Origin: Ephemerocybe angulata
Taxonomy: Eukaryota > Basidiomycota > Agaricomycetes > Agaricales > Psathyrellaceae
Length of the DNA: 64,000 nt
Direction of reading: 5' to 3'
NCBI GenBank assembly: GCA_013368325.1
Contig: JAACJK010000061.1
Coordinates: 310,001 to 374,000 of the forward strand
Positions 1 to 64,000 of this stretch are shown here, piece by piece. The translations under genes were made by a program, and so were the position numbers. The notes below the pieces were generated by a model. That model was not told the DNA's origin. It searched no databases and was given only the letters and a program-made list of their open reading frames with translations. Position 1 is the stretch's first letter. Each line of letters begins with the position of its first letter.

Positions 1-623
1 GTATCGCTCTCTTCTCCTCCTCCGTCCAGGGCAGGATACACATACGGTGGCTCCTCGGGCGGTAGTTGGGCTTCCATGAAGGGCGGGGAGCGGTATGTGC
101 GCTCTAGGTCGGGGTTGTAGGCTTCGTCTTCTTCTTCCTCCTCGTCTTCTTCTACTCGTTCCTCTACCCGTTCCTCTAACCGTTCTTCGTAGCGTCCACG
201 GTCACGGTCGTCTTCGACAGAGGCGCCTCGCTGTACGGGGTAGCCGTCGTTCGCGAAAGAGGTATACCCGTCCTCGTCGTGGTTCGAGAACGCGCTATAC
301 TCGGCCTGGTACTCGTCCCCAAAGTCGATGAGGTGCGGGATCAACCCTCCTCTTTCATCGTCATCCTCCCTCTCCTCCCTCTCCCCCCTCCACTCCTCAA
401 ACGCATGGGAAGAATGCTGCTCCGCGAGCGCAAGAGGGGCCTCCGGTAAAGGCGACGCCCCTTCTAATGGCGTCGGGACCTGAGAATGGGCGTTGCTCGA
501 GGGAGGCTGGGCTGACGACGACCCCGAACCTGACCCGGAGGAGGAGGGCGTGGAGAGCCCGGGAGGCATGGCTTTGGCGCTCGGGGATGGTTTCTTGCGG
601 CCATTGCGTGCGCGGGTGGGCAT
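1..623 (-). CDS. N-terminal part of an acidic, disordered protein (runs off the left edge)
   Basis: An open frame starts at the ATG at 623-621 and stays open for about 207 codons to the window edge, so only the N-terminus is present. It begins MPTRARNGRKKPSPS, a basic stretch, followed by a Ser/Gly/Pro-rich segment (residues ~20-60). Then comes a strongly acidic part with Glu/Arg runs (EEWRGEREEREDDDERGG and repeated EERVEE units, residues ~75-160). The basic start and disordered acidic body suggest a nuclear or cytoskeletal regulatory protein, but I recognise no domain. The frame shows the G/C third-position bias of coding DNA, while the opposite strand is only a shadow. The 5' flank (624-1000) is rich in CA/CT on the coding strand. 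Function unknown; I am fairly sure it is a real gene. Confidence 0.6.
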   Translation of the reverse strand, partial: MPTRARNGRKKPSPSAKAMPPGLSTPSSSGSGSGSSSAQPPSSNAHSQVPTPLEGASPLPEAPLALAEQHSSHAFEEWRGEREEREDDDERGGLIPHLIDFGDEYQAEYSAFSNHDEDGYTSFANDGYPVQRGASVEDDRDRGRYEERLEERVEERVEEDEEEEEDEAYNPDLERTYRSPPFMEAQLPPEEPPYVYPALDGGGEESD

Positions 624-2584
624 GGGGTGGGGGCTCTAGGGTCGAAGGGCTCGGCTCTCGGGGTAGTGCGCCTTCGGTGTTCTGTGCTTCGCGCTGGGTG
701 TGTTGCGTGGTGAAGCTGGTGTGTTGTGGTGGTGTGGTGTGTTCGTGGGTTCGTGGAAGGTGTTGTGAAAGAGGTGGTATGTGAAAGAGGTGGTGTGGTA
801 TGAAGGGTATGAGGTGACGCGGGAGGTACAAGGGGGGCGGGTAATAAACGGTGGCAGGCGAAAGTGAAAGGATTCGTTGAATGTATAAAGAGATCAAGGT
901 CGTTGGTTGTATCGTAGTATAAACTGCATATGAGTCATCAGCAACCATGCCACCATCCTTCCAGAACCAGAACATAAACGCACCTTATCAAGTCGAGTCG
1001 AGTCAGTCAAACCGTCACTCGTGGTTCCCTGTCAGTCGAAGCAACTCAATGCCAGACGGACAATGCTATATGGTGTATGGTGTATGGTGTATGGTGTATG
1101 GATATGTAAGGTATAGATAGATATTATGCAGTTGAGAAGAGGGAGAGAGAGTCCAGGAACTTATGGGCGGGTGGGCTGCAGAGGCAAAGGCGAGCAGCAA
1201 GCGGAGAACAGTCAGACAGACAGGGGTTGGAGCGACTTCTACCTTATCGGCCCCATGCGGTAATCAACGTCACGTCTTGCCCTTGTCGCGTGGGCCCCGG
1301 ATCCGCCCGGAGGCGTGGGCGTGCGAATACCTGGGTTTGATGGGCAGATTTATTTTTCGCGCTCGTTCTTCTTCTCTTGTGCTCATCGTCGTCGTCGGAG
1401 GAGGAGGAGGAGGGGGTGTAGGGGATGGATCGATATGGTGAGCACGACTTTTTCTTTGGCTGTGAGACGGCTTGGGCAGAGATTATGAAATCAGAATCGC
1501 TCCGCAGACGGCTCGTCCGTCGCTGGGGAAATCATACTACAACGGTATATGAGCCCTCGCCGTCTCCCTCCATCCCCTTTCCCTCCTGAGATCTCTTTAT
1601 TCTAACCACCCTTGCCCCTCTTTAGGTTCTTCCGTTCGTAGACTAGGCTGTAGATTGAGTAGAAGGAGGCCCTGAACAATCGAACTTTTTTCATCGATGA
1701 TACGGTACGCCGTCCGTATACCACACCACCACCGCCGCGTCGTATACGGCCTCCCTCCCTGGCCAACGGTTCTCTATCGACTGCACACCGACCTTCCACC
1801 GAATCAGGACGCGGACGACTTTTGCGAGCACGTGCGTTCCTGCGAGCCCCCGCTGAACCGTTCACGATCTTCCCCTTCCGTGTCCCATATACCACCCCCG
1901 GCCTCCCTGCTTTCTCGATCAGTGAGCCTGGAGTCTTGAATGTCCGTCGAATCGAGTCGGACGCCCCGGACCCGGCCGGCGTCTTTTGGTTCACCGACAT
2001 CGACATCGTCGTGCGCACACATGTACACCTCGGTGCGCGATATGTCATAACTTACTTCGAAGGATGTCATAACTTACTTCGAAGGTTATGTTGTTAGTAA
2101 GTAAGTAAGTAAGTATCCGTCGACGACAACCACAACCTTGTATGTGTTTCTTGGATATGGACGGACCCACATACATACTCATCATCCTTTTCGGATGCAA
2201 GAGATAACTTGTACTAGGTCGTGGCAGGAGCTGCTGGTTTGACCCTTGGCGGAGTATGCGTATGCTTGCTCTGCTTCCCTGTGGGTGCGGCTTCTTAGGT
2301 CGAGCTTGAACGAACGTGGCGAGGAGCTAGCTGGTTTAGCAGGGTTTAGCCCTCTTCGGACTTCTTTTCGTCCCCGCGGGGGGCGGCTTTCTTCTTCTTC
2401 GACGTCCCTGGACCTCGTTTTCTTTTTCGTCCCCGGTGGGTTTCGGGAGCCTTGGGGTGTGCCCGCCCATTGACGCGGACGTGTAGCGCGGGCATATGTG
2501 CGTATGTACGGCGATGTGATGCAACAGTGGTGGTAAGTAAGTAAGTATTATATGTATGGATTGGATTGGATTTTGGAAATGATG
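624..2584. other. Intergenic stretch with a dispersed repeat and microsatellites, no supported gene
   Basis: No frame here has splice sites or a recognisable domain. It holds a 7-base tandem repeat (TATGGTG units, about 1069-1105), a dispersed repeat (1376-1770, entered separately) and a GTAA microsatellite (2095-2115). Confidence 0.6.
1376..1770. repeat. Dispersed repeat A, copy 1 (direct repeat of 13858-14245)
   Basis: About 390 bases match 13858-14245 in the same orientation. Both share the GATCGATATGGTGAGCACGA segment, the TCCGCAGACGGCTCGT segment and the block before TCATCGATGATACGGT. Divergence is perhaps 10 percent with small indels, and similarity stops at different points on each side. 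It may be a solo LTR or part of a non-autonomous element; no coding capacity is visible inside it. Confidence 0.7.
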
Positions 2585-3789
2585 CCCAGTGAGAATCGGA
2601 ATCTCCTGGGAGCACCCCAGAGTATCTCATTTCACAAATTTCGAGTGCCACTACTCCCTCAGTATCCTGGAAGCGCCTTTTAGACAAGTTGGTAGATCTT
2701 CTCCGCTAAATATATACAACTCGCTCAACTTAATAATGCATTCTTGCCTACAGTTGGGCAGAAAACAGCTTGTAGATTGTACGCAACCCCCTCTGTTCTG
2801 TGAATTTACTTGACTTGTTGCCTGCGTTCTTTCTGTTTGTGTTCGATGTCCGAAGTCCGGTAAACACACGAGTGGCGCGGACGCGTCAATTTCCCCAGGA
2901 CTTCCTTCTCCTCACCACCACCACCTCCGCCATCGAGGCTCGAATCCGGGCCTCCTACACGGCCTCGCTGAACTGTCGCAGCCCTGTGACTTGCCTGTGG
3001 CAGGTTGGATTTGAAGTCGAGTGACGATGGTGTGTATGAGGTTGCTTGGCTCTCATCTGATGTCTTTCAACCCCGTCTTTAGTGCCTCCCCGCCCATGCG
3101 AACCCATTGCAGGAGTCTGATGGTTCACGAGCCCCTTCTCTCTGTTCCAGCTCCCCCTGACTGCTGTTGGGCGGGGCGAGCGATGCAACGGTGCGTAACT
3201 GACTTGACCCCGAAGATGGTGACTGATTGGCCCGTCTGGATCCCCAACGGTCCACGCTCAGCCTTAGGAATTCAGCTTCATCCGCCAGCATCCCAAGCGT
3301 CTCGCCATGCACCTTATCCACGGAATCTCGCCCAGCCCTTCGCGGGCGGCGCTCTCGCTCAGTCATTTTACCCTCGGCTGTGACCTGTCTTTGGCTTTCC
3401 GGTAAGTGTTTGCGCTCGACTCTGTCGCTCGCACTTGCTCACTTTCATTAGGGAGCTCTGACATGAAGCTCAAGACACGATGGCATCAGGCTTTTATTGT
3501 GTTTATTGCGGGGTATCTTAGGTTTTGGAAGGGGCATAGGAGGGGCATGGAAATGCAAGGGTCGGTGAGCTTGTTCGATTTTACTGGGTCGATGGATGTC
3601 GGACGTCGATGACCTGTGTATAGTATATACTACATGATACTAAATAAATATGGATTTATTACTACATTTGCTGTTCTGTGTTGCTGGATACTCAGAGAGA
3701 GCCAGAGAGGCAAAAAAGTGCCACATTTGCCTCCCGGAGTATTGAGAGATACTCTGGGATACTCCCAGGAGACTCCATTTCTGACTGGG
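2585..3789. mobile_element. Putative non-autonomous DNA transposon with imperfect terminal inverted repeats
   Basis: The left end begins CCCAGTGAGAATCGGA and continues TCTCCTGGGAG, CCCCAGAGTATCTC. The right end, read on the other strand, begins CCCAGTCAGAAATGGAG and continues TCTCCTGGGAG, CCCAGAGTATCTC. Similarity extends about 65-70 bases inward with a few indels. No target-site duplication longer than 3-4 bases is clear. The 1.2 kb body has no transposase-like frame, so if it is an element it is non-autonomous. Confidence 0.5.
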
Positions 3790-4125
3790 GGTGATCGGCG
3801 ATGTGTAACATTTGTGTGCGTGTACAGTATGTGTGCATGTCGGTGTGTGTGTAGAAGTGTTCCAACGTCAAGTATGGTCGCTGGCGCTAAGGCGCGTGAC
3901 GATCCGACTACGACGGAAATTGGACGGAAACTCACAGTTTTGCACAGATATTGAAGTTTTGAACGATGCAATGTGGTCTCTTAAGTTGTGCTTGGGTTTC
4001 CCGGCCGCCTGCCATATGCGCCTCTCTCGCTGTTTCCACACTTTGCTCCCATGGAATGTATCCAACAAACTCATTTTCAAATTCCGAGGGTGAGGTACGA
4101 AATGTAGAGAAGATGTATAACAGAA
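3790..4125. other. Intergenic, nothing recognised
   Basis: The 3' flank of the kinase pseudogene. A GT/TG-rich tract lies near 3810-3860; I see no gene or structured repeat. Confidence 0.5.
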
Positions 4126-5444
4126 TCAGTCGCGATAGCAGCAGGAACATTTCGATCCTTCCCCCACCCATTCATCGTGAACTTCCAAGTCCACCGCAGA
4201 GGTTCTACCAGCCGGGTCAATTACAAGGCATTTTCGAAGAAACGCCGAAGCCACCGAAGCCTCATCCTCGCTAAGAACTTCTCTCAGCCTCTGTTCCAAA
4301 GATTGAGTCGAGGTGCTTGCATCCGGAAGGCCTTGGACATGTCCATCACCTAGCCAGGCTTCAGGGATGCTAGCTTTCAAAACATCTCGAATTTCTCCAA
4401 GTCGCTCAGCGCCAGTACCCGTCGCGGTGAAGAGCTGCTGTCCCGTCAGGAGCTGGAAGACCTGGCGGGAAATATGATTTGGTTTAGCTAGACAGTCGCA
4501 CTAATATGACCAGCCTATTACTCACCAAGCACCCGAGCATCCATACGTCGGTTGCGAGTTCGCAGGCGGGATTCTCCAGGAGGGTCTCCGGAGCGGAACT
4601 ATAGTTGAGTTCCCTCTCGGGCGCGTATGGTGGGACTTGAACTGGGCAGCGCTGGTCAGCGTATGAATAAAAGGCAGACGTGGATATGAACCATGTCCAA
4701 AGCCTGCAAGCAGAAGCGACCAGTCGCAAACTTTACTCATAGGCTCGTCCCACTCAGCCTTGTCGATCGCGAGGGGCTGAGACTGCGCGGCAGGTAAACC
4801 ATCAATAATCTGGGTCGTTGCTGGAGGGGTGCTAGCGATGTGTTCTAGCAGCTCGTCCTCATCTGTTAACGGTTCAAACATAATGTTCTCCAGCTTGACG
4901 CCTACGGTACAATATCAGCTGGAGACAGAATGTTTGATGCTGATAGACCTGCCTGCATGCATAACCTTCTTCTTGTGACTTTTCCCGAGCGCCTCTAGGA
5001 TAACAGAGGTAGTATACTGAACAACGTGAACCGGGAGGCCAGCACGTCCACTGTTGGCAGCAGCTTGAACCACGCAGGAGAAAGGCAAGCCGTGGGGGTT
5101 CATAACAAAACACAGGTGCTCTCCATGAATGCTCTTCTCCCAGAAGCTATCGTAGCAGTTGGGGAAGTCGAGCTCTTCACTGGGCCAGAGAGCTCGTTTT
5201 GGACGATGGGAAGCAGCCTTGACTCCACCTCTTTGGACTTGGCAACAGTGAAGGCCTGGACCGCCACATACGTACTGTCCTCGCCTTTGACCTGCACAAG
5301 CCAGGTGGAGGACCTAGGTCCCCACCCAAGTTTTCGGACGATGGCGAACTCTCCTCCATTAAGTGTTTGGTTGATATCTGCCGCCAAGTATCCGAACCCA
5401 TCTGCCGCAGAGAGGTTGAGTGGCTCCTCGGGGAACGAAACCAT
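4126..5444 (-). pseudogene. SRPK-like serine kinase, decayed pseudokinase with one frameshift
   Basis: Four exons fit: 5444-4953, 4901-4737, 4641-4526 and 4461-4126. Their sum is one base short of a whole number of codons (370 codons if restored), which matches a single-base deletion near 5180-5190. Kinase landmarks in order: a Gly loop LGWGPRSSTW, VAVQ where an active kinase has VA[VL]K, the SRPK-type stretch HLCFVMNPHG, HAGVKLENIM where active members have HTDxKxxN, SAPE, and ATDVWMLGC (the DxW of subdomain IX). The ATP-anchoring Lys and the catalytic Asp are therefore both replaced and no clear DFG is seen. The first intron appears to use a GC donor, since only that keeps the VMHAGVKLEN frame. 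SRPK-type kinases phosphorylate SR-type proteins in other fungi; this copy should be inactive even if expressed. Confidence 0.7.
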
Positions 5445-5869
5445 GCCACTGAGCTGATATACAAAGAGCTGAGATGAAAGACGAGAGGGTCGAATTGAGA
5501 GGGTTAGGCTGGGAGGTTTGAAGGTTAGACTGATGGGAGAGGATTCGTTATAGCTGTGATTGGGAAGTGGGAGTTTGGATGCGAGCTATCTGACCTATCT
5601 GCCGCACAGACCGGATGCTAGGCTGATCAACCACCACACACACACAAATACTTGGATATACACACAATGAGTCGTTCTTTGCCTAATAGGGAGGGCGCTT
5701 GGGGCCGTAGCAAAGTTTGCCGTCAGTCTCGAGCGTTCACTGCATATGACTCATCAGCACCCATGCCACCCACTATCCTTCCACATAAAACGCACCTTGG
5801 CCCATTCGGCAGTTATGGGATGATTCTGGGATTGCGCCTGTGGCTCAGTATTAGCACTGCATCTGAGAT
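5445..5869. other. 5' flank of the kinase pseudogene, nothing else recognised
   Basis: Contains a short CACA run at about 5634-5648. No gene seen. Confidence 0.5.
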
Positions 5870-6190
5870 TTGATCATCCTTCGCACTGTGTGGTATTTGG
5901 CTAGTGCTTAGATGTGAGTATGTAGTAGTAGACAGATAAAGAGAAGATGACAGCCGGGTTGTGTTCAGAAAGCCGGTGCACTTATGTGAATCACATAAGT
6001 ATCTACATTCAACTTGATCCAAGCCTAAAGTAACGAGCATATAGTATCCCTTGGCTCGGGCGCTTAATGGCACTACACGATACCATTTGGAATTGGCATG
6101 ATGAAATGCGTTTTCAGCCACGCACTCTGCGCTGGGGCATGAGCGCATGAGCAGTAACTGGGAAGCTCAAGTATATAGACCTCAGACTAA
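5870..6190. repeat. Dispersed repeat C, copy 1 (direct repeat of about 20120-20510)
   Basis: Blocks such as TTCGCACTGTGTG, GACAGCCGGGTTG, CTAAAGTAACGAGCAT and GGCGCTTAATGGCACTACAC occur in the same order and orientation at 20131-20510. The partner copy lies upstream of a tandem WAAG-family gene, so this is probably a copied promoter-side segment without its gene. Confidence 0.7.
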
Positions 6191-6347
6191 ATGGTAGAGA
6201 GGTATTACTATGGTTTACTTTCGAGGGGCTGCAGACAGAATTATTGTCGGCTGCCTTAACTAGCGATAGCTGTGGTAACAGGGCCATAAGGGACCTGCGG
6301 GATATGTCTGGGCTAAGACTCAGAAATCAGAGCTCGGGTCTGGGGCT

Positions 6348-6860
6348 TTAGCCCACGAATGGGGCTGTTATATCGTGTCCTCCAGCAGTGTGTTTCTCGC
6401 AAGAGCCACCTTGCTGTAGATATGAAATAGTGCAGTCAGAACAGGACTGAAAACACTTAGTTCTAAACAGGGGAGGGACACGTACTTTGGCTCTCGCCTT
6501 ACCGCAGTGGGTGCACTTGCCGTATCTGGTGCGCCTTTCGAGGCGGTCAGAGAGCTCTTCGATGAGATCACGCGTGGAGAGCTCGGAGAGTAATTCGCGT
6601 GTGACCAACTCGTCGATATATTCACGGGCGTCGACGGACTGTAAATCAAAGCCAGCCAGAGATAAGGCAACAGGAGGCAGAGACTATAGGTCATAACGTA
6701 CAGATGCAACATCCTTGGCGACCGTAATGGACGCAATGGAGAGCGCGAGAGGCACCAAGGCAAAGATGGAAGATACACGCACTTTTGACTTGGGTGACTA
6801 GTGCGTCCGTGAGATTGAGCAATTTGGAGGGTAGAGTGAGGAGAAGGAGAGTAGTGAGGC
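6348..6860 (-). CDS. Small multi-exon protein with a C-terminal Cys-pair motif (unrecognised)
   Basis: The best-supported exons are 6638-6486 and 6446-6348, preceded by one ending at 6702. The coding part reads ...VDAREYIDELVTRELL, a helical charged segment (LLSELSTRDLIEELSDRLERR), then CTHCGKARAK at the exon end. The last exon supplies SCSDCTISY and CEKH. The two CxxC pairs plus Cys/His suggest a zinc ribbon, but the first intron would be only 39 bases, which is short. The 5' end is unclear: a TATAAAAGG lies at 6892-6884 and a Leu-rich hydrophobic stretch follows near 6860, but no in-frame ATG joins it cleanly. I do not recognise the family. It could be a decaying gene. Confidence 0.4.
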
Positions 6861-7243
6861 ATTGGAATGCAGATGATCCTGTACCTTTTATACCTGGCCA
6901 TCCTCGCAGCTCGCTGTTTTTTAGGTTAAAGTGTGCACTATCCTGACCAGTTAGGTAGATCTGAGATGGGGCTAAGAGTCAACAGGGGAATATATATAAC
7001 TTGAAACAGTAAAGAACTGTAGCTCCCGGAAGCAAGGATGTAGCCTTGTTGTCACCATGGTTGTGAAAACTTGACCTTCTCGCACTGTGGCACAACGGCA
7101 TTTGCTGTTTGATTGATGTCCGAATCCCCCAATAGCCCAGCTAAACATTAGCAGTCGGGTGTCACGGTTCTACGTAACATGTATGTATGCAGGCTCCTAT
7201 AAACAGCCGGGCTATCGTGAATCTCGCAATCCTATGGTCGCGC
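6861..7243. other. Intergenic, nothing recognised
   Basis: Apart from the TATAAAAGG upstream of the small Cys protein, I see no gene or repeat. Confidence 0.5.
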
Positions 7244-7253
7244 AGGCTCCAAA

Positions 7254-7383
7254 CCAGCCTCTCTTCGCGAGGGATCTTAAATCCAATGGTACGATGGGGA
7301 GATACCAAATAAATGACAAATATGATTAGAACAATGATGGAACAAATAAACCTAACTCAAATCCCTCGCGATAGAGAGGCTGG
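7254..7383 (+). mobile_element. 130-base MITE, copy 1
   Basis: The left end is CCAGCCTCTCTTCGCGAGGG; the right end, reverse complemented, is CCAGCCTCTCTATCGCGAGG. These form roughly 23-base terminal inverted repeats around an AT-rich core with no coding capacity. No clear target-site duplication is seen beside this copy. Confidence 0.7.
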
Positions 7384-7867
7384 CAAAACTTGTCTTCGGG
7401 AATTTCGGTGATCTCGGATGGAGCTCCCTTGTCACTGTCTCCTGGAACCTCCTACCTTCAATGCACCGTCCATTGAACCTCCTGCGCACGGGAAAATGGT
7501 CAAAGAGTGATGTAGTGTGTGCATATGAAGTATTACGAGCAAACACAGAGCAAAGACAATATTTTGAGACGCATAGCTACGCAGATACTCCGGATAGGGG
7601 GTGAATATATGGTAAATACAAGATTGCTGAAGTCAAGAGGAGAAGGTGCCCCGGCAGAGCCAAGAAAAGGGTACCAGCCGACATCAACACCATTTAAACT
7701 CAATAGCTTTCACCAAATGAAGACTTTTGGGACCAGTAGAGCATATCTAGGTTAGAAATACAAGGGGACAGGGCGGGCGAAGTGCCTCGGCATTGGCCGA
7801 GATGGGTGGTTCAGCAAGCTGTCGAAGGTTTGTCAGAGATCACCGAAATCCCCGAAGACAAGTTTTG

Positions 7868-7997
7868 CCAGCCTCTCTATCGCGAGGGATTTGAGTTAGG
7901 TTTATTTGTTCCATCATTGTTCTAATCATATTTGTCATTTATTTGGTATCTCCCCATCGTACCATTGGATTTAAGATCCCTCGCGAAGAGAGGCTGG
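7868..7997 (-). mobile_element. 130-base MITE, copy 2, inverted
   Basis: Same length and nearly identical to 7254-7383 in opposite orientation. It also shares the outer flanks with copy 1, so it moved as part of a small inverted duplication rather than by a separate insertion. Confidence 0.7.
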
Positions 7998-8394
7998 TTT
8001 GGAGCCTGATGGTCGCGCAGGACAGGAACGAACAAAACTAAGTAACGGGCTCGAAGGTGATCTCGGTCGGCCAATTTTGCAGCCGGTCTAGCGTGTTTCG
8101 AGCGCACGCTCCGGGGCCTCTAGCTACGCTCCCAAGGTGATTCGAGCCACCAACGCCCCAAGGGCCGAAGACGTTAAAGAGAATATAAATTGGAGAAAGT
8201 TCCTTCGATATGGATTGTGCTATTACATGGGCTAGGTGGCTCAGGCATTTGCTTTCTTCTCAGCACGAAGTGTCAGTCACCGCCCTCTGGGTGTACCTCT
8301 GGGCGAGGTAGTCCACTGTCCTGGTATGCGCGTTCAGTTTATATATCGAGGTACATTGGGTGACTGCAAAGACTACCTCGAAGAACGTTACAGT

Positions 8395-9204
8395 CAGTCT
8401 CCTTGAAGCTGTCCCTCCCCGAAACATCCACATAGTACTGCCTCAGCCTCGACGCATACTTAGGATCACTCTGAAGCGTCTGCGGCCATAGAGCTTCTTC
8501 CCCAATCCCACAGCGTACGCCCCTGCATCGTTCTTCAACGAGACGAGCGCACGCGCAATGAACGGCGTCACAGCGGCGCCCGCGATAGACCAGTCACTCG
8601 CCCACAGCGACGGTACCCCTCGGCAGGGAGGAGACTCTGATGGACTTCAAGGGGATCCCAGTAGGAATTTTCGTCCCCGTGGTTCTGGATCCCGTACCAC
8701 ACACCCTACTTTGAGATGACGCTCTCGACGAAGAAACGCGCCTTGGCTCGGAGGGCAGCAGCGGCTTTGTGGAGGCGGAAAGGTCCGCGATCAACTCGGG
8801 GAGGACGTATGACTCTGCGAGTTTGATTCTGCGGGGTCGACATCGGGGCCGCCGTACGCTAATGTCGGGAGCTTGGCGTGGAGTTAGTGGTGGTTGATTG
8901 AAGGGCAGGATGATGCGTACCTTGCTTGCTGGGTTGACCTTGGGAGTGTACCATTTGGGCTTGTTGGTGAGCTCGATCTCGTAGGGCTTGGCGGCCTTAT
9001 AGGGCAAACCTGACTCTTTCAAGGCAAGCTCGGTCTGGAGGGGATATCGATGTTAGGTTACAGTTTGGGGCTGTAGTCCGAAAAGCTTACGCGATGAGCC
9101 CATGGGCAAAGCTACCATGCTCGTTAGCTACGTGAATATGGACATGATGCCCGCGTTATAGACGCATATACCTTCGCGGAGTATAGTGTAACCTGTTCAA
9201 CCAT
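8395..9204 (-). pseudogene. Omega-like glutathione S-transferase, frame-broken
   Basis: Exons 9204-9172, 9111-9091 and 9034-8921 splice cleanly and give an N-terminal thioredoxin fold beginning MVEQVTLYSAK, with CPWAHR at residues 13-18. This is the Cys active-site signature of omega-like GSTs, which use GSH for thiol-transfer or reductase reactions. It continues KESGLPYKA and VNPASK to the exon end. From the fourth exon (8871 down) the family pattern is still readable but in changing frames: LAYGGPDVDP, then KLAESYVLPELIADL, then ARFFVESVISK followed by a stop, and later SIAGAAVTPFIAR. At least three frame changes are needed, so this is a pseudogene rather than a badly read intron. The C-terminal end near 8395 is approximate. 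Confidence 0.75.
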
Positions 9205-10987
9205 TTTGGTTTGTGACTCAAAGAAATTCGTCCTGTGGGGAGCAAACATTGTCCTCAGGTCGCCTTTATACGTTTGTCATATCCTCAAAGGAAGACTCGG
9301 AAAGAAGTAGTGAGGCCTCAGGTCTAATGCTGACTGAGGATGTTGCCATTTTATGCCATTTGGTATACGCAATTGGGTTCGGCACGCCATCCAGATCACC
9401 ATGCGAAGTGTCGCCTTCAAGCAAGAGCTATGTGCAAAGATACCGTTGCGCTATACTTAGGACTTGTGACTCGGGGGAGGACTACAGCTCATGCTTAACA
9501 GCAGGTGACATGGAGTGCTTCGTCTAAGCATCTATGTAAACATTCAACCTCGTCTCCGGTCTGGTTGAGATTGCCACAAATCAATGCACATTTCCCTTAG
9601 ATGAGAGTCTCCACCTCAGATGCGTGAAGGCTCTATTAGTTCAAAAATAGCCTCTCGACTGGCGGAGAGTCGATTCCAGCGTCTTTCCATGGTCTTAATA
9701 AGCGACATAGCCAGGGTTGATCATACTTATCATCTCTGAATGTGGAGAAGCGCTCCTCTCCGTCGGAAGATGCCTCTCAGAAAGGGAAAATCGTTATCAA
9801 GAGCCTTTGGCTGGCCGGGGCCACTCTGTTGATGGTTTTGAGTAGGGAAGCACTCTAGGGAACGTGATGATGATGGGCGCTTATTTGGATGCATCAAGTG
9901 CGTGGAAGGTTTCGAAAACCAACAATAGGTATGTGTATATGTGTGTCATGGAGTCACCGATGCGGTTACTGCGTTCGAGGTGCGAAAAGGCTGAGCATGA
10001 CCTGATTTTAACAGGTCATTTCAAGGAGCTGCTTACATGTCATCCTCTGTCCATGGCCATTCATCTATGTATTATCCAATCATATGCTTATTCACGAACG
10101 TACTCTGCGGGTATCTCGAAGGGGGAGCGCAGAATCCTTTACTCCAAAGTCAGGCAATTGGATTAAGCCTCATACATTAGTGATCTCAGAACCTCGATTA
10201 CCAGTCCCAAAGGGGTGTTGGAGTTAGATGGGACCGAACGCTGCGCATACTAACGGGATGCGGGGATCTGAACCGTCAATGTGGCGGGTTTGAGTTGCTT
10301 TTCGGGTCTTTGAAGGTACACACCCGAGGTCGTATGTGACTTGGGTAATGCGTTTTGGCCGAGTAGGCAGGGCGAAGCCGACGAGTTCGCGCGCTCCAGA
10401 TGGGTGTATCCGACGGGATGTGTCGATGCGTGCGACTCGCAAAATGCTTCGTGCGTGCGACACCGACTGGCAAAGCCATTCCGCATGCGCAAATATTCTG
10501 GCTCAAGAGTGTTCGTTCCCGTTTGCCATGGTGCGTAGCGCACGGACTTGGCACCCTCGTTGTGAATGAGCGAACGTCGCACGGCCGAGTAGCATGTGCA
10601 TGGCGACACACGGCTTTGCTCCAAGCGTGGAGGGATGAGTTGAAACTTGAGCTGTACGGACCAGAGTGTTGCGGCGTATGTGAGTAGTTTGACACATTCT
10701 CGCGCTGCACATATTATACATATGTACCACCATCTTCCTTTGACCCTCGAATCCCACATCATCGCGCATACGCCCTTTCACTCACTTTAGTTGATTTCAC
10801 TTCTTTCTTGCTGCTTAAATTTGTCTGTTTGCGATGTTGGGATGGCTACTGTGTAGGGACAATGCGCTGGAGGAGAACGTACCCCGACGAGCCCCTTTTG
10901 TTAATGCATAATATTCAAGTCCGTTTAGAGCAATGCACATGCTGTATCTTCGCGAGAATGAGATCAGCTCCGCCTACTATTAGAACC
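9205..10987. other. 1.8 kb without a supported gene
   Basis: Several 80-170 codon open frames overlap on both strands at 10220-10790, but none has splice sites, a recognised motif or codon bias favouring one frame. I read them as chance open frames. Confidence 0.5.
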
Positions 10988-12912
10988 CTAAACACCCTCG
11001 CCGTTCTCCACTACCTGAGTCGCTCCTGCCCCACCCCGCGAAGCGACCTCAGTTTCCTTCCTTGCGGGTGCCCTCCTTCGTCCGAGGCCCTCATAACGCA
11101 CCATCTCGATTGGCCTATCCCCAAATCCCTCGTCGTCGTCTTCGGAGTCTTCTTCTGGGCGGGGTGGATCGAAAAGAATTGATGAGACTGTCTTGCGTAC
11201 GCCGGGATCCTCGGTCCTCCACATGTTGAGGAGAAGTCGGTTTGCGAGGATGGGCACCACCGAGACGCCAAGGCTGAGTTAAATGTAAATAAGAAGTAAT
11301 GTGAGACTTAATCCTAGACACACACCCATGGAGAATACTATGGAGTCGGGTTAGATATACAAGCGGGTAAGGTGGTTCGATGAACATGATTGAGCTTACT
11401 TATTTGGTATATAATACCATGCAAGTCTCTAGCCAAGCCCCAAGTTAAGTACATGTGGCCAAGGAAGAATAGAGACTGCTTACTTCTTGAAAGGCACTAA
11501 ACAATGCCGAACTGAGTCGAATTGCTAACGGGACTGCGAGTCACAATCACTGTAGGAGAACCCATGGAGTCAGAGCCCACCTGTGAGTGAAAGGATGTAT
11601 ACACCGCTATCTCGACGGAGTACGCGCAATAGCTTGAACGTGCCCGCCTGCCTTCGGTACCTCACCAGGAAAATGAAGAGTGCCAAGGCAAATATACCTG
11701 GTAAAGTCAGATGGGATTAAGTGATTTAGCGAAGACGGGCGGGATTGCATTTAACATGGAATGACCTACATAAGGCCTTGGTCAGCGAGATATATCCTGC
11801 TATTACACGTTTTTTTGCAGAAGCAGTTGAGATTTTTCCTGCCCAAGTACACGCATATCCGAGTTCTCGATCGAATTCAGAGAGCGGGGCCGCTGCCGAA
11901 TCTCAGCCAACGGGAGAACAGCATGATGGAGCAGACCTACTGCGCGATATTTCCGTAGCAAGACCAATTTGCATTAGATTCACCCCCAACGAAAGACCCT
12001 GGGCAAATTCAGTCAGTATGAGGGTTTACAGTTGCATAGATTATGTTACCAGATATGTTGCCAAAATTGGGGTGAGATATATGGGCTGAGCCCCAAGAAG
12101 CGCATGAAGGCACAGTAGAAGTGTCACTATGGGCTCATATAATTATCAGTTAGCAAGTCAACATGCTGAGTGACCCACCCTCCGCTGCAAGAGAGTGTAC
12201 TCTAGAGAGCGCTAGGTAAGCAATGAAGGTAAGCTTCTGTGGTTCAATCCAACTTTTTTCATATATACCTAACTGCAAGATTTGATAGATGACCGTACAA
12301 GCCTGATGCAAACGACGTTAGCTGATAGGAACACTTCCGAAGAGTATGCAGTTGGGATGTACCTTGGGGGCCAGGACGATGTAGACTCTGAATCCCGCTA
12401 CAATGGCTTCAGCATATAACACATATGTGCAAGTTGTCACCCACAGAGGATAGTGGCAACATAATCCATCATTGGGAAATATCGGTTGATGAGGAATAAA
12501 GCTTTTCCCCAGCGCCATCTCCGGGGCCACATGAGGTTTACCTATGTGAGGCACCATGTGAGCTAGGCCTGCCGGTAGCCAATGCCGCGACTCAACGTAC
12601 TTCCATTTTTATGGTGGTTAGCCAGTAATAGAGCTATGCAAGGTTTCGATTTTTAGAACTGACGTAGCGACAATGTACTGTCCATGGCAACTTACGAAAA
12701 AAGTCTGGAATCCAACTGCCAATGTGTCATGAGCAAACCGAGCAGGCACTGGTTCCATAAATTAAATAAACATACGTTGTAAATACTAAGGAAACAGCAT
12801 TAATCAGTAATGTGGACGACACATCTCATGTGCCAATGGAACATACCTCTAATTTTTGAGACTCAGAGAAAGAGCTTATTACTTCAGAAATCTCCTCTGG
12901 TGTTAGACTCAT
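10988..12912 (-). CDS. DUF6533 domain seven-helix membrane protein
   Basis: The start is ATG 12912-12910 (MSLTPEEISEVISS). Very short exons then give YLQLGFQTFFLYYW, WLTTIKMEVNLMWPRRW and WGKALFLINRYFPMMDYVA. This matches the DUF6533 pattern of Agaricomycetes: helix 1, a YYxxLTxxxEVxxxWP stretch, and helix 2 with LFLxNRY. Further exons add SIVAGFRVYIV (about 12420) and ACTVIYQILQL (about 12300). Near 11600-11700 a conserved C-terminal part reads IFALALFIFLVRYRR and LLRVLRRDSGVYIL. The last exon (about 11260-10988) gives VPILANRLLLNMW and a hydrophilic acidic tail ending NGEGV. The family is predicted to be a membrane protein of unknown function. The exons between 12250 and 11700 are unclear, with few good frames, so the middle may be damaged. 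An unrelated short frame starts at 13180 upstream. Confidence 0.7.
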
Positions 12913-13857
12913 CCTTTGAGTTGCTTTTGCGATGCTCAATCAGGAGGAGTAGAGTAGTCGGAGTGTGTGACTTGGTGGGACATCCTCTGGCGCAGGCATC
13001 AACCGCCTTTATATGGATTATTCTCCATCAAACTGATTCCCTATGCTCACCCCAATACACTCCGTAGGCGCCCATACGTAAATCTGCAAGCACCGGCACA
13101 GAAGATGGTTTATTTTTGATCATTCCCTTGACCAATTCTCTTACTTCCCGAAGTTGCTTCTCTAACTCAGATCCAGCCATCTACAAATATAGCATACGGG
13201 CAGCGCTTTCTGTAGGCTCAGTCAGTCTTTTCAATCAGGCGGTTTTCTACACTTGCAGAAGTAAATGCTGGTCACACGCCTGTGCCCTTAACCCAATGAG
13301 GATTTCGGTAATTCGGCGAGCGCTTAAAGAAGCGGTACCCACCCGAAGCACCCTAAAGATGTGATGTTCATCCGAGAATCTGAAGGAACCCGTTGGGACG
13401 AGATGAAAATCCGGAAGAATCTGTTATGAAGGATGGTTGTGGAACGCATCATGCACATCCCTTGAAGAAGCCATCGCGCATTCGAAAGGCGAAATGATGA
13501 CTCCGCTGCAGAGAGGGAGGTGCTTGGGAGGTGCTGTGTCGCGTACTGGCAGGCTATAGTACTCACTACTCACTACCTGCTTACATTCCCTGCGCCCTTT
13601 CAGCGTATATATGAGCGGTTTAATTCGCTAAACCTCTTCTCCGAGTAACAAGAGGAGGCGCGATCGTACCAGGATACTATTAAGCGCCCGACAGAAATAG
13701 GCTTACTTCGCTTCTCCCCGGCGCCATCAATGGCAAAGCAGAGGCAAGGCTCTGGTCGACAGGTCGAAGCATCGACTCTTGTGAGCAGGAAGCGTGCATG
13801 GAAGGGTCGAAATTGCTGCCTAAAGCCGAATACTTGGATTTGATGGGCTTCCGTCGC
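12913..13857. other. Upstream region of the DUF6533 gene, one short upstream frame
   Basis: On the minus strand a 44-codon frame starts at 13180 (MAGSELEKQLREVRELV) and runs to a good GTGAGC donor near 13045. It may be an upstream ORF, a lost first exon or chance. The rest shows nothing recognised. Confidence 0.3.
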
Positions 13858-14245
13858 TCTCTTGTCGTCGTCATCGTCGTCGTTGGGGGTGCAGGGGATG
13901 GGATGATCGATATGGTGAGCACGACTTTTCTTTCTTTTAGTGTGGGACGGCGTGGGCAGGGATTGTGATATCAGAATCGCTCCGCAGACGGCTCGTTCGT
14001 CACTGGGGAAATCATACTACAACGGTATATGAGCCCTCGCCGTCTCCCTCCATCCCCTCCTCCTCCTCAGATCTCTGTATTCTTACCACCTTCCTCACTC
14101 TCTAGGTTCTTACGCTCGTAGACTAAGCTGTAGATTACGTAGAAGGAGGCCCTGAACAATCGGACCTTTCTCATCGATGATACGGTGCGCCGCCTGTGCA
14201 CCCCACCACCGCCGCGGTCGTGTACGACCCTCCCTCCATGGTCGC
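13858..14245. repeat. Dispersed repeat A, copy 2 (direct repeat of 1376-1770)
   Basis: Same orientation and block order as copy 1, including CTACAACGGTATATGAGCCC and GAAGGAGGCCCTGAACAATC. Flanking sequences differ, which fits an inserted element or solo LTR. Confidence 0.7.
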
Positions 14246-14475
14246 CCTCTATCGACTGCACACCGGCTTCACGACACCAGGACGCGCGCGAATTCCTTGA
14301 GCAGCGCCAAACCCCCGTCCTAGTCCGCCAGCCCATTCGTACCCGCCCTCCACACTCCGAGTCCTTCCTGCCCCCTCCCATCGTCGTATGGCTCGACCTC
14401 CCGGCGTCTATCTCCTGCCTAGTCGCTGGCGTCGGTTCATCGCCCTCGACCCTGGTCACACTGACCTTGGCCGCC

Positions 14476-15190
14476 AGCGTCCCAATATGAAATAACGCGT
14501 CGCTGGTCTTACCAGTGCTGCTGCTGCTCGTGCTCGCCGACAGCCTCATTTCCTTCGTCGCTACCAGTCTTGCCCCTTGCCTCGCTGGACGGTCCTGCCG
14601 TCACGCTATCTACCTCTATCGATATGCGTTCCCCTCTATATATCCTTACCTCGCTTGATCTTGTTGCTTGTTGCTGTTGTTGGACCCGCCGCCTGCCTGT
14701 CCACTTCGATGAACACCCGCACAGTAGCCGTCGGACGCACCGTGCCACCACCGAGGGCCCAGCAGCTTCTGTATCGCCGTTCGCACACACACGGTCTGCT
14801 GTTCTACGGGGACGGCTTACTCCGAAGTTATGTCAGGACTCAGAGTATCCGTAGACGACGTCTTGATTCTGGAACTGACAACACTCGCTTCACTCGCTCC
14901 CTTGCCTCAAACTTCTTCCTCTCCTCGTACTCTCGAGCTCAACTTTGACCGTCGACGTCCCATTATGAAATAGTGCTCGTGAACGTCGTCGGTGCTACCC
15001 ATGCTGCTCGTGCTCGTCTTCGCCGACAGCTTCGTTTCCTTCGTCGCTATCACCCTTGCCGCATGCGCTGCCCCGACGGTCCTGCTGCCTTCACGCTATC
15101 TACCTCAGTCAATATGCGTTTGCCTCTACCTATACTCTCGACTTTCTAGCCCCTATCTACTCCCTGCCCGTTCACGCGCTGTCTACGGCC
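14476..15190. repeat. Tandem duplication, period about 479 bases
   Basis: 14476-14715 and 14955-15190 share, in order, CGTCCCA(A/T)TATGAAATA, TGCTCGTGCTCG, TTTCCTTCGTCGCTA, GACGGTCCTGC and CACGCTATCTACCTC. The copies differ by perhaps 15-20 percent. No stable reading frame spans either copy. Confidence 0.65.
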
Positions 15191-15334
15191 CCTACCTAGC
15201 ACTTCATCCTCCCACTCTTCTATCATAGCTTCCAATCCCTCGCTATCAGGCATATTGACGTCGTAACGCCAGTCCTCCGTCCTCCGTGAGGTCGGGCATG
15301 GCTTCCTCCTCCTTCCGCGAAATGAACATGGTTA

Positions 15335-15933
15335 TCAGCAGGTCTGGGTTGATTTGCTCTTGCTCGTCTTGGTGCTCGGACGACAGGTGGAATGCGGCGT
15401 TGTACCTCCAGATGGTGCGCGAGGCCCTCGATGGTAGGCTCGATTCCAGCAGTTACTCGTTCCCCAATTAGGTTGCACATACTTGTGCATTTCACCCAGG
15501 AGATAGGGCTCGAGTCTACCTCGATGGCCTTGGCTGGCGTTTGTCAGGTAGCGCGGGATCTACATACATGCAATGGAGCTAAGCACATATGGATCGACGG
15601 GTGCAGTGGAATGGGAATGGAACTAAGGACTGAGGGAAGGAAGGGAGCGAGCAAGCGGTTATTTATCTGGATGGATGGATGGATGGATGGATGGATGGGA
15701 GGTTTGGGAGAGGGTGGTGCGGTGCGGCGCGGACGTACCCCTGCTGCGAACCCTTTGACCCAATGGGAGAACTTGATCGGTGCCCTCGGCAATATCGAAC
15801 TTTGGGGTCCGGGTGAGGACGGTGATGGAGAGATTGGGAGCGCGAGGGTGTAGGGCGTTGATACTGCTACTGCTATCAGTAGGAGGAGGAGGGGGAGGGG
15901 GGTGAGGGTGACGCCGAGGATGTGCCAGGGCAT
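15335..15933 (-). CDS. WAAG-family secreted protein 1
   Basis: Exon 1 (15933-15739, 65 codons) has a signal peptide (MPWHILGVTLTPLPLLLLLI), the LALP segment, LPRAPIKF and the family motif WVKGFAAG at its last codons. The donor GTACGT follows the final Gly in phase 0. An acceptor at 15560 gives exon 2 (15559-15335), which starts IPRYLTNASQ and ends KSKSTQTC; it has Cys and Ser/Thr but not the Lys/Pro repeats of its tandem relatives. The intron would be 179 bases, longer than in most members. A conserved TATA box sits 131 bases upstream of the ATG. The function is unknown: a small secreted protein or peptide precursor. The exon 2 frame is less certain than exon 1. Confidence 0.65.
15671..15700. 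repeat. GGAT microsatellite inside the intron of WAAG 1
   Basis: About seven tandem ATGG/GGAT units. They lengthen the intron and lie between donor and acceptor. Confidence 0.8.
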
Positions 15934-17292
15934 AGTTGGTTTAATTGCGAGTCTGGGTTGAGAGTGCGCCTTCTCCGAGTCGTACCGGGGCGGGAGGAGG
16001 TGGGGAGTGGGGTGGGTAGGTGGACAGGCCGGCTGTGTGGGTTTGGGGAGGTAGCTGTGGGGAGAATTTATACGCTGTTTGGGCTATGATGTAGCTGCAT
16101 TTCACTAGAGGTTCTGACTTCTGAGAAGTAATGTGCGTCTGTGTATGTTTCAGAGGACAGCTCCTGAGATAATTGCACTGCGTAGAAAAATCATAGATGC
16201 GATATGCTGGGGAAGGTGGATTGAACTTGATATTATCATGCATCGAGGTTGGCAATGGAACATCGAAGGGAAAGGTGTGATATATCTACATCGTACTGGG
16301 ATCTTTACCCATGTCGGGGTTCTTTATCCTGTGTTTCTGAGATAACTCGGACGAGAGTGGCAGAGTGCGGTGTGGCTTCACCATTAGTGAATCATGAAGG
16401 GAGATTGATGCTTGGGAGTCACTGAGAGGCTGATTCGAGCCATACTCACGTCGAGGGAATAAAGACGAGGACATACCAAATTTTGTGGTATTTATGGACG
16501 ACATTCGAACAGCGTCGAGTCCGATCAGCACTCCATCTGATCGACTCTCGTTTCTAGTGGGCGCCTATTTCAACTCACTGGGTTCTGCAGTCTGCCCGGT
16601 TACCAGTGACCAGTACCAATAGCATCATATCTCCGCCAAGAGGATTGTTCGCTGTTCCGGGGTGGTGTTGCCGAGGTCGTTGACTCTGGGACTTCCGGCG
16701 AAAGTTGCAGACCGGCGGCTGTGGGGTTGAGCTGGGTGGTAGGTAGGTAGGTATGACGGCGTTGTGGTCCCACTCCGGAACTACCGCACATCATGAGTCT
16801 CGCTGTGGCGAACCCGGACAATACACGACCTGCTCGGATGAGCAAGCTATACTCGTCCGGGAAACTGTCAGCCTTTCCCATGATGTGTTTGTCAGAAGAC
16901 TGACGGTGTGTAAAGGTTCGCTCAGGTGACGAGGCCCGGAGGCCTTCGACACCTTTGCAGGCACCATACGCCAGGATGTTCGGACACTCGGGACAGGAAA
17001 CGAGAGCAGTAGTGAATTGTAGTCTCCCGTAGTCAGACTACAAAAATCTGAGGTCGATGTTGGCATTCCCTTCAGCCATGTTGGTTTTGCGAAAAATGTA
17101 ATTACGAGGCTAAATAGAAGTACGCAACACGAAAAGCTTGTATTGAACCGGTATAGGAAGGGAAGCTATTTCTTTGAACCGCGTCTACGTTCGGGGGCCT
17201 GGAAACATAATCATGACATCAAACACAAACTTTGCAAAAGTCGGGGCGAGATCATGATGATCGAGAAAGAGATGGATGGATTGGATGGGGTC
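15934..17292. other. Duplicated WAAG promoter segment, then unassigned sequence
   Basis: 15934-16605 is closely similar to 21047-21777 (upstream of WAAG 3) and partly to the upstream of WAAG 2. Similarity ends at CCAGTGACCA near 16605. 16606-17292 has only short frames. A minus-strand frame near 16600-17066 is open but unrecognised. Confidence 0.6.
16064..16072 (-). promoter_or_regulatory. TATA box of WAAG 1
   Basis: TATAAATTC on the minus strand followed by TCCCC, 131 bases before the ATG. The same TATAAATTC[TA]CCCC block occurs before WAAG 2, and ATAAATTCTCCCC before WAAG 3 at almost the same distance as here. Confidence 0.65.
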
Positions 17293-18130
17293 CTATGTAA
17301 TCCGGGATGCAGTAAGGTGGGGAGAGATTTCTGATACACGAGAGAAGAAGGGGTCTCTTCGGTTCTTCAGGTCGGCGAAGCCCTCGCAGAGGAAGAGGGA
17401 GTGAACCTCCGATTCGGTAGGTTCCCGGCAGTACCTGCAGGGGCGGTTGGCGATTTTGTAGCCTTTAGGGCATCTAACACGGCGGTACATCTCAACGGCG
17501 AGAGTATGATCAGAGCATAGCATGCATGTGAGGGATTTTCTGTGCGCTGGCACGATGACATTACGCAGATATGATGCATGGTACCCGTGTAGGCTTCAGA
17601 GAGGGACCAAGAGAATGTGCAGTGTTGTAGTGAAGCTGAGACATGATGAGGTTATAGAGGACCGTCTTGGAGCGTAGGACCCGGGAATGGAGGAAGTAGG
17701 CCAATGCGACAGCGAGGGTGAGGAACGGTGATCGAGAAAAGATAAGATGTCATCATCGAAATTGAGCTTGGGCCAGTCAAAATTACAGGGTCTACGAGGA
17801 TACTGGCAATGATCAGGAGACGTCGGGGCCCCAGGACGGACCCGGGTCGCCAGGGTGAGGCATCGAAAACAGACCGGGACTGTGAATCGTTCGGAAGTGG
17901 GTGCAAAAATGCGATGAGAGTTAATGTCTGTCGAGGTAGCAGAGTTGCCCCGTCGAACATGATGGCATGTCAAATATGTTGCGGCGAGACAGCAGAACTG
18001 CTCAAACGGCGTGAGGTCGGCAGAGCTGGTCTTATCGAGGGCCCGGACAGTGAGGAGGGAGGCGAGTCTAGGCTCGGCCCTCTTGGTGGGAGCCATGTCA
18101 TATACCTTGCGGTGAGACAGACGGTACGAG
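17293..18130 (-). mobile_element. Remnant of a non-LTR-type reverse transcriptase ORF (C-terminal part)
   Basis: The clearest piece is 17553-17293. It reads PAHRKSLTCMLCSDHTLAVE, then a zinc-knuckle-like CRYC...EVHSLFLC (C-x2-C-x8-H-x4-C). That order matches the C-terminal region of reverse transcriptases common in Agaricomycete genomes. Upstream (to about 18130) the frame is broken, with fragments in different frames. No RT catalytic YxDD motif, poly-A tail or target duplication is visible. It is a 5'-truncated, inactive fragment. Confidence 0.5.
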
Positions 18131-18199
18131 ATCAGCAGAGCTGATCTCTCGGTAGTTGTCAATTATCGCAGTAGGAGGCGCAGGCGGTGCTCGTGCGTT

Positions 18200-18361
18200 C
18201 AGCGAGACAGCAGAGCTGCTCTATCGGGATTCGGAGGGTCGAGACAGCAGAGCTGCTCTATCGGGATTCGGAGGGTCGAGACAGCAGAGCTGCTCTATCG
18301 TAGGGTCGAGACAGCAGAGCTGCTCTATCGTAGGGTCGAGACAGCAGAGCTGCTCTATCGT
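18200..18361. repeat. Tandem repeat with a palindromic core (30 and 37 base units)
   Basis: Five units share GAGACAGCAGAGCTGCTCTA. Two have a 37-base period ending GGGATTCGGAGGGTC and three a 30-base period ending TCGTAGGGTC. The core AGCAGAGCTGCT is self-complementary apart from the centre, so each unit can form a small hairpin. Related single cores occur at about 17980 and 18130. Confidence 0.85.
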
Positions 18362-18871
18362 AAGGAGTCCAGGACGGGCGGGGCTGTCGTCGACGGGCCG
18401 TAATATGGGCCTGAGGCTTCAAGGACGGAGATACCGATGTTGGGCTTTGGGTTTGGAGGGACGGGTAGCTCTGAGAGGCTGCTGTGGAACGGCTGCGGTC
18501 ACGATGGACAAGGCATGTACCGAAGGCGTGTCCTAAAGAGAGGTGTACAATACACGAGGACAATTGGCGGCCATGGTGGTTTGGGATAGTGTGTGGAGCT
18601 CCGGCGGAGCGTCTTTGGGCACACGGAGGCTTCGTTGTTCCACAACCTTATATCTATTCGACGCCTACTCAAATCCCTCCTCGGATTCATGGATATTCGT
18701 CGTCGAGCCAGGTACATGTATATATTCCAGTTATGTACAGATCAACTTCAAGGGTTGACATGAGGGGCTGAGTACTACATAGCTACAATCAGCCGTCCGT
18801 CCTTCAAGTCGGGCGGGCGGTAGATGAGTGAAGATTTCTGTAAGTATCAACCCAAGTCGTTCGTCGTTGAA
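18362..18871. other. Intergenic, nothing recognised
   Basis: Short open frames only; no motif or splice pattern. Confidence 0.5.
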
Positions 18872-19551
18872 TTACCGACGTCGATGGGGAACTGGAACTG
18901 GTGTAGCCCTCTTTGGAGGAACTGGTTTCGCCACCTTTGGAGGAACTGGTTTACCCACCTTCGGAGGAACCGATGTAGCCCTCTTTGGAGGAACTGGTTT
19001 CGCCACCTTCGGAGGAACCGGTGTAGCCCTCTTTGGAGGAACTGGTTTCGCCCTCTTTGGAGGAACTGGTTTAGCCACCTTCGGAGGAACTGGAGCCCTC
19101 TTCGGAGGAACTGGTGTAGCCCTCTTCGGAGGAACTGGTGTAGCCCTCTTCGGAGGAACTGGTTTAGCCCGCTTCGGAATATTTTTATTCTTCCCCGTGG
19201 GCTGCGGCTTCGAGGCTTTGGGGGGGTTTGGCGTGAAGCGCGGGTTCTACATGAAGCGCGGTGACTGTAAGTAAGTGTGGATGGATGGATGGGTCGGAAA
19301 TGGAAATAATGGTGGGGCGGATTCAGTCCAGTGTAGTTAAAATTACTTACCCCGGCTGCGACCCCGGAGGCCCATTGGCGGAAGTCGATTGGCGCTCTTG
19401 GGAAGTTGAGGGTGGAGTCTAAGCTTCTCTGGGGTACGGGTGCGGGTGAGGGGTCGGAGAGGGGGAGCGCGAGAGTACTGGGCAGTGGTGCTATTGCTGT
19501 TAGGAGGAAGAAGAGGAACATAGAGGCGGCCTTGAGGATGTTATGCCGCAT
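18872..19551 (-). CDS. WAAG-family secreted protein 2, Lys/Pro repeat payload
   Basis: Exon 1 (19551-19351, 67 codons) starts MRHNILKAASMFLFFLL, a signal peptide. LALPLSDPSP, FPRAPIDFRQ and WASGVAAG follow directly before the GTAAGT donor. Exon 2 (19246-18872) starts NPRFTPNPPKASKPQPTGK and then holds about eleven 8-residue units of the type KPVPPKRA / TPVPPKVA, ending PHRRR. The mature protein would be very basic and Pro-rich, probably extended (PPII-like) and suited to binding polyanions or cell-wall material, but that is inference. The intron (104 bases) holds GGAT-type repeats. The acceptor is chosen because only it removes the in-frame TAG and aligns NPRF with WAAG 3. Confidence 0.7.
18890..19170. 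repeat. 24-base coding minisatellite (KPVPPKRA units)
   Basis: On the + strand the unit is GGAACTGGTTTCGCCACCTTCGGA-like (24 bases), repeated about eleven times with one shorter unit near 19090. The period is a multiple of three, so copy number can change without breaking the WAAG 2 frame. Confidence 0.85.
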
Positions 19552-20119
19552 GTTTGGTTCAATTCTTCGTTTATTCTCCCTGTTCTTCACGAGTCGAGGT
19601 TGAGTTTGTAATGAGGGTTGGGCCTCGGACCGGCGAGGGAAGAGGAAGTGGGAGGCAGCTGTGTTGGGTGCGTGGGTGGGTGGGGGAACAGGCCAGCTGT
19701 TTGGGCTTCTTTGAGTTATGTTGGGGTGAATTTATACTCGAAGCTACGGGACGAGCGCGCGTGCTGTGATGTTTCTGCATCCGAGTCACACTGGCGGTTC
19801 CGACTGAGAAGGTCAGTCCGTCGGTGACCGTAGGAGAGTCCCAGATGCGAATTTTTTTGGGGAAGGTGGATCGGAATCATCGAAGATGTGATACCTATGC
19901 CTTCTCTAAATGATAAACTAGATGGTTAGTTCGGTGTGGAGTGCTTGAAGTGAAGGGAGATTGATGTATGGGAGCTGGGAGTCGTGCTCATTTCAAAAGA
20001 AGAAAGAAGGAGGAGAAGACGAGTGTTGCACCAAAGTGTTGTGATATTTGTGGGACTTCCAACTTCGAAGGTCGAACCATCGTACGCGTCTCCGCCCAAA
20101 TTTGTATCAGCATTCCATC
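19552..20119. other. Promoter segment of WAAG 2, duplicated type
   Basis: Shares blocks with the upstream regions of WAAG 1 and WAAG 3, including GGGAGATTGATG, TTGTGG(T/G)A(T/C)TT and CA(T/C)TCCATCTGAT. No gene. Confidence 0.6.
19728..19736 (-). promoter_or_regulatory. TATA box of WAAG 2
   Basis: TATAAATTC on the minus strand followed by ACCCC, 177 bases before the ATG; conserved with the WAAG 1 box. Confidence 0.6.
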
Positions 20120-20510
20120 TGATTATCTTTCGCACTGTGTGTTATCTGGTTTGTGAGTAGCAGTAGACAGGTGAGGAGAAGGTCATGGCAGCCGGGTTGC
20201 ATACAGAAAGCTGGTACACTCACGTAAATTATATATCCACATTCAAGACTAAAGTAACGAGCATACAGTATCTTGGAGCTCGACGGGCGCTTAATGGCAC
20301 TACACGATACCATTTGGAATTGACATGACGGAATACATTTGTAGACCTGGGTGTGTAGTACTACCCAGCTCGGAGGCGAGTCCAAGAAATATCGCTATGG
20401 ATTCGAAATGGGTGAGAAAGCGTAGATCATCTAGTATAAAGGAAATCTGCTTTTCATTCAGCCACACCATGAGCAGTAACTGAGAACCTCAGGTATATAG
20501 ACCCCAGACT
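20120..20510. repeat. Dispersed repeat C, copy 2
   Basis: Direct repeat of 5870-6190. Here it lies between WAAG 2 and WAAG 3, which suggests it belongs to the far-upstream part of the tandem WAAG unit. An insertion of about 80 bases (20360-20440) is absent from copy 1. Confidence 0.7.
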
Positions 20511-20560
20511 ACGCCAATGATAATGATTAACCACGAGATAAGGATTTCTCGAGCAGTCAT

Positions 20561-21046
20561 TTAACGTCGACCTCGGTGCGCTCCTCTAGCCCGCGAAGCT
20601 CCCCCTGCATGTTGCTTCGGTTTTGGTTTCGTTTTCGGTTTCGGTTTCGACGGTGGGGGTCTAGTATGTGTGTACGTCCAGCCATACTTTGGGCCCTGTG
20701 CCATGAAGCGCGGGTTCTACATGCCATGGGGCTAAGTAAGTATGGATCGACCGATGCGGGAATCGAAATATGGATTGAGGGAAGGAAGTGAGCTAGCGGT
20801 TATTTATTCTGGGTGGATGGGAGGATTGGGAGAGGGTGGTGTGGTGTGGTGCGGACGTACCCCTGCTGCCAACCCGGTGACCCACTGGGGGAAGTTGATT
20901 GGTGCCCTCGGGAATATCGAAGTTTGGGGTGAGGACGGTGGTGGAAAGATTGGGAGCGCGAGCGTGTAGGGCGTTGATACTGCTGCTCCCAGTAGAAGGA
21001 GGAGGTGGAGGGGGGTGATGGTTACGCCGAGAATGTGCCAGCTCAT
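20561..21046 (-). CDS. WAAG-family secreted protein 3
   Basis: Exon 1 (21046-20861, 62 codons) starts MSWHILGVTITPLHLLLLLG and is the nearest relative of WAAG 1. It continues through LALPIFPP and FPRAPINFPQ to WVTGLAAG at the GTACGT donor. Exon 2 (20716-20561) starts NPRFMAQGPKYGW and ends in a Lys/Pro run (SKPKPKTKPKPK) and GAHRGRR. The NPRF start of exon 2 is shared with WAAG 2, which supports both acceptors. The product is about 113 residues, secreted and strongly basic. The intron is 144 bases. Confidence 0.7.
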
Positions 21047-21776
21047 GGTTGGTTTAATTGTGAGTCTGGGTTGAGAGTGCGCCTCCGAGTCGTAGCGGGG
21101 CGGGAGGAGGTGGGGAAGTGGGGTGGGTAGGTGGACGGACAGGCCGGCTGTGTGGTTCTGGGAGGTATCTGTGGGGAGAATTTATCCTTTTTTGGGGGCT
21201 GTGATGTAGCTGCGTTTCACTGGTGGTTCTCACTTGAACTTCTGAGACGTAATGTGCATCTGTGTAAGTTTTAAAGGACGATCTCAACACAGCTCCCGAG
21301 GTAATTGCACTGTATAGAAAAATCCTGTATGCGATCTGCTGGGAAAGGTGGATTGAACTTGGTATTACCATGCATCGAGGTTGGCAATTGGATATTGAAG
21401 GAAGGTGTGATATATCTACATCATACTGGGATCTTTACCCATTTCAGGGTTCTTTATCCGTTTCTGAGATAATTCGGACGAGAGTGGCAGAATGCAGTGT
21501 GGCTTCATCATTAGTGAATCATGAAGGGAGATTGATGCTTGGGAGTTCTTGAAAGGCTGATTCGAGCCATACTCACGGCGAAGGAGTAAAGCAGGAGAAG
21601 AAGACGAAGACATACCAAGTTTTGTGGTATTTATGGAACTTCGAAGTTCGAACATCGTCTCCGCTCGCGCTGTATCAGCACTCCATCTGATCGTCTGGGG
21701 CTGGTCTTTAGTGGGCGCCCAATGGGCGCCTATTTCAACTCACTGGGTTCTGCAGTCTGCCCGGTTACCAGTGACC
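21047..21776. other. Promoter segment of WAAG 3, duplicated type
   Basis: Near-copy of 15934-16605 down to the shared end CAGTGACCA. No gene. Confidence 0.6.
21178..21185 (-). promoter_or_regulatory. Degenerate TATA box of WAAG 3
   Basis: ATAAATTC on the minus strand with the conserved TCCCC after it, 132 bases before the ATG. The first T of the WAAG 1 box is changed (GATAAATTC). Confidence 0.5.
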
Positions 21777-21890
21777 ATCGGGGACCGACACGCGCCAGAT
21801 GTAGCCGCTGACTTCTATTAGTACTTGCTGAGCCGTCGATATCCCACCAGCGACGGCGCGTTTGACGGCACGCACACCCGGGGCGAATCA
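21777..21890 (+). pseudogene. Fragment of a TPR-CHAT gene (CHAT domain piece)
   Basis: About 95 bases from ATCGGGGACC onward are nearly identical to the CHAT exon at 31650-31745 (opposite strand). They encode IGDRHAPDVAADFY, then a TAG replacing a Gln codon, then YLLSRRYPTSDGAFDG. The fragment starts exactly where the duplicated WAAG promoter segment ends (CCAGTGACCA), so it is a rearrangement junction. It has no start or catalytic residues and cannot be functional. Confidence 0.85.
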
Positions 21891-22293
21891 GATGATGTCA
21901 CTTCGGGCATGGACGGTGTATGAAGTTCTATAATGATGGATACAGCCTTAGAGCGGGGGCCCCTTTTCACCATTTTTCCTTTCTTGGTCCTACTTGATCA
22001 TTCATGGTTCTCAGATATCTCGCCACTGTTCACAAGGTTCGCTTCTTGGATTAAGTCCATTTCCACCGTCGATGAGTACCAGCTTCCACTTGGCGCTTCT
22101 CCCGAATGACATCCGGTCTACATGTATCACGTAATCTCTCAGTATATAGGCTAGGTCCCTCCAGCCTAAGATTCCTTACAGCTGGTCTGTTATCCACCCC
22201 TAGTCAGAATCGTCCGGCACATTCTTTCTATTTCTTCCTCAACCAATTTTCGCCCTAATCTCGCGTTTTTCACGCTTACATTTAACGACCACC
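21891..22293. other. Promoter region of the DUF7888-like gene
   Basis: A TATATAGG block at about 22143 lies 150 bases before the ATG, followed by a CT-rich leader (22210-22290) typical of fungal 5' UTRs. Confidence 0.45.
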
Positions 22294-23153
22294 ATGTTAT
22301 TCCCCACCGTTATTCTCTCCCTCTTCGCCTGCACCGTGAGCTTCGTCTCTGCCGCCCCGGCCTCTTTCAACGAACAAGACTTGTATGCCCGCACCGACGG
22401 TGACGTGAGCGTATTCGCAGGCCGGGAGATCACGACCGAGGAGATCGTAGCACGCGATGCCATCATCCCCCTGGGCGCGACCTCTTCCATCGAGGTCCGC
22501 GATTACTTCAGTGACGAGGAGATCCAAGACATCGCCGTACGCTATACCGCTGGGCTTGATGGCGACATGGAACTCGAGCCCCGTGTTGTGGGCACTATCC
22601 TCGAGATCACCGCCAAGGTCGTCGACGCCATCTTCAAGGCCGTCAAGGGGCGCATCGAGCACGACAAGGCGGTAAGTAAATGCGACATGGTGGTAAATCG
22701 TAATGGGAATAGCAGCTGACAAACCTGCGCCGTGTACCAGGAACGCGGTAGGTTCACGTCTCACTTCGTCACCGAGGCGAGCAAGAGAAAGGGGAACTAC
22801 AACTGGATAATCATCCACACCTCACACTCTTGCAACTTTGAGGGCACGAGGGGTAAGGATTGGGGACACGAGCACAAGGAGTTCAACGTCAGCTACGGCA
22901 AGACCATTGGGTAGGCACTCTTCCCCATAAATTATATTGCATCAGGAATCTAAACTAATACCCACCCAGATATGAGATCTACTGGGGCAGGAAAGGCGTT
23001 TGCGTCAACAAGGGTGATGGAGGATACCTCAACGTACGCACATCCAATGTTCGATGACGCACTGTGTTACTGATTGGTTATCCATGCCAGTGGGCGATGT
23101 CCGGCAAGTTCAAGCGTACCGGCAAAGATGAAAAGACCGTCAATTTCTACTAA
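22294..23153 (+). CDS. Small secreted protein, DUF7888-like
   Basis: Four exons (22294-22671, 22741-22910, 22970-23033, 23091-23153) splice in frame to 224 residues. Residues 1-20 are a signal peptide (MLFPTVILSLFACTVSFVSA). A pro-like acidic segment (~21-85) is followed by a helical AKVVDAIFKAVKGRIEHDKA. The C-terminal half reads FTSHFVTEA, YNWIIIHTSH, KDWGHEHKEF, GYEIYWGRKG and the hallmark GDGGYLNW, ending in a KRTGKDEKTVNFY strand. That series resembles DUF7888, a family of secreted fungal proteins of unknown role. All introns are 57-69 bases with good consensus ends, and the gene looks intact. It is likely an extracellular effector or defence protein, but the activity is not known. Confidence 0.75.
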
Positions 23154-23324
23154 GTCACATACGTTTACGACACTCGGACTCTGCCACTCCCCCTTAGTAT
23201 ATAATATGTCTGCGTGACTTACTTAGCTCACTACAATGGACGATATTCTTTGAGGAATTTTGTAGGCGGAACTAACGGCCTCGTATCATCTCTGCCTTCG
23301 TTTCCATGTCGGTCCAAAGTACGG
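23154..23324. other. Spacer between the DUF7888-like gene and the inverted duplication
   Basis: Short 3' flank; nothing recognised. Confidence 0.5.
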
Positions 23325-23586
23325 AGGTATCAGCGCTCGTGGCACACTCTAGAGAAAGAGAACATACCTAGGAGAGGCCACAATTGGTCCCACGCGACGT
23401 ATCGACGTCCGGCGAGTGAGGCGTGTAGAGATCAATGAGCGAGAAAGTAGGAAAAGTCGGGTTTGGGATAGAGGCAAAAGCCTGGATCCGGCTCAAGTGC
23501 CCGATCTCCCTTTGTATTTGGGGTGATAAATTGGTGATAAACATAAGAACTCCTGCCATACTCGTATATCTACAGGACTAATTGAG

Positions 23587-24873
23587 CTACACACTGGTGC
23601 CCTGTGCAATGACTCTAGCACCACCGGCTCGATGCGATTCACCGCCTTTAGCGCAGTTGGTCTGGTACGCGGTGCTAGAAGTAACACTGACTGGGCCTTG
23701 GAAAGCTACAAAACTAGTTCTCTCCTCCGCCGTAAGTACAGTTTCGAAATCGATGAACCCTGTAGGAGATTGTGTTATTTATTTCGGAGAGAAATGGCGT
23801 GTAAATGACTCACAATGGTAATGAGCGCCCTCTGAGCCGTCGCTCCCCTTGCGTTTACGCTTGTCAAAGTAAGCCTTCATCAGCATCAGATATTGGTAGG
23901 AAATATAGCCTACATACTTTATCGCCGAAAGCTGCCAGCACCGTCCCAGTTGCAATGACAGGTCCTTCACCCATGGCCGTCGTCGCGCACGATGTCGTCT
24001 CCACCTCGAACTTGCAGTCGAACCCATCGCGGTTTTGAAACTCGAACTTTGTCTCTTGTTTGTTCGAGTACGTCGTCTCGAAGGTGTTGGTTCTCTGGTT
24101 TCGGAAGGTTCCAGTGGTGGACACGGATGCCTCGAACTTGGCGACGGCAGGGAATTCAAAGGTGGCTTTGAACTCTGCACCTACAGCGAGGGACGCCTCC
24201 TCTAACGAATCGTCAGATACTACCCCAGGACAATTGATTTGCATGCACGTACTGGTGACAGTCCATGAGGTCTTGGATTCATCCCCAATTGTTTGTATGA
24301 AGGTCACAGTTTGGTTCGTGCCATCGACGCTACCCTGAATCTGTCTGTTGGAAGTACTGCATTTCGGTTGATCTTTCAGGTTTTAGCGCCAGTACTACTC
24401 TTTAATTCTGTCGAGATCACACACCTGCATATTGAATTGGGATTGAGGCCGCATCCATACAGCCGTCAGCAATACGGTCGGGATACTTGTATGACGTTAG
24501 TTGAAGTCGCGGGGGTCTTGTACGGTAAACATACCTGGGGATCGTTTAAACGGAAGTCGGCGCCTTTCCCAAACTGATCTTCCGCGTACTTGACAATCTT
24601 GTTCCAAGCGGGCACTGAGATGATTGGGTACATATTGATATAGGATGCGGGCGGGTATAAGGAGTGGCACTCACATCTCGACACCTGCTGGAGGTCAAGG
24701 GGGAAGCAAGACACTGACGCGCGTGGCTCGATTCCGTTGAGGGAAGCAGAATCTTGCCTGACGGCTTCGGCGGGAACTGTGGGGCTCCCAGACACAGGGA
24801 ACAGCAATGCGGACAACGTGATGACGGCTGCAGCAAAGACCGGTAGTGTGTGCGGCACCATCTGAGTCTTCAT
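23587..24873 (-). CDS. Secreted beta-rich protein, possible ETX/MTX2-aerolysin-like fold (left copy)
   Basis: Exon 1 starts at 24873 with a signal peptide (MKTQMVPHTLPVFAAAVI), then SVSCFPLDLQQVSRCE and KIVKYAEDQFGKGADF, and ends at the GTATGT donor after NDPQ. Later exons give YPDRIADG and a short donor-side segment. The long central exon has alternating Ser/Thr, Glu and aromatic residues (FEFPAVAKFEASVSTTGTF; TYSNKQETKFEFQNRDGF), and the last exon has FIDFETVLTAEERTSFVAF and ends GTSV. The alternating strand pattern with a Ser/Thr-rich hairpin resembles the membrane-inserting region of ETX/MTX2-type beta-pore proteins. I infer the fold from pattern only, and no specific target is implied. 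All exons are open. The TATA box of the right copy is altered here to TATGAAA (about 25016). Confidence 0.65.
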
Positions 24874-25628
24874 GAATATTGAGATTGAGCAATGGAGTTG
24901 TTTGAGGGGGGACGCAAAGTACTAGTAGAGAGGGCCTGCCCTCGGAGGTGACTTTGAAAGAGTGGAAAAGAAACTAGGTGATAGTGACCACTTTGTGAAC
25001 GTTCGAGTTTCATACTTCAATGAAAAGTCAGGGGTCACAAGATCAAGCTTGAGCGCCACGCCGACTCGGATGGCTTAGCGCTGTGCCCTCGATACGCATA
25101 TCCCGACGTCCCCGGTTCTCAATAGGCGCCTTCACTTTTTTTGGAGTAAGTAGGTAAGACCTAGTTATCCGACGTGTGGTGGAATGTGCAAAATTGATCA
25201 TTTAGAAGGCCTTGATAGCTTTACGCACCTGCCATCTCCTAGCCACGCAACACACACACACGCTGACGACCCCTTGGCCCCATTAGATTCAGTGAGTCTT
25301 GGCAAGTCGCCTTGCTCACCGACAAATTCTCACGTGCAATGCGTTTGGAGTGCCATATGTCGCTCGGACGAGAAGCATGAGCTGCTCAGTGTGTTGGGTA
25401 CAAAAGGGGATCGGATGGCGTTACATACTATGCAAATGGGATGAGTTGTGCTACTCCTAATTCCAAGTGCCCCGAAATGGGAAAATAATGATAGAAAACG
25501 CAAGATTGGGATGGAAAATCCATAAGTAAGAAGGACAGAGAAATGGCGTAGCCATGATGTGGCGCGTCTTCGCGAACCAGAATGCGTTTTGGTGGTGACC
25601 TCAGAAGTTCCAGAGGCTATGCAGAGCT
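24874..25628. other. Spacer within the left arm
   Basis: Matches 57390-58106 inverted. It holds the promoter side of the beta-rich gene. No gene seen. Confidence 0.5.
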
Positions 25629-25843
25629 CTACTTGCATGCGTTCAGAATCTGGCATGGTTGAGGTTGTGCAACGGGCGCGCGCTGCGTGATATCAACAGT
25701 ATCTGGTGCTGGTAGGGGGAAGGATGAAGCGAGGTCGGTCACCAAAGTCAGTCAGTGTGGTTCCCCATGGCAATCTTATAATCAGGCTGGGCGCACGTAC
25801 TGATTGCGACGACGACGGTGCAGGTGAGGATGTCGGATTGCAT
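25629..25843 (-). pseudogene. Small secreted Cys peptide gene, splice acceptor lost (left copy)
   Basis: Exon 1 (25843-25801) starts MQSDILTCTVVVAI, a hydrophobic signal, and ends at GTACGT. Exon 2 encodes TDLASSFPLPAPDTVDITQR, then a short Pro/Gln segment and a C-terminal pair of Cys (PCQILNACK) before the stop at 25629. The right copy has TTTCGTAG before exon 2, but here the sequence is TTTG, so the AG acceptor is missing. A product of only about 51 residues is expected: signal, short pro-region ending in TQR, and a 14-16 residue Cys peptide. The family is unrecognised. It could use a cryptic acceptor. Confidence 0.55.
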
Positions 25844-26497
25844 GGTGGACGCGGGTGCCTTGCTTCAACTGTGGTGCGAAAGGGAGAGCGGGGCGATTTG
25901 AGTTATTGCCCATGAAGTGTCGTAAACTCATCGTACAGTACTTATATCTATGAGTGTCACAGACGGTTAAGGGCATGGGTGGAGAGTGGGGAGGACTGTT
26001 AACAAGCAGTCTTCCAACTTGGGAAGCGATTAACCCAAATCCGGGGTTCCTAACTTTAATTCAATCCCCAGGCTGGGCCGCTGGAGTTCATAACTTATCT
26101 TTCGGTCGTTCGCGGGTACGATTAGGAAGTGTCTTTATGCTTCCAGCGATGGCTCTACGATTTGTACACTCCACCTGGGGAGCATGGCTCTACTAGTAAC
26201 GTCGCTAATTTGGGGGGTAAGGATATCGCACTACCCATCTGGTCCGACTACCTGCACTACACTATGTCTTTAGAGGGGTCCTTGCGGCACTGTCATTTTC
26301 TGTGCTTCTAAGTTACGTATTCAGACTGTATACTAGGGGCATAGCCCTTCTGCTCGCTCGTCCTCCAAGCTGTCTAGCTGTGAGACCTGCTCGTCTCCCG
26401 TTGTACCGAAGGATAGTAGCCAGCGGGGTTCCTGCTGTGAGCAGCGCTCTCATGCTGGTTGCGCGTGGTGTGGGGCTGGGCGCCGACAGAGTCGATG
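25844..26497. other. Spacer within the left arm
   Basis: Counterpart of 56760-57177, with an extra stretch at 26280-26460. No gene seen. Confidence 0.5.
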
Positions 26498-26965
26498 TCA
26501 GACCGTACGTAGATGTGATAAATTCCTGTTTAAGTTGTACCAGATCCGGTTGTTGTCAATCTCGTTCTCGGAGTCGGTGTTCCGTTCGGCGTCGAAACCG
26601 TTAGGAAGGCGGTCCTTGCCCTCAATGCAGTTGTAGAACTGGGTGTTGTATGCGCCGAGTTCGATGTGGGCGACGTTAAGGTATATCTGATTGTACCGAT
26701 AGGCGTAAACATGGCCATGTATATTGGGTCCTGGCGCACAGGGTATGTAGGTGTTCAGCTTTAGGTTTCCATTCTTTGGCAATGGTATGCGAAACTCACC
26801 CCCGCGGCAAACCCCTGCGCCCATGCGGCAGCATTTATCTGTCTGAAGCCTCGTGGATGGATCTCCGTGTTCGAGTTGTCTGAGGCGGAGGACGAGATAG
26901 GTAAAGCCAGAATACTTTGCATGGCTGCGCTGAGCAAAATGGTTGTGGAGTAGAAGGAGATGCAT
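26498..26965 (-). pseudogene. WAAG-family gene 4, decayed (left copy)
   Basis: The ATG at 26965-26963 matches the WAAG 7 start, but a two-base loss in the signal peptide (ACTCCACAACC against ACTCCTCACAACC) shifts the frame. A second ATG at 26922 is back in frame but leaves only a stub of the signal (MQSILALPIS). The motif exon is intact: QINAAAWAQGFAAG ends at the GTGAGT donor (26799). Downstream, GHVYAYRYNQIYLNV and NTQFYNCIEGKDRLPNG remain, but an insertion after NNRIWYN shifts the frame to an early stop. WAAG 7 keeps the longer frame. Confidence 0.65.
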
Positions 26966-27387
26966 GGCCCGCTCTGCAGGTTTGAAGGTGTGTAGTTGAT
27001 GCGCGAAAAATCGGGAGGGAGGGAGAACAGGCCGGCTGTGAGGAGCTACAACGTAAATACCGGGGTATTTATGAGCCACGGCAGGTCCCAGCGTCGAGTC
27101 AGAGATACCGGGAAACAATGTATTGGGCGAGAGATGGGGATAACTCGTGTAGAAAGAAATACTATTTACTCAAAAGGCATAATCTGATGGACATTGTTTC
27201 GCTTATCTATAAAACAGGTAGGTAGGTAGGTATTTTAATGATCATCACGAAACAAGCGCTCGTCTGGAGTCCGTGGTCTGTGATGACGCCTTCTATCGGC
27301 GCACTCGCTTTGGTCGCTGTTTGGCTTCGCCTTCGAGGTACGATCCGTGGCCCGCCTTCCTTCCTTCCCTCATCCCCTCACCACACA
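26966..27387. other. End of the left arm and 5' flank of the homeodomain-like gene
   Basis: Matches 55815-56143 inverted up to about 27303. A GGTA microsatellite lies at 27220-27233. Confidence 0.6.
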
Positions 27388-28877
27388 ATGGCCCACCTAC
27401 CCGCCTCCGCCCTCCAAGCCCCGTCCAAGAACCGAAAACGCACGCCAGCCCCATCGACGATCCCCAAGTCGCCTCCCACTCGCACCACACTCACCCCTTT
27501 CCACTTCGCGCGGCTCACCGCCAAGTGGGAGCTCGACCGCCGCATCCCTTCTCCCGCCTCTCGAGCCGCCTGGGCCGCCGCACGCGGCCTCGACCCTGTA
27601 AAGGTGCACAAGTGGTGGTATCGCTGCCGTGCGCGCGCAAAGAAGCTGGGGTTGAGATTCCGGAGGGGAGTTATGAGATGGATGTGGGGGATGTGGAGGC
27701 GGAGGAGGAGGAAGGAAGGAAGGCGAGGGAGGAGAAGGCTAAGAGGGGGGTGGTGAGGGTTAAGAGGGAGGAGGAGGGGGAAGTGGAGATGGGGAAGGGA
27801 GAGGAGGAGGGGGAAGCAGAAGGTGTGTCGCGTATATGCGCGCTTTGATAGGATCTCATACATGGGCGACACAGCACATGTCGGTATACCTCCTCAGACG
27901 GGGCTAGTGCCCACGTCTGTGCATGTACTGATGGAAGTGGACGAGCAGATGAAGACTGGCGAGCAAGGTACGTCGTCGGTACGCGCTCCTACTCACCGCT
28001 CACCGCTCTCTAGACACCCCCATACCCTCCACCATCACCCCGAGCCCTCCTCCGACCCTCCCTTCGTCTCCAATCTCCACATCGTCGCCCCTCACCCTGT
28101 CGCAATGCTTTCTCCCTCCCTCGTCTCCATACACAAGCCCTCCACCCCGCTCGGCGCCATCCCCACCTGCATCGCCGCCCAGATTTACCCCGGCTCACAC
28201 GGGCCTCCAAGCGTCTGTATATCCATGCGTTGGACTATGTGCCGGCGTTAGATTCGATCAAGCTGGTCGGTCGTCCCTCCCGATGTTGACGGTAAACACA
28301 CTACCTCCAATGCTAGTGAAGCTTCGATACTAGCCACCTCGCGCCCGGCTCCCGTCCAACCGCTCTCTGAAAGGCGGGCTTTGCTTCATGACAATATCCC
28401 GGGCGTGTTCGTGCACAAAGCCACATGTAACGTCTCGCGTTATTTTAGGCTCTGTGTCGCTGTGAGTCTCGTCTTCTCGTCCTCGTCCCTCGACTCGCCG
28501 TTCCTCCGTCCGTCGGCGGTCGCGCACCCTCTGCAGAATCCAAATCCAAATACTCTACAAAGCAACCAAAGAAGATCGCCCACCGCCCCGCCAAGGCCGT
28601 CATCATCCCCCCGAAGACCTCCAAGCCATGGCCATCTCGCAAGCGTCCCAAAACCCCACCTCCTCCGAGTCTAGATCCTCCTGCTGCTCCCGTTGCTCCT
28701 CGTCCCTCGCCTCCTCCCCCTCAGGCTGTCTCAGGCTATCCTTCTACCCGAGTCACCTCAGCTCGCACTCAGGCTCTGGCGGATATACAAGTCAACTCTC
28801 ACCGGTCCTCCAGCCGACATCGACATCGGCACCGATACCAAAATCGATTCAGACGACTCCATACCGACGCCCGCTGA
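27388..28877 (+). CDS. Homeodomain-like protein gene with frame breaks
   Basis: ATG 27388 has a good context (CACAATGGC). Residues ~32-88 resemble a homeobox: LTPFHFARLTAKWELDRR, SRAAWAAARGLDPVKVHKWW, then CRARAKKLG. The helix 3 position has KVHKWWYRCRARAKK, where a typical homeobox has WFxNRR. Directly after this the acidic continuation (VEIPEGSYEMDVGD) lies in another frame, so a one-base indel near 27655 is likely. Introns fit at 27823-27897 and about 27968-28014. Later exons are Pro/Ser-rich (SPPPTLPSSPISTSSP) and again change frame near 28780. The protein would be a nuclear DNA-binding regulator. Two frame changes suggest a decaying gene or base errors. The 3' end is approximate. Confidence 0.45.
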
Positions 28878-30330
28878 CCTGGAACTTGAACGCGCCGCGC
28901 TCTACGAAGGTATCTATCATGTTCGAGCGCTGTGTGGATGGATATCTCGCTCTTGGCTGTTCCGTACATACCTCTTTGGCCGCGATGCTTGTGGGTTTCA
29001 GTTTGGCTTAGACTATGGAGGTGGATCTGGGTTGGGTGGTTTGGGGGGCTGGGGCTTCTGGGACCGGTGGTGAGAATGTGTCTTTCTTGGGCTGATGGGA
29101 TGTGATTGGGATGAAGGCGACCGCTGCTGCTACTGGCGACGTTACCGGCTCTGCGTTGATGGACGGACGCTTAGACATGGGCTCTGCGCTCTCTGACTGA
29201 CTGGTCCTCTGAAATGGCCCACGACGCCGATATCTGATGAACGACTCCGACTCGGGCGTTGGTTCTGCTTTGTTTCTCGGTTTTGTTTCTGTGCGGGTAT
29301 ACGCCTCCTCTTGCTCTGCTGAACTGAACTCTCTTTGGTTTGTTTGTCGCTCGCCTTTTTGGTATGCATCCGTCCATCGATCGTCCTTGTTTGTTCTCGC
29401 GTCTGGATTCGTCTCGTCAGTGTCGGTCGTCCTTGGAACTTGCGCGCTCTGCGCTTCGTTATATATGTTGGTGGATGGATGGGTGCTCGAGTGTGTAGTA
29501 TGGCGCGGTGAAACTTGTGGGCGGGTGTAGGGTGTTGGGTCGACGTTTTGGCTATTTTGTTTGTGGCACTGGCCTTTCGACGCTAGATTTGGCGCGCTGA
29601 TTCCCTCGTGCTTTGGTGCTTCGGTGCTTCCTGTTCTGGGATCGTTGGGCTGTCATCGTGGTAGTATATTGCTTTGTGTCTACTCTAGCTTGCTTCTGGG
29701 CTCTGTGTCGGCTCTGGGTGGGACTTTTCGTTCTCTGTTACGTCTTGCGCTACTTATGTCACGCACGGTCTTGGGAGGTTGTCTAACTTTAGAGTCCTCG
29801 AGGCACGGCCCAGGATTGTTTGCTTATTCTGACTGGGCTCCGTACGGTATCATCGGGTCGGACTATCGCTCGCTCGCTCGTCGATGTTCTTTCTTTTGTA
29901 CTTTGTACTTTAAATTCTATCTGGTATTTGCCGTATGCAGTCGTGAACTGTTGCTCTACGTAGTCTCGTCCCTCTATTTATGGAATTTTGTTTGTACTGG
30001 AATGCCATCTTAACCACCTTCTGCTCTTCGGTATATCCGTAGTGTCAGTTTTACAAGGCTGTGAGACTGAGACTGAGAGTGAACGACGAGAGAGAGAGAA
30101 ACTGAACGAAAGCCGAACACAACGGGGGTATGAACACAGAGCGACTACGAAACCGGCAAGTCTTTTATACGAAAAGCGGGGGAGGAAGTACGGAAGGAAA
30201 CGGTACGAGGGGTCCCGGCGACTCGCGTGGTGAGATTGAAAATGAACTTGAAGGCGGAACAGGGAGGTCGGGTTCGACTGACTACCTGCGAGGTGGAGCG
30301 TTGGGCGCTTAATCGTGTCGGCGCCTGCCT
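28878..30330. other. 1.4 kb, no supported gene
   Basis: Frames here are T-rich on the + strand and show no motif. Part may be 3' UTR of the homeodomain-like gene. Confidence 0.5.
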
Positions 30331-30383
30331 ACTGCATGAGATAAAACCAAGTTATAGAACGTAACATGATTCTGGGGGTGGTA
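30331..30383. repeat. Direct repeat, left copy, flanking the membrane-protein/CHAT locus
   Basis: ACTGCATGAGATAAAA through AACATGATTC and GGGTGGTA recurs at 35330-35395 in the same orientation with about a 12-base expansion. Confidence 0.7.
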
Positions 30384-30469
30384 CATACTTCGGAATCGAC
30401 ATAATTAATCCACAAAATTCCGTGACCGAGAACCTTCTTAATCTCCATGCCGCTCCGCTACAGGTCTTA

Positions 30470-31453
30470 TTACTCTTCTCTCCAGGATTGGTCCAGGTCA
30501 AGGCGAACAACCGGGCGAAGGAGGTAAAGTGCGATAGTGTTCAGCATAGCAGCCAGGTATATAGACACCTGGATGCATGAAAGCACGGTATCAGCAACGA
30601 CCAGTCCCCTTGGCCTCTCTAACCCCGCTGCAACACTGGACTTGGATGTCGAATAGAGTGCATTCGTTACGCAGGGATACAATAGCGCCCCCGAGGTAAT
30701 TACGTTCGTCCCAATAGCCGCTAAATCGCCGTCTGCAACAATCGAGCCCATGTAAATGCTGAGCCCCTGTGCGGAAAACGACGCCGGCAGCACTGTTGAG
30801 CGAGAAAACACCTCCAGGAACAGTATACACAACGGGAGACATAGCCGCGTGTAATGTGCGAGGTGTTTGAACCGGTGCAACTTCATGTCCGTCATGTCAA
30901 TGATGTCGAGGATCGACGTGACGCTACCGACGAGGATGGCGAGCCCCAAAGATACCGCGAGCGGCGTGTTGAGGATGCTGCACAGCGTGACGAGCGACAC
31001 GGCAGTCATCATGAACGCCCCCATCTGAAGCTGCATGCACCGTGTGACGCGTGTTTGGAACGCACCAGGGTCCTTCGGCGGCGTGGCTGAGATGGAGTAC
31101 TTGCTGACGAGGCCCACGTTTACGGAGGATATGGCCGCAACGGTGAGGTTGAGCGCGACGGCGTAAATACCTACGGCAATCCCCAGGTCTGCCATGCGGC
31201 CGGTGTGGTCCAGCGTAGAATTGGGAGTGGAGAACGCGACGTGCTGCAGAGATCCATTGGAGAGGATGTCGTTCAGAAGAGCTATGATTGCAGCGACGAC
31301 GCCGCCAGTGAAGGTGCCAAATGTCAGACTCTCGCCGTGGTTGCCGCTGAAGGGACGACATTGCGTCTGGGTGCGAGGGGCTCGGACCTCCGTCGTCGAT
31401 ACCTCACTTAGCTCGCAGTATAGAGGGTCGAATAAAATGAATCGTTGATGCAA
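30470..31453 (-). CDS. Multi-pass membrane protein (unrecognised), downstream of TPR-CHAT
   Basis: A single long frame runs from 31453 to the stop at 30470. The first in-frame ATG is at 31195 (MADLGIAVGIYAVALN). However, the frame is open upstream and includes another helix (TFTGGVVAAIIALL), so the true start may be in an upstream exon or lost. About seven hydrophobic segments can be counted, e.g. MTAVSLVTLCSIL, LAVSLGLAILVGSVTSI, LCLPLCILFLEVF and YLAAMLNTIALYLL. A TATATAG block lies at 31525-31518, between this gene and the CHAT stop. Function unknown. Its position 120 bases from the TPR-CHAT gene on the same strand makes a functional pair possible. Confidence 0.6.
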   Translation of the reverse strand: MHQRFILFDPLYCELSEVSTTEVRAPRTQTQCRPFSGNHGESLTFGTFTGGVVAAIIALLNDILSNGSLQHVAFSTPNSTLDHTGRMADLGIAVGIYAVALNLTVAAISSVNVGLVSKYSISATPPKDPGAFQTRVTRCMQLQMGAFMMTAVSLVTLCSILNTPLAVSLGLAILVGSVTSILDIIDMTDMKLHRFKHLAHYTRLCLPLCILFLEVFSRSTVLPASFSAQGLSIYMGSIVADGDLAAIGTNVITSGALLYPCVTNALYSTSKSSVAAGLERPRGLVVADTVLSCIQVSIYLAAMLNTIALYLLRPVVRLDLDQSWREE

Positions 31454-31572
31454 CAGAGGGGGATGGGTGAGTTACAAGGGGGGAAGGTAACTAAGGAATC
31501 GAATCGAGAGGGAGCCGCTATATAGAAAATCCGGAAACCCGACGGAACACTGAAGGGATACGGATAGGGGCT

Positions 31573-34500
31573 CTAAGCGCCCAAACAGGACGGTGAGGTG
31601 CCAATCGGCGCGTGGTAAAGGGCGTGAGCAGAGTGCCTGCCATCAAACGCGCCGTCGCTGGTGGGATATCGACGGCTCAGCAAGTACTGATAGAAGTCAA
31701 CGGCTACATCTGGCGCGTGTCGGTCCCCGATTGACCACATCGTTGCGACCACTCGACGATAACCTGCAGCGAGCATCCCAGCAGCTAGATGAACAGCTTC
31801 GTCGGGGAGCTTCTGAGCACCGGTGCTCGTCTGGCATGCCGAGAGGAATGCGAGGTCGGCGTTCTTGAGGTTCCGCTGAAGTATGCTACCGAGCTCAAGT
31901 GGGCCACTGTGGAAGATGAATCGACTCTTGAGAGGATCCTCCGCATCTTGAGTGGCGTGGCAGGCTAGGTGAACGCTACTGCACGTCTCCATATGATCGA
32001 GGCAACCAGTGGCTGTCAGGCCCATGCCATCTAGCTTCTCCACCCGTATTCCGCCCTTCTTCGTTATGTCATAGATAGCAAGAACCTCCTTCTTAGTACC
32101 TGGAATAGAAGAAACACCATCTGGGCTCGGTTGGCTGGTAATGAATAAGCCAGAGGTTTTCTCTTCGATAAAGGCGCCGCTCTTGACTCGTTCAGTTAAT
32201 GCAGCAACTGTTGGGGTGTATGATGAGACTGCGTAATCGAGGATGCTTTCAGATCCAGTATCTCTGTATATCCCCGCCGCATGGATGGGAAGGAATGATA
32301 AGGGCCCGGTAGGGCACCACCAGATTCTTGGGAGTGCTGCGACGCGTGATTGATGTATCTTCTGCGATACATGGTCAGAGACCAACGCCTTTTTAGACGC
32401 AAAATAAGTGAATGAACTTACCGACACGTTTAGCGCTTTCAGGATTGGCTTCACAATTTCTTTCCACAGCACTCGTAGAATACCCTGAATTACGGTCTCG
32501 CCACGCTTTCCCCTCAAATTGGCGCACCTTATCCCCCTCTCCGTATTCCCGTCACTCTCCTCTATTTCGGAGCTGATAGGATTGTAGCTGCGCAGCTAGA
32601 TCACCCCGGTACTGATTGCATTTCTCGAGCGAAAAATCGGGGAGGGGAATGTGGAATGGTCGACCCTTCCCTGCCTGTAGGGCAATAGCATCGCACCGGC
32701 GTTCATCGATATTGATGACAATGACGGGACCTGATTCCGGAAGGTGTTCAAGGAGGCTAAGCCAATTTAACGGCTTAAGGAAGTTCTCGAACCCGGGAAA
32801 CACCCGCGCTTGATCCAAGAGGCTGTCCCATCGCCGTGCAAGGCTCAAATTATCCTGAGCTTGCTCCTCCAAAGATGTCTTCTCCGACGACGACATCTTC
32901 GTTCGTGAAGGAGTCAGAGCAGAACCAGCTGCGTCGAGTTTCTTTGAAACCTCCAAAATGTTGTCGGTGAGGTGTGGGTCGTATTGGCGCAGGCTATCCA
33001 GTGGTCTCCGAAGATTGGTGAGCTGACCCCAGACGAGGCAGCGGCCCCGTTCGAGCCACTCTAGAGCTTTGTCAGCTCGGTCAATAGTGAACGCTGCGCA
33101 AGCAGCGCGAAGGGGTATCCCTGAACTTTCCTGAAGTTCTGTATAGCGCCGCTGCAGGGTTTGCTCGAGAGTCGCGGTCAGCTCAATCAAGTGGAGGGTG
33201 GTGTCGAAAGCAGGCAGGATTATTGATGGCGGGGCCGGGGGGTAGGCGTCCATAAGAAAACTTGTCCACATTCCTGCTGCACCCAGTTTGACTTGAGGAG
33301 AGCCAGATTTGCAGGTTACGGCCTCCCCGAGCCTGGATATGCCTTCACGGGCGGCATCAACATCTCCGGTTTTCCTATTTGAACGCATTACCAGCGAAAG
33401 GCCGAGCTGACCCAGCCATCTAGACATGTTGCCATGACCATCGGGAGTGAGCCGGACCATTTCTCGTGTCGAAGAAATGACTTCAGAAAGGTCGCTGAGC
33501 TTTTTATTTACTTGGAAGCGATCCTGGAGGGAGGAACACAGGGCACCAATCCAGGAAGGCTTGTCTGCGTGGTCATCCGACGTAAGCCTCACCGCTTCTC
33601 GGTGCATTGCGATGGCCTGATTGATGTCGCGGATATCACCGGTGGAGCTAAAGAGGAGCTCAAGCGAGCTGCCGAGGTTAACGAGACGGGTGGGCATGGC
33701 TGGGTGGTCGTTAGGAGTGAGATCCACCGCTCTCTGCTGGACCGAGATAGCCTCGGCAAGGTCAGGCATTTCCTCCGTGCGGCGGAAGCGTGACCGAAGC
33801 GCCATACCGAGGTTGTTGAGCCAGGAAAGCTTGTTCTCATCGCCAGGCGGACTGAGCTCTAAGGCTTTCCTTAGCATCGCAACCGCCTCGGAGAGATCGA
33901 ATAGCTCCCTCGTGCGATCGTAGCGTGTGTGGAGGGAGAGACCGAGGTCGTGAAGCCTTTGGGGGAGGTCTGAATCATCATCGGGAGTGTGCTCCACCGC
34001 TCTCCGCTGCATTACAATAGCCTCAGAAATGTCATAGATTTCTTCAGTGCGCCGGAAACGTAACTCAAAGCAGGAGCCGAGGCCATTAAGCCAGGAGGGC
34101 ATACCCACATGACCATTGGGAGCCAGCTCCATCAACTTCTGGTACGTTGAAATGGCTTCGTCGAGGGATTGAAGGTCGCCAGTGCGCTCAAAGAGTAACC
34201 TGAGTGAGCTGGCATGGTTTTCGAGACGCTCAGGCATAGCCAGATCACCATCGGGAGTGACCTCCACCGCTCTGCGCATCATTGGAATGGCCTCTAAAAG
34301 GTCAGGCAGCTCCCCTATGCGGTGGAAGCGTGATTGGAGGGAGACACCAAGGACGGTGAGGTATACTGGAATGACCGCCGGGTGTTCATCGGTTGCGAGT
34401 TCGACCGCTCTACGCCCCGCAGATATGGCCTCATCGAGGTCGCGAAGCTCGTCAGTCACGTCAAACCGAGACGAGAATGCGAGAGCGAGGAAGCTGAGTA

Positions 34501-34609
34501 CGACAGGGACGGTCCCATGCCCATCCGGAGTGTGCTCCAGGGCCCTCTGAAGCTTTGATATTGCCTCAGAGCTATCAATGAGGTCTCCCGTTTCTTGAAA
34601 TTTCTCCAT
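31573..34609 (-). CDS. TPR-CHAT protein (caspase-like peptidase domain), with a frame break
   Basis: The first part (34609-32552, about 685 codons) holds about ten TPR-like units of the pattern LxxAIxxxRRAVExTPD...LxxLGxSLxxRFxRT. These repeats mediate protein binding. A helical linker follows (EWLERGRCLVWGQLTNLRRPLD). The CHAT domain lies in 32517-31573, with a 60-base intron (32421-32362) between LNVS and KIHQS. It has WWCPTGPLSFLPIHAAG, the catalytic His in HLACHAT and the catalytic Cys in FLSACQTS. CHAT domains are caspase-like peptidases seen in cell-death and defence modules. The TPR and CHAT frames differ by one base near 32567, with no plausible intron there. After SAHALYHA the protein stops within 11 residues, so the usual C-terminal WxPYxHFG-type end is missing. 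The gene is probably recently damaged. It may also lack 5' exons. Confidence 0.75.
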
Positions 34610-35329
34610 CAACGTCCTGCCATCTTCGTTTGGATTTCAAAGATGGTTAATATTGCACTCATTGTCTATTTAGACCCCTCACCATTTACAAGCCCGTCAG
34701 CAAGTGACCTATGTAATGGTGTGCTCAGGTTCAACGCAGATTATAGGTTGTATCTTAAGAATACGCACGGAATTTTCGTTGTGTCGTTGTCAGCCATATC
34801 AGCGCCAGGGTTGGATTAGGTGAGGGAAGGTTTTGACAGGGTACTCGTCTACAGCCCCACTATATATCTGCATTGCACTGCATTAATTCATGCCATACAT
34901 TCCAAAAATATATCGGTGCTATTACGCAGTCCTCCAAATAAGACGATGCAGTGTCTCGTCGCGCACTACATCCCATGCTGTGTTATGGGCGCTTATGTCT
35001 GCTGACCGCAGAAAAGGTCCCCCTTTGAGCGACAGACACGGAAAAGAGGGCTTCAAGCGTCGAATCTACTGTATCACGCACTTCAACACACCAAACTCAA
35101 AGCAGAATGCCCAGGCGCACAGTAGGCTGCATCGTAACACGGCGCCTATTTCCTGTGACTGGAGGAATATGTCGGTCAATCCGATATGCTGATGAATATG
35201 TACACTTGGGGAAAGAACCCTTAGCTCACAGCCATATACTCCACACCTGTGTGCGATCTGTCTTTCATTTCATATCCTCTCAACAATGCCCAAAAGGCTC
35301 GTTACGGGCAAGTTATAAACTAGCAACTG
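34610..35329. other. 5' flank of the TPR-CHAT gene
   Basis: No supported gene; short frames only. Confidence 0.5.
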
Positions 35330-35395
35330 ACTGCATGAGATAAAAGCAAGATAAAAGCAAGTGTTAGAACGCAACATGATTCCGGCGGGTGGTAG
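35330..35395. repeat. Direct repeat, right copy
   Basis: Second copy of 30331-30383. It contains a local duplication of GATAAAAGCAA. Together the copies bracket the membrane-protein/TPR-CHAT block. Confidence 0.7.
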
Positions 35396-35875
35396 TTGCT
35401 GGGAGGTCGTTCTATCAAAGGTTGTTAAAGTTGAGAGGGTGCAGGAAGACAACATATAAATATGCTACATGCGTATTGCATCACACTGAGTTTGGGCAAA
35501 ATCACCCAGCGGGGCCTGTCGTGGAGCCGGGATATGACTTGTATATAGTAAAAGGCTACCTGTTTACTACCGTCTGGAATGAGAAGCGTGGTTTGTGAGA
35601 ACATTGGAGGTGACACCTACACTGCCCTCCCCTGATTGGACAATGCATGCACGACAGGCGCCCAAGGCCCTCCCATCAATCACAACCCTGTCGTGCATTC
35701 ACCATCTTGATTGAGGTTTGAAAGCGGCTCTCGGCGCTCGCAGAGAATGCCCCTCCGTTTGTCCGTTTTACACATACTTAAGTGTGACAGTAGACATGGT
35801 AAGATGCAGCTTTCATCCGCTGGTCTGTTGAACTCCTCTATTCCCGTTGATTATCATCACCCATATACCGTGACA
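35396..35875. other. Promoter side of WAAG 5
   Basis: No gene seen. Confidence 0.45.
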
Positions 35876-36245
35876 ATGTGCTCCGTCAAGATGATTCTGC
35901 TCGCTATTTTGGGAATCGCTCAAATAACATTCGCCTTTCCACTGGTGCATACCAGAGTGCGAAGAAGTGGTCGACCCAGAATCAATTCGTGGAACTGGAT
36001 CCATGGAGTGGCAGCAGGTGTGAGTCGGTTTAGCCTGTAATCCAGGGCATGGTTGCTACCCTTACTTACCGCTTCTGCAGGGACAGAACTTCTTCCCCTG
36101 GTATGATATGGGAGCTAACAATATATCGCACGAGGAGGGTCCGCGTCCTCATATGCCGACATTATGCGACCCGCGGTGCTGGGCTCAACTTGAAGCCTTG
36201 CATGTCAAGGATCCTGAACCTGTTGGTGAAATTCCACATTCGTGA
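35876..36245 (+). CDS. WAAG-family secreted protein 5
   Basis: Exon 1 (35876-36019, 48 codons) begins MCSVKMILLAILGIAQITFA (signal). It has FPLVHTRVRRSGRPR, with a dibasic RR site, then NSWNWIHGVAAG at the GTGAGT donor. The intron (36020-36080, 61 bases) ends in a good CTTCTGCAG. Exon 2 starts GQNFFPWYDMGANN and ends EPVGEIPHS. It has two Cys in TLCDPRCWAQLEAL and no Lys/Pro repeats. The mature protein is about 100 residues or less. This copy shows the clearest intron of the family and a completely different payload. An in-frame second ATG lies 15 bases downstream. Confidence 0.7.
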
Positions 36246-37151
36246 CGACATCTCGCTGCCCGCCTGGACGTGTATTCTGGTCTGGATCACCGCCCGAGGT
36301 TCAATAATGGATCTCGACGATACACTAACTCTACGCTTAATCGACCCGACACGCGCGAGATGGAAGTAGGGACGAATGTAGGACTAGACGCTTCAAGTTG
36401 GTCCATGGGTTGGAACGATTGGAGGGAGGTTACGTGCAAAGTGTTTAAGGTAGTGCCTAGGATGTTATGTATGATATGTAGTAGCAATGAGTAGGTGCCA
36501 TGCGAAGTGATCCATTGGATGAGTACACCACTTGGGAGATGGAGTCCATGCAAAACGTCCCATGCGCTTGTAGCTTTCCAAAGGCACCCCTTTCACAATC
36601 AGCGCAGCAGTAAACTTGAAACAGGTCAAAGAACCCGTGTGCATGAGCGCTATTCTCCTCGCAAAAAGGATCTGTTATGAAATAAGCATGCTGCGATCCA
36701 CTATACTTCTGAAACTGGACCACAGGTGCAGCTGTATATTCCCGGTTGGTGTTGCATTTCCAAGCACCTTCCGAGTGCCTCCAAAACCTTGCTTCGCGAC
36801 TTGCATCCAGCCTGAACGTATGTCTCGGATTTATACTTGGTGCTCGAAACAAACGAGTATGGATATAAGTATTGGGGCACAGCGCCCGATAGACAATTTA
36901 ATTGCCGTCACCTGATGGAGATCTTTGATTAGAGTTGGGACCTTCCAAAGTACCCTTGTCAAATCAGTAACCCAACAGACATCTGCCATTTTCCATTGTC
37001 CAATCGTTCATCTCCAGAGCGTCACATTGTAACGGCAACACGCGATAGCACATTTAAGGGTCATAGTGTTCGCAGGTCGATAGCACGATCCTCACAGCTG
37101 GTCTGTGGATCCCGAATTCGGTACTTGTCGATCGCCGCACGCTCGTTATAC
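36246..37151. other. Spacer between WAAG 5 and WAAG 6
   Basis: Short frames only, nothing recognised. Confidence 0.5.
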
Positions 37152-38320
37152 ATGATGGCACCTGGATTGCGCCTTCTCCCTCTGACCTTACCTCTTCTCC
37201 TGGCTGGCTCAGGAGCCTTCGAGGCAGCTCTCGGTTTACCGGTCATTCCCCAGGCTCTAACCAGGAGGTATGACCTCAGCGACTGGATGGGAGGTATGGC
37301 AGCAGGTGTAAGTCCAACACCAGATGTACGTCGGTTTGGGCCCCTTGTTAACGAACCTACGCTGCGCATCCAGGCACAAGACTCGCTCGCATTCCTCAGA
37401 ATGGGACAAGACGACGGAGAAAAGCTGAAGAAGGAGAAGGAGGCAAACAAACCGAAGTTCATCAAGCATGACAAGAATCACCCTCCCAAGTTCGATCCCT
37501 CACAAATAAAGAAAAGCGTACCGCCTCCGAAGCCCTTAGTATTCACTCCACCTCCCTCTAAGAACTCTGTTAAACCAAAGCCGCCTCCGCGCCCCCCAGC
37601 GCGCCCAGCGAGTCGGCACGCGCCACCTACACCGAACAAGGCAGGGAAGTCGAACACGAAGCCACGCCCACATCCTCCACCTCGTCCGGCCAGTTGGAAT
37701 GCACCGCCTACACCCAACAAGGCAGGGAAGGCGGGACAGAAGTCGAAGTCCCAGCCACGTCCTCCACCCCGCCCGGCCAGCTGGCATGCGCCCCCACTCC
37801 CAACAAAGCCGGGGGTCCAACGAGGAAGCCGACTCCACCGAAGGTCAATCGTAACAAGTCGCCGCCGCAGAAGAAATACGCGCCGGTAAAGAAGCCCAAC
37901 CATCCTCCCAAGCCGGCGACGAAGCCTAAACCTCAAGCACGCCCGGCTCAGCAGAAGAAACCCGCACCTCACAACAAGGCGCCGGCGAAAGTGTACACCC
38001 GTCCGATGAACAAGCCCAACAAGCCTGCGCCACCGCCCAAGCACAAGAACAATCCACCTCCCAAGAAGCCCGGGAATACAAGTCCCAGAACGCCCCATAA
38101 TACGCCCGCACACCGTGTACAGCAACAGAAGAAGCCGCATACCCCCAGCAAATCGAAAGCCCCTCCGGTCAAGAAGCACACTCCTCCTCCTCCTAAGCAG
38201 AATCCTAAGCCGAACAAACCGCATCCTCCTCCTCGTCCGCATCCGAAGCCCCACCCCGCACCGACCAAAGGCGCACCAGTTCACAAGCCTGCGGCACCCA
38301 AAGCGGGGAAGAAGAAATAG
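37152..38320 (+). CDS. WAAG-family secreted protein 6, long Lys/Pro-rich payload with a one-base frameshift
   Basis: Exon 1 (37152-37307) begins MMAPGLRLLPLTLPLLLAG (signal), then GLPVIPQALTRRYDLSD, with an RR site, and WMGGMAAG before the GTAAGT donor. The intron 37308-37373 is 66 bases and without a stop, so a read-through frame also exists. Exon 2 starts AQDSLAFLRM, then a Lys-rich segment and Pro/Lys repeats. Units of the type RPASWNAPPTPNKAGK occur about three times (37590-37830). In the third unit a run of five C (about 37790) replaces the expected six, shifting the frame. The other frame then continues in the same style to KPAAPKAGKKK and a stop at 38320. The full product would be near 365 residues, very basic. 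The indel is either a true mutation or a base error. Confidence 0.65.
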
Positions 38321-41300
38321 TCGACGTAGAGAAGAAGCCCAGGTTGGAAGAATAGATTCTTTCGTTTGATTTCAGGTTGATTGTCGGTCCCGTTCGCCAA
38401 GTAAGTTGGTTGGTGGTTACATTCCAACAGAGAGCGCAGAATCGCGTCGAAGAGGTGAACAAGAAGTGAAGGGGAAAGGCAAGGGCGACAATTTTGGTGC
38501 GCTGGCGATTGTGACTCGGACCCGGATCGGTGCGTGATGCAATCAGCGATCTAATCTTATCTCCAAGTGCAGCGACGAAGGGACTCAATGTCACTTTCAC
38601 AAGGTGTTCGTCGACGCAGCTCTTAGGGTAAAGGAGTAGCGAGTGTAATTATATGCATCGTCGTTAGTGAGTATTCGGACCAAGGAGTGACGAAAGCAGT
38701 CAAAGTGCTATCCTACAGCTCCGTACTAGCCAGCGAGCCTTCGGGTTCCCAGATGAGCGCCAGACTCCAGTCCAACCAGTCAGCCTTCAACTTACCCGAG
38801 GTATACAAGACTTTCTTGAATCAGCGATGTTCTTCTGTGCCGAAAGAGCCTACCCAGACGCCAGGCGCCTGGAAATAGGTCCGCTTCGACGTGGGCGCTA
38901 ATTTCCAGATTCAGCAAAAAGGCCAGCCGTTGGCCTCTTCTCTTCGAGTCTCTTCACCATGTTTCACCTTCATACACGTATTCGTGTACTCGGGTCTTAG
39001 CTCCAGGGTTACGAACCTTTCGATCACAGAAGGTCTCGTGTATTACCTTAACGCGGACTCGAGCGCCCGTAGACGGGATTTGAGAACACGAAAGCTGCGA
39101 TAGGAAGGGTGATAACGATTAAGCACGATCGGGATATGCGCTGATGGGCGTTGTCGGTGCTTCGGAATTGGTCGGAAGTTTGTATACTGCGGTGGGGCGG
39201 CGAGGTACTCTCGAGCGGATAATGATTGGGGTGATGAGTGGGCGCTAAATATCCATTGAGCGTTGGCAGATCATAAATTCCCAGAATGTGTACATACTCA
39301 TAGCGGTCCAATGCTCAAGGTAGAGATTATGGTACAACTCCAGCGCGCCAATGGCTGTGCGAGGCGTACACTACCGTATGAGTTCGCAACTGTATAGACC
39401 GGAGCAATACAAATAACATCCCCAAGTGCTAACCACAATCTCATCCCAGGATAGATCAAGTTTGAGGTTAAGCATATCAAGGAAGAGTAAATTTGTACGA
39501 TACCGCCATCTTACCCGAAAGTCGCACGTTCATATCCCCCACTATCCTCTCATCATCATCCCAGAACCGCGTCTTCTTCCCCGCCTCATGCCCGCCACTT
39601 GGCGCAACACGCCTTCTAGCACTTACCCACAGTCCCCACGGCACACCGCCGTATCAAAGCACCATGTGTACTGCACTCTTCACCCCCGCTTCTCCACACT
39701 CTTCCTCGAAGCCGACTCCATAATCTCAGTCGTTAGAAGAAGCTTCGCGGGAACGTCGCATAATACTACCATTGGACGCAGCGAAAGCAGCATCTCACCA
39801 TGCTCTTATGCGGCGCTTTTAAGGTCTGACAGAGATTCTTTCGCTGGTACTACATTTCTACGTACGCGTGGCCGGTGGATGCGAGGTTAAAACTGGAGTG
39901 TGGGGGAATGGATGGGCTCCGGACCGAGTGTTACGGCATTCAGCCATCCGGCGCGCCACCACGACGTCGGGCAACAATTGCCACCATCGCTCGTCTCACT
40001 GCTGGACACACGTCTCAGGAGGGAAGGTCAGGTGTACCAGCTTCATAGATGCAGCTTATCTCGCAATGCCGCAGGATTTCAGTAATGAACGTAGAGAATA
40101 TGAAGCTATCCTTCACCGATCCCATCGCGACAGGTCGAAAGATAAGTTATAGGCCGATGGGTGCTGGGTAGGTAGAGTGGGCGGCGCTTTCTCATAGCCT
40201 GAGTAAGTGCCTCGTGTTCGCCACGGCCTACCGTTATCCCGCCTCGAGGCCTTCTGAGATTCGAACCTCGGGTGCGAGAACTGATCGTTCTCCAGCATCA
40301 AGTAGATCTTCCCTTTTCCATAATTAACTGTGAGCTAGTGCACTCGAGCCGCCTACTTTCAGTGTTCCAATCTCGGGTGCCAGAGTATAATACTGGCATT
40401 TATGGAGCGGCGAGGGTACCGAGCCATGGCTAATGGCCGCGGTCGGGCGGATGTAAATCTTATCGGTGGGCACGGTCGCATGTCGGTTCGGATACGGTCT
40501 GCTTTCACACACACACTGTCGGAGCTGATTCAATGACGGACTACAGGCAGAGTGTAGATATGCCTCCCTGTGGCAAGTGTACAGTTCTGCCTGACTGTAT
40601 CGGACAGACACACCTTACGAATTAATCTAAGCTGTTGATACAACGGGCATCTCAGTTCCTCGGCTCTGCTATGCACACCGACACACCCGGCGGCGCACAA
40701 GCACTGTATAAGGAAACATTGGCCCAGAGATGCGATTCTGAGGTTAAGTCAATCTATAACAACTGTACCGTCAGTTCTTACAATCCCTACGATCAGCGCA
40801 ACGTAGAGACTCATCATATCGCACACCGACAGCAGCGCAAAGCCAGCAGCAGAAGAATCGCTAGCGCGGTGTCTGTCTCCATATTAACGGACTGTGAAGT
40901 GGGTCAGGGTCATGCGACCAGAGAGCAGCCACCATGCGATCGTCGATACCCCAACTCGGATAGCGGCCGTCGTGAGGCGCAAGAATTACGGGAAGAACAC
41001 GAGAGCGTGGAAGGAGCGGGGTGAGATAGTAGCTCAACCCTCGGACCGATGCTGGCGGCGAGTGTAGGCCGATTTGAGCTGTGCGAATACTTAATCTTGG
41101 GTGTGGGCAAGGTGTGGGAGTCTGGGAATGAGTTGAATGGGTCGTGGGCGAAGCGGACTGCCCAGGCCTGCTGAGGCCTGAAAGCCAAGATATGCCCGGT
41201 CGGTCAGTAGGTCGGTCAACCCGGGTTTTAGTGCATAGCAAAGGGATAAATAATCCCAGCTCCACTCAATTTGTACCTCTAAGCGTTATCAGAAAGCGAC

Positions 41301-42255
41301 TCCAAGTCTCCAACCGCTGGAGAGTAAAATCTCGCTCGGTATGAATGTGCTAACGGCCCACTATAGTCCAAAAGTGGAGAAGCAATACATAGGAATGGTT
41401 TTTGAATACTCTAAAGCACCATTCGTGCCCCGATAACGCACTCCACACCCTATACCCTCCAACAGTGCACGGTCGCCTAATTTAAGCGCCGGCACGTGGC
41501 CCATCATCAAATCGCACCATCATTCCTTCCGCCATGCCCAACACGACCTAGATCCCCGTTCACATAACTATGTATGTAGACCTTGCTCTGGATCGTCTAT
41601 GCGATGTAAGTGGGTGTGGTGCCCTACCCTTTGAGTTGCACCTCATGCCCTGTCAATCGGGGTCAGCGGGCTGCAAGGGAGCCCGTCGTCCGTAAATGGA
41701 AATGCAGGGTGCGGTATTCAATGAACGATCGAACACGTTGTAGGTGTCTATGAGCGCGTGTACGCATATCTGGCGCCTCCGTGACAGGGCGTTAATGAAG
41801 AGTAAGATAAAGTTACACTGACAGAGATGGCTGAACGTGGGGAGGGCTCGAGCTGGGGTCGAGATTCCGGCGGTCGGTGTGGGGTCCGACTGCCGAGGGG
41901 AGTAGACTACTCCCGCAGCGAGTGGGACAGTTCATTCATTGGTTCGGTGGCGACGCTCGGGGTAGATAATGTAGGTCGTAGGCGTACTGTATATGGACAA
42001 ACGCCTTGCCCTTTGTCCAATATGCTCAACATTTGACAGACGATCGGCGAGTTATTGAAGCCATTGAATGGACTCATTGAGTAAGAAGGACGGACCAATC
42101 TCACATCCTGGCAAAAACTCGAGTCGTCCCTTTCGTTCTTTTCAGTACATATGAGCAGACATAGGATAGCTAAGTTCATGAATATTAACTTAAATAAAGT
42201 CAGATGCGCCATCATCATCATAATCATCACACAACAAAGAAAGGTGAGGCAAAGG
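38321..42255. other. 3.9 kb without a supported gene
   Basis: Overlapping short frames on both strands, none with motifs or splice structure. At 40253-40265 a GGTTCGAATCT on the minus strand resembles a pol III B box but no tRNA folds around it. Confidence 0.55.
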
Positions 42256-42526
42256 AGGACCCCTGGCAGGCGGCCCAGCGGCCACTTCCCAAAACCGGAT
42301 AAAATTTGAAAGATAAGATTACCGATCTCGCGACACAGAGGTATTATGTGTCTAGTAACCTCTGGAGGACATGTGGCTACATCGAGGAAAGGGCCTCTGA
42401 AAGTATGAGGGAGATCGAGGAGTTGACTCCTTTGCTATCCTCGAACAAGTCATTTTTTGCCGCCCCGAAACACGTATTTTCATCCGGTTTCGTGAAGTGG
42501 CCTCTGGGCCGCCTGCCAGGGGTCCT
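42256..42526. mobile_element. 271-base MITE with 7-base target duplication
   Basis: The ends are AGGACCCCTGGCAGGCGGCC on the left and, reverse complemented, AGGACCCCTGGCAGGCGGCC on the right. Inverted similarity runs about 49 bases with four or five mismatches, to the ACCGGAT segment. The direct repeat GCAAAGG flanks both sides (42249-42255 and 42527-42533). Size, inverted ends and duplication fit a MITE, perhaps hAT or Mutator-like (7-9 base duplications). No coding capacity. Confidence 0.85.
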
Positions 42527-42533
42527 GCAAAGG

Positions 42534-45500
42534 AGGACTCAAAGCGATATGTAGAGTAACTCCGCCCACCCCGGCGCTTCCACCTCTCTGTGTGAATCCC
42601 AGGCCCTTTTCGTCCGCATCTGTTGCTACCTCCCGTAATCACGCCTCACGCCCGATTCCTACCCTTCCCCCACTCACCCCATCGCAGGATTCGCATCTTA
42701 TCTCAGGGTGCATGGGGAGTGGGACGGTCAATTGCACTAGCGGGTATATGAATCTGCCGCTTATGTGAGGCGGGAAGTGGGATACGGCGGTCGGTGGGAG
42801 CGCCATCAGCTTCGTTCGCTCCCAGACTTCACGACGAAGGGCGACCGGATGTGGTGCAACCGACCGCCCCTTCGCAGCCCTTCGCCGCCTCAGCCCCAGG
42901 TTCCAGAACGAATGTACACGCGCTTGATGCGATCGGTACCATTGGGGTATTGCCTCCGAACCTTAGCCTTCGAAGGTCGGTGTCGTATTGGTGTCGTAAG
43001 GCGGACGGGCGGACGAAACGCGACGCCGACGAGTGTGGAGGTAAGGTTCGTAACTTGTTAATATACTGATGAACTCAATTGAATTGGGTACTGTGTATGA
43101 TCATGGTGATTGAGGTATTTGGGTAGATTAGATGTGATATAGATGGATGGATGATGGATAAAGGTGGCTGGCTGCGGTGGGCGTGGGCGCTTACTGTATG
43201 ATGCGGGCGATGCGCTCTCGCCTGGGTGGACGAGGATGTATAGTGGTGTCACTGCTATATCATGCTTTCAATACAAGGTGGACGGCGGCTCTAGACTCTC
43301 GGAATAGTAGAGAAAGTGGGAGCTTGCTAGTGCCGCATGCACTATTTATACCTTATTGTTACGTCGGGCGCTCGATCCCTCTTCAAGCGCTTGCGTTCTA
43401 TCGCTCGACAATGGAGAAGAGCTAGCACACTAATCGGCGCCCGAGATGGAGTTGAAAGCGGTCGCGTGCGTGTGCGGGGACCTATCTATGTATATTCAGT
43501 GCTCATAATGGCGATGTCGTCGGACATTAGCATGTTACCGACGATCTTTGGGATGATATCGTTGGTAGAACAAGATCCGGCCTCGCTTCGCTTCGGCGAC
43601 TGGTCAGCGAGGGCGAGAGCTCTGGGTTCAACAATCTTGACGGCGGATGCGACGGTCCAAGTGAATGTATTAAGAAAGCGTGTAACAAAAGAAACTGGTA
43701 ACAAAAGAGCAAGGAAAGATGTGGACACAAAAGAGTGGATGAACAAAAGACAGGGTAGGACATGGAAACAAAAATGTATATATAAGAGGGCGGCGAGACG
43801 AGAGATGCGAAAAGAAAGACCATGAACAAATAGAGACAAACGAAGTCGCGAGTTTCTGTAATATACGGGTAATACGGATGTATGTAGATTGTCAGCACAC
43901 GGGACTATCGGACGCACGCCGGCTCACAGACTCAGACGTTAGCAATGATAATCCAACCCGAATACTTTGGGAGATCGTTCATATTCAGAGTCGAATCTCG
44001 AGTCCTTACTCTCTTTGGTTTACTTATCTCTACGTTCTATTTGTCGCTTTCTTTCTCTCTTTCCCTATTTCTTCATCACCTATTTCGCATGAACTCAGCC
44101 CAAATGAGGGTGGTCCCGCTTATCGATATCACCGCCTCGTATCCAATAACCACATCCTTCGACTGCGTCATGACAGAGAAGCTGATGCATCGATGCCACG
44201 AGGCGCTGGGCAGTGCCTGTGCCCTTTAAAGGTTAACGGGACCAAAATGTGGTGGATATATCGGGGTTTGGGTGCGGGGCGAATGTGCAATGGTTATGTA
44301 GGTATGTACAGGATGCGGACGGCGGGCGATCTTGGACGGTATACTTATTGGTTTTGGGCGTTGGTTTTGGACGAGGTGGGGTGCATGGAGGGAGTGGGGG
44401 GAGGCGAGTGCTTGGAGGGGAGTGGGTGGAGGAGGGTGTGGGGCGAATTCGTTGATATGATATTTTGGTTTGTGGGTTTCGTTGGAGGGGGTGCCACACG
44501 TCTGTATGTGAGTAGAGGGGATCAGCGAAAGAATGAGAGAAAGGAAGAGAGACAAAGGAAGAAACTAGACAGCCAGACAAAGTAACACCCTCGACCCCGA
44601 ACGCATATCACCCGTGCGTTCCCCCTACATACGTCCATCCCATTTTTGGACTCTGCGTGCGGGGCGCGGGTGGAGTATACCACGGCAGGCGGCGATACGG
44701 CGAAGCTTAGGAGATATATAGATGGATAGATAGATAAAGGACAGAAAGACGGCTGGGAAGATCGTTGCAGCTCTCACCGCCTCCTTCCTTCCATTTCTTC
44801 CGGGTGCGAAGGAGTCGGTTGCAGGCTCGTCGTAGCGCCCGTATTCAGGTAGTCTGGCTTGGTACGATATACTGTAGACTAGAACACATGCTCGGCGAGT
44901 ACTTCAGATGTGCGAGGGAGCGAAGAGATCAATCAACCCTCTCTGACTGCTGAATCTAGTGAAAGCCTCAGTGAAGTTTGAATGACTGACCCGAGGGACG
45001 GGGCGCCGCGGCGGCCACGAGGCATGTCAGAATCAAGCGCCACGAAAACGAGGCGTTCGAAGTATCTCTCGAAGCGCTCTCCGTCTCCCCCGTCTCCGAC
45101 CGCTCTTCTGTCGTCCGTTCGTCCCGTAAGTAATCCGTTTGGGTGTGATGGCGGATTGATTGGGAGTCGGAGGGTCGGGAGTGCCGAGATATGTACTTAC
45201 TTACTGAGGAGGTTCGCTGCTCACTTGATATAGTTTATCTGAGTCGGATTCGGCATTAGGTTCTTGTGTAGCTATGTAGCTAGCGTAGACGGTAATGTTA
45301 TAAGGATTCTGAGCTCGGCGGGCGGGCGGCCGCTCTAGGACCCCGAAATAGGATGGATGGGTGGGTCCATCTCCTCTTCAATTTATACAACGCCGTTCAT
45401 CCCTTTGTTCTCAACCTTCAAACAAACCTCCAACTTTCAAACAAGGTTCACCGCGCCAATGAGATAAGATGTTGCTTGTCTGATCAGAGCGCCGCATCAC

Positions 45501-46593
45501 AACCGCATCACAACCGCATCAAGCCGACACCATCCCAGCCGTCCATCAAGCCGACACCCACGCCGACCCGCCAAGCAATGCCAAGACACAAAAGCAACCG
45601 CACTTCCCTGACGAAACGCCGAACAACGTGCCGCCCGACGTCGGAGGGTGGCAGGCGGGTGGGTGTCGTGGCGACGGGCGGCGACCATCAGAAAATTTCC
45701 GCGCAGCACGAACACCACCTCTCCGTCGACGGAGATGAACCCTATTACCGCCCGCCCCGGCTCCCTCCTTCCCCCACCGCCACCCTCTCTCGATCACCCA
45801 CCCACCCTCCTTTCAAGTTCATCGTGCCCGCTCGCTCGGTACAGCTCGAACGATCGGGATTCAGCCGTCCGAGGCGATAAGCCAAGCGTGTAGGACCGGG
45901 GTCACGCGGGCACGGCGAAGGTCATACAACCTCGCCTCGAGGCGTCCTTCCCATCCGACGAGCACGCTCAACCATCCTTGTTCCCAGGGGCCGCCGCCCG
46001 ACCCCGGACTTAATACCAGCCGCGCGCGCGGTGTCTGGGGTCTTGCGGGTGGGATGTGTGGCATGATGTCACCGGCGCGGATAGGCCGAACGCCTCCCTG
46101 GGAAAAGACGCGGGAACTTTCTGTTTAAGGGTGGGTTTCGGGCGAAATTCGAAAGGAAGAACGGGGAAGAAAGGTGAATGGGTAGGGATTCTGGGGGAAG
46201 GCGCACGAGGCAGGCCCTGGCAGGGTGCGTTTAGCTATATCGGGCAGGGGAGCCCCGAGCGAGCCGCTGCTTTTTTGACCGAGAGTGAGATTGGGTGTGG
46301 GGTGGGTGCGGTGGGAGGCGTGTCGGATGTCGGATGGCTGGCGATTGATCAGTTTCGGTTTCCTTTTCCCGCCCCCCTCCCTCCCTCCCTTCCGTCCGTG
46401 CCACCATCTATCGGATATCCATCCCGGCTGTTTCTTCCTTTCTCCGTCCGTCCGCGGTCTCTTTCTTCTTCCTTCCTCTCTCGTTCCTCCTCTTCCTCTT
46501 TCTCCTTCTACTTGAACGACGAGAACGACAACGACGAGTAGCACGAGCAGCATCATCGGACACTAGACACCGAACCGGACAGCGATCGCAAGC
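42534..46593. other. 4 kb without a supported gene; promoter of the GATA-like gene at the right end
   Basis: The longest frame (43878-44585) has no recognised motif and competes with open frames on the other strand. A frame at 45579-45878 (MPRHKSNRTSLTKRR) is possible but unsupported. 46370-46520 is strongly CT-rich, as in many basidiomycete core promoters, and precedes the 46594 start. Confidence 0.5.
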
Positions 46594-49500
46594 ATGGCCT
46601 CGACGGAGCCAGCAGCAGCCCCCGCCCCCAAGGACCCCTCCTCACCCTCCCCGCACCACGCCCCTCCCCCTCCCCCTCCCCCTCCCTCCTCCTCAACCGC
46701 CCCTCCCCCTCCCCCAAACACAAGCGGCACGCACCCAAACCCAAACAACCCCAACGGCGGTGGCAGCAACCCTAATAGCCACCCGAGCGTGGTGTCAGGC
46801 CACACGCACCAACAGCTCGCCTCGCTCCTCGAGGCCGCCTTCGGCGAGAACGCGGCGCTGCGCGACAAGCTCGCCGTTACGGGTCGGCGCTTAGAGCACG
46901 CGGAGCGCGTCGCGAACCGGCTCACCTCTGCCTTCTCCGACGTTCCCAACGGCACCTCCTCCTCCTCCCCCTCCAACAACCCCTCCAATTCCTCCAACAA
47001 CAACAACGGGGCGGCGGTGCTGGTGAACGCGGAGCACCTGCGAAGGATTGCGGAGCTGGAGATGCAGGTTGTGGCGCTGGAGGAGGCGAGGGGGGATGCG
47101 GAGGGGCGCGCGCGGGCGGTGGTGGAGCGGTGGGCGCATGTGGAGGGGCATTTGCATGAGCTTGGGGTGGGCGCGCAGAGGGCGCAGAGGGATTTTGCGT
47201 TGTTTTTGAGGGAGAGTTTGCCGTTGGGGGCGGCGCATGCGCATCAGGGTGCGTTCGTCTTTCCTCTTCCTCCTCGTACTCCTCTTCCTACTTTCTTGAG
47301 GTTCTGCGATGGAGATCCCTTTCTTTCTTTTGATTTTGTTTTGATTGCGTTTATGGGTGGAAGTGCTGACTCGAGATACAGGATACGCACCCTACCCAGT
47401 GAACCTCGGTCTCCCGCCCAACACGGTCACCTCCCTCCGCCGCGGCCGCACGCCCAGCATGGACACGATGCACCCGCCATCGAAGCGCAGTCGAGGAAAC
47501 GACGGCGGGCACCGCTACACACACTCCGTACGTCGCTCTCCCTCTCCCCCTTCTCCCTCTCCCGTTCTCCTGTTCTCCCGTTCTCCCTTGCTCCCTTCTC
47601 CCTTCTCCCTTCTCCCTCCCTTCTCCCTCCCTTCTCCCTCCCTTCGACTTCTTCCTTCTCCCTCCATCCCTTCTCCATTCGACTCTCCCCGTCGTCGTAC
47701 ACATCTCTATATCCATCCTATTCGCATCTACCTCCCTCTACCAACGTTTGGATGTATCGATCTAACACTCTATCGTAGAACTCCTACCCACCCCAAATAG
47801 AAACCCTCCCCCCGCCCTCCAACCCGCCCTACCGCGCCCGCCTAATCCAACACCCCCCGCACCACCGCCCGCGCTCCTCGAGCCACTCGAGCGTCGAGAG
47901 CGTCGACGAGTTCATGTCCAAGACCGTTCAAGCCGACGAATCATCCTCCAATTCCCATCCCTCTAATAACCCCCCTTCCAATAACACTCATGGGAATGGG
48001 ATTGGGGGGATGGGGGGAGGGTCGTTGCAGATACTCCATGCGCAAGGAAGTGTGCATGGGGTTAGTGGGGGGAGGAGGGGGAGGAAGGGAGAAGTGCGGT
48101 TAACAGACGCAGAAGCGCTCGCGCAGGCGCAGGCTCAACAAGCTGCCGCCATCTCCGCCGCCCAGTCCCACTCCCAGTCCCACCACCCCTCCTCTTCCTC
48201 CAATTCCTTCACCCAAACTCAATCCCTCACTCAAACTCAGTCTCAAAACTATCTCCCCGGAGGCGGTGTGTACAGCGCACGCAGAATAGTAGACGGCGGG
48301 AACGCGTACCCCGCGAGCCAGAGTGTGCCGGGGAGAAAAGAGGGAGGGGGAGGGGGAGGGGGGTATACGACGCATATTTTTGCGCCGGTGCAGACGGGGG
48401 CGCCGATGAAGAAGGGGAAGTATGGTGGGAGTTTTGGAGGTGAGTGCGGGTTTCTTTTTGGTTTTGGGATTTTGGGATGTGTTTTGGTTTCTTTCTGCGC
48501 TTGGGGTCGTTTGGGATGAGGTTGGATCGTGGATTCGGGATCTTGGGCATCGGGCTCGAGTCTTCGTTCTAGCTTGTGCCTTTGGGCGGCATGCGTGGAC
48601 GGGCTTTCGATTGGCGCGTCGTTTGATGCGATTCGTTCTGTCGTGGTGTTCGTTCGACCTTTGAGTGGGGTCGGATGTGCTCGTGCGCATGCTCTATTCG
48701 TACTAGGCTATGCCATAGTACACCACCGATCGTCATGCTCGGCGTTGCGACAGGCGCTTTGTGGTTCTGGTCTGCATCGGGGAGGGGTTCGTTCCTTCGT
48801 TCATTCCTTTCTTTTTTCGTTCGTTCGTTCACTCGCTCCGTTCGGTGCTCTTTCACTTGTTTGGCTTTCGCCTTCTCTTCCACATTTACTTTCACTTTCA
48901 CTTTCACATTTCGAGGGAGTACCGGACGTTCTGTACTGTGCTGTGTGGCGCGCACCTCGCGCTCTGCACCCCTCAGCCACCGCCGCCGCAAGGGGGTGCA
49001 GGACCTTTCTCGGCGCTTCGCCTCGCCTCGTTGGGTGTGTTTGCCCTCCGCCCTGGTCCTCGTTCTCGTTCCCGTTCTTCATCTTCATCTTCATCATCAC
49101 CCGCTTCCGCTTTCGTACCGGGGTCAGACAGGGTTTCGTTTTGCCTCCTTCTGGTGGCCTCTACTTCCTTTTCGTACCCTTTCGTTCCTTTGGATCCTTT
49201 GCGTACCATTTGGTGCCGTCCCATCCATCCCGATCAACCCTCGATCGATCGATGCGGGACGGGGTAGATGTGGGTGGGTGAAGGGCGGAATGGTTGGTGA
49301 TTGATTGGATTTGGGGTGCCTCGTGGAGGGCATGAGGCGGGCATGAGGCGGGTGTTTGATCGTGGGTGGGTGGGTGGGTGGATGGATGGGTGGGTGGGTG
49401 GATGAGTTGGGTGGATCGGTGTGGATGCTCCGTCGGTCGGTTGGTCGTTCGAGCTTGTCGCGTTTATTTATTCCGATTTCGCGTTCATTTATTTTCATTT

Positions 49501-51197
49501 CTCCTCCTCCTCCTCCTCCTTCTCTATACAACTACTAACCCCCCTCCCCTCCCCAGACACAACAAGCACATCAACCCTCCAACCCCACCCCACCCTCTCC
49601 ACCCTCTCCACCTCCGCCTCCCCCGGTGTCTCCACTCTCTCCGGTTCCACTCCAGGTATAGGGGCAGGAGGAGCGCTGCAGCCGAACTTCCCCGCGACGA
49701 ACGAGGCGGGGCAGCGGATTTGTCGGCAGTGCGGGCAGGCGGGGAGGTATAAGGAGGGGAAGTGTGTGGAGAAGTGGGGCCCGGGGCCGGCGGGGCCTGG
49801 GACTGTATGTGATCGGTGAGTAGGGTTTATTTTGGGGATTTTTGGTTTTTTGGGGGCGGGTGCGGGTGGGGAGGGGAGGGCGGGATAGAGGCGGTTGGAT
49901 TGTGACGGGGAGATGCGGTGCTCGTTGGGTTCTTCGATCGCGCAGCGTCGGAATATGCGCTTGTTCGCTCCGTCGGGATTACGGCTCGGCGCTGTGAAGC
50001 TCGAACTTCTTTCTATTCTCGACCGCCCCTCACTTTCTCTATCTACTCATGCTTTCGAACACATACTCATACGTCTTCTTCACCTCCAGGTGCCGCAAGA
50101 AAATGAAGCGCGTCGAGCGCCGCGGGACGCTCGAGTCCCAGCAGCAGTTGGCTGCCGCGCACCTCGCCGCCGCGCAGTCGCATGCAAATATGAGCACCCC
50201 GCCTGTGCAGCAGCATCAGCCGCATTCCGGCGGTGGGGCGGCAGCGTTAGGGAGGAGTGATACTATGCCTGCTTTGGAGAAGGATAAACAGGATAAACAG
50301 GATAAACCGAAAGTGGTACGTGGGGTTTAGTTTGGGGATGGATGGGCTGATATTTATTGGATTCTTTCTTTCTTCTCCTTCTTCGTCCGTGTTCGCTCTT
50401 GGTGATGATTTGCGCCTCATTCGTCGTCGTCATTCGTCACGGTGGCGCTCGTCTCGTCTCGACTCGTCTCCTTCGTCGTCGGTCTTCCGTCGTCGTCCGT
50501 CCTCAATGTGCTTCTACGTGCTCTCGTCGTTATGGCTGGCCGATAGTCGCACGTACGTACCATCATGCAGCCTCCCTCCGCAGCGGGGAAGGATAAGGAC
50601 ACCACCACTAGTCGCAGCAGCCCCGCCATCTCGGCGCTCCACACCCACAATCACAACCACAGGAACAACAACAACAACAGTCATCCCGCGTCCAGCGCGA
50701 GGAGTCAGAGGGCGTCGTTGATGAGTGAGGAGGCGCCGACGTCGAATGTGGGAAGGGGGGCGCGGGCGGCTGCGAACGGCAGAGGGGAGACTGGTAGGGG
50801 GGAGAGGGAGAGGGGGGAGAGGGAGAGGGAGAGCGCGATGGTGGTGGATGGTACGGATAGCGATGCGGATGCGGAGGCGGAGGCGGAGGGCGAGGTCGAG
50901 AATGAGATTTTGATGGGGATTGGGGGTAGTGTGTCGCCCCGGGGGCGGGGGCGGCGGGTCGTCAAACAAGAAGAGGAGGAGGAGGAAGAGGAAGAAGAGG
51001 GCGAGGGGGATGGGGAGGGGGATGGGGAGGGAGATGGGGAGGGAGAGGTGGATGGAGAGGGGGATGGGGAGGGGGATGATGAGGATATGGCGAGTCCGGA
51101 GCCGGAGGAGGATGCGGATGGGGAGGGGGAGGGGGAGGAGGAGGCTGATGCGGAGATTTTGGAGGCTGTTGATGCTGCTAGTGCGGGGAGTAGTTGA
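46594..51197 (+). CDS. GATA-related zinc-finger protein (variant finger), likely transcription regulator
   Basis: Six exons (46594-47248, 47382-47527, 47779-48439, 49557-49815, 50090-50315, 50571-51197) splice in frame to 857 residues. The N-terminus is Ala/Pro-rich. A helix/coiled-coil part follows (HQQLASLLEAAFGENAALRD and HLRRIAELEMQVVALEEA). The middle is low-complexity Ser/Asn/Gln. The finger (exons 4-5) reads CRQCGQAGRYKEGKC, EKWGPGPAGPGTVCDRC and RKKMKRVERRG: CxxC, a 25-residue loop with an extra Cys, then CxxC and a basic tail. It recalls the GATA finger (WRRGP...LCNxC), but the loop is longer than the usual 17-20. The C-terminus is a long Glu/Gly/Asp-rich acidic tail. A role in nuclear gene regulation is inferred. 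The third intron is 1117 bases, unusual for this genome, with a clear ACTACTAAC branch site. Confidence 0.75.
47528..47778. repeat. CT-rich minisatellite in intron 2 of the GATA-like gene
   Basis: Imperfect CCCTTCTCC-type units at about 47540-47670, confined to the intron. Confidence 0.8.
48440..49556 (+). other. Unusually long intron of the GATA-like gene
   Basis: GTGAGT donor at 48440 and CCCCAG acceptor at 49556, with ACTACTAAC 21 bases before the end. T-rich content and a GGTG/GGAT repeat (49363-49400). It may contain an alternative exon or an intronic RNA; I see neither clearly. Confidence 0.6.
50960..51130. repeat. Coding minisatellite for the acidic tail
   Basis: GAGG, GGGGATGGGGAG units encode Glu/Gly/Asp repeats. 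The period is a multiple of three. Confidence 0.75.
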
Positions 51198-53608
51198 GGG
51201 GTGATATGCGCGTCTTGGTTCCGTTGTCGGGCGTTGTCGTTGAAGTCTCTGTGTCATCCCCGTTTTGCCTTGAGGCATCTACACTTTCCTTGGATCGACG
51301 TTTTCTTGCTGTTACATATATACAGGGAGAGTGGGCGAGACATGTGTTGAGCTCGCTCGCTCGCTCTCCCCGAACGTGTTATGCTCTCGTGTTTTCATCG
51401 TTCCTACCTACCTACAGCTATAGCTATCTCTTACCTGGTCTGCGTAGTGTTTCGTGGCTCGTTTCTTGCTTACTGTCTATCGCTGTCTGGCTGTCTGGCT
51501 TCGTACATACATGTGTGTGCCTTTCTTCCTCTCTTCCTCCCCTCTCCTCCTCTTTCTTTCTCTTTCTCTCTCTGTCTATCTCTTTCTCTTTCTCGTTTCT
51601 TTCCGAGTCTCCTGTCTATATCTCTTTTCTCTTTTCTATCCCTCCTTCTCTCTCCCTCATCCCATGTCTGACACCTATGTCTCGTAATCCGCCATCGTCG
51701 TCGCCATCGTCCCGTCTCTTCCCGGCTATCGACTGTCTATTCCGTACCTATCGTGCCTGTGTGTTTCGTGTTTATGCCGTGTTTCTGTATGTCGGGTTCG
51801 TCTACGAATTGGTGATGAAATATGATGTCTATAGAGATGAATACATTTTTCTTTACTTTTCTTTTCGGGGGTACGGAAAGTTGAGGGTTGGTAGTTTTGA
51901 GGAGCTGTAGTGTGTCTGGATGGGCTGTGTGGTTTCACTTGTGCGACGCAGCGAGTCGAGATCGGTGCGGAGAGTTGAGGAGATTCGTCGAGTGGCCATT
52001 TGACTCCTTGCGTGCCGCTTGCTAATCCTGAAAAGTACATGATTCGTACTCTATTTGTGAGGGCTGCATGGGAGAGACGACCTTCTGAAGACGAACTTCG
52101 CGGCTCTTGAAGCCGGATGGTGTCGTGGAACACTGGAGCGACACTAGTAAATCTCGGCTATTCATGAATAAAACGTTGGAAGCCGCAGTAAGACTCCCTT
52201 GCTCACCCTGCCTGCGAAACATCTTACACTGCCTTCTCAGATGATTCAGAGGCCACATACATCGACAAGCCTAGTAAAATTTTTGGAGAAATCGGCCGGA
52301 CGCTTTATTCTGCTGGCCTGTATTCTCTGGCTCAATAGTTCCTTCCATCCGAACGGAGGGTAAGACGAGGCCGCAAACCCGGGAGATATATGACTTAAGT
52401 CTATCCAGACCAGTGGTTCAATCAGCCATTTGCTACCTGTTCCATTTCCTACGAATGAGTGGGTGTGCGAAGGGGCGGCGATTGTTCGGGGAGATTGACT
52501 ATCGAAGGTCAGGTTCTTCCAGCCCCTCCCATCCGTTTTAATAGATGGTGAAAGGTTGACAGCCCTCTACTCAGTATGCGTGGCTTTCATACATTGAGTT
52601 GCGGCTCCGAGATGGCTCAACGGTTAATGAATGCCTCGGAGGTTCGTCTGACGCCCCGAAGTCAATCATCACCAGTGTCTATAAATGGGCCACTCTCGAC
52701 TTCAATAGCTATAATCTAGGTTTCCCCGGCCCTCCATTAGCTCAAGCCAATTGAATAGGATGATTGCCCGATTCTTAGCCTAAAGTCTCGGTGTGGACTC
52801 AAAGAGGGAGGGACGTAGGTTACACACACTATCAGGCTGCTGCAATCACCTCCCTCGAGTTCACCATCCTTGGGGGTCTCGCTCGCAGGGTCGTGGAGGC
52901 GAAAGGGCTCGATATGTGTTTGTGGGCGTTGAGGAGGGAATCTGGGCTCTGTTGGTGGGATTTGGGAACCTAAGTTGGGGGGTTGAGTACAACATGTTCG
53001 AGAACGATAGAAGTCGATGGGAGAAGGGGAGTTGTATGTTTGGGATCTTCCTGACCATCAATTGATCGAGGAAGCAATTTGGTTTCTATGCTTGGAAATA
53101 GCAAGACGGGACGTTAATGAGTACCTCGTAGTGAGGATATCTTCAATGTGTAGTGGTCTGTTGGCCTGATCCGGTTACTGAGCTACTAAACCGGTGAATT
53201 CAACTCGCGAAAGCGAAAGCACTTTTAAGGGTCCAGCCAGCCCCACGAGAGTGAGCTCGAGCACGACGTAAATAGCGCGTCTCCAGGCCCGGACCCGGAG
53301 ATTTTCTGGGGTATGTGTGGGGCAGGTGACGTCCCAATTCACCGACCAATGCAGAAACTGCGCGAAGGCTGAGCTATGATGATCTGGATGAACAGTTGAA
53401 TACCGGCACTTCGAATCATCACTCCTTCATACGCAATTCAGCTCAAGCTCCGCCGGGTCTTCTTCTTGCGTCGGTCGAAATGGAGGATATTTGGTAGTCT
53501 CTCTCTACCAGCCATTGTGGTCCGACGAGTCGCTCTTCTCCTTCCTCTCCCTCCCTCCTCTCTCCCTGCTTCCCTCCTGTCGGAGGACGAGTCTATGCGT
53601 CGGCCCTC
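51198..53608. other. 2.4 kb, 3' flank of the GATA-like gene then unassigned sequence
   Basis: 51200-51900 is T/C-rich, probably 3' UTR or downstream sequence, with TTTCTC repeats. 52000-53600 shows no supported gene. A tRNA-like A box at 52613 lacks the rest of a tRNA. Confidence 0.5.
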
Positions 53609-55189
53609 ATGACCTACTCTCTGAATCAGACTGCCCTGCAAAATGGCGAGTTTGTCGCACCTTCGGATCGGGCGGAGCAGATATACAATATGGTAGCGTT
53701 TTGGCTAGCTGTACGTTACTTTTTGTCATTTGGCAGTGGCTCCACTCTAATAGTCCCTCTAGGGCTCGATATATGGTTAGACGACGCTGTTACTCTCCAG
53801 GACATACGGAAGAGGCTTATCGCTGGTGACAGGCGTTTATGTGGTGCTGTTCTTCGCGGCAATATACCTCTTGAGTCGGAAAAAAGGAAAGAGGAATGCG
53901 GTATCAATGGTGAGGACTGGAGTTATTTCATGATACACCACCTCCTCACTCCCTCGATGTAGACGTTCTATGTCTCAATGTACATCATGTTCGCTATGGC
54001 CACAGGATTCTCGTGTTCGTCTTCAATTTCAGCCCAAATATGTAATCTCGCTAATACCTTTACAATAGTCATCAACATCTACCGTTTCGTACAAGCCTAC
54101 GGCACAGGAGACACTCTCGTACAACCAATCTACTATTTTCGCAAATCCACCTCCTGGGACAACTACTCGTATGTCATCGTCGTAACATCTCTTATTCTCT
54201 ACGCAGACGCCCTAGTGGTATGTCCCCTCCACCCCCTGCTAAACCATTAACGCGACTGAAACTAATATCCACGACGCGGCTTCCTAAATCATCCTTCGAA
54301 GATATATCGGTGCTTCATCATCTGGGAATGCCGCTACGCCATCGTCGCAGTCCCCACGCTGCTCCTCGCTGCCAGTATCGGTACGTCCTCCGCTTCGAGG
54401 GAGAAGCCCCTTCGCCTTGGATCTTAGCTAACCATGGCTTCTTGTGCGTATGCACCCGGGTCTAATAGGCATCAACGCGGTGACTGTACTCTGGTTCGCT
54501 CGGCCACAGATTATGAGCATCGCCCAGGTCGTCGTCTTCCTCAACCTAATATACCCTGTGAACCTAGCCCAAAATATTCTCACCACGGGACTCATCGCGT
54601 TCAAGATTTACCGGCAACACGTTATTTCGAGGGACTCGGGGCTTTATGCGGCCTCCAGTTGGAATCTGTTGACGGTGCTCCGGATCATCATTGAGAGTGC
54701 GGGAGTATACACTGCGCAGCAAATTGTACTCTGCACGCTCTATTTCCTCAGACATCCTGCTCAAGTTGTCATTCATGCCACTCTCATTCCGACGATTGGT
54801 GCGTGGTAATTCTAACAGTCCTCAAGTGCTATTCGCTGATGTTCTTGCTGGTAGGAATCGTGTTTGTGCTCATCGCTGTTAGGACGCACATGGTGTGCTC
54901 AGAGAGCGGAAATGACTGGCCGCTACGTTCAAGCTTCATGATTCCTGGCTGGTACGAGGCTGAAGACGACACCGTCAATGGACAACTGCGGCCCTCCAGC
55001 GGCTCTCCCATCACACCCAGCTCAGCACAGACGAACTTCCCCGACTTGCCATACTTGACAAAGGAGGAGGAGATGGAGCTAGGGCTTGGGAGTGAGCGCG
55101 ACAAAGAGTTGTCGTTTGAGGAAATGCTGAGAAGAGGTGAGAGGGAGAAGGATGTGGATACGCAGGAGGAGAAGCGGCGGGATGCTTGA
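53609..55189 (+). CDS. Seven-helix membrane protein of the Agaricomycete IYRCFIIW type
   Basis: ATG 53609 (MTYSLNQTALQNGEF). Exons: 53609-53710, 53781-53909, 53963 to about 54040, 54069-54217, 54302-54380, 54469-54798 and 54855-55189. Helices: TGVYVVLFFAAIYLL, VSMYIMFAMATG, SYVIVVTSLILYADALV, AIVAVPTLLLAAS, IAQVVVFLNLIYPVNLAQ, VIHATLIPTIGIVFVLIAV. The motif ALVIYRCFIIW spans the exon 4/5 junction, and a cytoplasmic-type hydrophilic acidic tail ends EEKRRDA. This organisation is common in large Agaricomycete families of GPCR-like but uncharacterised membrane proteins. The third intron is the weak point: frame and splice sites near 54010-54068 do not fit cleanly, so either the intron is very short or a base is lost. 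It is not related in detail to the DUF6533 gene. Confidence 0.7.
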
Positions 55190-55814
55190 GTGTCTGGAAT
55201 TCATTATTTGTATCTTTATCATTTCATCCATTGTATCTAGACGATTGTATTATAGTTCATCCAGGTCTGTGCTGTATCATCTGTTTTTACTGGGGATTTA
55301 CTGAATTACGCAGAATAAGGATACCCTTATGGAAGAACCGGTATGATGACAGTAACTTCACGGTATAACCACCAAGAGGACCCACTACGTTATCTTCGAC
55401 CACAACCTCAAACATAGCACCGTACGGCGTACCTTGTATTTGAAGGTTGATAAACTTAGCTATAATTATAACTGATCAACCTCGACTGAGTTCATCGGAC
55501 TTCTGGGGCATGTCGTGGTTTCGATATTGTTCTTGCCAGATATACAGGAGCGGTAGTGGTTCCTGCCATTATGAGGACCGGCTTGGGCTGTCACAACAAA
55601 ACCCCTGCTTTTATGTCTGTATTTTTGGAGCAACTCATTGCATGCCATTCTGTGACCTCGGGACCAACACATTCCACCGATGTCACGTCAGCTTCTGGAT
55701 TAAGCGCCCAACAAACCCAGATTCAATTGCGCCGGTTTCAGCGCCCAGATCCTGTCAGAAGCCTGTCAGTCGTGAGTAGAGGCAAGATTGTATTGTGAAA
55801 TTGGACGGGCATAT
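55190..55814. other. Spacer before the right arm
   Basis: Short frames only; nothing recognised. Confidence 0.5.
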
Positions 55815-56143
55815 TGTGCCGATAGAAGGCGTCATCACAGACCACGGACTCCAGACGAGCGCTTGTTTCGTGATCATCATTAAAAACAAGGTCCATCAGA
55901 GTATGCCTTTGAATATTGATATGAAAGTGCTGGAAATCGTTATAAATAGTATTTCTTTCTACACGGGTTATCCCCATCTCTCGCCCAATACATTGTTTCC
56001 CGGTATCTCTGACTCGACGCTGGGACCTGCCGTGGCTCATAAATACCCCGGTATTTACGTTGTAGCTCCTCACAGCCGGCCTGTTCTCCCTTCCCCCCGA
56101 TCCCTCGCGTCGGCTACATACCTTCGAACCTGCAGAGCGGGCC

Positions 56144-56759
56144 ATGCATCTTCTTCGACTCCTCACAACCATTTTGCTCGGCGTATTCATGCAGAGTGTT
56201 CTGGCTTTACCTATCTCGTCATCCACCTCAGACAATTCGAACACGGATATCCATACACGAGGCTTCAGGCAGATAAATGCTGCCGCCTGGGCTCAGGGGT
56301 TTGCCGCGGGGGTGAGTTTCGCATACAGTTGTCAAAGAACGGAAACCTAAAGCTGAACACCCGCACTGTGCGCCAGGCCCCAATATACATGGCCATGTTT
56401 ACGCCTATCGGTACAATCAGATATACCTTAACGTTGCCGACCGCTTCGACCACATCGACCTCGGCGCGTGCAACACCCAGTTCTACAACTGCATCGAGGG
56501 AAAGGACCGCCTTCCTAACGGTTTCAACGTCGAACGGAACACCGACTCCGAGAACGAGATTGACAACAACCGGATCTGCTACAACTCAAACGGGGATCAC
56601 ATCTACGTACGGTCTGACATTGACTCCGTCGGCGCCCAGCCCCACACCACGCACAACCAGCACGAGAGCGCTGCTCACAGCAGGAACCCCGTTGGCTACT
56701 CAATAACGGGAGACGAGCAGAGACAGTTCCGCAAGGACCCTTATAAAGACAGAGTGTAG
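56144..56759 (+). CDS. WAAG-family secreted protein 7, Tyr/Asp-rich payload
   Basis: Exon 1 (56144-56311) begins MHLLRLLTTILLGVFMQSVL (signal), ALPISSSTSDNSNT, HTRGFRQINAAA and WAQGFAAG at the GTGAGT donor (56312). The payload frame with coding bias reads IHGHVYAYRYNQIYLNVADR, CNTQFYNCIEGKDRLPNG, DSENEIDNNRICYN and ends RKDPYKDRV at 56757-56759. The usual acceptor at 56375 gives the wrong frame. An acceptor at 56420 restores it but removes GHVYAYRYNQ. So either the intron is 109 bases or a one-base indel sits in the intron-exon border. A TATA-like CATAAATACCCC lies about 104 bases before the ATG. This copy is less damaged than WAAG 4. Confidence 0.6.
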
Positions 56760-57177
56760 TGCAGGTATAAGTCGGACCAGATGGGTAGTGTGACATCCTT
56801 CCCCCCAAAATTAGCGACGCTACTAGAGCCATGCTCCTCAGGTGGAGTGTACAAATCGTAGAGCCATCGCTGGAAGCATAAAGATACTTCCTGATCGTAC
56901 CCGCAACCGACCGAAAGATAAGTTGCTGCTGAACTCTAGCGGTCAAGCCTGGGGATTGAATTAAACCTAAGGAACCCCTGATTTGGGCTAATCGCTTCCC
57001 AAGTTGGAAGACTGCTTGTTAACAGTCCTCCCCACTCTCCACCCATGCCCTTAACCGTCTGTGACACTCATAGATATAAGTACTGTACGATGAGCTTACG
57101 ACACTTCATGGGCAATAACTCAAATTGCCCCGCTCTACCCCTCGCACCACAGTTGAAGCAAGAAACCCGCGTCCACC
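56760..57177. other. Spacer within the right arm
   Basis: Counterpart of the left-arm spacer; no gene seen. Confidence 0.5.
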
Positions 57178-57370
57178 GTGCAATCCCATCCTCAGCTGCC
57201 CCGTCGTCGTCGCATTCAGTACGTGCCCAGCCTGATTATAAGATTGCCATGGGGAAACACACTGACTGACTTTCGTAGTGACCGCCCTCGCTTCATCCTC
57301 CCCCCAACCAGCACCAGATGCTGTTGATATTACGCAACGCGGGGCCGTTGCACAACCTCAATCATGCTAG
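57178..57370 (+). pseudogene. Small secreted Cys peptide gene, start and C-terminus lost (right copy)
   Basis: Exon 1 starts with GTG (57178-57180) where the left copy has ATG, and ends at the GTACGT donor (57219). The acceptor TTTCGTAG is intact here (57278). Exon 2 keeps the TALASS...PAPDAVDITQR frame but stops at TGC TAG (57368), so the second half of the Cys peptide is missing. Damage is at different sites from the left copy, so both arms probably descend from an intact gene. Confidence 0.55.
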
Positions 57371-58106
57371 ATTCTGAACGCATGCAAGTAGAGCTCTGCA
57401 TAGCCTCTGGAACTTCTCAGGTCGCCACCAAAACGCAATTTGGTTCGCGAAGACGCGCCACATCATGGCTACGCCATTTCTCTATTCATCTTACTCATGA
57501 ATTTTCCATTCCAATCTTTCGTTTTCTATCATTATTTTCAGTAGTAGCTCAACTCCTCTCATTTGCATAGTAACACCATTCAGTCCCTTTTTGTATCCAC
57601 CACACTGAGAAGTCCCATGCTTTTCACACGAGCGACATATGGCATCCCAAACGCATTGCCCGTAAAACTTTATCAGTGAGCGAGGCGACTTGAGACCGTA
57701 TATCTAATGGGGCCCAGGGGGTGTCCGCGTTGCGTGGCTAGGAGATGGCAGGTGTGCAAAGCTGTCAAGTCCTTCTAAATAATCAATTATGTGCATTCCA
57801 CCACACGTGGGATAACTAGGCCTTACCTCAGACTTACTCAAAAAGAAGGGGGCGCCTATTGAGAACCGGGGAGATCGAGATATACGTATCGAGGACAGAG
57901 CGCTAAGCCATCCGAGTCGGCGTGGAACTCAAGCGTCATATCGTGACCCCTGAGTACTCATTGAAGTATAAAACTCAAACGTTCACAAAGTACTCGCTAT
58001 CATCTAGTTTCCTTTCCCCTCCTTCAAAGTAACCTCCGAGGGCAGACCCTCTCTACTAGTACTGTGCGCCCCCTTCAAGCAACTCCATTGCTCAACCTCA
58101 ATATTC
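57371..58106. other. Spacer and promoter of the right beta-rich gene
   Basis: Includes a TATA box (entered separately). No gene seen. Confidence 0.5.
57967..57973 (+). promoter_or_regulatory. TATA box of the right beta-rich secreted protein gene
   Basis: TATAAAA, 140 bases before the ATG at 58107. The left copy has TATGAAA at the matching place. Confidence 0.6.
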
Positions 58107-59382
58107 ATGAAGATTCAGATGGTGCACATACTACCGGTCTTTGCTGCAATCGTCATCACGTTGTCGGCATTGCTGTTCCCTGTGTCTGGGAGCCCCACAG
58201 TTCCCGCCGAAGCCGTCAGGCAAGATTCTGCTTCCCTCAACGGAATCGAGCCACGCGGGTCAGTCTCTTGCTTCCCCCTTGACCTCCAGCAGGTGTCGAG
58301 ATGTGAGTACCACTCCTTATACCCGCCCGCATCCTATATCAATATGTACGCAATCATCTCAGTGCCCGCTTGGAACAAGATCGTCAAGTACGCGGAAGAT
58401 CAATTTGGGAAAGGCGCCGACTTCCGTTTAAACGATCCCCAGGTATGTTTACCGTACAAGACCGCCGCGACTTCAACTAACGTCATACAAGTATCCCGAC
58501 CGTATTGCTGACGGGTGTATGGATGCGGCCTCAATCCCAATTCAATATGCAGGTGTGTGTGTGTGTATTAAAGAGTAGTACTGGCGCTAAAACCTGAAAG
58601 ATCAACCGAAATGCAGTACTTCCAACAGACAGATTCAGGGTAGCGTCGATGGCACGAACCAAACTGTAACCTTCATACAAACAATTGGGGATGAATCCAA
58701 GACTTCATGGACTGTCACCAGTACGTACATGCAAATCAATTGACCAGGGGTAGTATATGACGATTCGTTAGAGGAGGCGTCCCTCGCTGTAGGTGCAGAG
58801 TTCAAAGCCACCTTTGAATTCCCTGCCGTTGCCAAGTTCGAGGCATCCGTGTCCACCACTGGAACCTTCCGAAACCAGAGAACCAACACCTTCGAGACGA
58901 CGTACTCGAACAAGCAAGAGACAAAGTTTGAGTTTCAAAACCGCGATGGGTTCGACTGCAAGTTCGAGGTGGAGACGACATCGTGCGCGACGACGGCCAA
59001 GGGTGAAGGACCTGTTGTTGCAACTGGGACGGTGCTGGCAGCTTTCAGCGATAAAGTATGTAGCCTATATCTTCGACCATTATCTGATGCTGATGAAGGC
59101 TTTTGACAGCGTAAACGCAAGGGAAGCGACGGCTCAGAGGGCGCTCATTACCATTGTGAGTCACTTACACGCCATTTCTCGCCGAAATTAATAACACAAC
59201 CTCCTATAGGGTTCATCGATTTCGAAACTGTGCTTACGGCGGAGGAGAGAACTAGTTTTGTGGCTTTCCAAGGCCCGGTCAGTGTTACTTCTAGCACCGC
59301 GTACCAGACCAACTGCGCTAAAGGCGGTGAATCGCATCGAGCCAGTGGTGCTAGAGTTATTGCACAGGGAACCAGTGTGTAG
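58107..59382 (+). CDS. Secreted beta-rich protein, possible ETX/MTX2-aerolysin-like fold (right copy)
   Basis: Paralogue of the 23587-24873 gene. Exon 1 is 58107-58442; then a small exon with YPDRIADG (from about 58492), a donor inside a GT microsatellite (about 58552-58566), an exon through GSVDGTNQTVTF, an intron near 58720-58775, the long central strand-rich exon ending at 59056, a small basic exon (RKRKGSDGSEG) and the last exon (59210-59382). The signal peptide (residues 1-~22), the Cys near SVSCFP and the alternating Ser/Thr hairpin region match the left copy. A pore-forming-type fold is only inferred from the strand pattern; the target is unknown. The GT repeat at the donor gives several possible splice phases, and only one keeps the frame. 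Confidence 0.65.
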
Positions 59383-59625
59383 CTCAATTATCCCTGTAGA
59401 TACTCGAGTATGGCACCATGTTTATCACTAATGTATCACGTCAAACAACGGGATATCGGGCTCTTGAACCGGAACTCCAGACCATCAGTTTTTGCCTCTA
59501 TCCCAAACCCAATCCTCTCTGCACGCCTCGCTCGCCAGACGTCGATACGTTGCGTCGAACCAAATGTGGACCCTCCTAGGTACATTCTTTTTCTCTAGAC
59601 TGTGCCACGAGCGCTGATATATCTC

Positions 59626-60755
59626 AGTCGCTCGCGGGATGTTGATACGTTGCGTCGGCGCATTCTTGGACTCCGAGTATGGTCACCGTATCTCAGGTAT
59701 GTTCACTCGAGCAAACTTGTACGTACAAAACACTAGGTGTCTCAAGCTTGAAAGCGTACGTTTAAATGCCAAATTAAAGCCCGACGCAAAAGTGTCGTAA
59801 CAAGGCAAGCCGAACCAAGCCCAAGTGTTCATCCATCTCTTGGAACGTTTCCTGAGACCCGCAAGCATAGAAATCGCACATATCACTCTAAATACAACTT
59901 GAAGTTACACTAAAATTTAGCATATAGATTTGAGATACAGGGAAGCCGCAATGGTCGTTACCGTCCAAAGCTTCCGACTCCATTGCTACGGGCGCTTGTT
60001 CAATAAGCGCCACCTACATTGCTATGGTAGGCCCGAGACCAGCCGTTCTTGGAGCTTTGGGGGATGGTGCTATGGGGCACCCAGAAAAACGAGAGTCTAT
60101 CCACGAGCAGAAAAGCAATGCGAATTGATCCAGAGTCGAGCAGGGTTTGTGCATTGCGCACTCGCGCATTCAAGTTCAATTCCCCAATCACATCGAAACC
60201 ACACTCGTTGCAAATCCATTTGCATTGGCACACATTAATATAGTTACGGGTATTCGCACGTAAGGCGGACAATAGCAAGGATGACAACGTTGCTCACGAA
60301 GCGTAAAGCTCGACTTGCATCGCGATATATCTGAAATTACGATCTGTCCGCAATCGCCGTTCCAGTCATTTCCCGCCATTACGTTAATATCCAGAATAAT
60401 TGGGCTTTACGTGGGCAGGCAGGAGTGAGCTGGAGAGAGTGAGTGTGGCGATTTGAGTGGGCCAATAGGGTGGCTGAAGTGGTGTAACTTGGACACCGCA
60501 GACCGCACTACAGCTCCCCGTCCCATACAACTCAGAACAACGCATAACCGGCCCATGATTAAGGTAAACTGATGGCCGAGGACTTGGGTAACTACTACTA
60601 CTCAGGCTTGTACTTCTGTACAAATGAATGACGGTCGCAAGAGACATCTAGCGGCTGTTGAGGACTTTAGGCAATGTCATGTACAGATGGCCGGTACGAT
60701 TAGGAATATGGAGTTGAAAAGGAAATGCATGAGGAGAGACTAAAAGTACACATAA
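59626..60755. other. Spacer, nothing recognised
   Basis: Short frames on both strands; no motif. Confidence 0.5.
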
Positions 60756-62836
60756 TCAAAAGCAGGAAACCTTGGGATACGCTTCGTACCGTATGGCATG
60801 ATTCAGGACCCTATAAGCGCCTCCAAAACTGCCAAGCTGCACCATAAGAATCGCTACATGGCCTCCCAGTGCAAATATGGCACAAACAATTCGCTGGGTA
60901 CCAGCCAATTGGTACTCGCTCAGCATTCTTACCAAGCGAGATCTTTGTGGGTCACCGAGGGAGGCAGTAATAGTGGAGTCGCTTTTGAGGGGGACAGTGA
61001 TATTGGAGTCGCTTAGCCTCATCGAATTGAACAGTGTGCACCTCTTCGCCGACATGAAGTCGAGGGTGGGAATGATTTGCACACTTGGAATATCGGGAAA
61101 CTCCGATTTCCCTGCCAGGTCAATACTCTCGCTGTGGAGGTTGTAGTATGACTCAAGATAGGCGAGGTGGTAGGCCCTAGTAGAGAGGCTATACCCCTCT
61201 ACTGTCGCCTTACGGCCTAGCATGATAATAAGATGAAATTCCCTGCGAGCTAAAGGGTTTATGGACTTACAAAAATAGTCTACCCTCAGAGGCGCACACT
61301 CCGAGCGGTGGAAGGTATTCCAATCGTTCTTCTGGCACTCTCGGGAGCAGTAAAAAACACTTGAACAGCCTGAGCACTTCTTCATATTGACCAGCTGATT
61401 AGTCAACTGGCTTTTACACTATAATAAGGAAGCGTTAGTTACTAATCTCCGAGGAGAATGAATATCGCACCTCAAAGCTGTTGCATACAGCCACGGTATC
61501 CTTGCGCGTGCCGGTGTGCTCAGCAATACCATGCGCAGCCGACTCCCTAAGCGTATCACAGATGGCTTGGATATCCACATTCTGACACTCCACCGGACGG
61601 AAGGGACCACGGCGCTCGGGTTCAATGCGGAGTAGGGCTTCGATGAAAGTGGGATGGGGGGTGACATGAGCGAGCCAGTTAAGGGCCTGGGTCGCATGTA
61701 ACGTCGGATAATTGATACCCACGCCCCTTCCTTTCTCAGGTAAAATGGCCACAATCCGGGCGAGAAGCTCCAGGTAGTCTCCAGATGCCAGATTGCAGTA
61801 GTTCTTAGTAAAGTTCTGTTCTGGGAGAAGAGCCACAGCATGGCCTAGCATAATGGCAGGCTCAGTGGTGTAACAGAGTGTATGGACATTTGGGTTCGCT
61901 GGAAGGATAAGAGCAGCCATGGATGATGCGACAGAAGATAAGGTGGTGAGGGCGCGTGCACTGGTAAAGGCTTTCCTCAGTTCAGGACATGCGGATAGAG
62001 CCTCCACTGTCACTTCTATGAGCATATTGATATAATAGCCGGCGTTGAAGAGGCTGCTCCGAGTTGCATCATTGCAGGTATCGCGCAGTCGATTGGCCCT
62101 CTCCAAAGTCTTCATGACCCAGTGGCCAGGTATTTTGGGATGTTTGATGATCCTGTTTGCGAGATTCTCTCGACCTCCCTCATCATGCAGGCACTTCAGA
62201 ACTAGCCACAGGAGGGGACATCCGGGTCCACCGGGTGTCGGTCTTTCGTGAATTTGACCCCTTGGGATTGGGTAGAGCCACAATTTGATGAGGAGGTCCG
62301 AGAACGCTGGAGAGTTAAAGAGTGCACTTTCTAGTCGAGGACCGCGTGAAGCCAGTTTAGCAAAAAGTAGGGGGAAGATGAGGTCCGAGGGCGGAGCTTG
62401 TTGTCTTGAGGGTGGCAGCGACCGGTTGTCAAGACATAAATTTACCCAGCGGCACACTGGGTCCACGAGTTCGATAATCTGGTCCAGCAGCCGCGCCTTC
62501 TGGGGAAATGTGTGAATTACAAGCCCCAGAAAGGAGAGGCAAAGGACGCCGTGTTTGGCTTGTGATTGGCTATTCCCCGGAGGTCCTGGCCAGCGGCTGA
62601 GGGACTGGAAGACTAGCTGGATGGTTTCTAGCGTCAGGCTTGAGGGATATTTCAGTACGTGTTCGATAATCTTCCACAGCGCATCAGAGCGTCCACGATT
62701 AACTTCAGCTATAAGCTAGATTAAGAGTTATTTTAGCGTCATCTCCCAGATTGGTGAGTAGTCACCGATGACTTACGTGGGCTGGGACTGGATGATGCCC
62801 GGTACTACCTGTGTTTCGCTCAGTGGTGTTCGACAT
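60756..62836 (-). CDS. MYND zinc-finger protein
   Basis: Three exons (62836-62777, 62715-61471, 61418-60756) splice in frame to about 655 residues. The start is MSNTTERNTGSTGHH, and the first acceptor is set by the frame LIAEVNRGRSDALWKIIEHV. The long middle part is helical and Leu-rich (LETIQLVFQSLSRW, LDQIIELVDPVCRW, PLLWLVLKCLHDEGG), as in armadillo/HEAT-like N-terminal regions of these proteins. The MYND finger spans the last intron: VCNSFEC | ... CSGCSSVFYCSRECQ ... HRSEC. MYND fingers bind Pro-rich partners. The C-terminal ~170 residues are unassigned. The introns are 61 and 52 bases with good consensus. The gene looks intact and is a common type in Agaricomycetes; its function is not known. 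Confidence 0.8.
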
Positions 62837-62931
62837 TAAGCGATATGCGGCTGCAAAGTCTAGGTATGCGGTGCCCGTCTAAAAGTATTTATATAGCCCG
62901 TAGGGAACGAACGCGGACCAAGCGTCGGTAG
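62837..62931. other. Short spacer before the MYND start
   Basis: Contains TATATAAATAC on the minus strand (about 62899-62889), a likely TATA box 50-60 bases upstream of the MYND ATG. Confidence 0.5.
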
Positions 62932-63565
62932 TCAGGCCACACAATGCACGTTGTGCTTTGTACTAGATTCTGGGTCAAAGCCATTTTTGGCACACAACGA
63001 GCTATGAGCATTGACCTCTGTGTCTGTGCCACACCGAGGGCTGGAGTAGACTGAATTATCAGCATGCCCTCTTTGACGTCCACCCACAAAGATGCCTTCA
63101 ATTCTCTTAGATAAATGAATATCATCGAGGCTCCCAACTTCCACAAATGCCGGACGGGCAGCGCCCATCCTCGAGAACAAGTCACGACTCGCCTCGTTCA
63201 TCCTTGGGAGGAGCCCTAACAAAGAGGGGATGTACATGGACGCCTGTGACTCAAAGAGCCCGTCGGCAACTTCTCTCGTTCGTGACGTCATTCGGTATGA
63301 CCCTCAGCGTGTCGGGGTACGCTTCGTCGACGTACTACGCCACAATGGGGTATGAGTCGGACAAAGCTCCCTTCACTTTCTGCGTTTCGTCGTCGATGTC
63401 GAGGATTGCCGGAAGACTGCACATGGGGCTGCCATCGGGACCTCGTGCCCACGATGCTTCTCCAACGTAATCCGAAGTTGGGGAACCGGTGGTGTATGAA
63501 AGGCATTTATAGTTTAGGGTGAAGCGTACTTGCGAGGTATTCTCGAACTCGGGAAAAGATAGCAA
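62932..63565 (-). pseudogene. Fungal-type glutathione S-transferase (GST_N_4-like), broken
   Basis: On the minus strand, 63565-63335 gives RFTLNYKCLSYTTG, then PDGSPMCSLPAILD and DSYPIVA followed by an in-frame TAG (about 63333). The readable continuation is YVDEAYPDTLRVIP. This matches the N-terminal domain of basidiomycete GSTs (RYTLNYKGLxYKT..., DGSPxYTLPxIxD, ADSxxIAxYLDxxYP). The frame then shifts to LFESQASMYIPSLLGLLPRM, which fits the C-terminal helical domain. At least one stop and one frameshift are present, so it is inactive. The first exon is not found. Confidence 0.65.
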
Positions 63566-63774
63566 GACCGCCCCGACAGCCAGAAACGCTATGGATCGCC
63601 GGGGGAAGGAAGGTGCGCAAGGGTCGCGGAAGCTCCACCCCCATAGGCGCGTGGAAGCAATTCACGAATGGTTCTACACACGACGGTGGGCGTACCTACG
63701 TTTACGACTGACACCCGAGGGAGAACATCCTGTGGTCATCAATAATCCCAGAATAACCTCGTGCATCTATCAAT
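63566..63774. other. Short spacer, nothing recognised
   Basis: No gene or repeat seen; may hold the lost first exon of the GST. Confidence 0.4.
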
Positions 63775-64000
63775 TCAGGCCTTGGGATCCGCTGGTGCTG
63801 TGTGCGTCAAGAATTCCTCGATCTTGCCCTCCTCCGCACCCAGGAGTGCAGCGGTCTGCGCCTCGAGCGCTGCAGCCTGCGCCTTCCTCAAATCCTGGTT
63901 CATGACACTCAGGTAGGTGTCTGCATCGTACATCAGCACTCGAGGTACCACCAACCAAGAGCATAAAGAAACGAAGCGAGAGAGGGAAATGCAGCAGACT
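63775..64000 (-). CDS. 3' end of a gene entering from the right edge (unrecognised)
   Basis: The open frame from the edge ends at 63775 and reads ...LMYDADTYLSVMNQDLRK, then AQAAALEAQTAALLGAEEGK and EEFLTHTAPADPKA. The Ala/Glu/Gln-rich stretch is a good amphipathic helix or coiled coil. The frame has coding-like third-position bias. An upstream exon border may lie near 63930. Family unknown. Confidence 0.45.
   Translation of the reverse strand, partial: VCCISLSRFVSLCSWLVVPRVLMYDADTYLSVMNQDLRKAQAAALEAQTAALLGAEEGKIEEFLTHTAPADPKA

Follow-up and report, generated by a model that had tools for sequence, protein, structure and literature searches.

A cluster of putative secreted preproprotein genes with a conserved first exon, fast-changing second exons and a shared promoter element in Ephemerocybe angulata

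The sequence analysed, hereafter the window, is a stretch of 64,000 nt from the forward strand of Ephemerocybe angulata (assembly GCA_013368325.1, contig JAACJK010000061.1, positions 310,001–374,000). A preliminary description had proposed that seven loci share a first-exon motif followed by a splice donor, and this was borne out: W-x2-G-[FVLM]-A-A-G is encoded at 15762, 19374, 20884 and 26823 on the minus strand and at 35996, 37284 and 56288 on the plus strand, and all seven copies are directly followed, 3′, by a GTRNGT donor. The genes containing this motif are designated WAAG genes; their models are given here together with that of g22, a secreted-protein gene that shares their promoter element.

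15335–15933, minus strand: g15; exon 1 15739–15933 (65 aa, ..ILPR-APIKFSHWVKGFAAG), intron 15560–15738, exon 2 15335–15559 (74 aa, IPRYLTN..TQTC, pI 10.2)
18872–19551, minus strand: g19; exon 1 19351–19551 (67 aa), intron 19247–19350, exon 2 18872–19246 (124 aa, pI 12; a 24-bp × 12 tandem repeat encoding PVPPKRAT-type octapeptides)
20561–21046, minus strand: g20; exon 1 20861–21046 (62 aa), intron 20717–20860, exon 2 20561–20716 (51 aa, Lys/Pro-rich first, then Arg-rich, pI 12)
22294–23153, plus strand: g22; no WAAG exon, exons drawn by eye
26498–26967, minus strand: g26; close copy of g56, the pair forming an inverted duplication; signal peptide frame-shifted and exon 2 truncated relative to that of g56
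35876–36245, plus strand: g35; exon 1 35876–36019 (48 aa, RVRR..INSWNWIHGVAAG), intron 36020–36080, exon 2 36081–36245 (54 aa, two Cys, pI 5.0)
37152–38320, plus strand: g37; exon 1 37152–37307 (52 aa, LTRR-YDLSDWMGGMAAG), intron 37308–37373, exon 2 from 37374 (Lys/Pro/Arg-rich, open to 37889; the Lys/Pro-rich reading shifts frame near 37.8 kb and continues to 38320)
56144–56759, plus strand: g56; exon 1 56144–56311 (56 aa, IHTR-GFRQINAAAWAQGFAAG), intron 56312–56420, candidate exon 2 56421–56759 (112 aa, pI 5.4)

The strict combination of codon motif and donor matched seven places in the 58.7 Mb genome, all inside the window, and the reversed pattern matched one. A relaxed exon-1 pattern gave 24 matches, against four for the reversed control, and nine of the 24 are within the cluster; five of the 15 off-cluster matches were opened, and none of these five had a signal-peptide frame running into the motif. 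The family is larger than first described, since the cluster extends ca. 37 kb leftward of the window, with three further genes and one decayed copy. The additional intact members are m272, m274 and m289, and m288 is a broken copy; with the six window loci other than g26, there are thus nine intact WAAG genes in the one fungal genome searched, that of E. angulata.

None of the nine intact proteins matched a Pfam-A family over its curated cut-off (g37 was scanned to its first stop), and a scan that also included the first 110 residues of L014, the paralogue of g22 on contig C64, returned two weak matches, both below cut-off. No Pfam family was found for g22 at E 0.01. Among 29 long frames of the window, adjoining TPR and CHAT domains and a MYND finger were above cut-offs, and a weak match to TrAA12 was below it. 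PF00141 (peroxidase), looked up as a lifestyle marker, had seven exon-level, fragmented matches in the genome.

A signal peptide is predicted for all nine intact genes, both from visual inspection and from a crude hydrophobicity rule (background 21–23 %). A signal peptide had been described at every locus, but in g26 (26.8 kb) its frame is broken, and this copy is a probable pseudogene. The nine aligned exon-1 peptides all have an M, one Pro (in LALP and its variants), the W and the final Gly at invariant positions and share the conserved block [IY]-[NDEK]-x3-W-x2-[GAS]-hydrophobic-[AV]-x-G, with [GAS]-x3-G (small-x3-small) in all nine. A role of this block as an amphipathic helix was considered and is not supported, because its helical moment is only 0.06–0.38. 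Predicted phase-0 introns of 54–179 nt with YAG acceptors can be drawn in the nine intact genes, the acceptors being picked among several candidates by the downstream open frame; in g15, g19 and g20 the starts of exon 2 agree (IPRY, NPRF and NPRF, after the same ATGTAG acceptor). As had been described, a GT donor is placed right after the final Gly in the seven window loci; in m289, outside the window, it is one codon further on.

Kex2-type sites, defined as dibasic or [LIVAP]xxR by a widened form of the rule in PMC8528282, lie 6–11 residues upstream of the W in seven of the nine intact genes, and in eight if VPQR of g19, 18 residues before the W, is counted. The remaining gene, m289, has neither a pro-region nor an Arg site. 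The genome has four matches to kexin P-domains. An Arg site precedes the block in eight of the nine genes, and the WAAG block, once exposed by cleavage, would probably be the mature N-terminus and not a leader. The earlier picture of a secreted family with a fixed leader and a variable payload hence keeps the shared exon 1, the common intron site and the fast-changing exon 2, but the label of leader does not suit a motif that follows the Kex2-type site.

The second exons had been described as almost completely different; they change fast but are less diverse than this, because five of the nine are of one kind, rich in Lys, Pro and His, with a pI of 12 and 28–52 % Lys+Pro. Those of g35, g56 and m289 have no Lys/Pro-rich tail, and Cys is missing from five of the nine. 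Genes g15 and g20 are 92 % identical in upstream DNA (aligned part of 250 bp), 89 % in exon 1 and 87 % in the intron, and the alignment of their second exons is not clearly above shuffles (z 1.8); with promoter, exon 1 and intron nearly unchanged and exon 2 different, this pair is a clean example in which to study the origin of new secreted proteins. The genome search revealed no donor locus for exon 2 of g15, since there were only three short, partial matches (32–69 query bases). The sole match to exon 2 of g56 was its own duplicate, and its single-sequence structure model, with a mean pLDDT of 38.7, was too poor to interpret. Between g26 and g56, exon 2 has 8, 7 and 9 substitutions at the three codon positions, with no codon-position signature of constraint, and the exon of the 26.8/56.3 pair previously called Tyr/Asp-rich is therefore only a candidate coding sequence.

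This lack of a codon-position signal in g56, together with the broken g26 and m288 and the frame change inside exon 2 of g37, would be expected if most second exons were non-coding or drifting, and exon 1 and the promoter were the preserved remnants of decaying duplicates. Nevertheless, five genes have open Lys/Pro-rich second exons of similar type, exon 2 is significantly similar between m272 and m274 (z 8.9), and the exon-2 starts of g15, g19 and g20 agree, all of which make such decay very unlikely as a general explanation. The constant N-terminal motif, variable body, clustering and an exon-2 divergence exceeding that of the intron are also compatible with host-targeted effectors, in which the conserved block would direct uptake or routing, like RXLR in oomycetes, and exon 2 would encode the effector domain. 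In some CSEP families of powdery mildews, too, the exons have diverged more strongly than the intron (PMC3582587), and an effector-linked promoter motif has a precedent in nematodes (PMC6062891). However, five of the nine bodies are low-complexity and Lys/Pro-rich, five second exons lack Cys, and the defining motifs of CSEP (YxC) and IGYP (IGY) proteins are absent from exon 1, so we regard effectors of this type as unlikely.

Alternatively, the second exons could be cut at many Arg sites, the short repeated peptides being the products, as in KEX2-processed repeat proteins (KEPs). Of the ten dibasic sites (KR or RR) in exon 2 of g19, eight are distributed along the repeat. The genes of contig C11 bearing the promoter element described below resemble classic KEPs in having (E/D)AR sites between their repeats, and KEPs occur widely in fungi, agaricomycetes included (PMC9769878). 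Regularly spaced dibasic sites, however, occur in g19 alone among the nine WAAG genes: there are none in exon 2 of g15, g35, g56 and m272, one in two other genes and two in m274, and those of g37 are bunched at the end of the open frame (the tandem-repeat program covered positions 15000–60000 of the window, and m272, m274 and m289 were judged by eye). Additionally, PF11807 (UstYa/DUF3328) has at least 16 matches in the genome, with none among the matches listed on C121, C226 and C11, an absence that argues only against the cyclised KEP type. A KEP nature of the WAAG family is consequently doubtful.

Upstream of the WAAG genes, and of g22, there is a shared element, CAGCYGGYCT, with a TATA-like box starting 32–44 bp before it, g35 being the exception.

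16024–16035, minus strand: element of g15, CAGCCGGCCTGT; TATAAA starts 37 bp before
19688–19699, minus strand: element of g19, CAGCTGGCCTGT; TATAAA starts 37 bp before
21139–21150, minus strand: element of g20, CAGCCGGCCTGT; GATAAAT starts 36 bp before
22179–22190, plus strand: element of g22, CAGCTGGTCTGT; TATATA starts 36 bp before
27027–27038, minus strand: element of g26, CAGCCGGCCTGT; CATAAAT starts 35 bp before
35817–35828, plus strand: element of g35, CCGCTGGTCTGT, one mismatch; no TATA-like box in the preceding 60 bp
37095–37106, plus strand: element of g37, CAGCTGGTCTGT; CATTTAA starts 44 bp before
56073–56084, plus strand: element of g56, CAGCCGGCCTGT; CATAAAT starts 35 bp before

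Genome-wide, the TATA-like box with CAGCYGGYCT occurred in 31 places against three in the reversed control, a second promoter-pattern tally gave 12 against one, and a looser motif 21 against eight; overlapping TATA boxes are double-counted in these tallies, and the 31 places correspond to 25 distinct sites. The bare 12-mer alone was hardly enriched (26 against 22). In 29 of 31 sites the distance from the start of the box to the element is 32–40 bp, the exceptions being g37 (44 bp) and g35 (no box). On other contigs, too, the element precedes genes for small secreted proteins, and these belong to other families. A signal-peptide-like frame followed 29 of the 37 element sites opened, or 28 after correction, because the broken g26 had scored positive through an unrelated frame, and none was seen at eight sites; the frequency was 15/71 after TATA boxes without the element and 903/4,000 at random places of the window. 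Among the papers listed on promoter motifs of fungal secreted proteins there was nothing that we recognised as this element, and for the string CAGCTGGTCT the top listed matches seemed unrelated, going by their titles.

The distribution of the element might reflect descent only, if the promoter was duplicated along with genes whose coding sequences then became unrecognisably different; indeed, close paralogues share long upstream DNA, as g15 and g20 do, and the upstream DNA of the C11 genes also looks alike. Against this, the spacer from TATA box to element is close to random and variable in length across 19 representatives from different families, while the element persists, its fixity among them being circular because the sites were chosen by the element. 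Descent alone is thus quite improbable, and the persistence of the element next to a variable spacer makes constraint on it probable, however it originated.

The shared promoter element, absent from the preliminary description, is the strongest evidence that the WAAG genes work together. Transcription would start at a common core promoter, formed by the TATA-like box and CAGCYGGYCT near the presumed start site, and, as the same promoter precedes other families of small secreted precursors, these and the WAAG genes would be produced together. Exon 1 would encode the signal peptide, a short pro-segment with a terminal kexin-type Arg site, and the conserved block. Putative kexin cleavage after secretion would leave this block at the mature N-terminus, where it would be the constant part, for docking or assembly, to which a variable tail is attached, usually cationic and rich in Lys, Pro and His, the body being encoded by the fast-evolving exon 2. 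The products would most plausibly serve in encounters with other organisms (microbial competitors, grazers or a host).

The conservation of exon 1, the splice donor, the clustering and the promoter element with its association with secreted frames were computed directly, and on balance we lean towards the WAAG loci forming a cluster of duplicated genes, seen so far in the one genome searched and transcribed from a common promoter, for small secreted preproproteins that are processed by kexin and involved in biotic interactions. More tentatively, and at slightly less than even chances, we propose that a TATA-like box with CAGCYGGYCT at the initiator position makes up a core promoter dedicated to "secreted peptides" and having its own factor or initiation mode. 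It would switch on several unrelated families of small secreted precursors together, as an inducible armoury drawn from three or more gene clusters and from single loci scattered elsewhere, whose products would evolve by swapping or rapid rewriting of exon 2 while exon 1 stays constant. Fungal small secreted proteins are usually catalogued by size and Cys content, which does not reveal which of them act together. If the start-site element is predictive, one DNA pattern would gather a co-expressed set, including genes that ordinary gene finders miss because of their shortness or repetitiveness, and would help to locate the switch controlling the set of secreted proteins.

Kex2 pro-domain-processed (K2PP) fungal effectors have a signal peptide, a short pro-segment, an early LxxR-type or dibasic site and a variable mature body (PMC8528282). 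WAAG proteins have this same layout, with a Kex2-type site in eight of nine intact genes, m289 being the exception, but five of nine bodies are Lys/Pro-rich, five lack Cys, and a constant block comes right after the site. With the KEPs of fungi (PMC6339444, PMC7329392, PMC9769878), 22 % of whose genes are accompanied by UstYa/DUF3328 genes (PMC7329392), they share the architecture of a secreted precursor, and both repeats and Arg sites abound in g19 and in the C11 genes that have the same promoter; in eight of the nine WAAG genes, however, exon 2 is no array of Kex2-flanked units. Dikaritin-type RiPPs (ustiloxin-like) have a UstYa/DUF3328 gene close to the precursor, whereas none of the matches listed here (at least 16) is on the three cluster contigs C121, C226 and C11. 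CSEPs also possess a constant N-terminal motif and a shared intron place, and some of their families diverge in exons beyond the intron (PMC3582587), but their motif is Y/F/WxC, whereas WAAG exon 1 has no Cys after the signal peptide in the nine aligned members, and in WAAG genes exon 1, upstream DNA and intron are all conserved and only exon 2 departs. IGYP proteins of Dikarya are likewise secreted, from an expanded family with a conserved N-terminal motif at an exon junction (PMC4367982). In contrast, the nine WAAG exon-1 peptides lack IGY, the genes have two exons instead of three, and there is no conserved Cys pair, Cys being absent from five of nine second exons.

As for the promoter, the DOG box of cyst nematodes is reportedly linked to secreted effectors. 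The same applies to the STATAWAARS motif of the pinewood nematode (PMC6062891), and INR+FPR core promoters are linked to infection-related genes in Phytophthora infestans (PMC3599244). For STATAWAARS the association is 34 %, based on annotated genes and their predicted signal peptides (PMC6062891), and here it is 29/37 by a crude rule, so that the scales differ. In all these systems, as in E. angulata, a short motif near the start is tied to secreted or infection-related genes of different families; the arrangement described here differs in being a fungal TATA-like box with a fixed element at the presumed initiator, present at a few dozen sites.

Exactly seven places in the window (C121:310001-374000, GC content 52.7%) carry the codon motif for W-x2-G-x-A-A-G with a GTRNGT donor directly behind it, and a search of the whole genome (58.67 Mb, 232 contigs) returned 7 matches, all of them those of the window, versus 1 for the reversed control. 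All seven loci of the WAAG family for which the preliminary description had claimed a common splice site were recovered, and the association of motif and donor is real and beyond chance. Nine intact genes could be drawn, six in the window and three further left along contig C121, together with two broken copies. These gene models are predicted from sequence, the second exon of g56 being supported by its open frame alone.

Intact and broken copies of the WAAG family, and neighbouring frames
Window, intact genes: g15, g19, g20, g35, g37 and g56
C121, left of the window, intact genes: m272, m274 and m289, near 272.7, 274.4 and 289.2 kb
Window, 23328-27303: segment of ca. 4 kb holding the broken copy g26, an inverted duplicate (88-89% identical) of the segment 55815-59619 that holds g56; g26 frame disrupted in the signal peptide, then again in exon 2
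C121, about 288.2 kb, minus strand: m288 (site L037), outside the window, decayed WAAG-type copy with promoter element and TATA kept, exon-1 frame broken
Window, 31576-34633, minus strand: TPR-repeat frame adjoining a CHAT (caspase-like) frame, perhaps one gene, next to the secreted cluster
Window, 60759-61415, minus strand: frame with a MYND finger

The donor of m289 lies one codon past the Gly, and that of m274 is an unusual GTACTA. Exon 1 encodes 37-67 residues, of which the M, one Pro, the W and the closing Gly do not vary across the nine aligned peptides. Conservation reaches beyond the motif as originally described, to an I (Y in g37) five residues ahead of W, and continues after W as [GAS]-hydrophobic-[AV]-x-G. 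Using a rule of dibasic or [LIVAP]xxR sites, after PMC8528282, which names L, I, V, A and P as P4 residues, a Kex2-type site was found 6-11 residues ahead of W in seven of the nine genes (g15, g20, g35, g37, g56, m272 and m274). In g19 the site (VPQR) lies 18 residues ahead of W, the Arg at 8 (NFPR) failing the rule, and no site was detected by this rule in m289. The genome contains four matches to kexin P-domains, as well as UstYa genes, and with these and its introns it has the character of a fungal genome. With a Kex2-type site preceding W in eight of the nine intact genes, we infer that the W-block would be the start of the mature protein, and the term leader, previously applied to it, is therefore likely wrong.

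Second exons are Lys/Pro/His-rich, with pI 12, in g19 (a 24-bp unit repeated 12 times), g20, g37, m272 and m274; basic in g15 (pI 10.2, without the repeats); of pI 9.6 in m289; and acidic in g35 (pI 5.0) and in the candidate exon of g56 (pI 5.4). The closest pair, g15 and g20, shares 92% identity upstream, 89% in exon 1 and 87% in the intron (z 20.5, from 40 shuffles), whereas exon 2 aligns with z 1.8; their divergence thus starts at exon 2 and not at the intron. Exon 2 gave z 0.8 for g19 versus g20 and z 8.9 for m272 versus m274. Exon replacement and very fast change are both possible causes of this turnover, and a genome search found no donor locus for exon 2 of g15. Exon 2 of g26 and g56 differs at 24 of 340 positions (8/7/9 substitutions per codon position), a test weakened by one copy being a probable pseudogene; their intron (7 of 109) diverged about equally to exon 2 and to exon 1 (16 of 168; 5/3/8).

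The 12-mer CAGCYGGYCTGT lies upstream of six of the seven WAAG genes of the window, with a one-mismatch form at g35, and the same element precedes g22 (22.3 kb), an unrelated secreted gene. By itself the bare 12-mer is hardly enriched, with 26 copies genome-wide versus 22 of the reversed pattern. A TATA-like box begins 35-44 bp before 17 of the 26 copies. Of these 17, 15 precede an intact signal-peptide-type start in the correct direction; the remaining two belong to the broken copies g26 and m288. Among the nine other copies, L017 carries TATTAAA at 29 bp and is not followed by a signal-peptide-type frame, and L030 has TATA at 9 bp. Searches requiring the box were enriched over their controls: TATAWA-N(20-43)-CAGCYGGYCT, 31 places (25 distinct sites) versus 3; TATAWA-N(22-45)-GCYGGYCTGT, 12 versus 1; and TATA-N(25-45)-CAGCNGGNCTGT, 21 versus 8. 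In 19 representatives the element is fixed, which is circular since sites were selected by it; the spacer is nearly without shared information, which is not circular.

We then scored signal-peptide-like frames by a crude rule, up to 220 bp after each site. From a first set of 35 sites we dropped g35, a gene known beforehand and lacking a TATA-like box, and 29 of the remaining 34 were positive. Three further sites from the other two TATA searches, with GCYGGYCTGT and CAGCNGGNCTGT, were all negative (L044, L056 and L064, where the element of L064 is missing its opening bases), giving 29/37, or 28/37 after removing a false call at g26, in a count that leaves out C11:399020 and C185:756088, from the first of these TATA searches. 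The eight misses are the broken m288, L044, L054, L056, L064, L071, L075 and L076. By the same rule, positives in the window were 15 of 71 TATAWA boxes without the element and 903 of 4000 random places. Of the nine genomic 12-mer copies lacking the box at 35-44 bp, three were positive. The difference between 28/37 and 15/71 gives Fisher P = 7e-8, a certainty overstated by the non-independence of paralogues.

The element also marks other families. A second cluster, L038-L040 (C226:36-80 kb), comprises short AFAIP[LVM]P-type secreted genes, with one gene pair in an inverted duplication (about 90%) of which one copy is frame-shifted. This pair has I-x4-W shortly ahead of a phase-0 GT and may be remotely related to the WAAG exon. 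The TATA-requiring searches revealed a third cluster (C11, 333.9-399 kb), whose genes encode a signal peptide followed by repeats such as APKGGLRRAGRAAGSALNHAGNIAGIVGALQGRDVEELDAR. Within it, L065-L070 (333.9-394.7 kb) are secreted repeat precursors with the same TATA plus CAGCTGGTCT promoter and repeats such as RRPSTATVKRVGHGASRALDKAGQLADIVNTVQG, with (E)AR sites between them. Single sites occur on C60, C64, C98, C125, C146, C152, C214, C218 and other contigs; g22 and L014 form a longer secreted pair (37-57% identity depending on the stretch).

The simplest account would be a set of small secreted precursors expressed together, their secretion, splicing and co-expression being predicted from one fungal genome. 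The cationic Pro/Lys/His-rich tails would fit binding of polyanionic surfaces or membranes, and the family may possibly have a host-effector function. The C11 genes look like KEX2-processed repeat proteins (KEPs); according to PMC9769878, knocking out KEPs in Coprinopsis cinerea gave no axenic phenotype, and involvement in biotic interactions was suggested. In the one open-access collection searched, as far as its texts were available, we found no such promoter element in fungi; promoter motifs tied to secreted or infection-related genes do have precedents in nematodes (PMC6062891) and oomycetes (PMC3599244).
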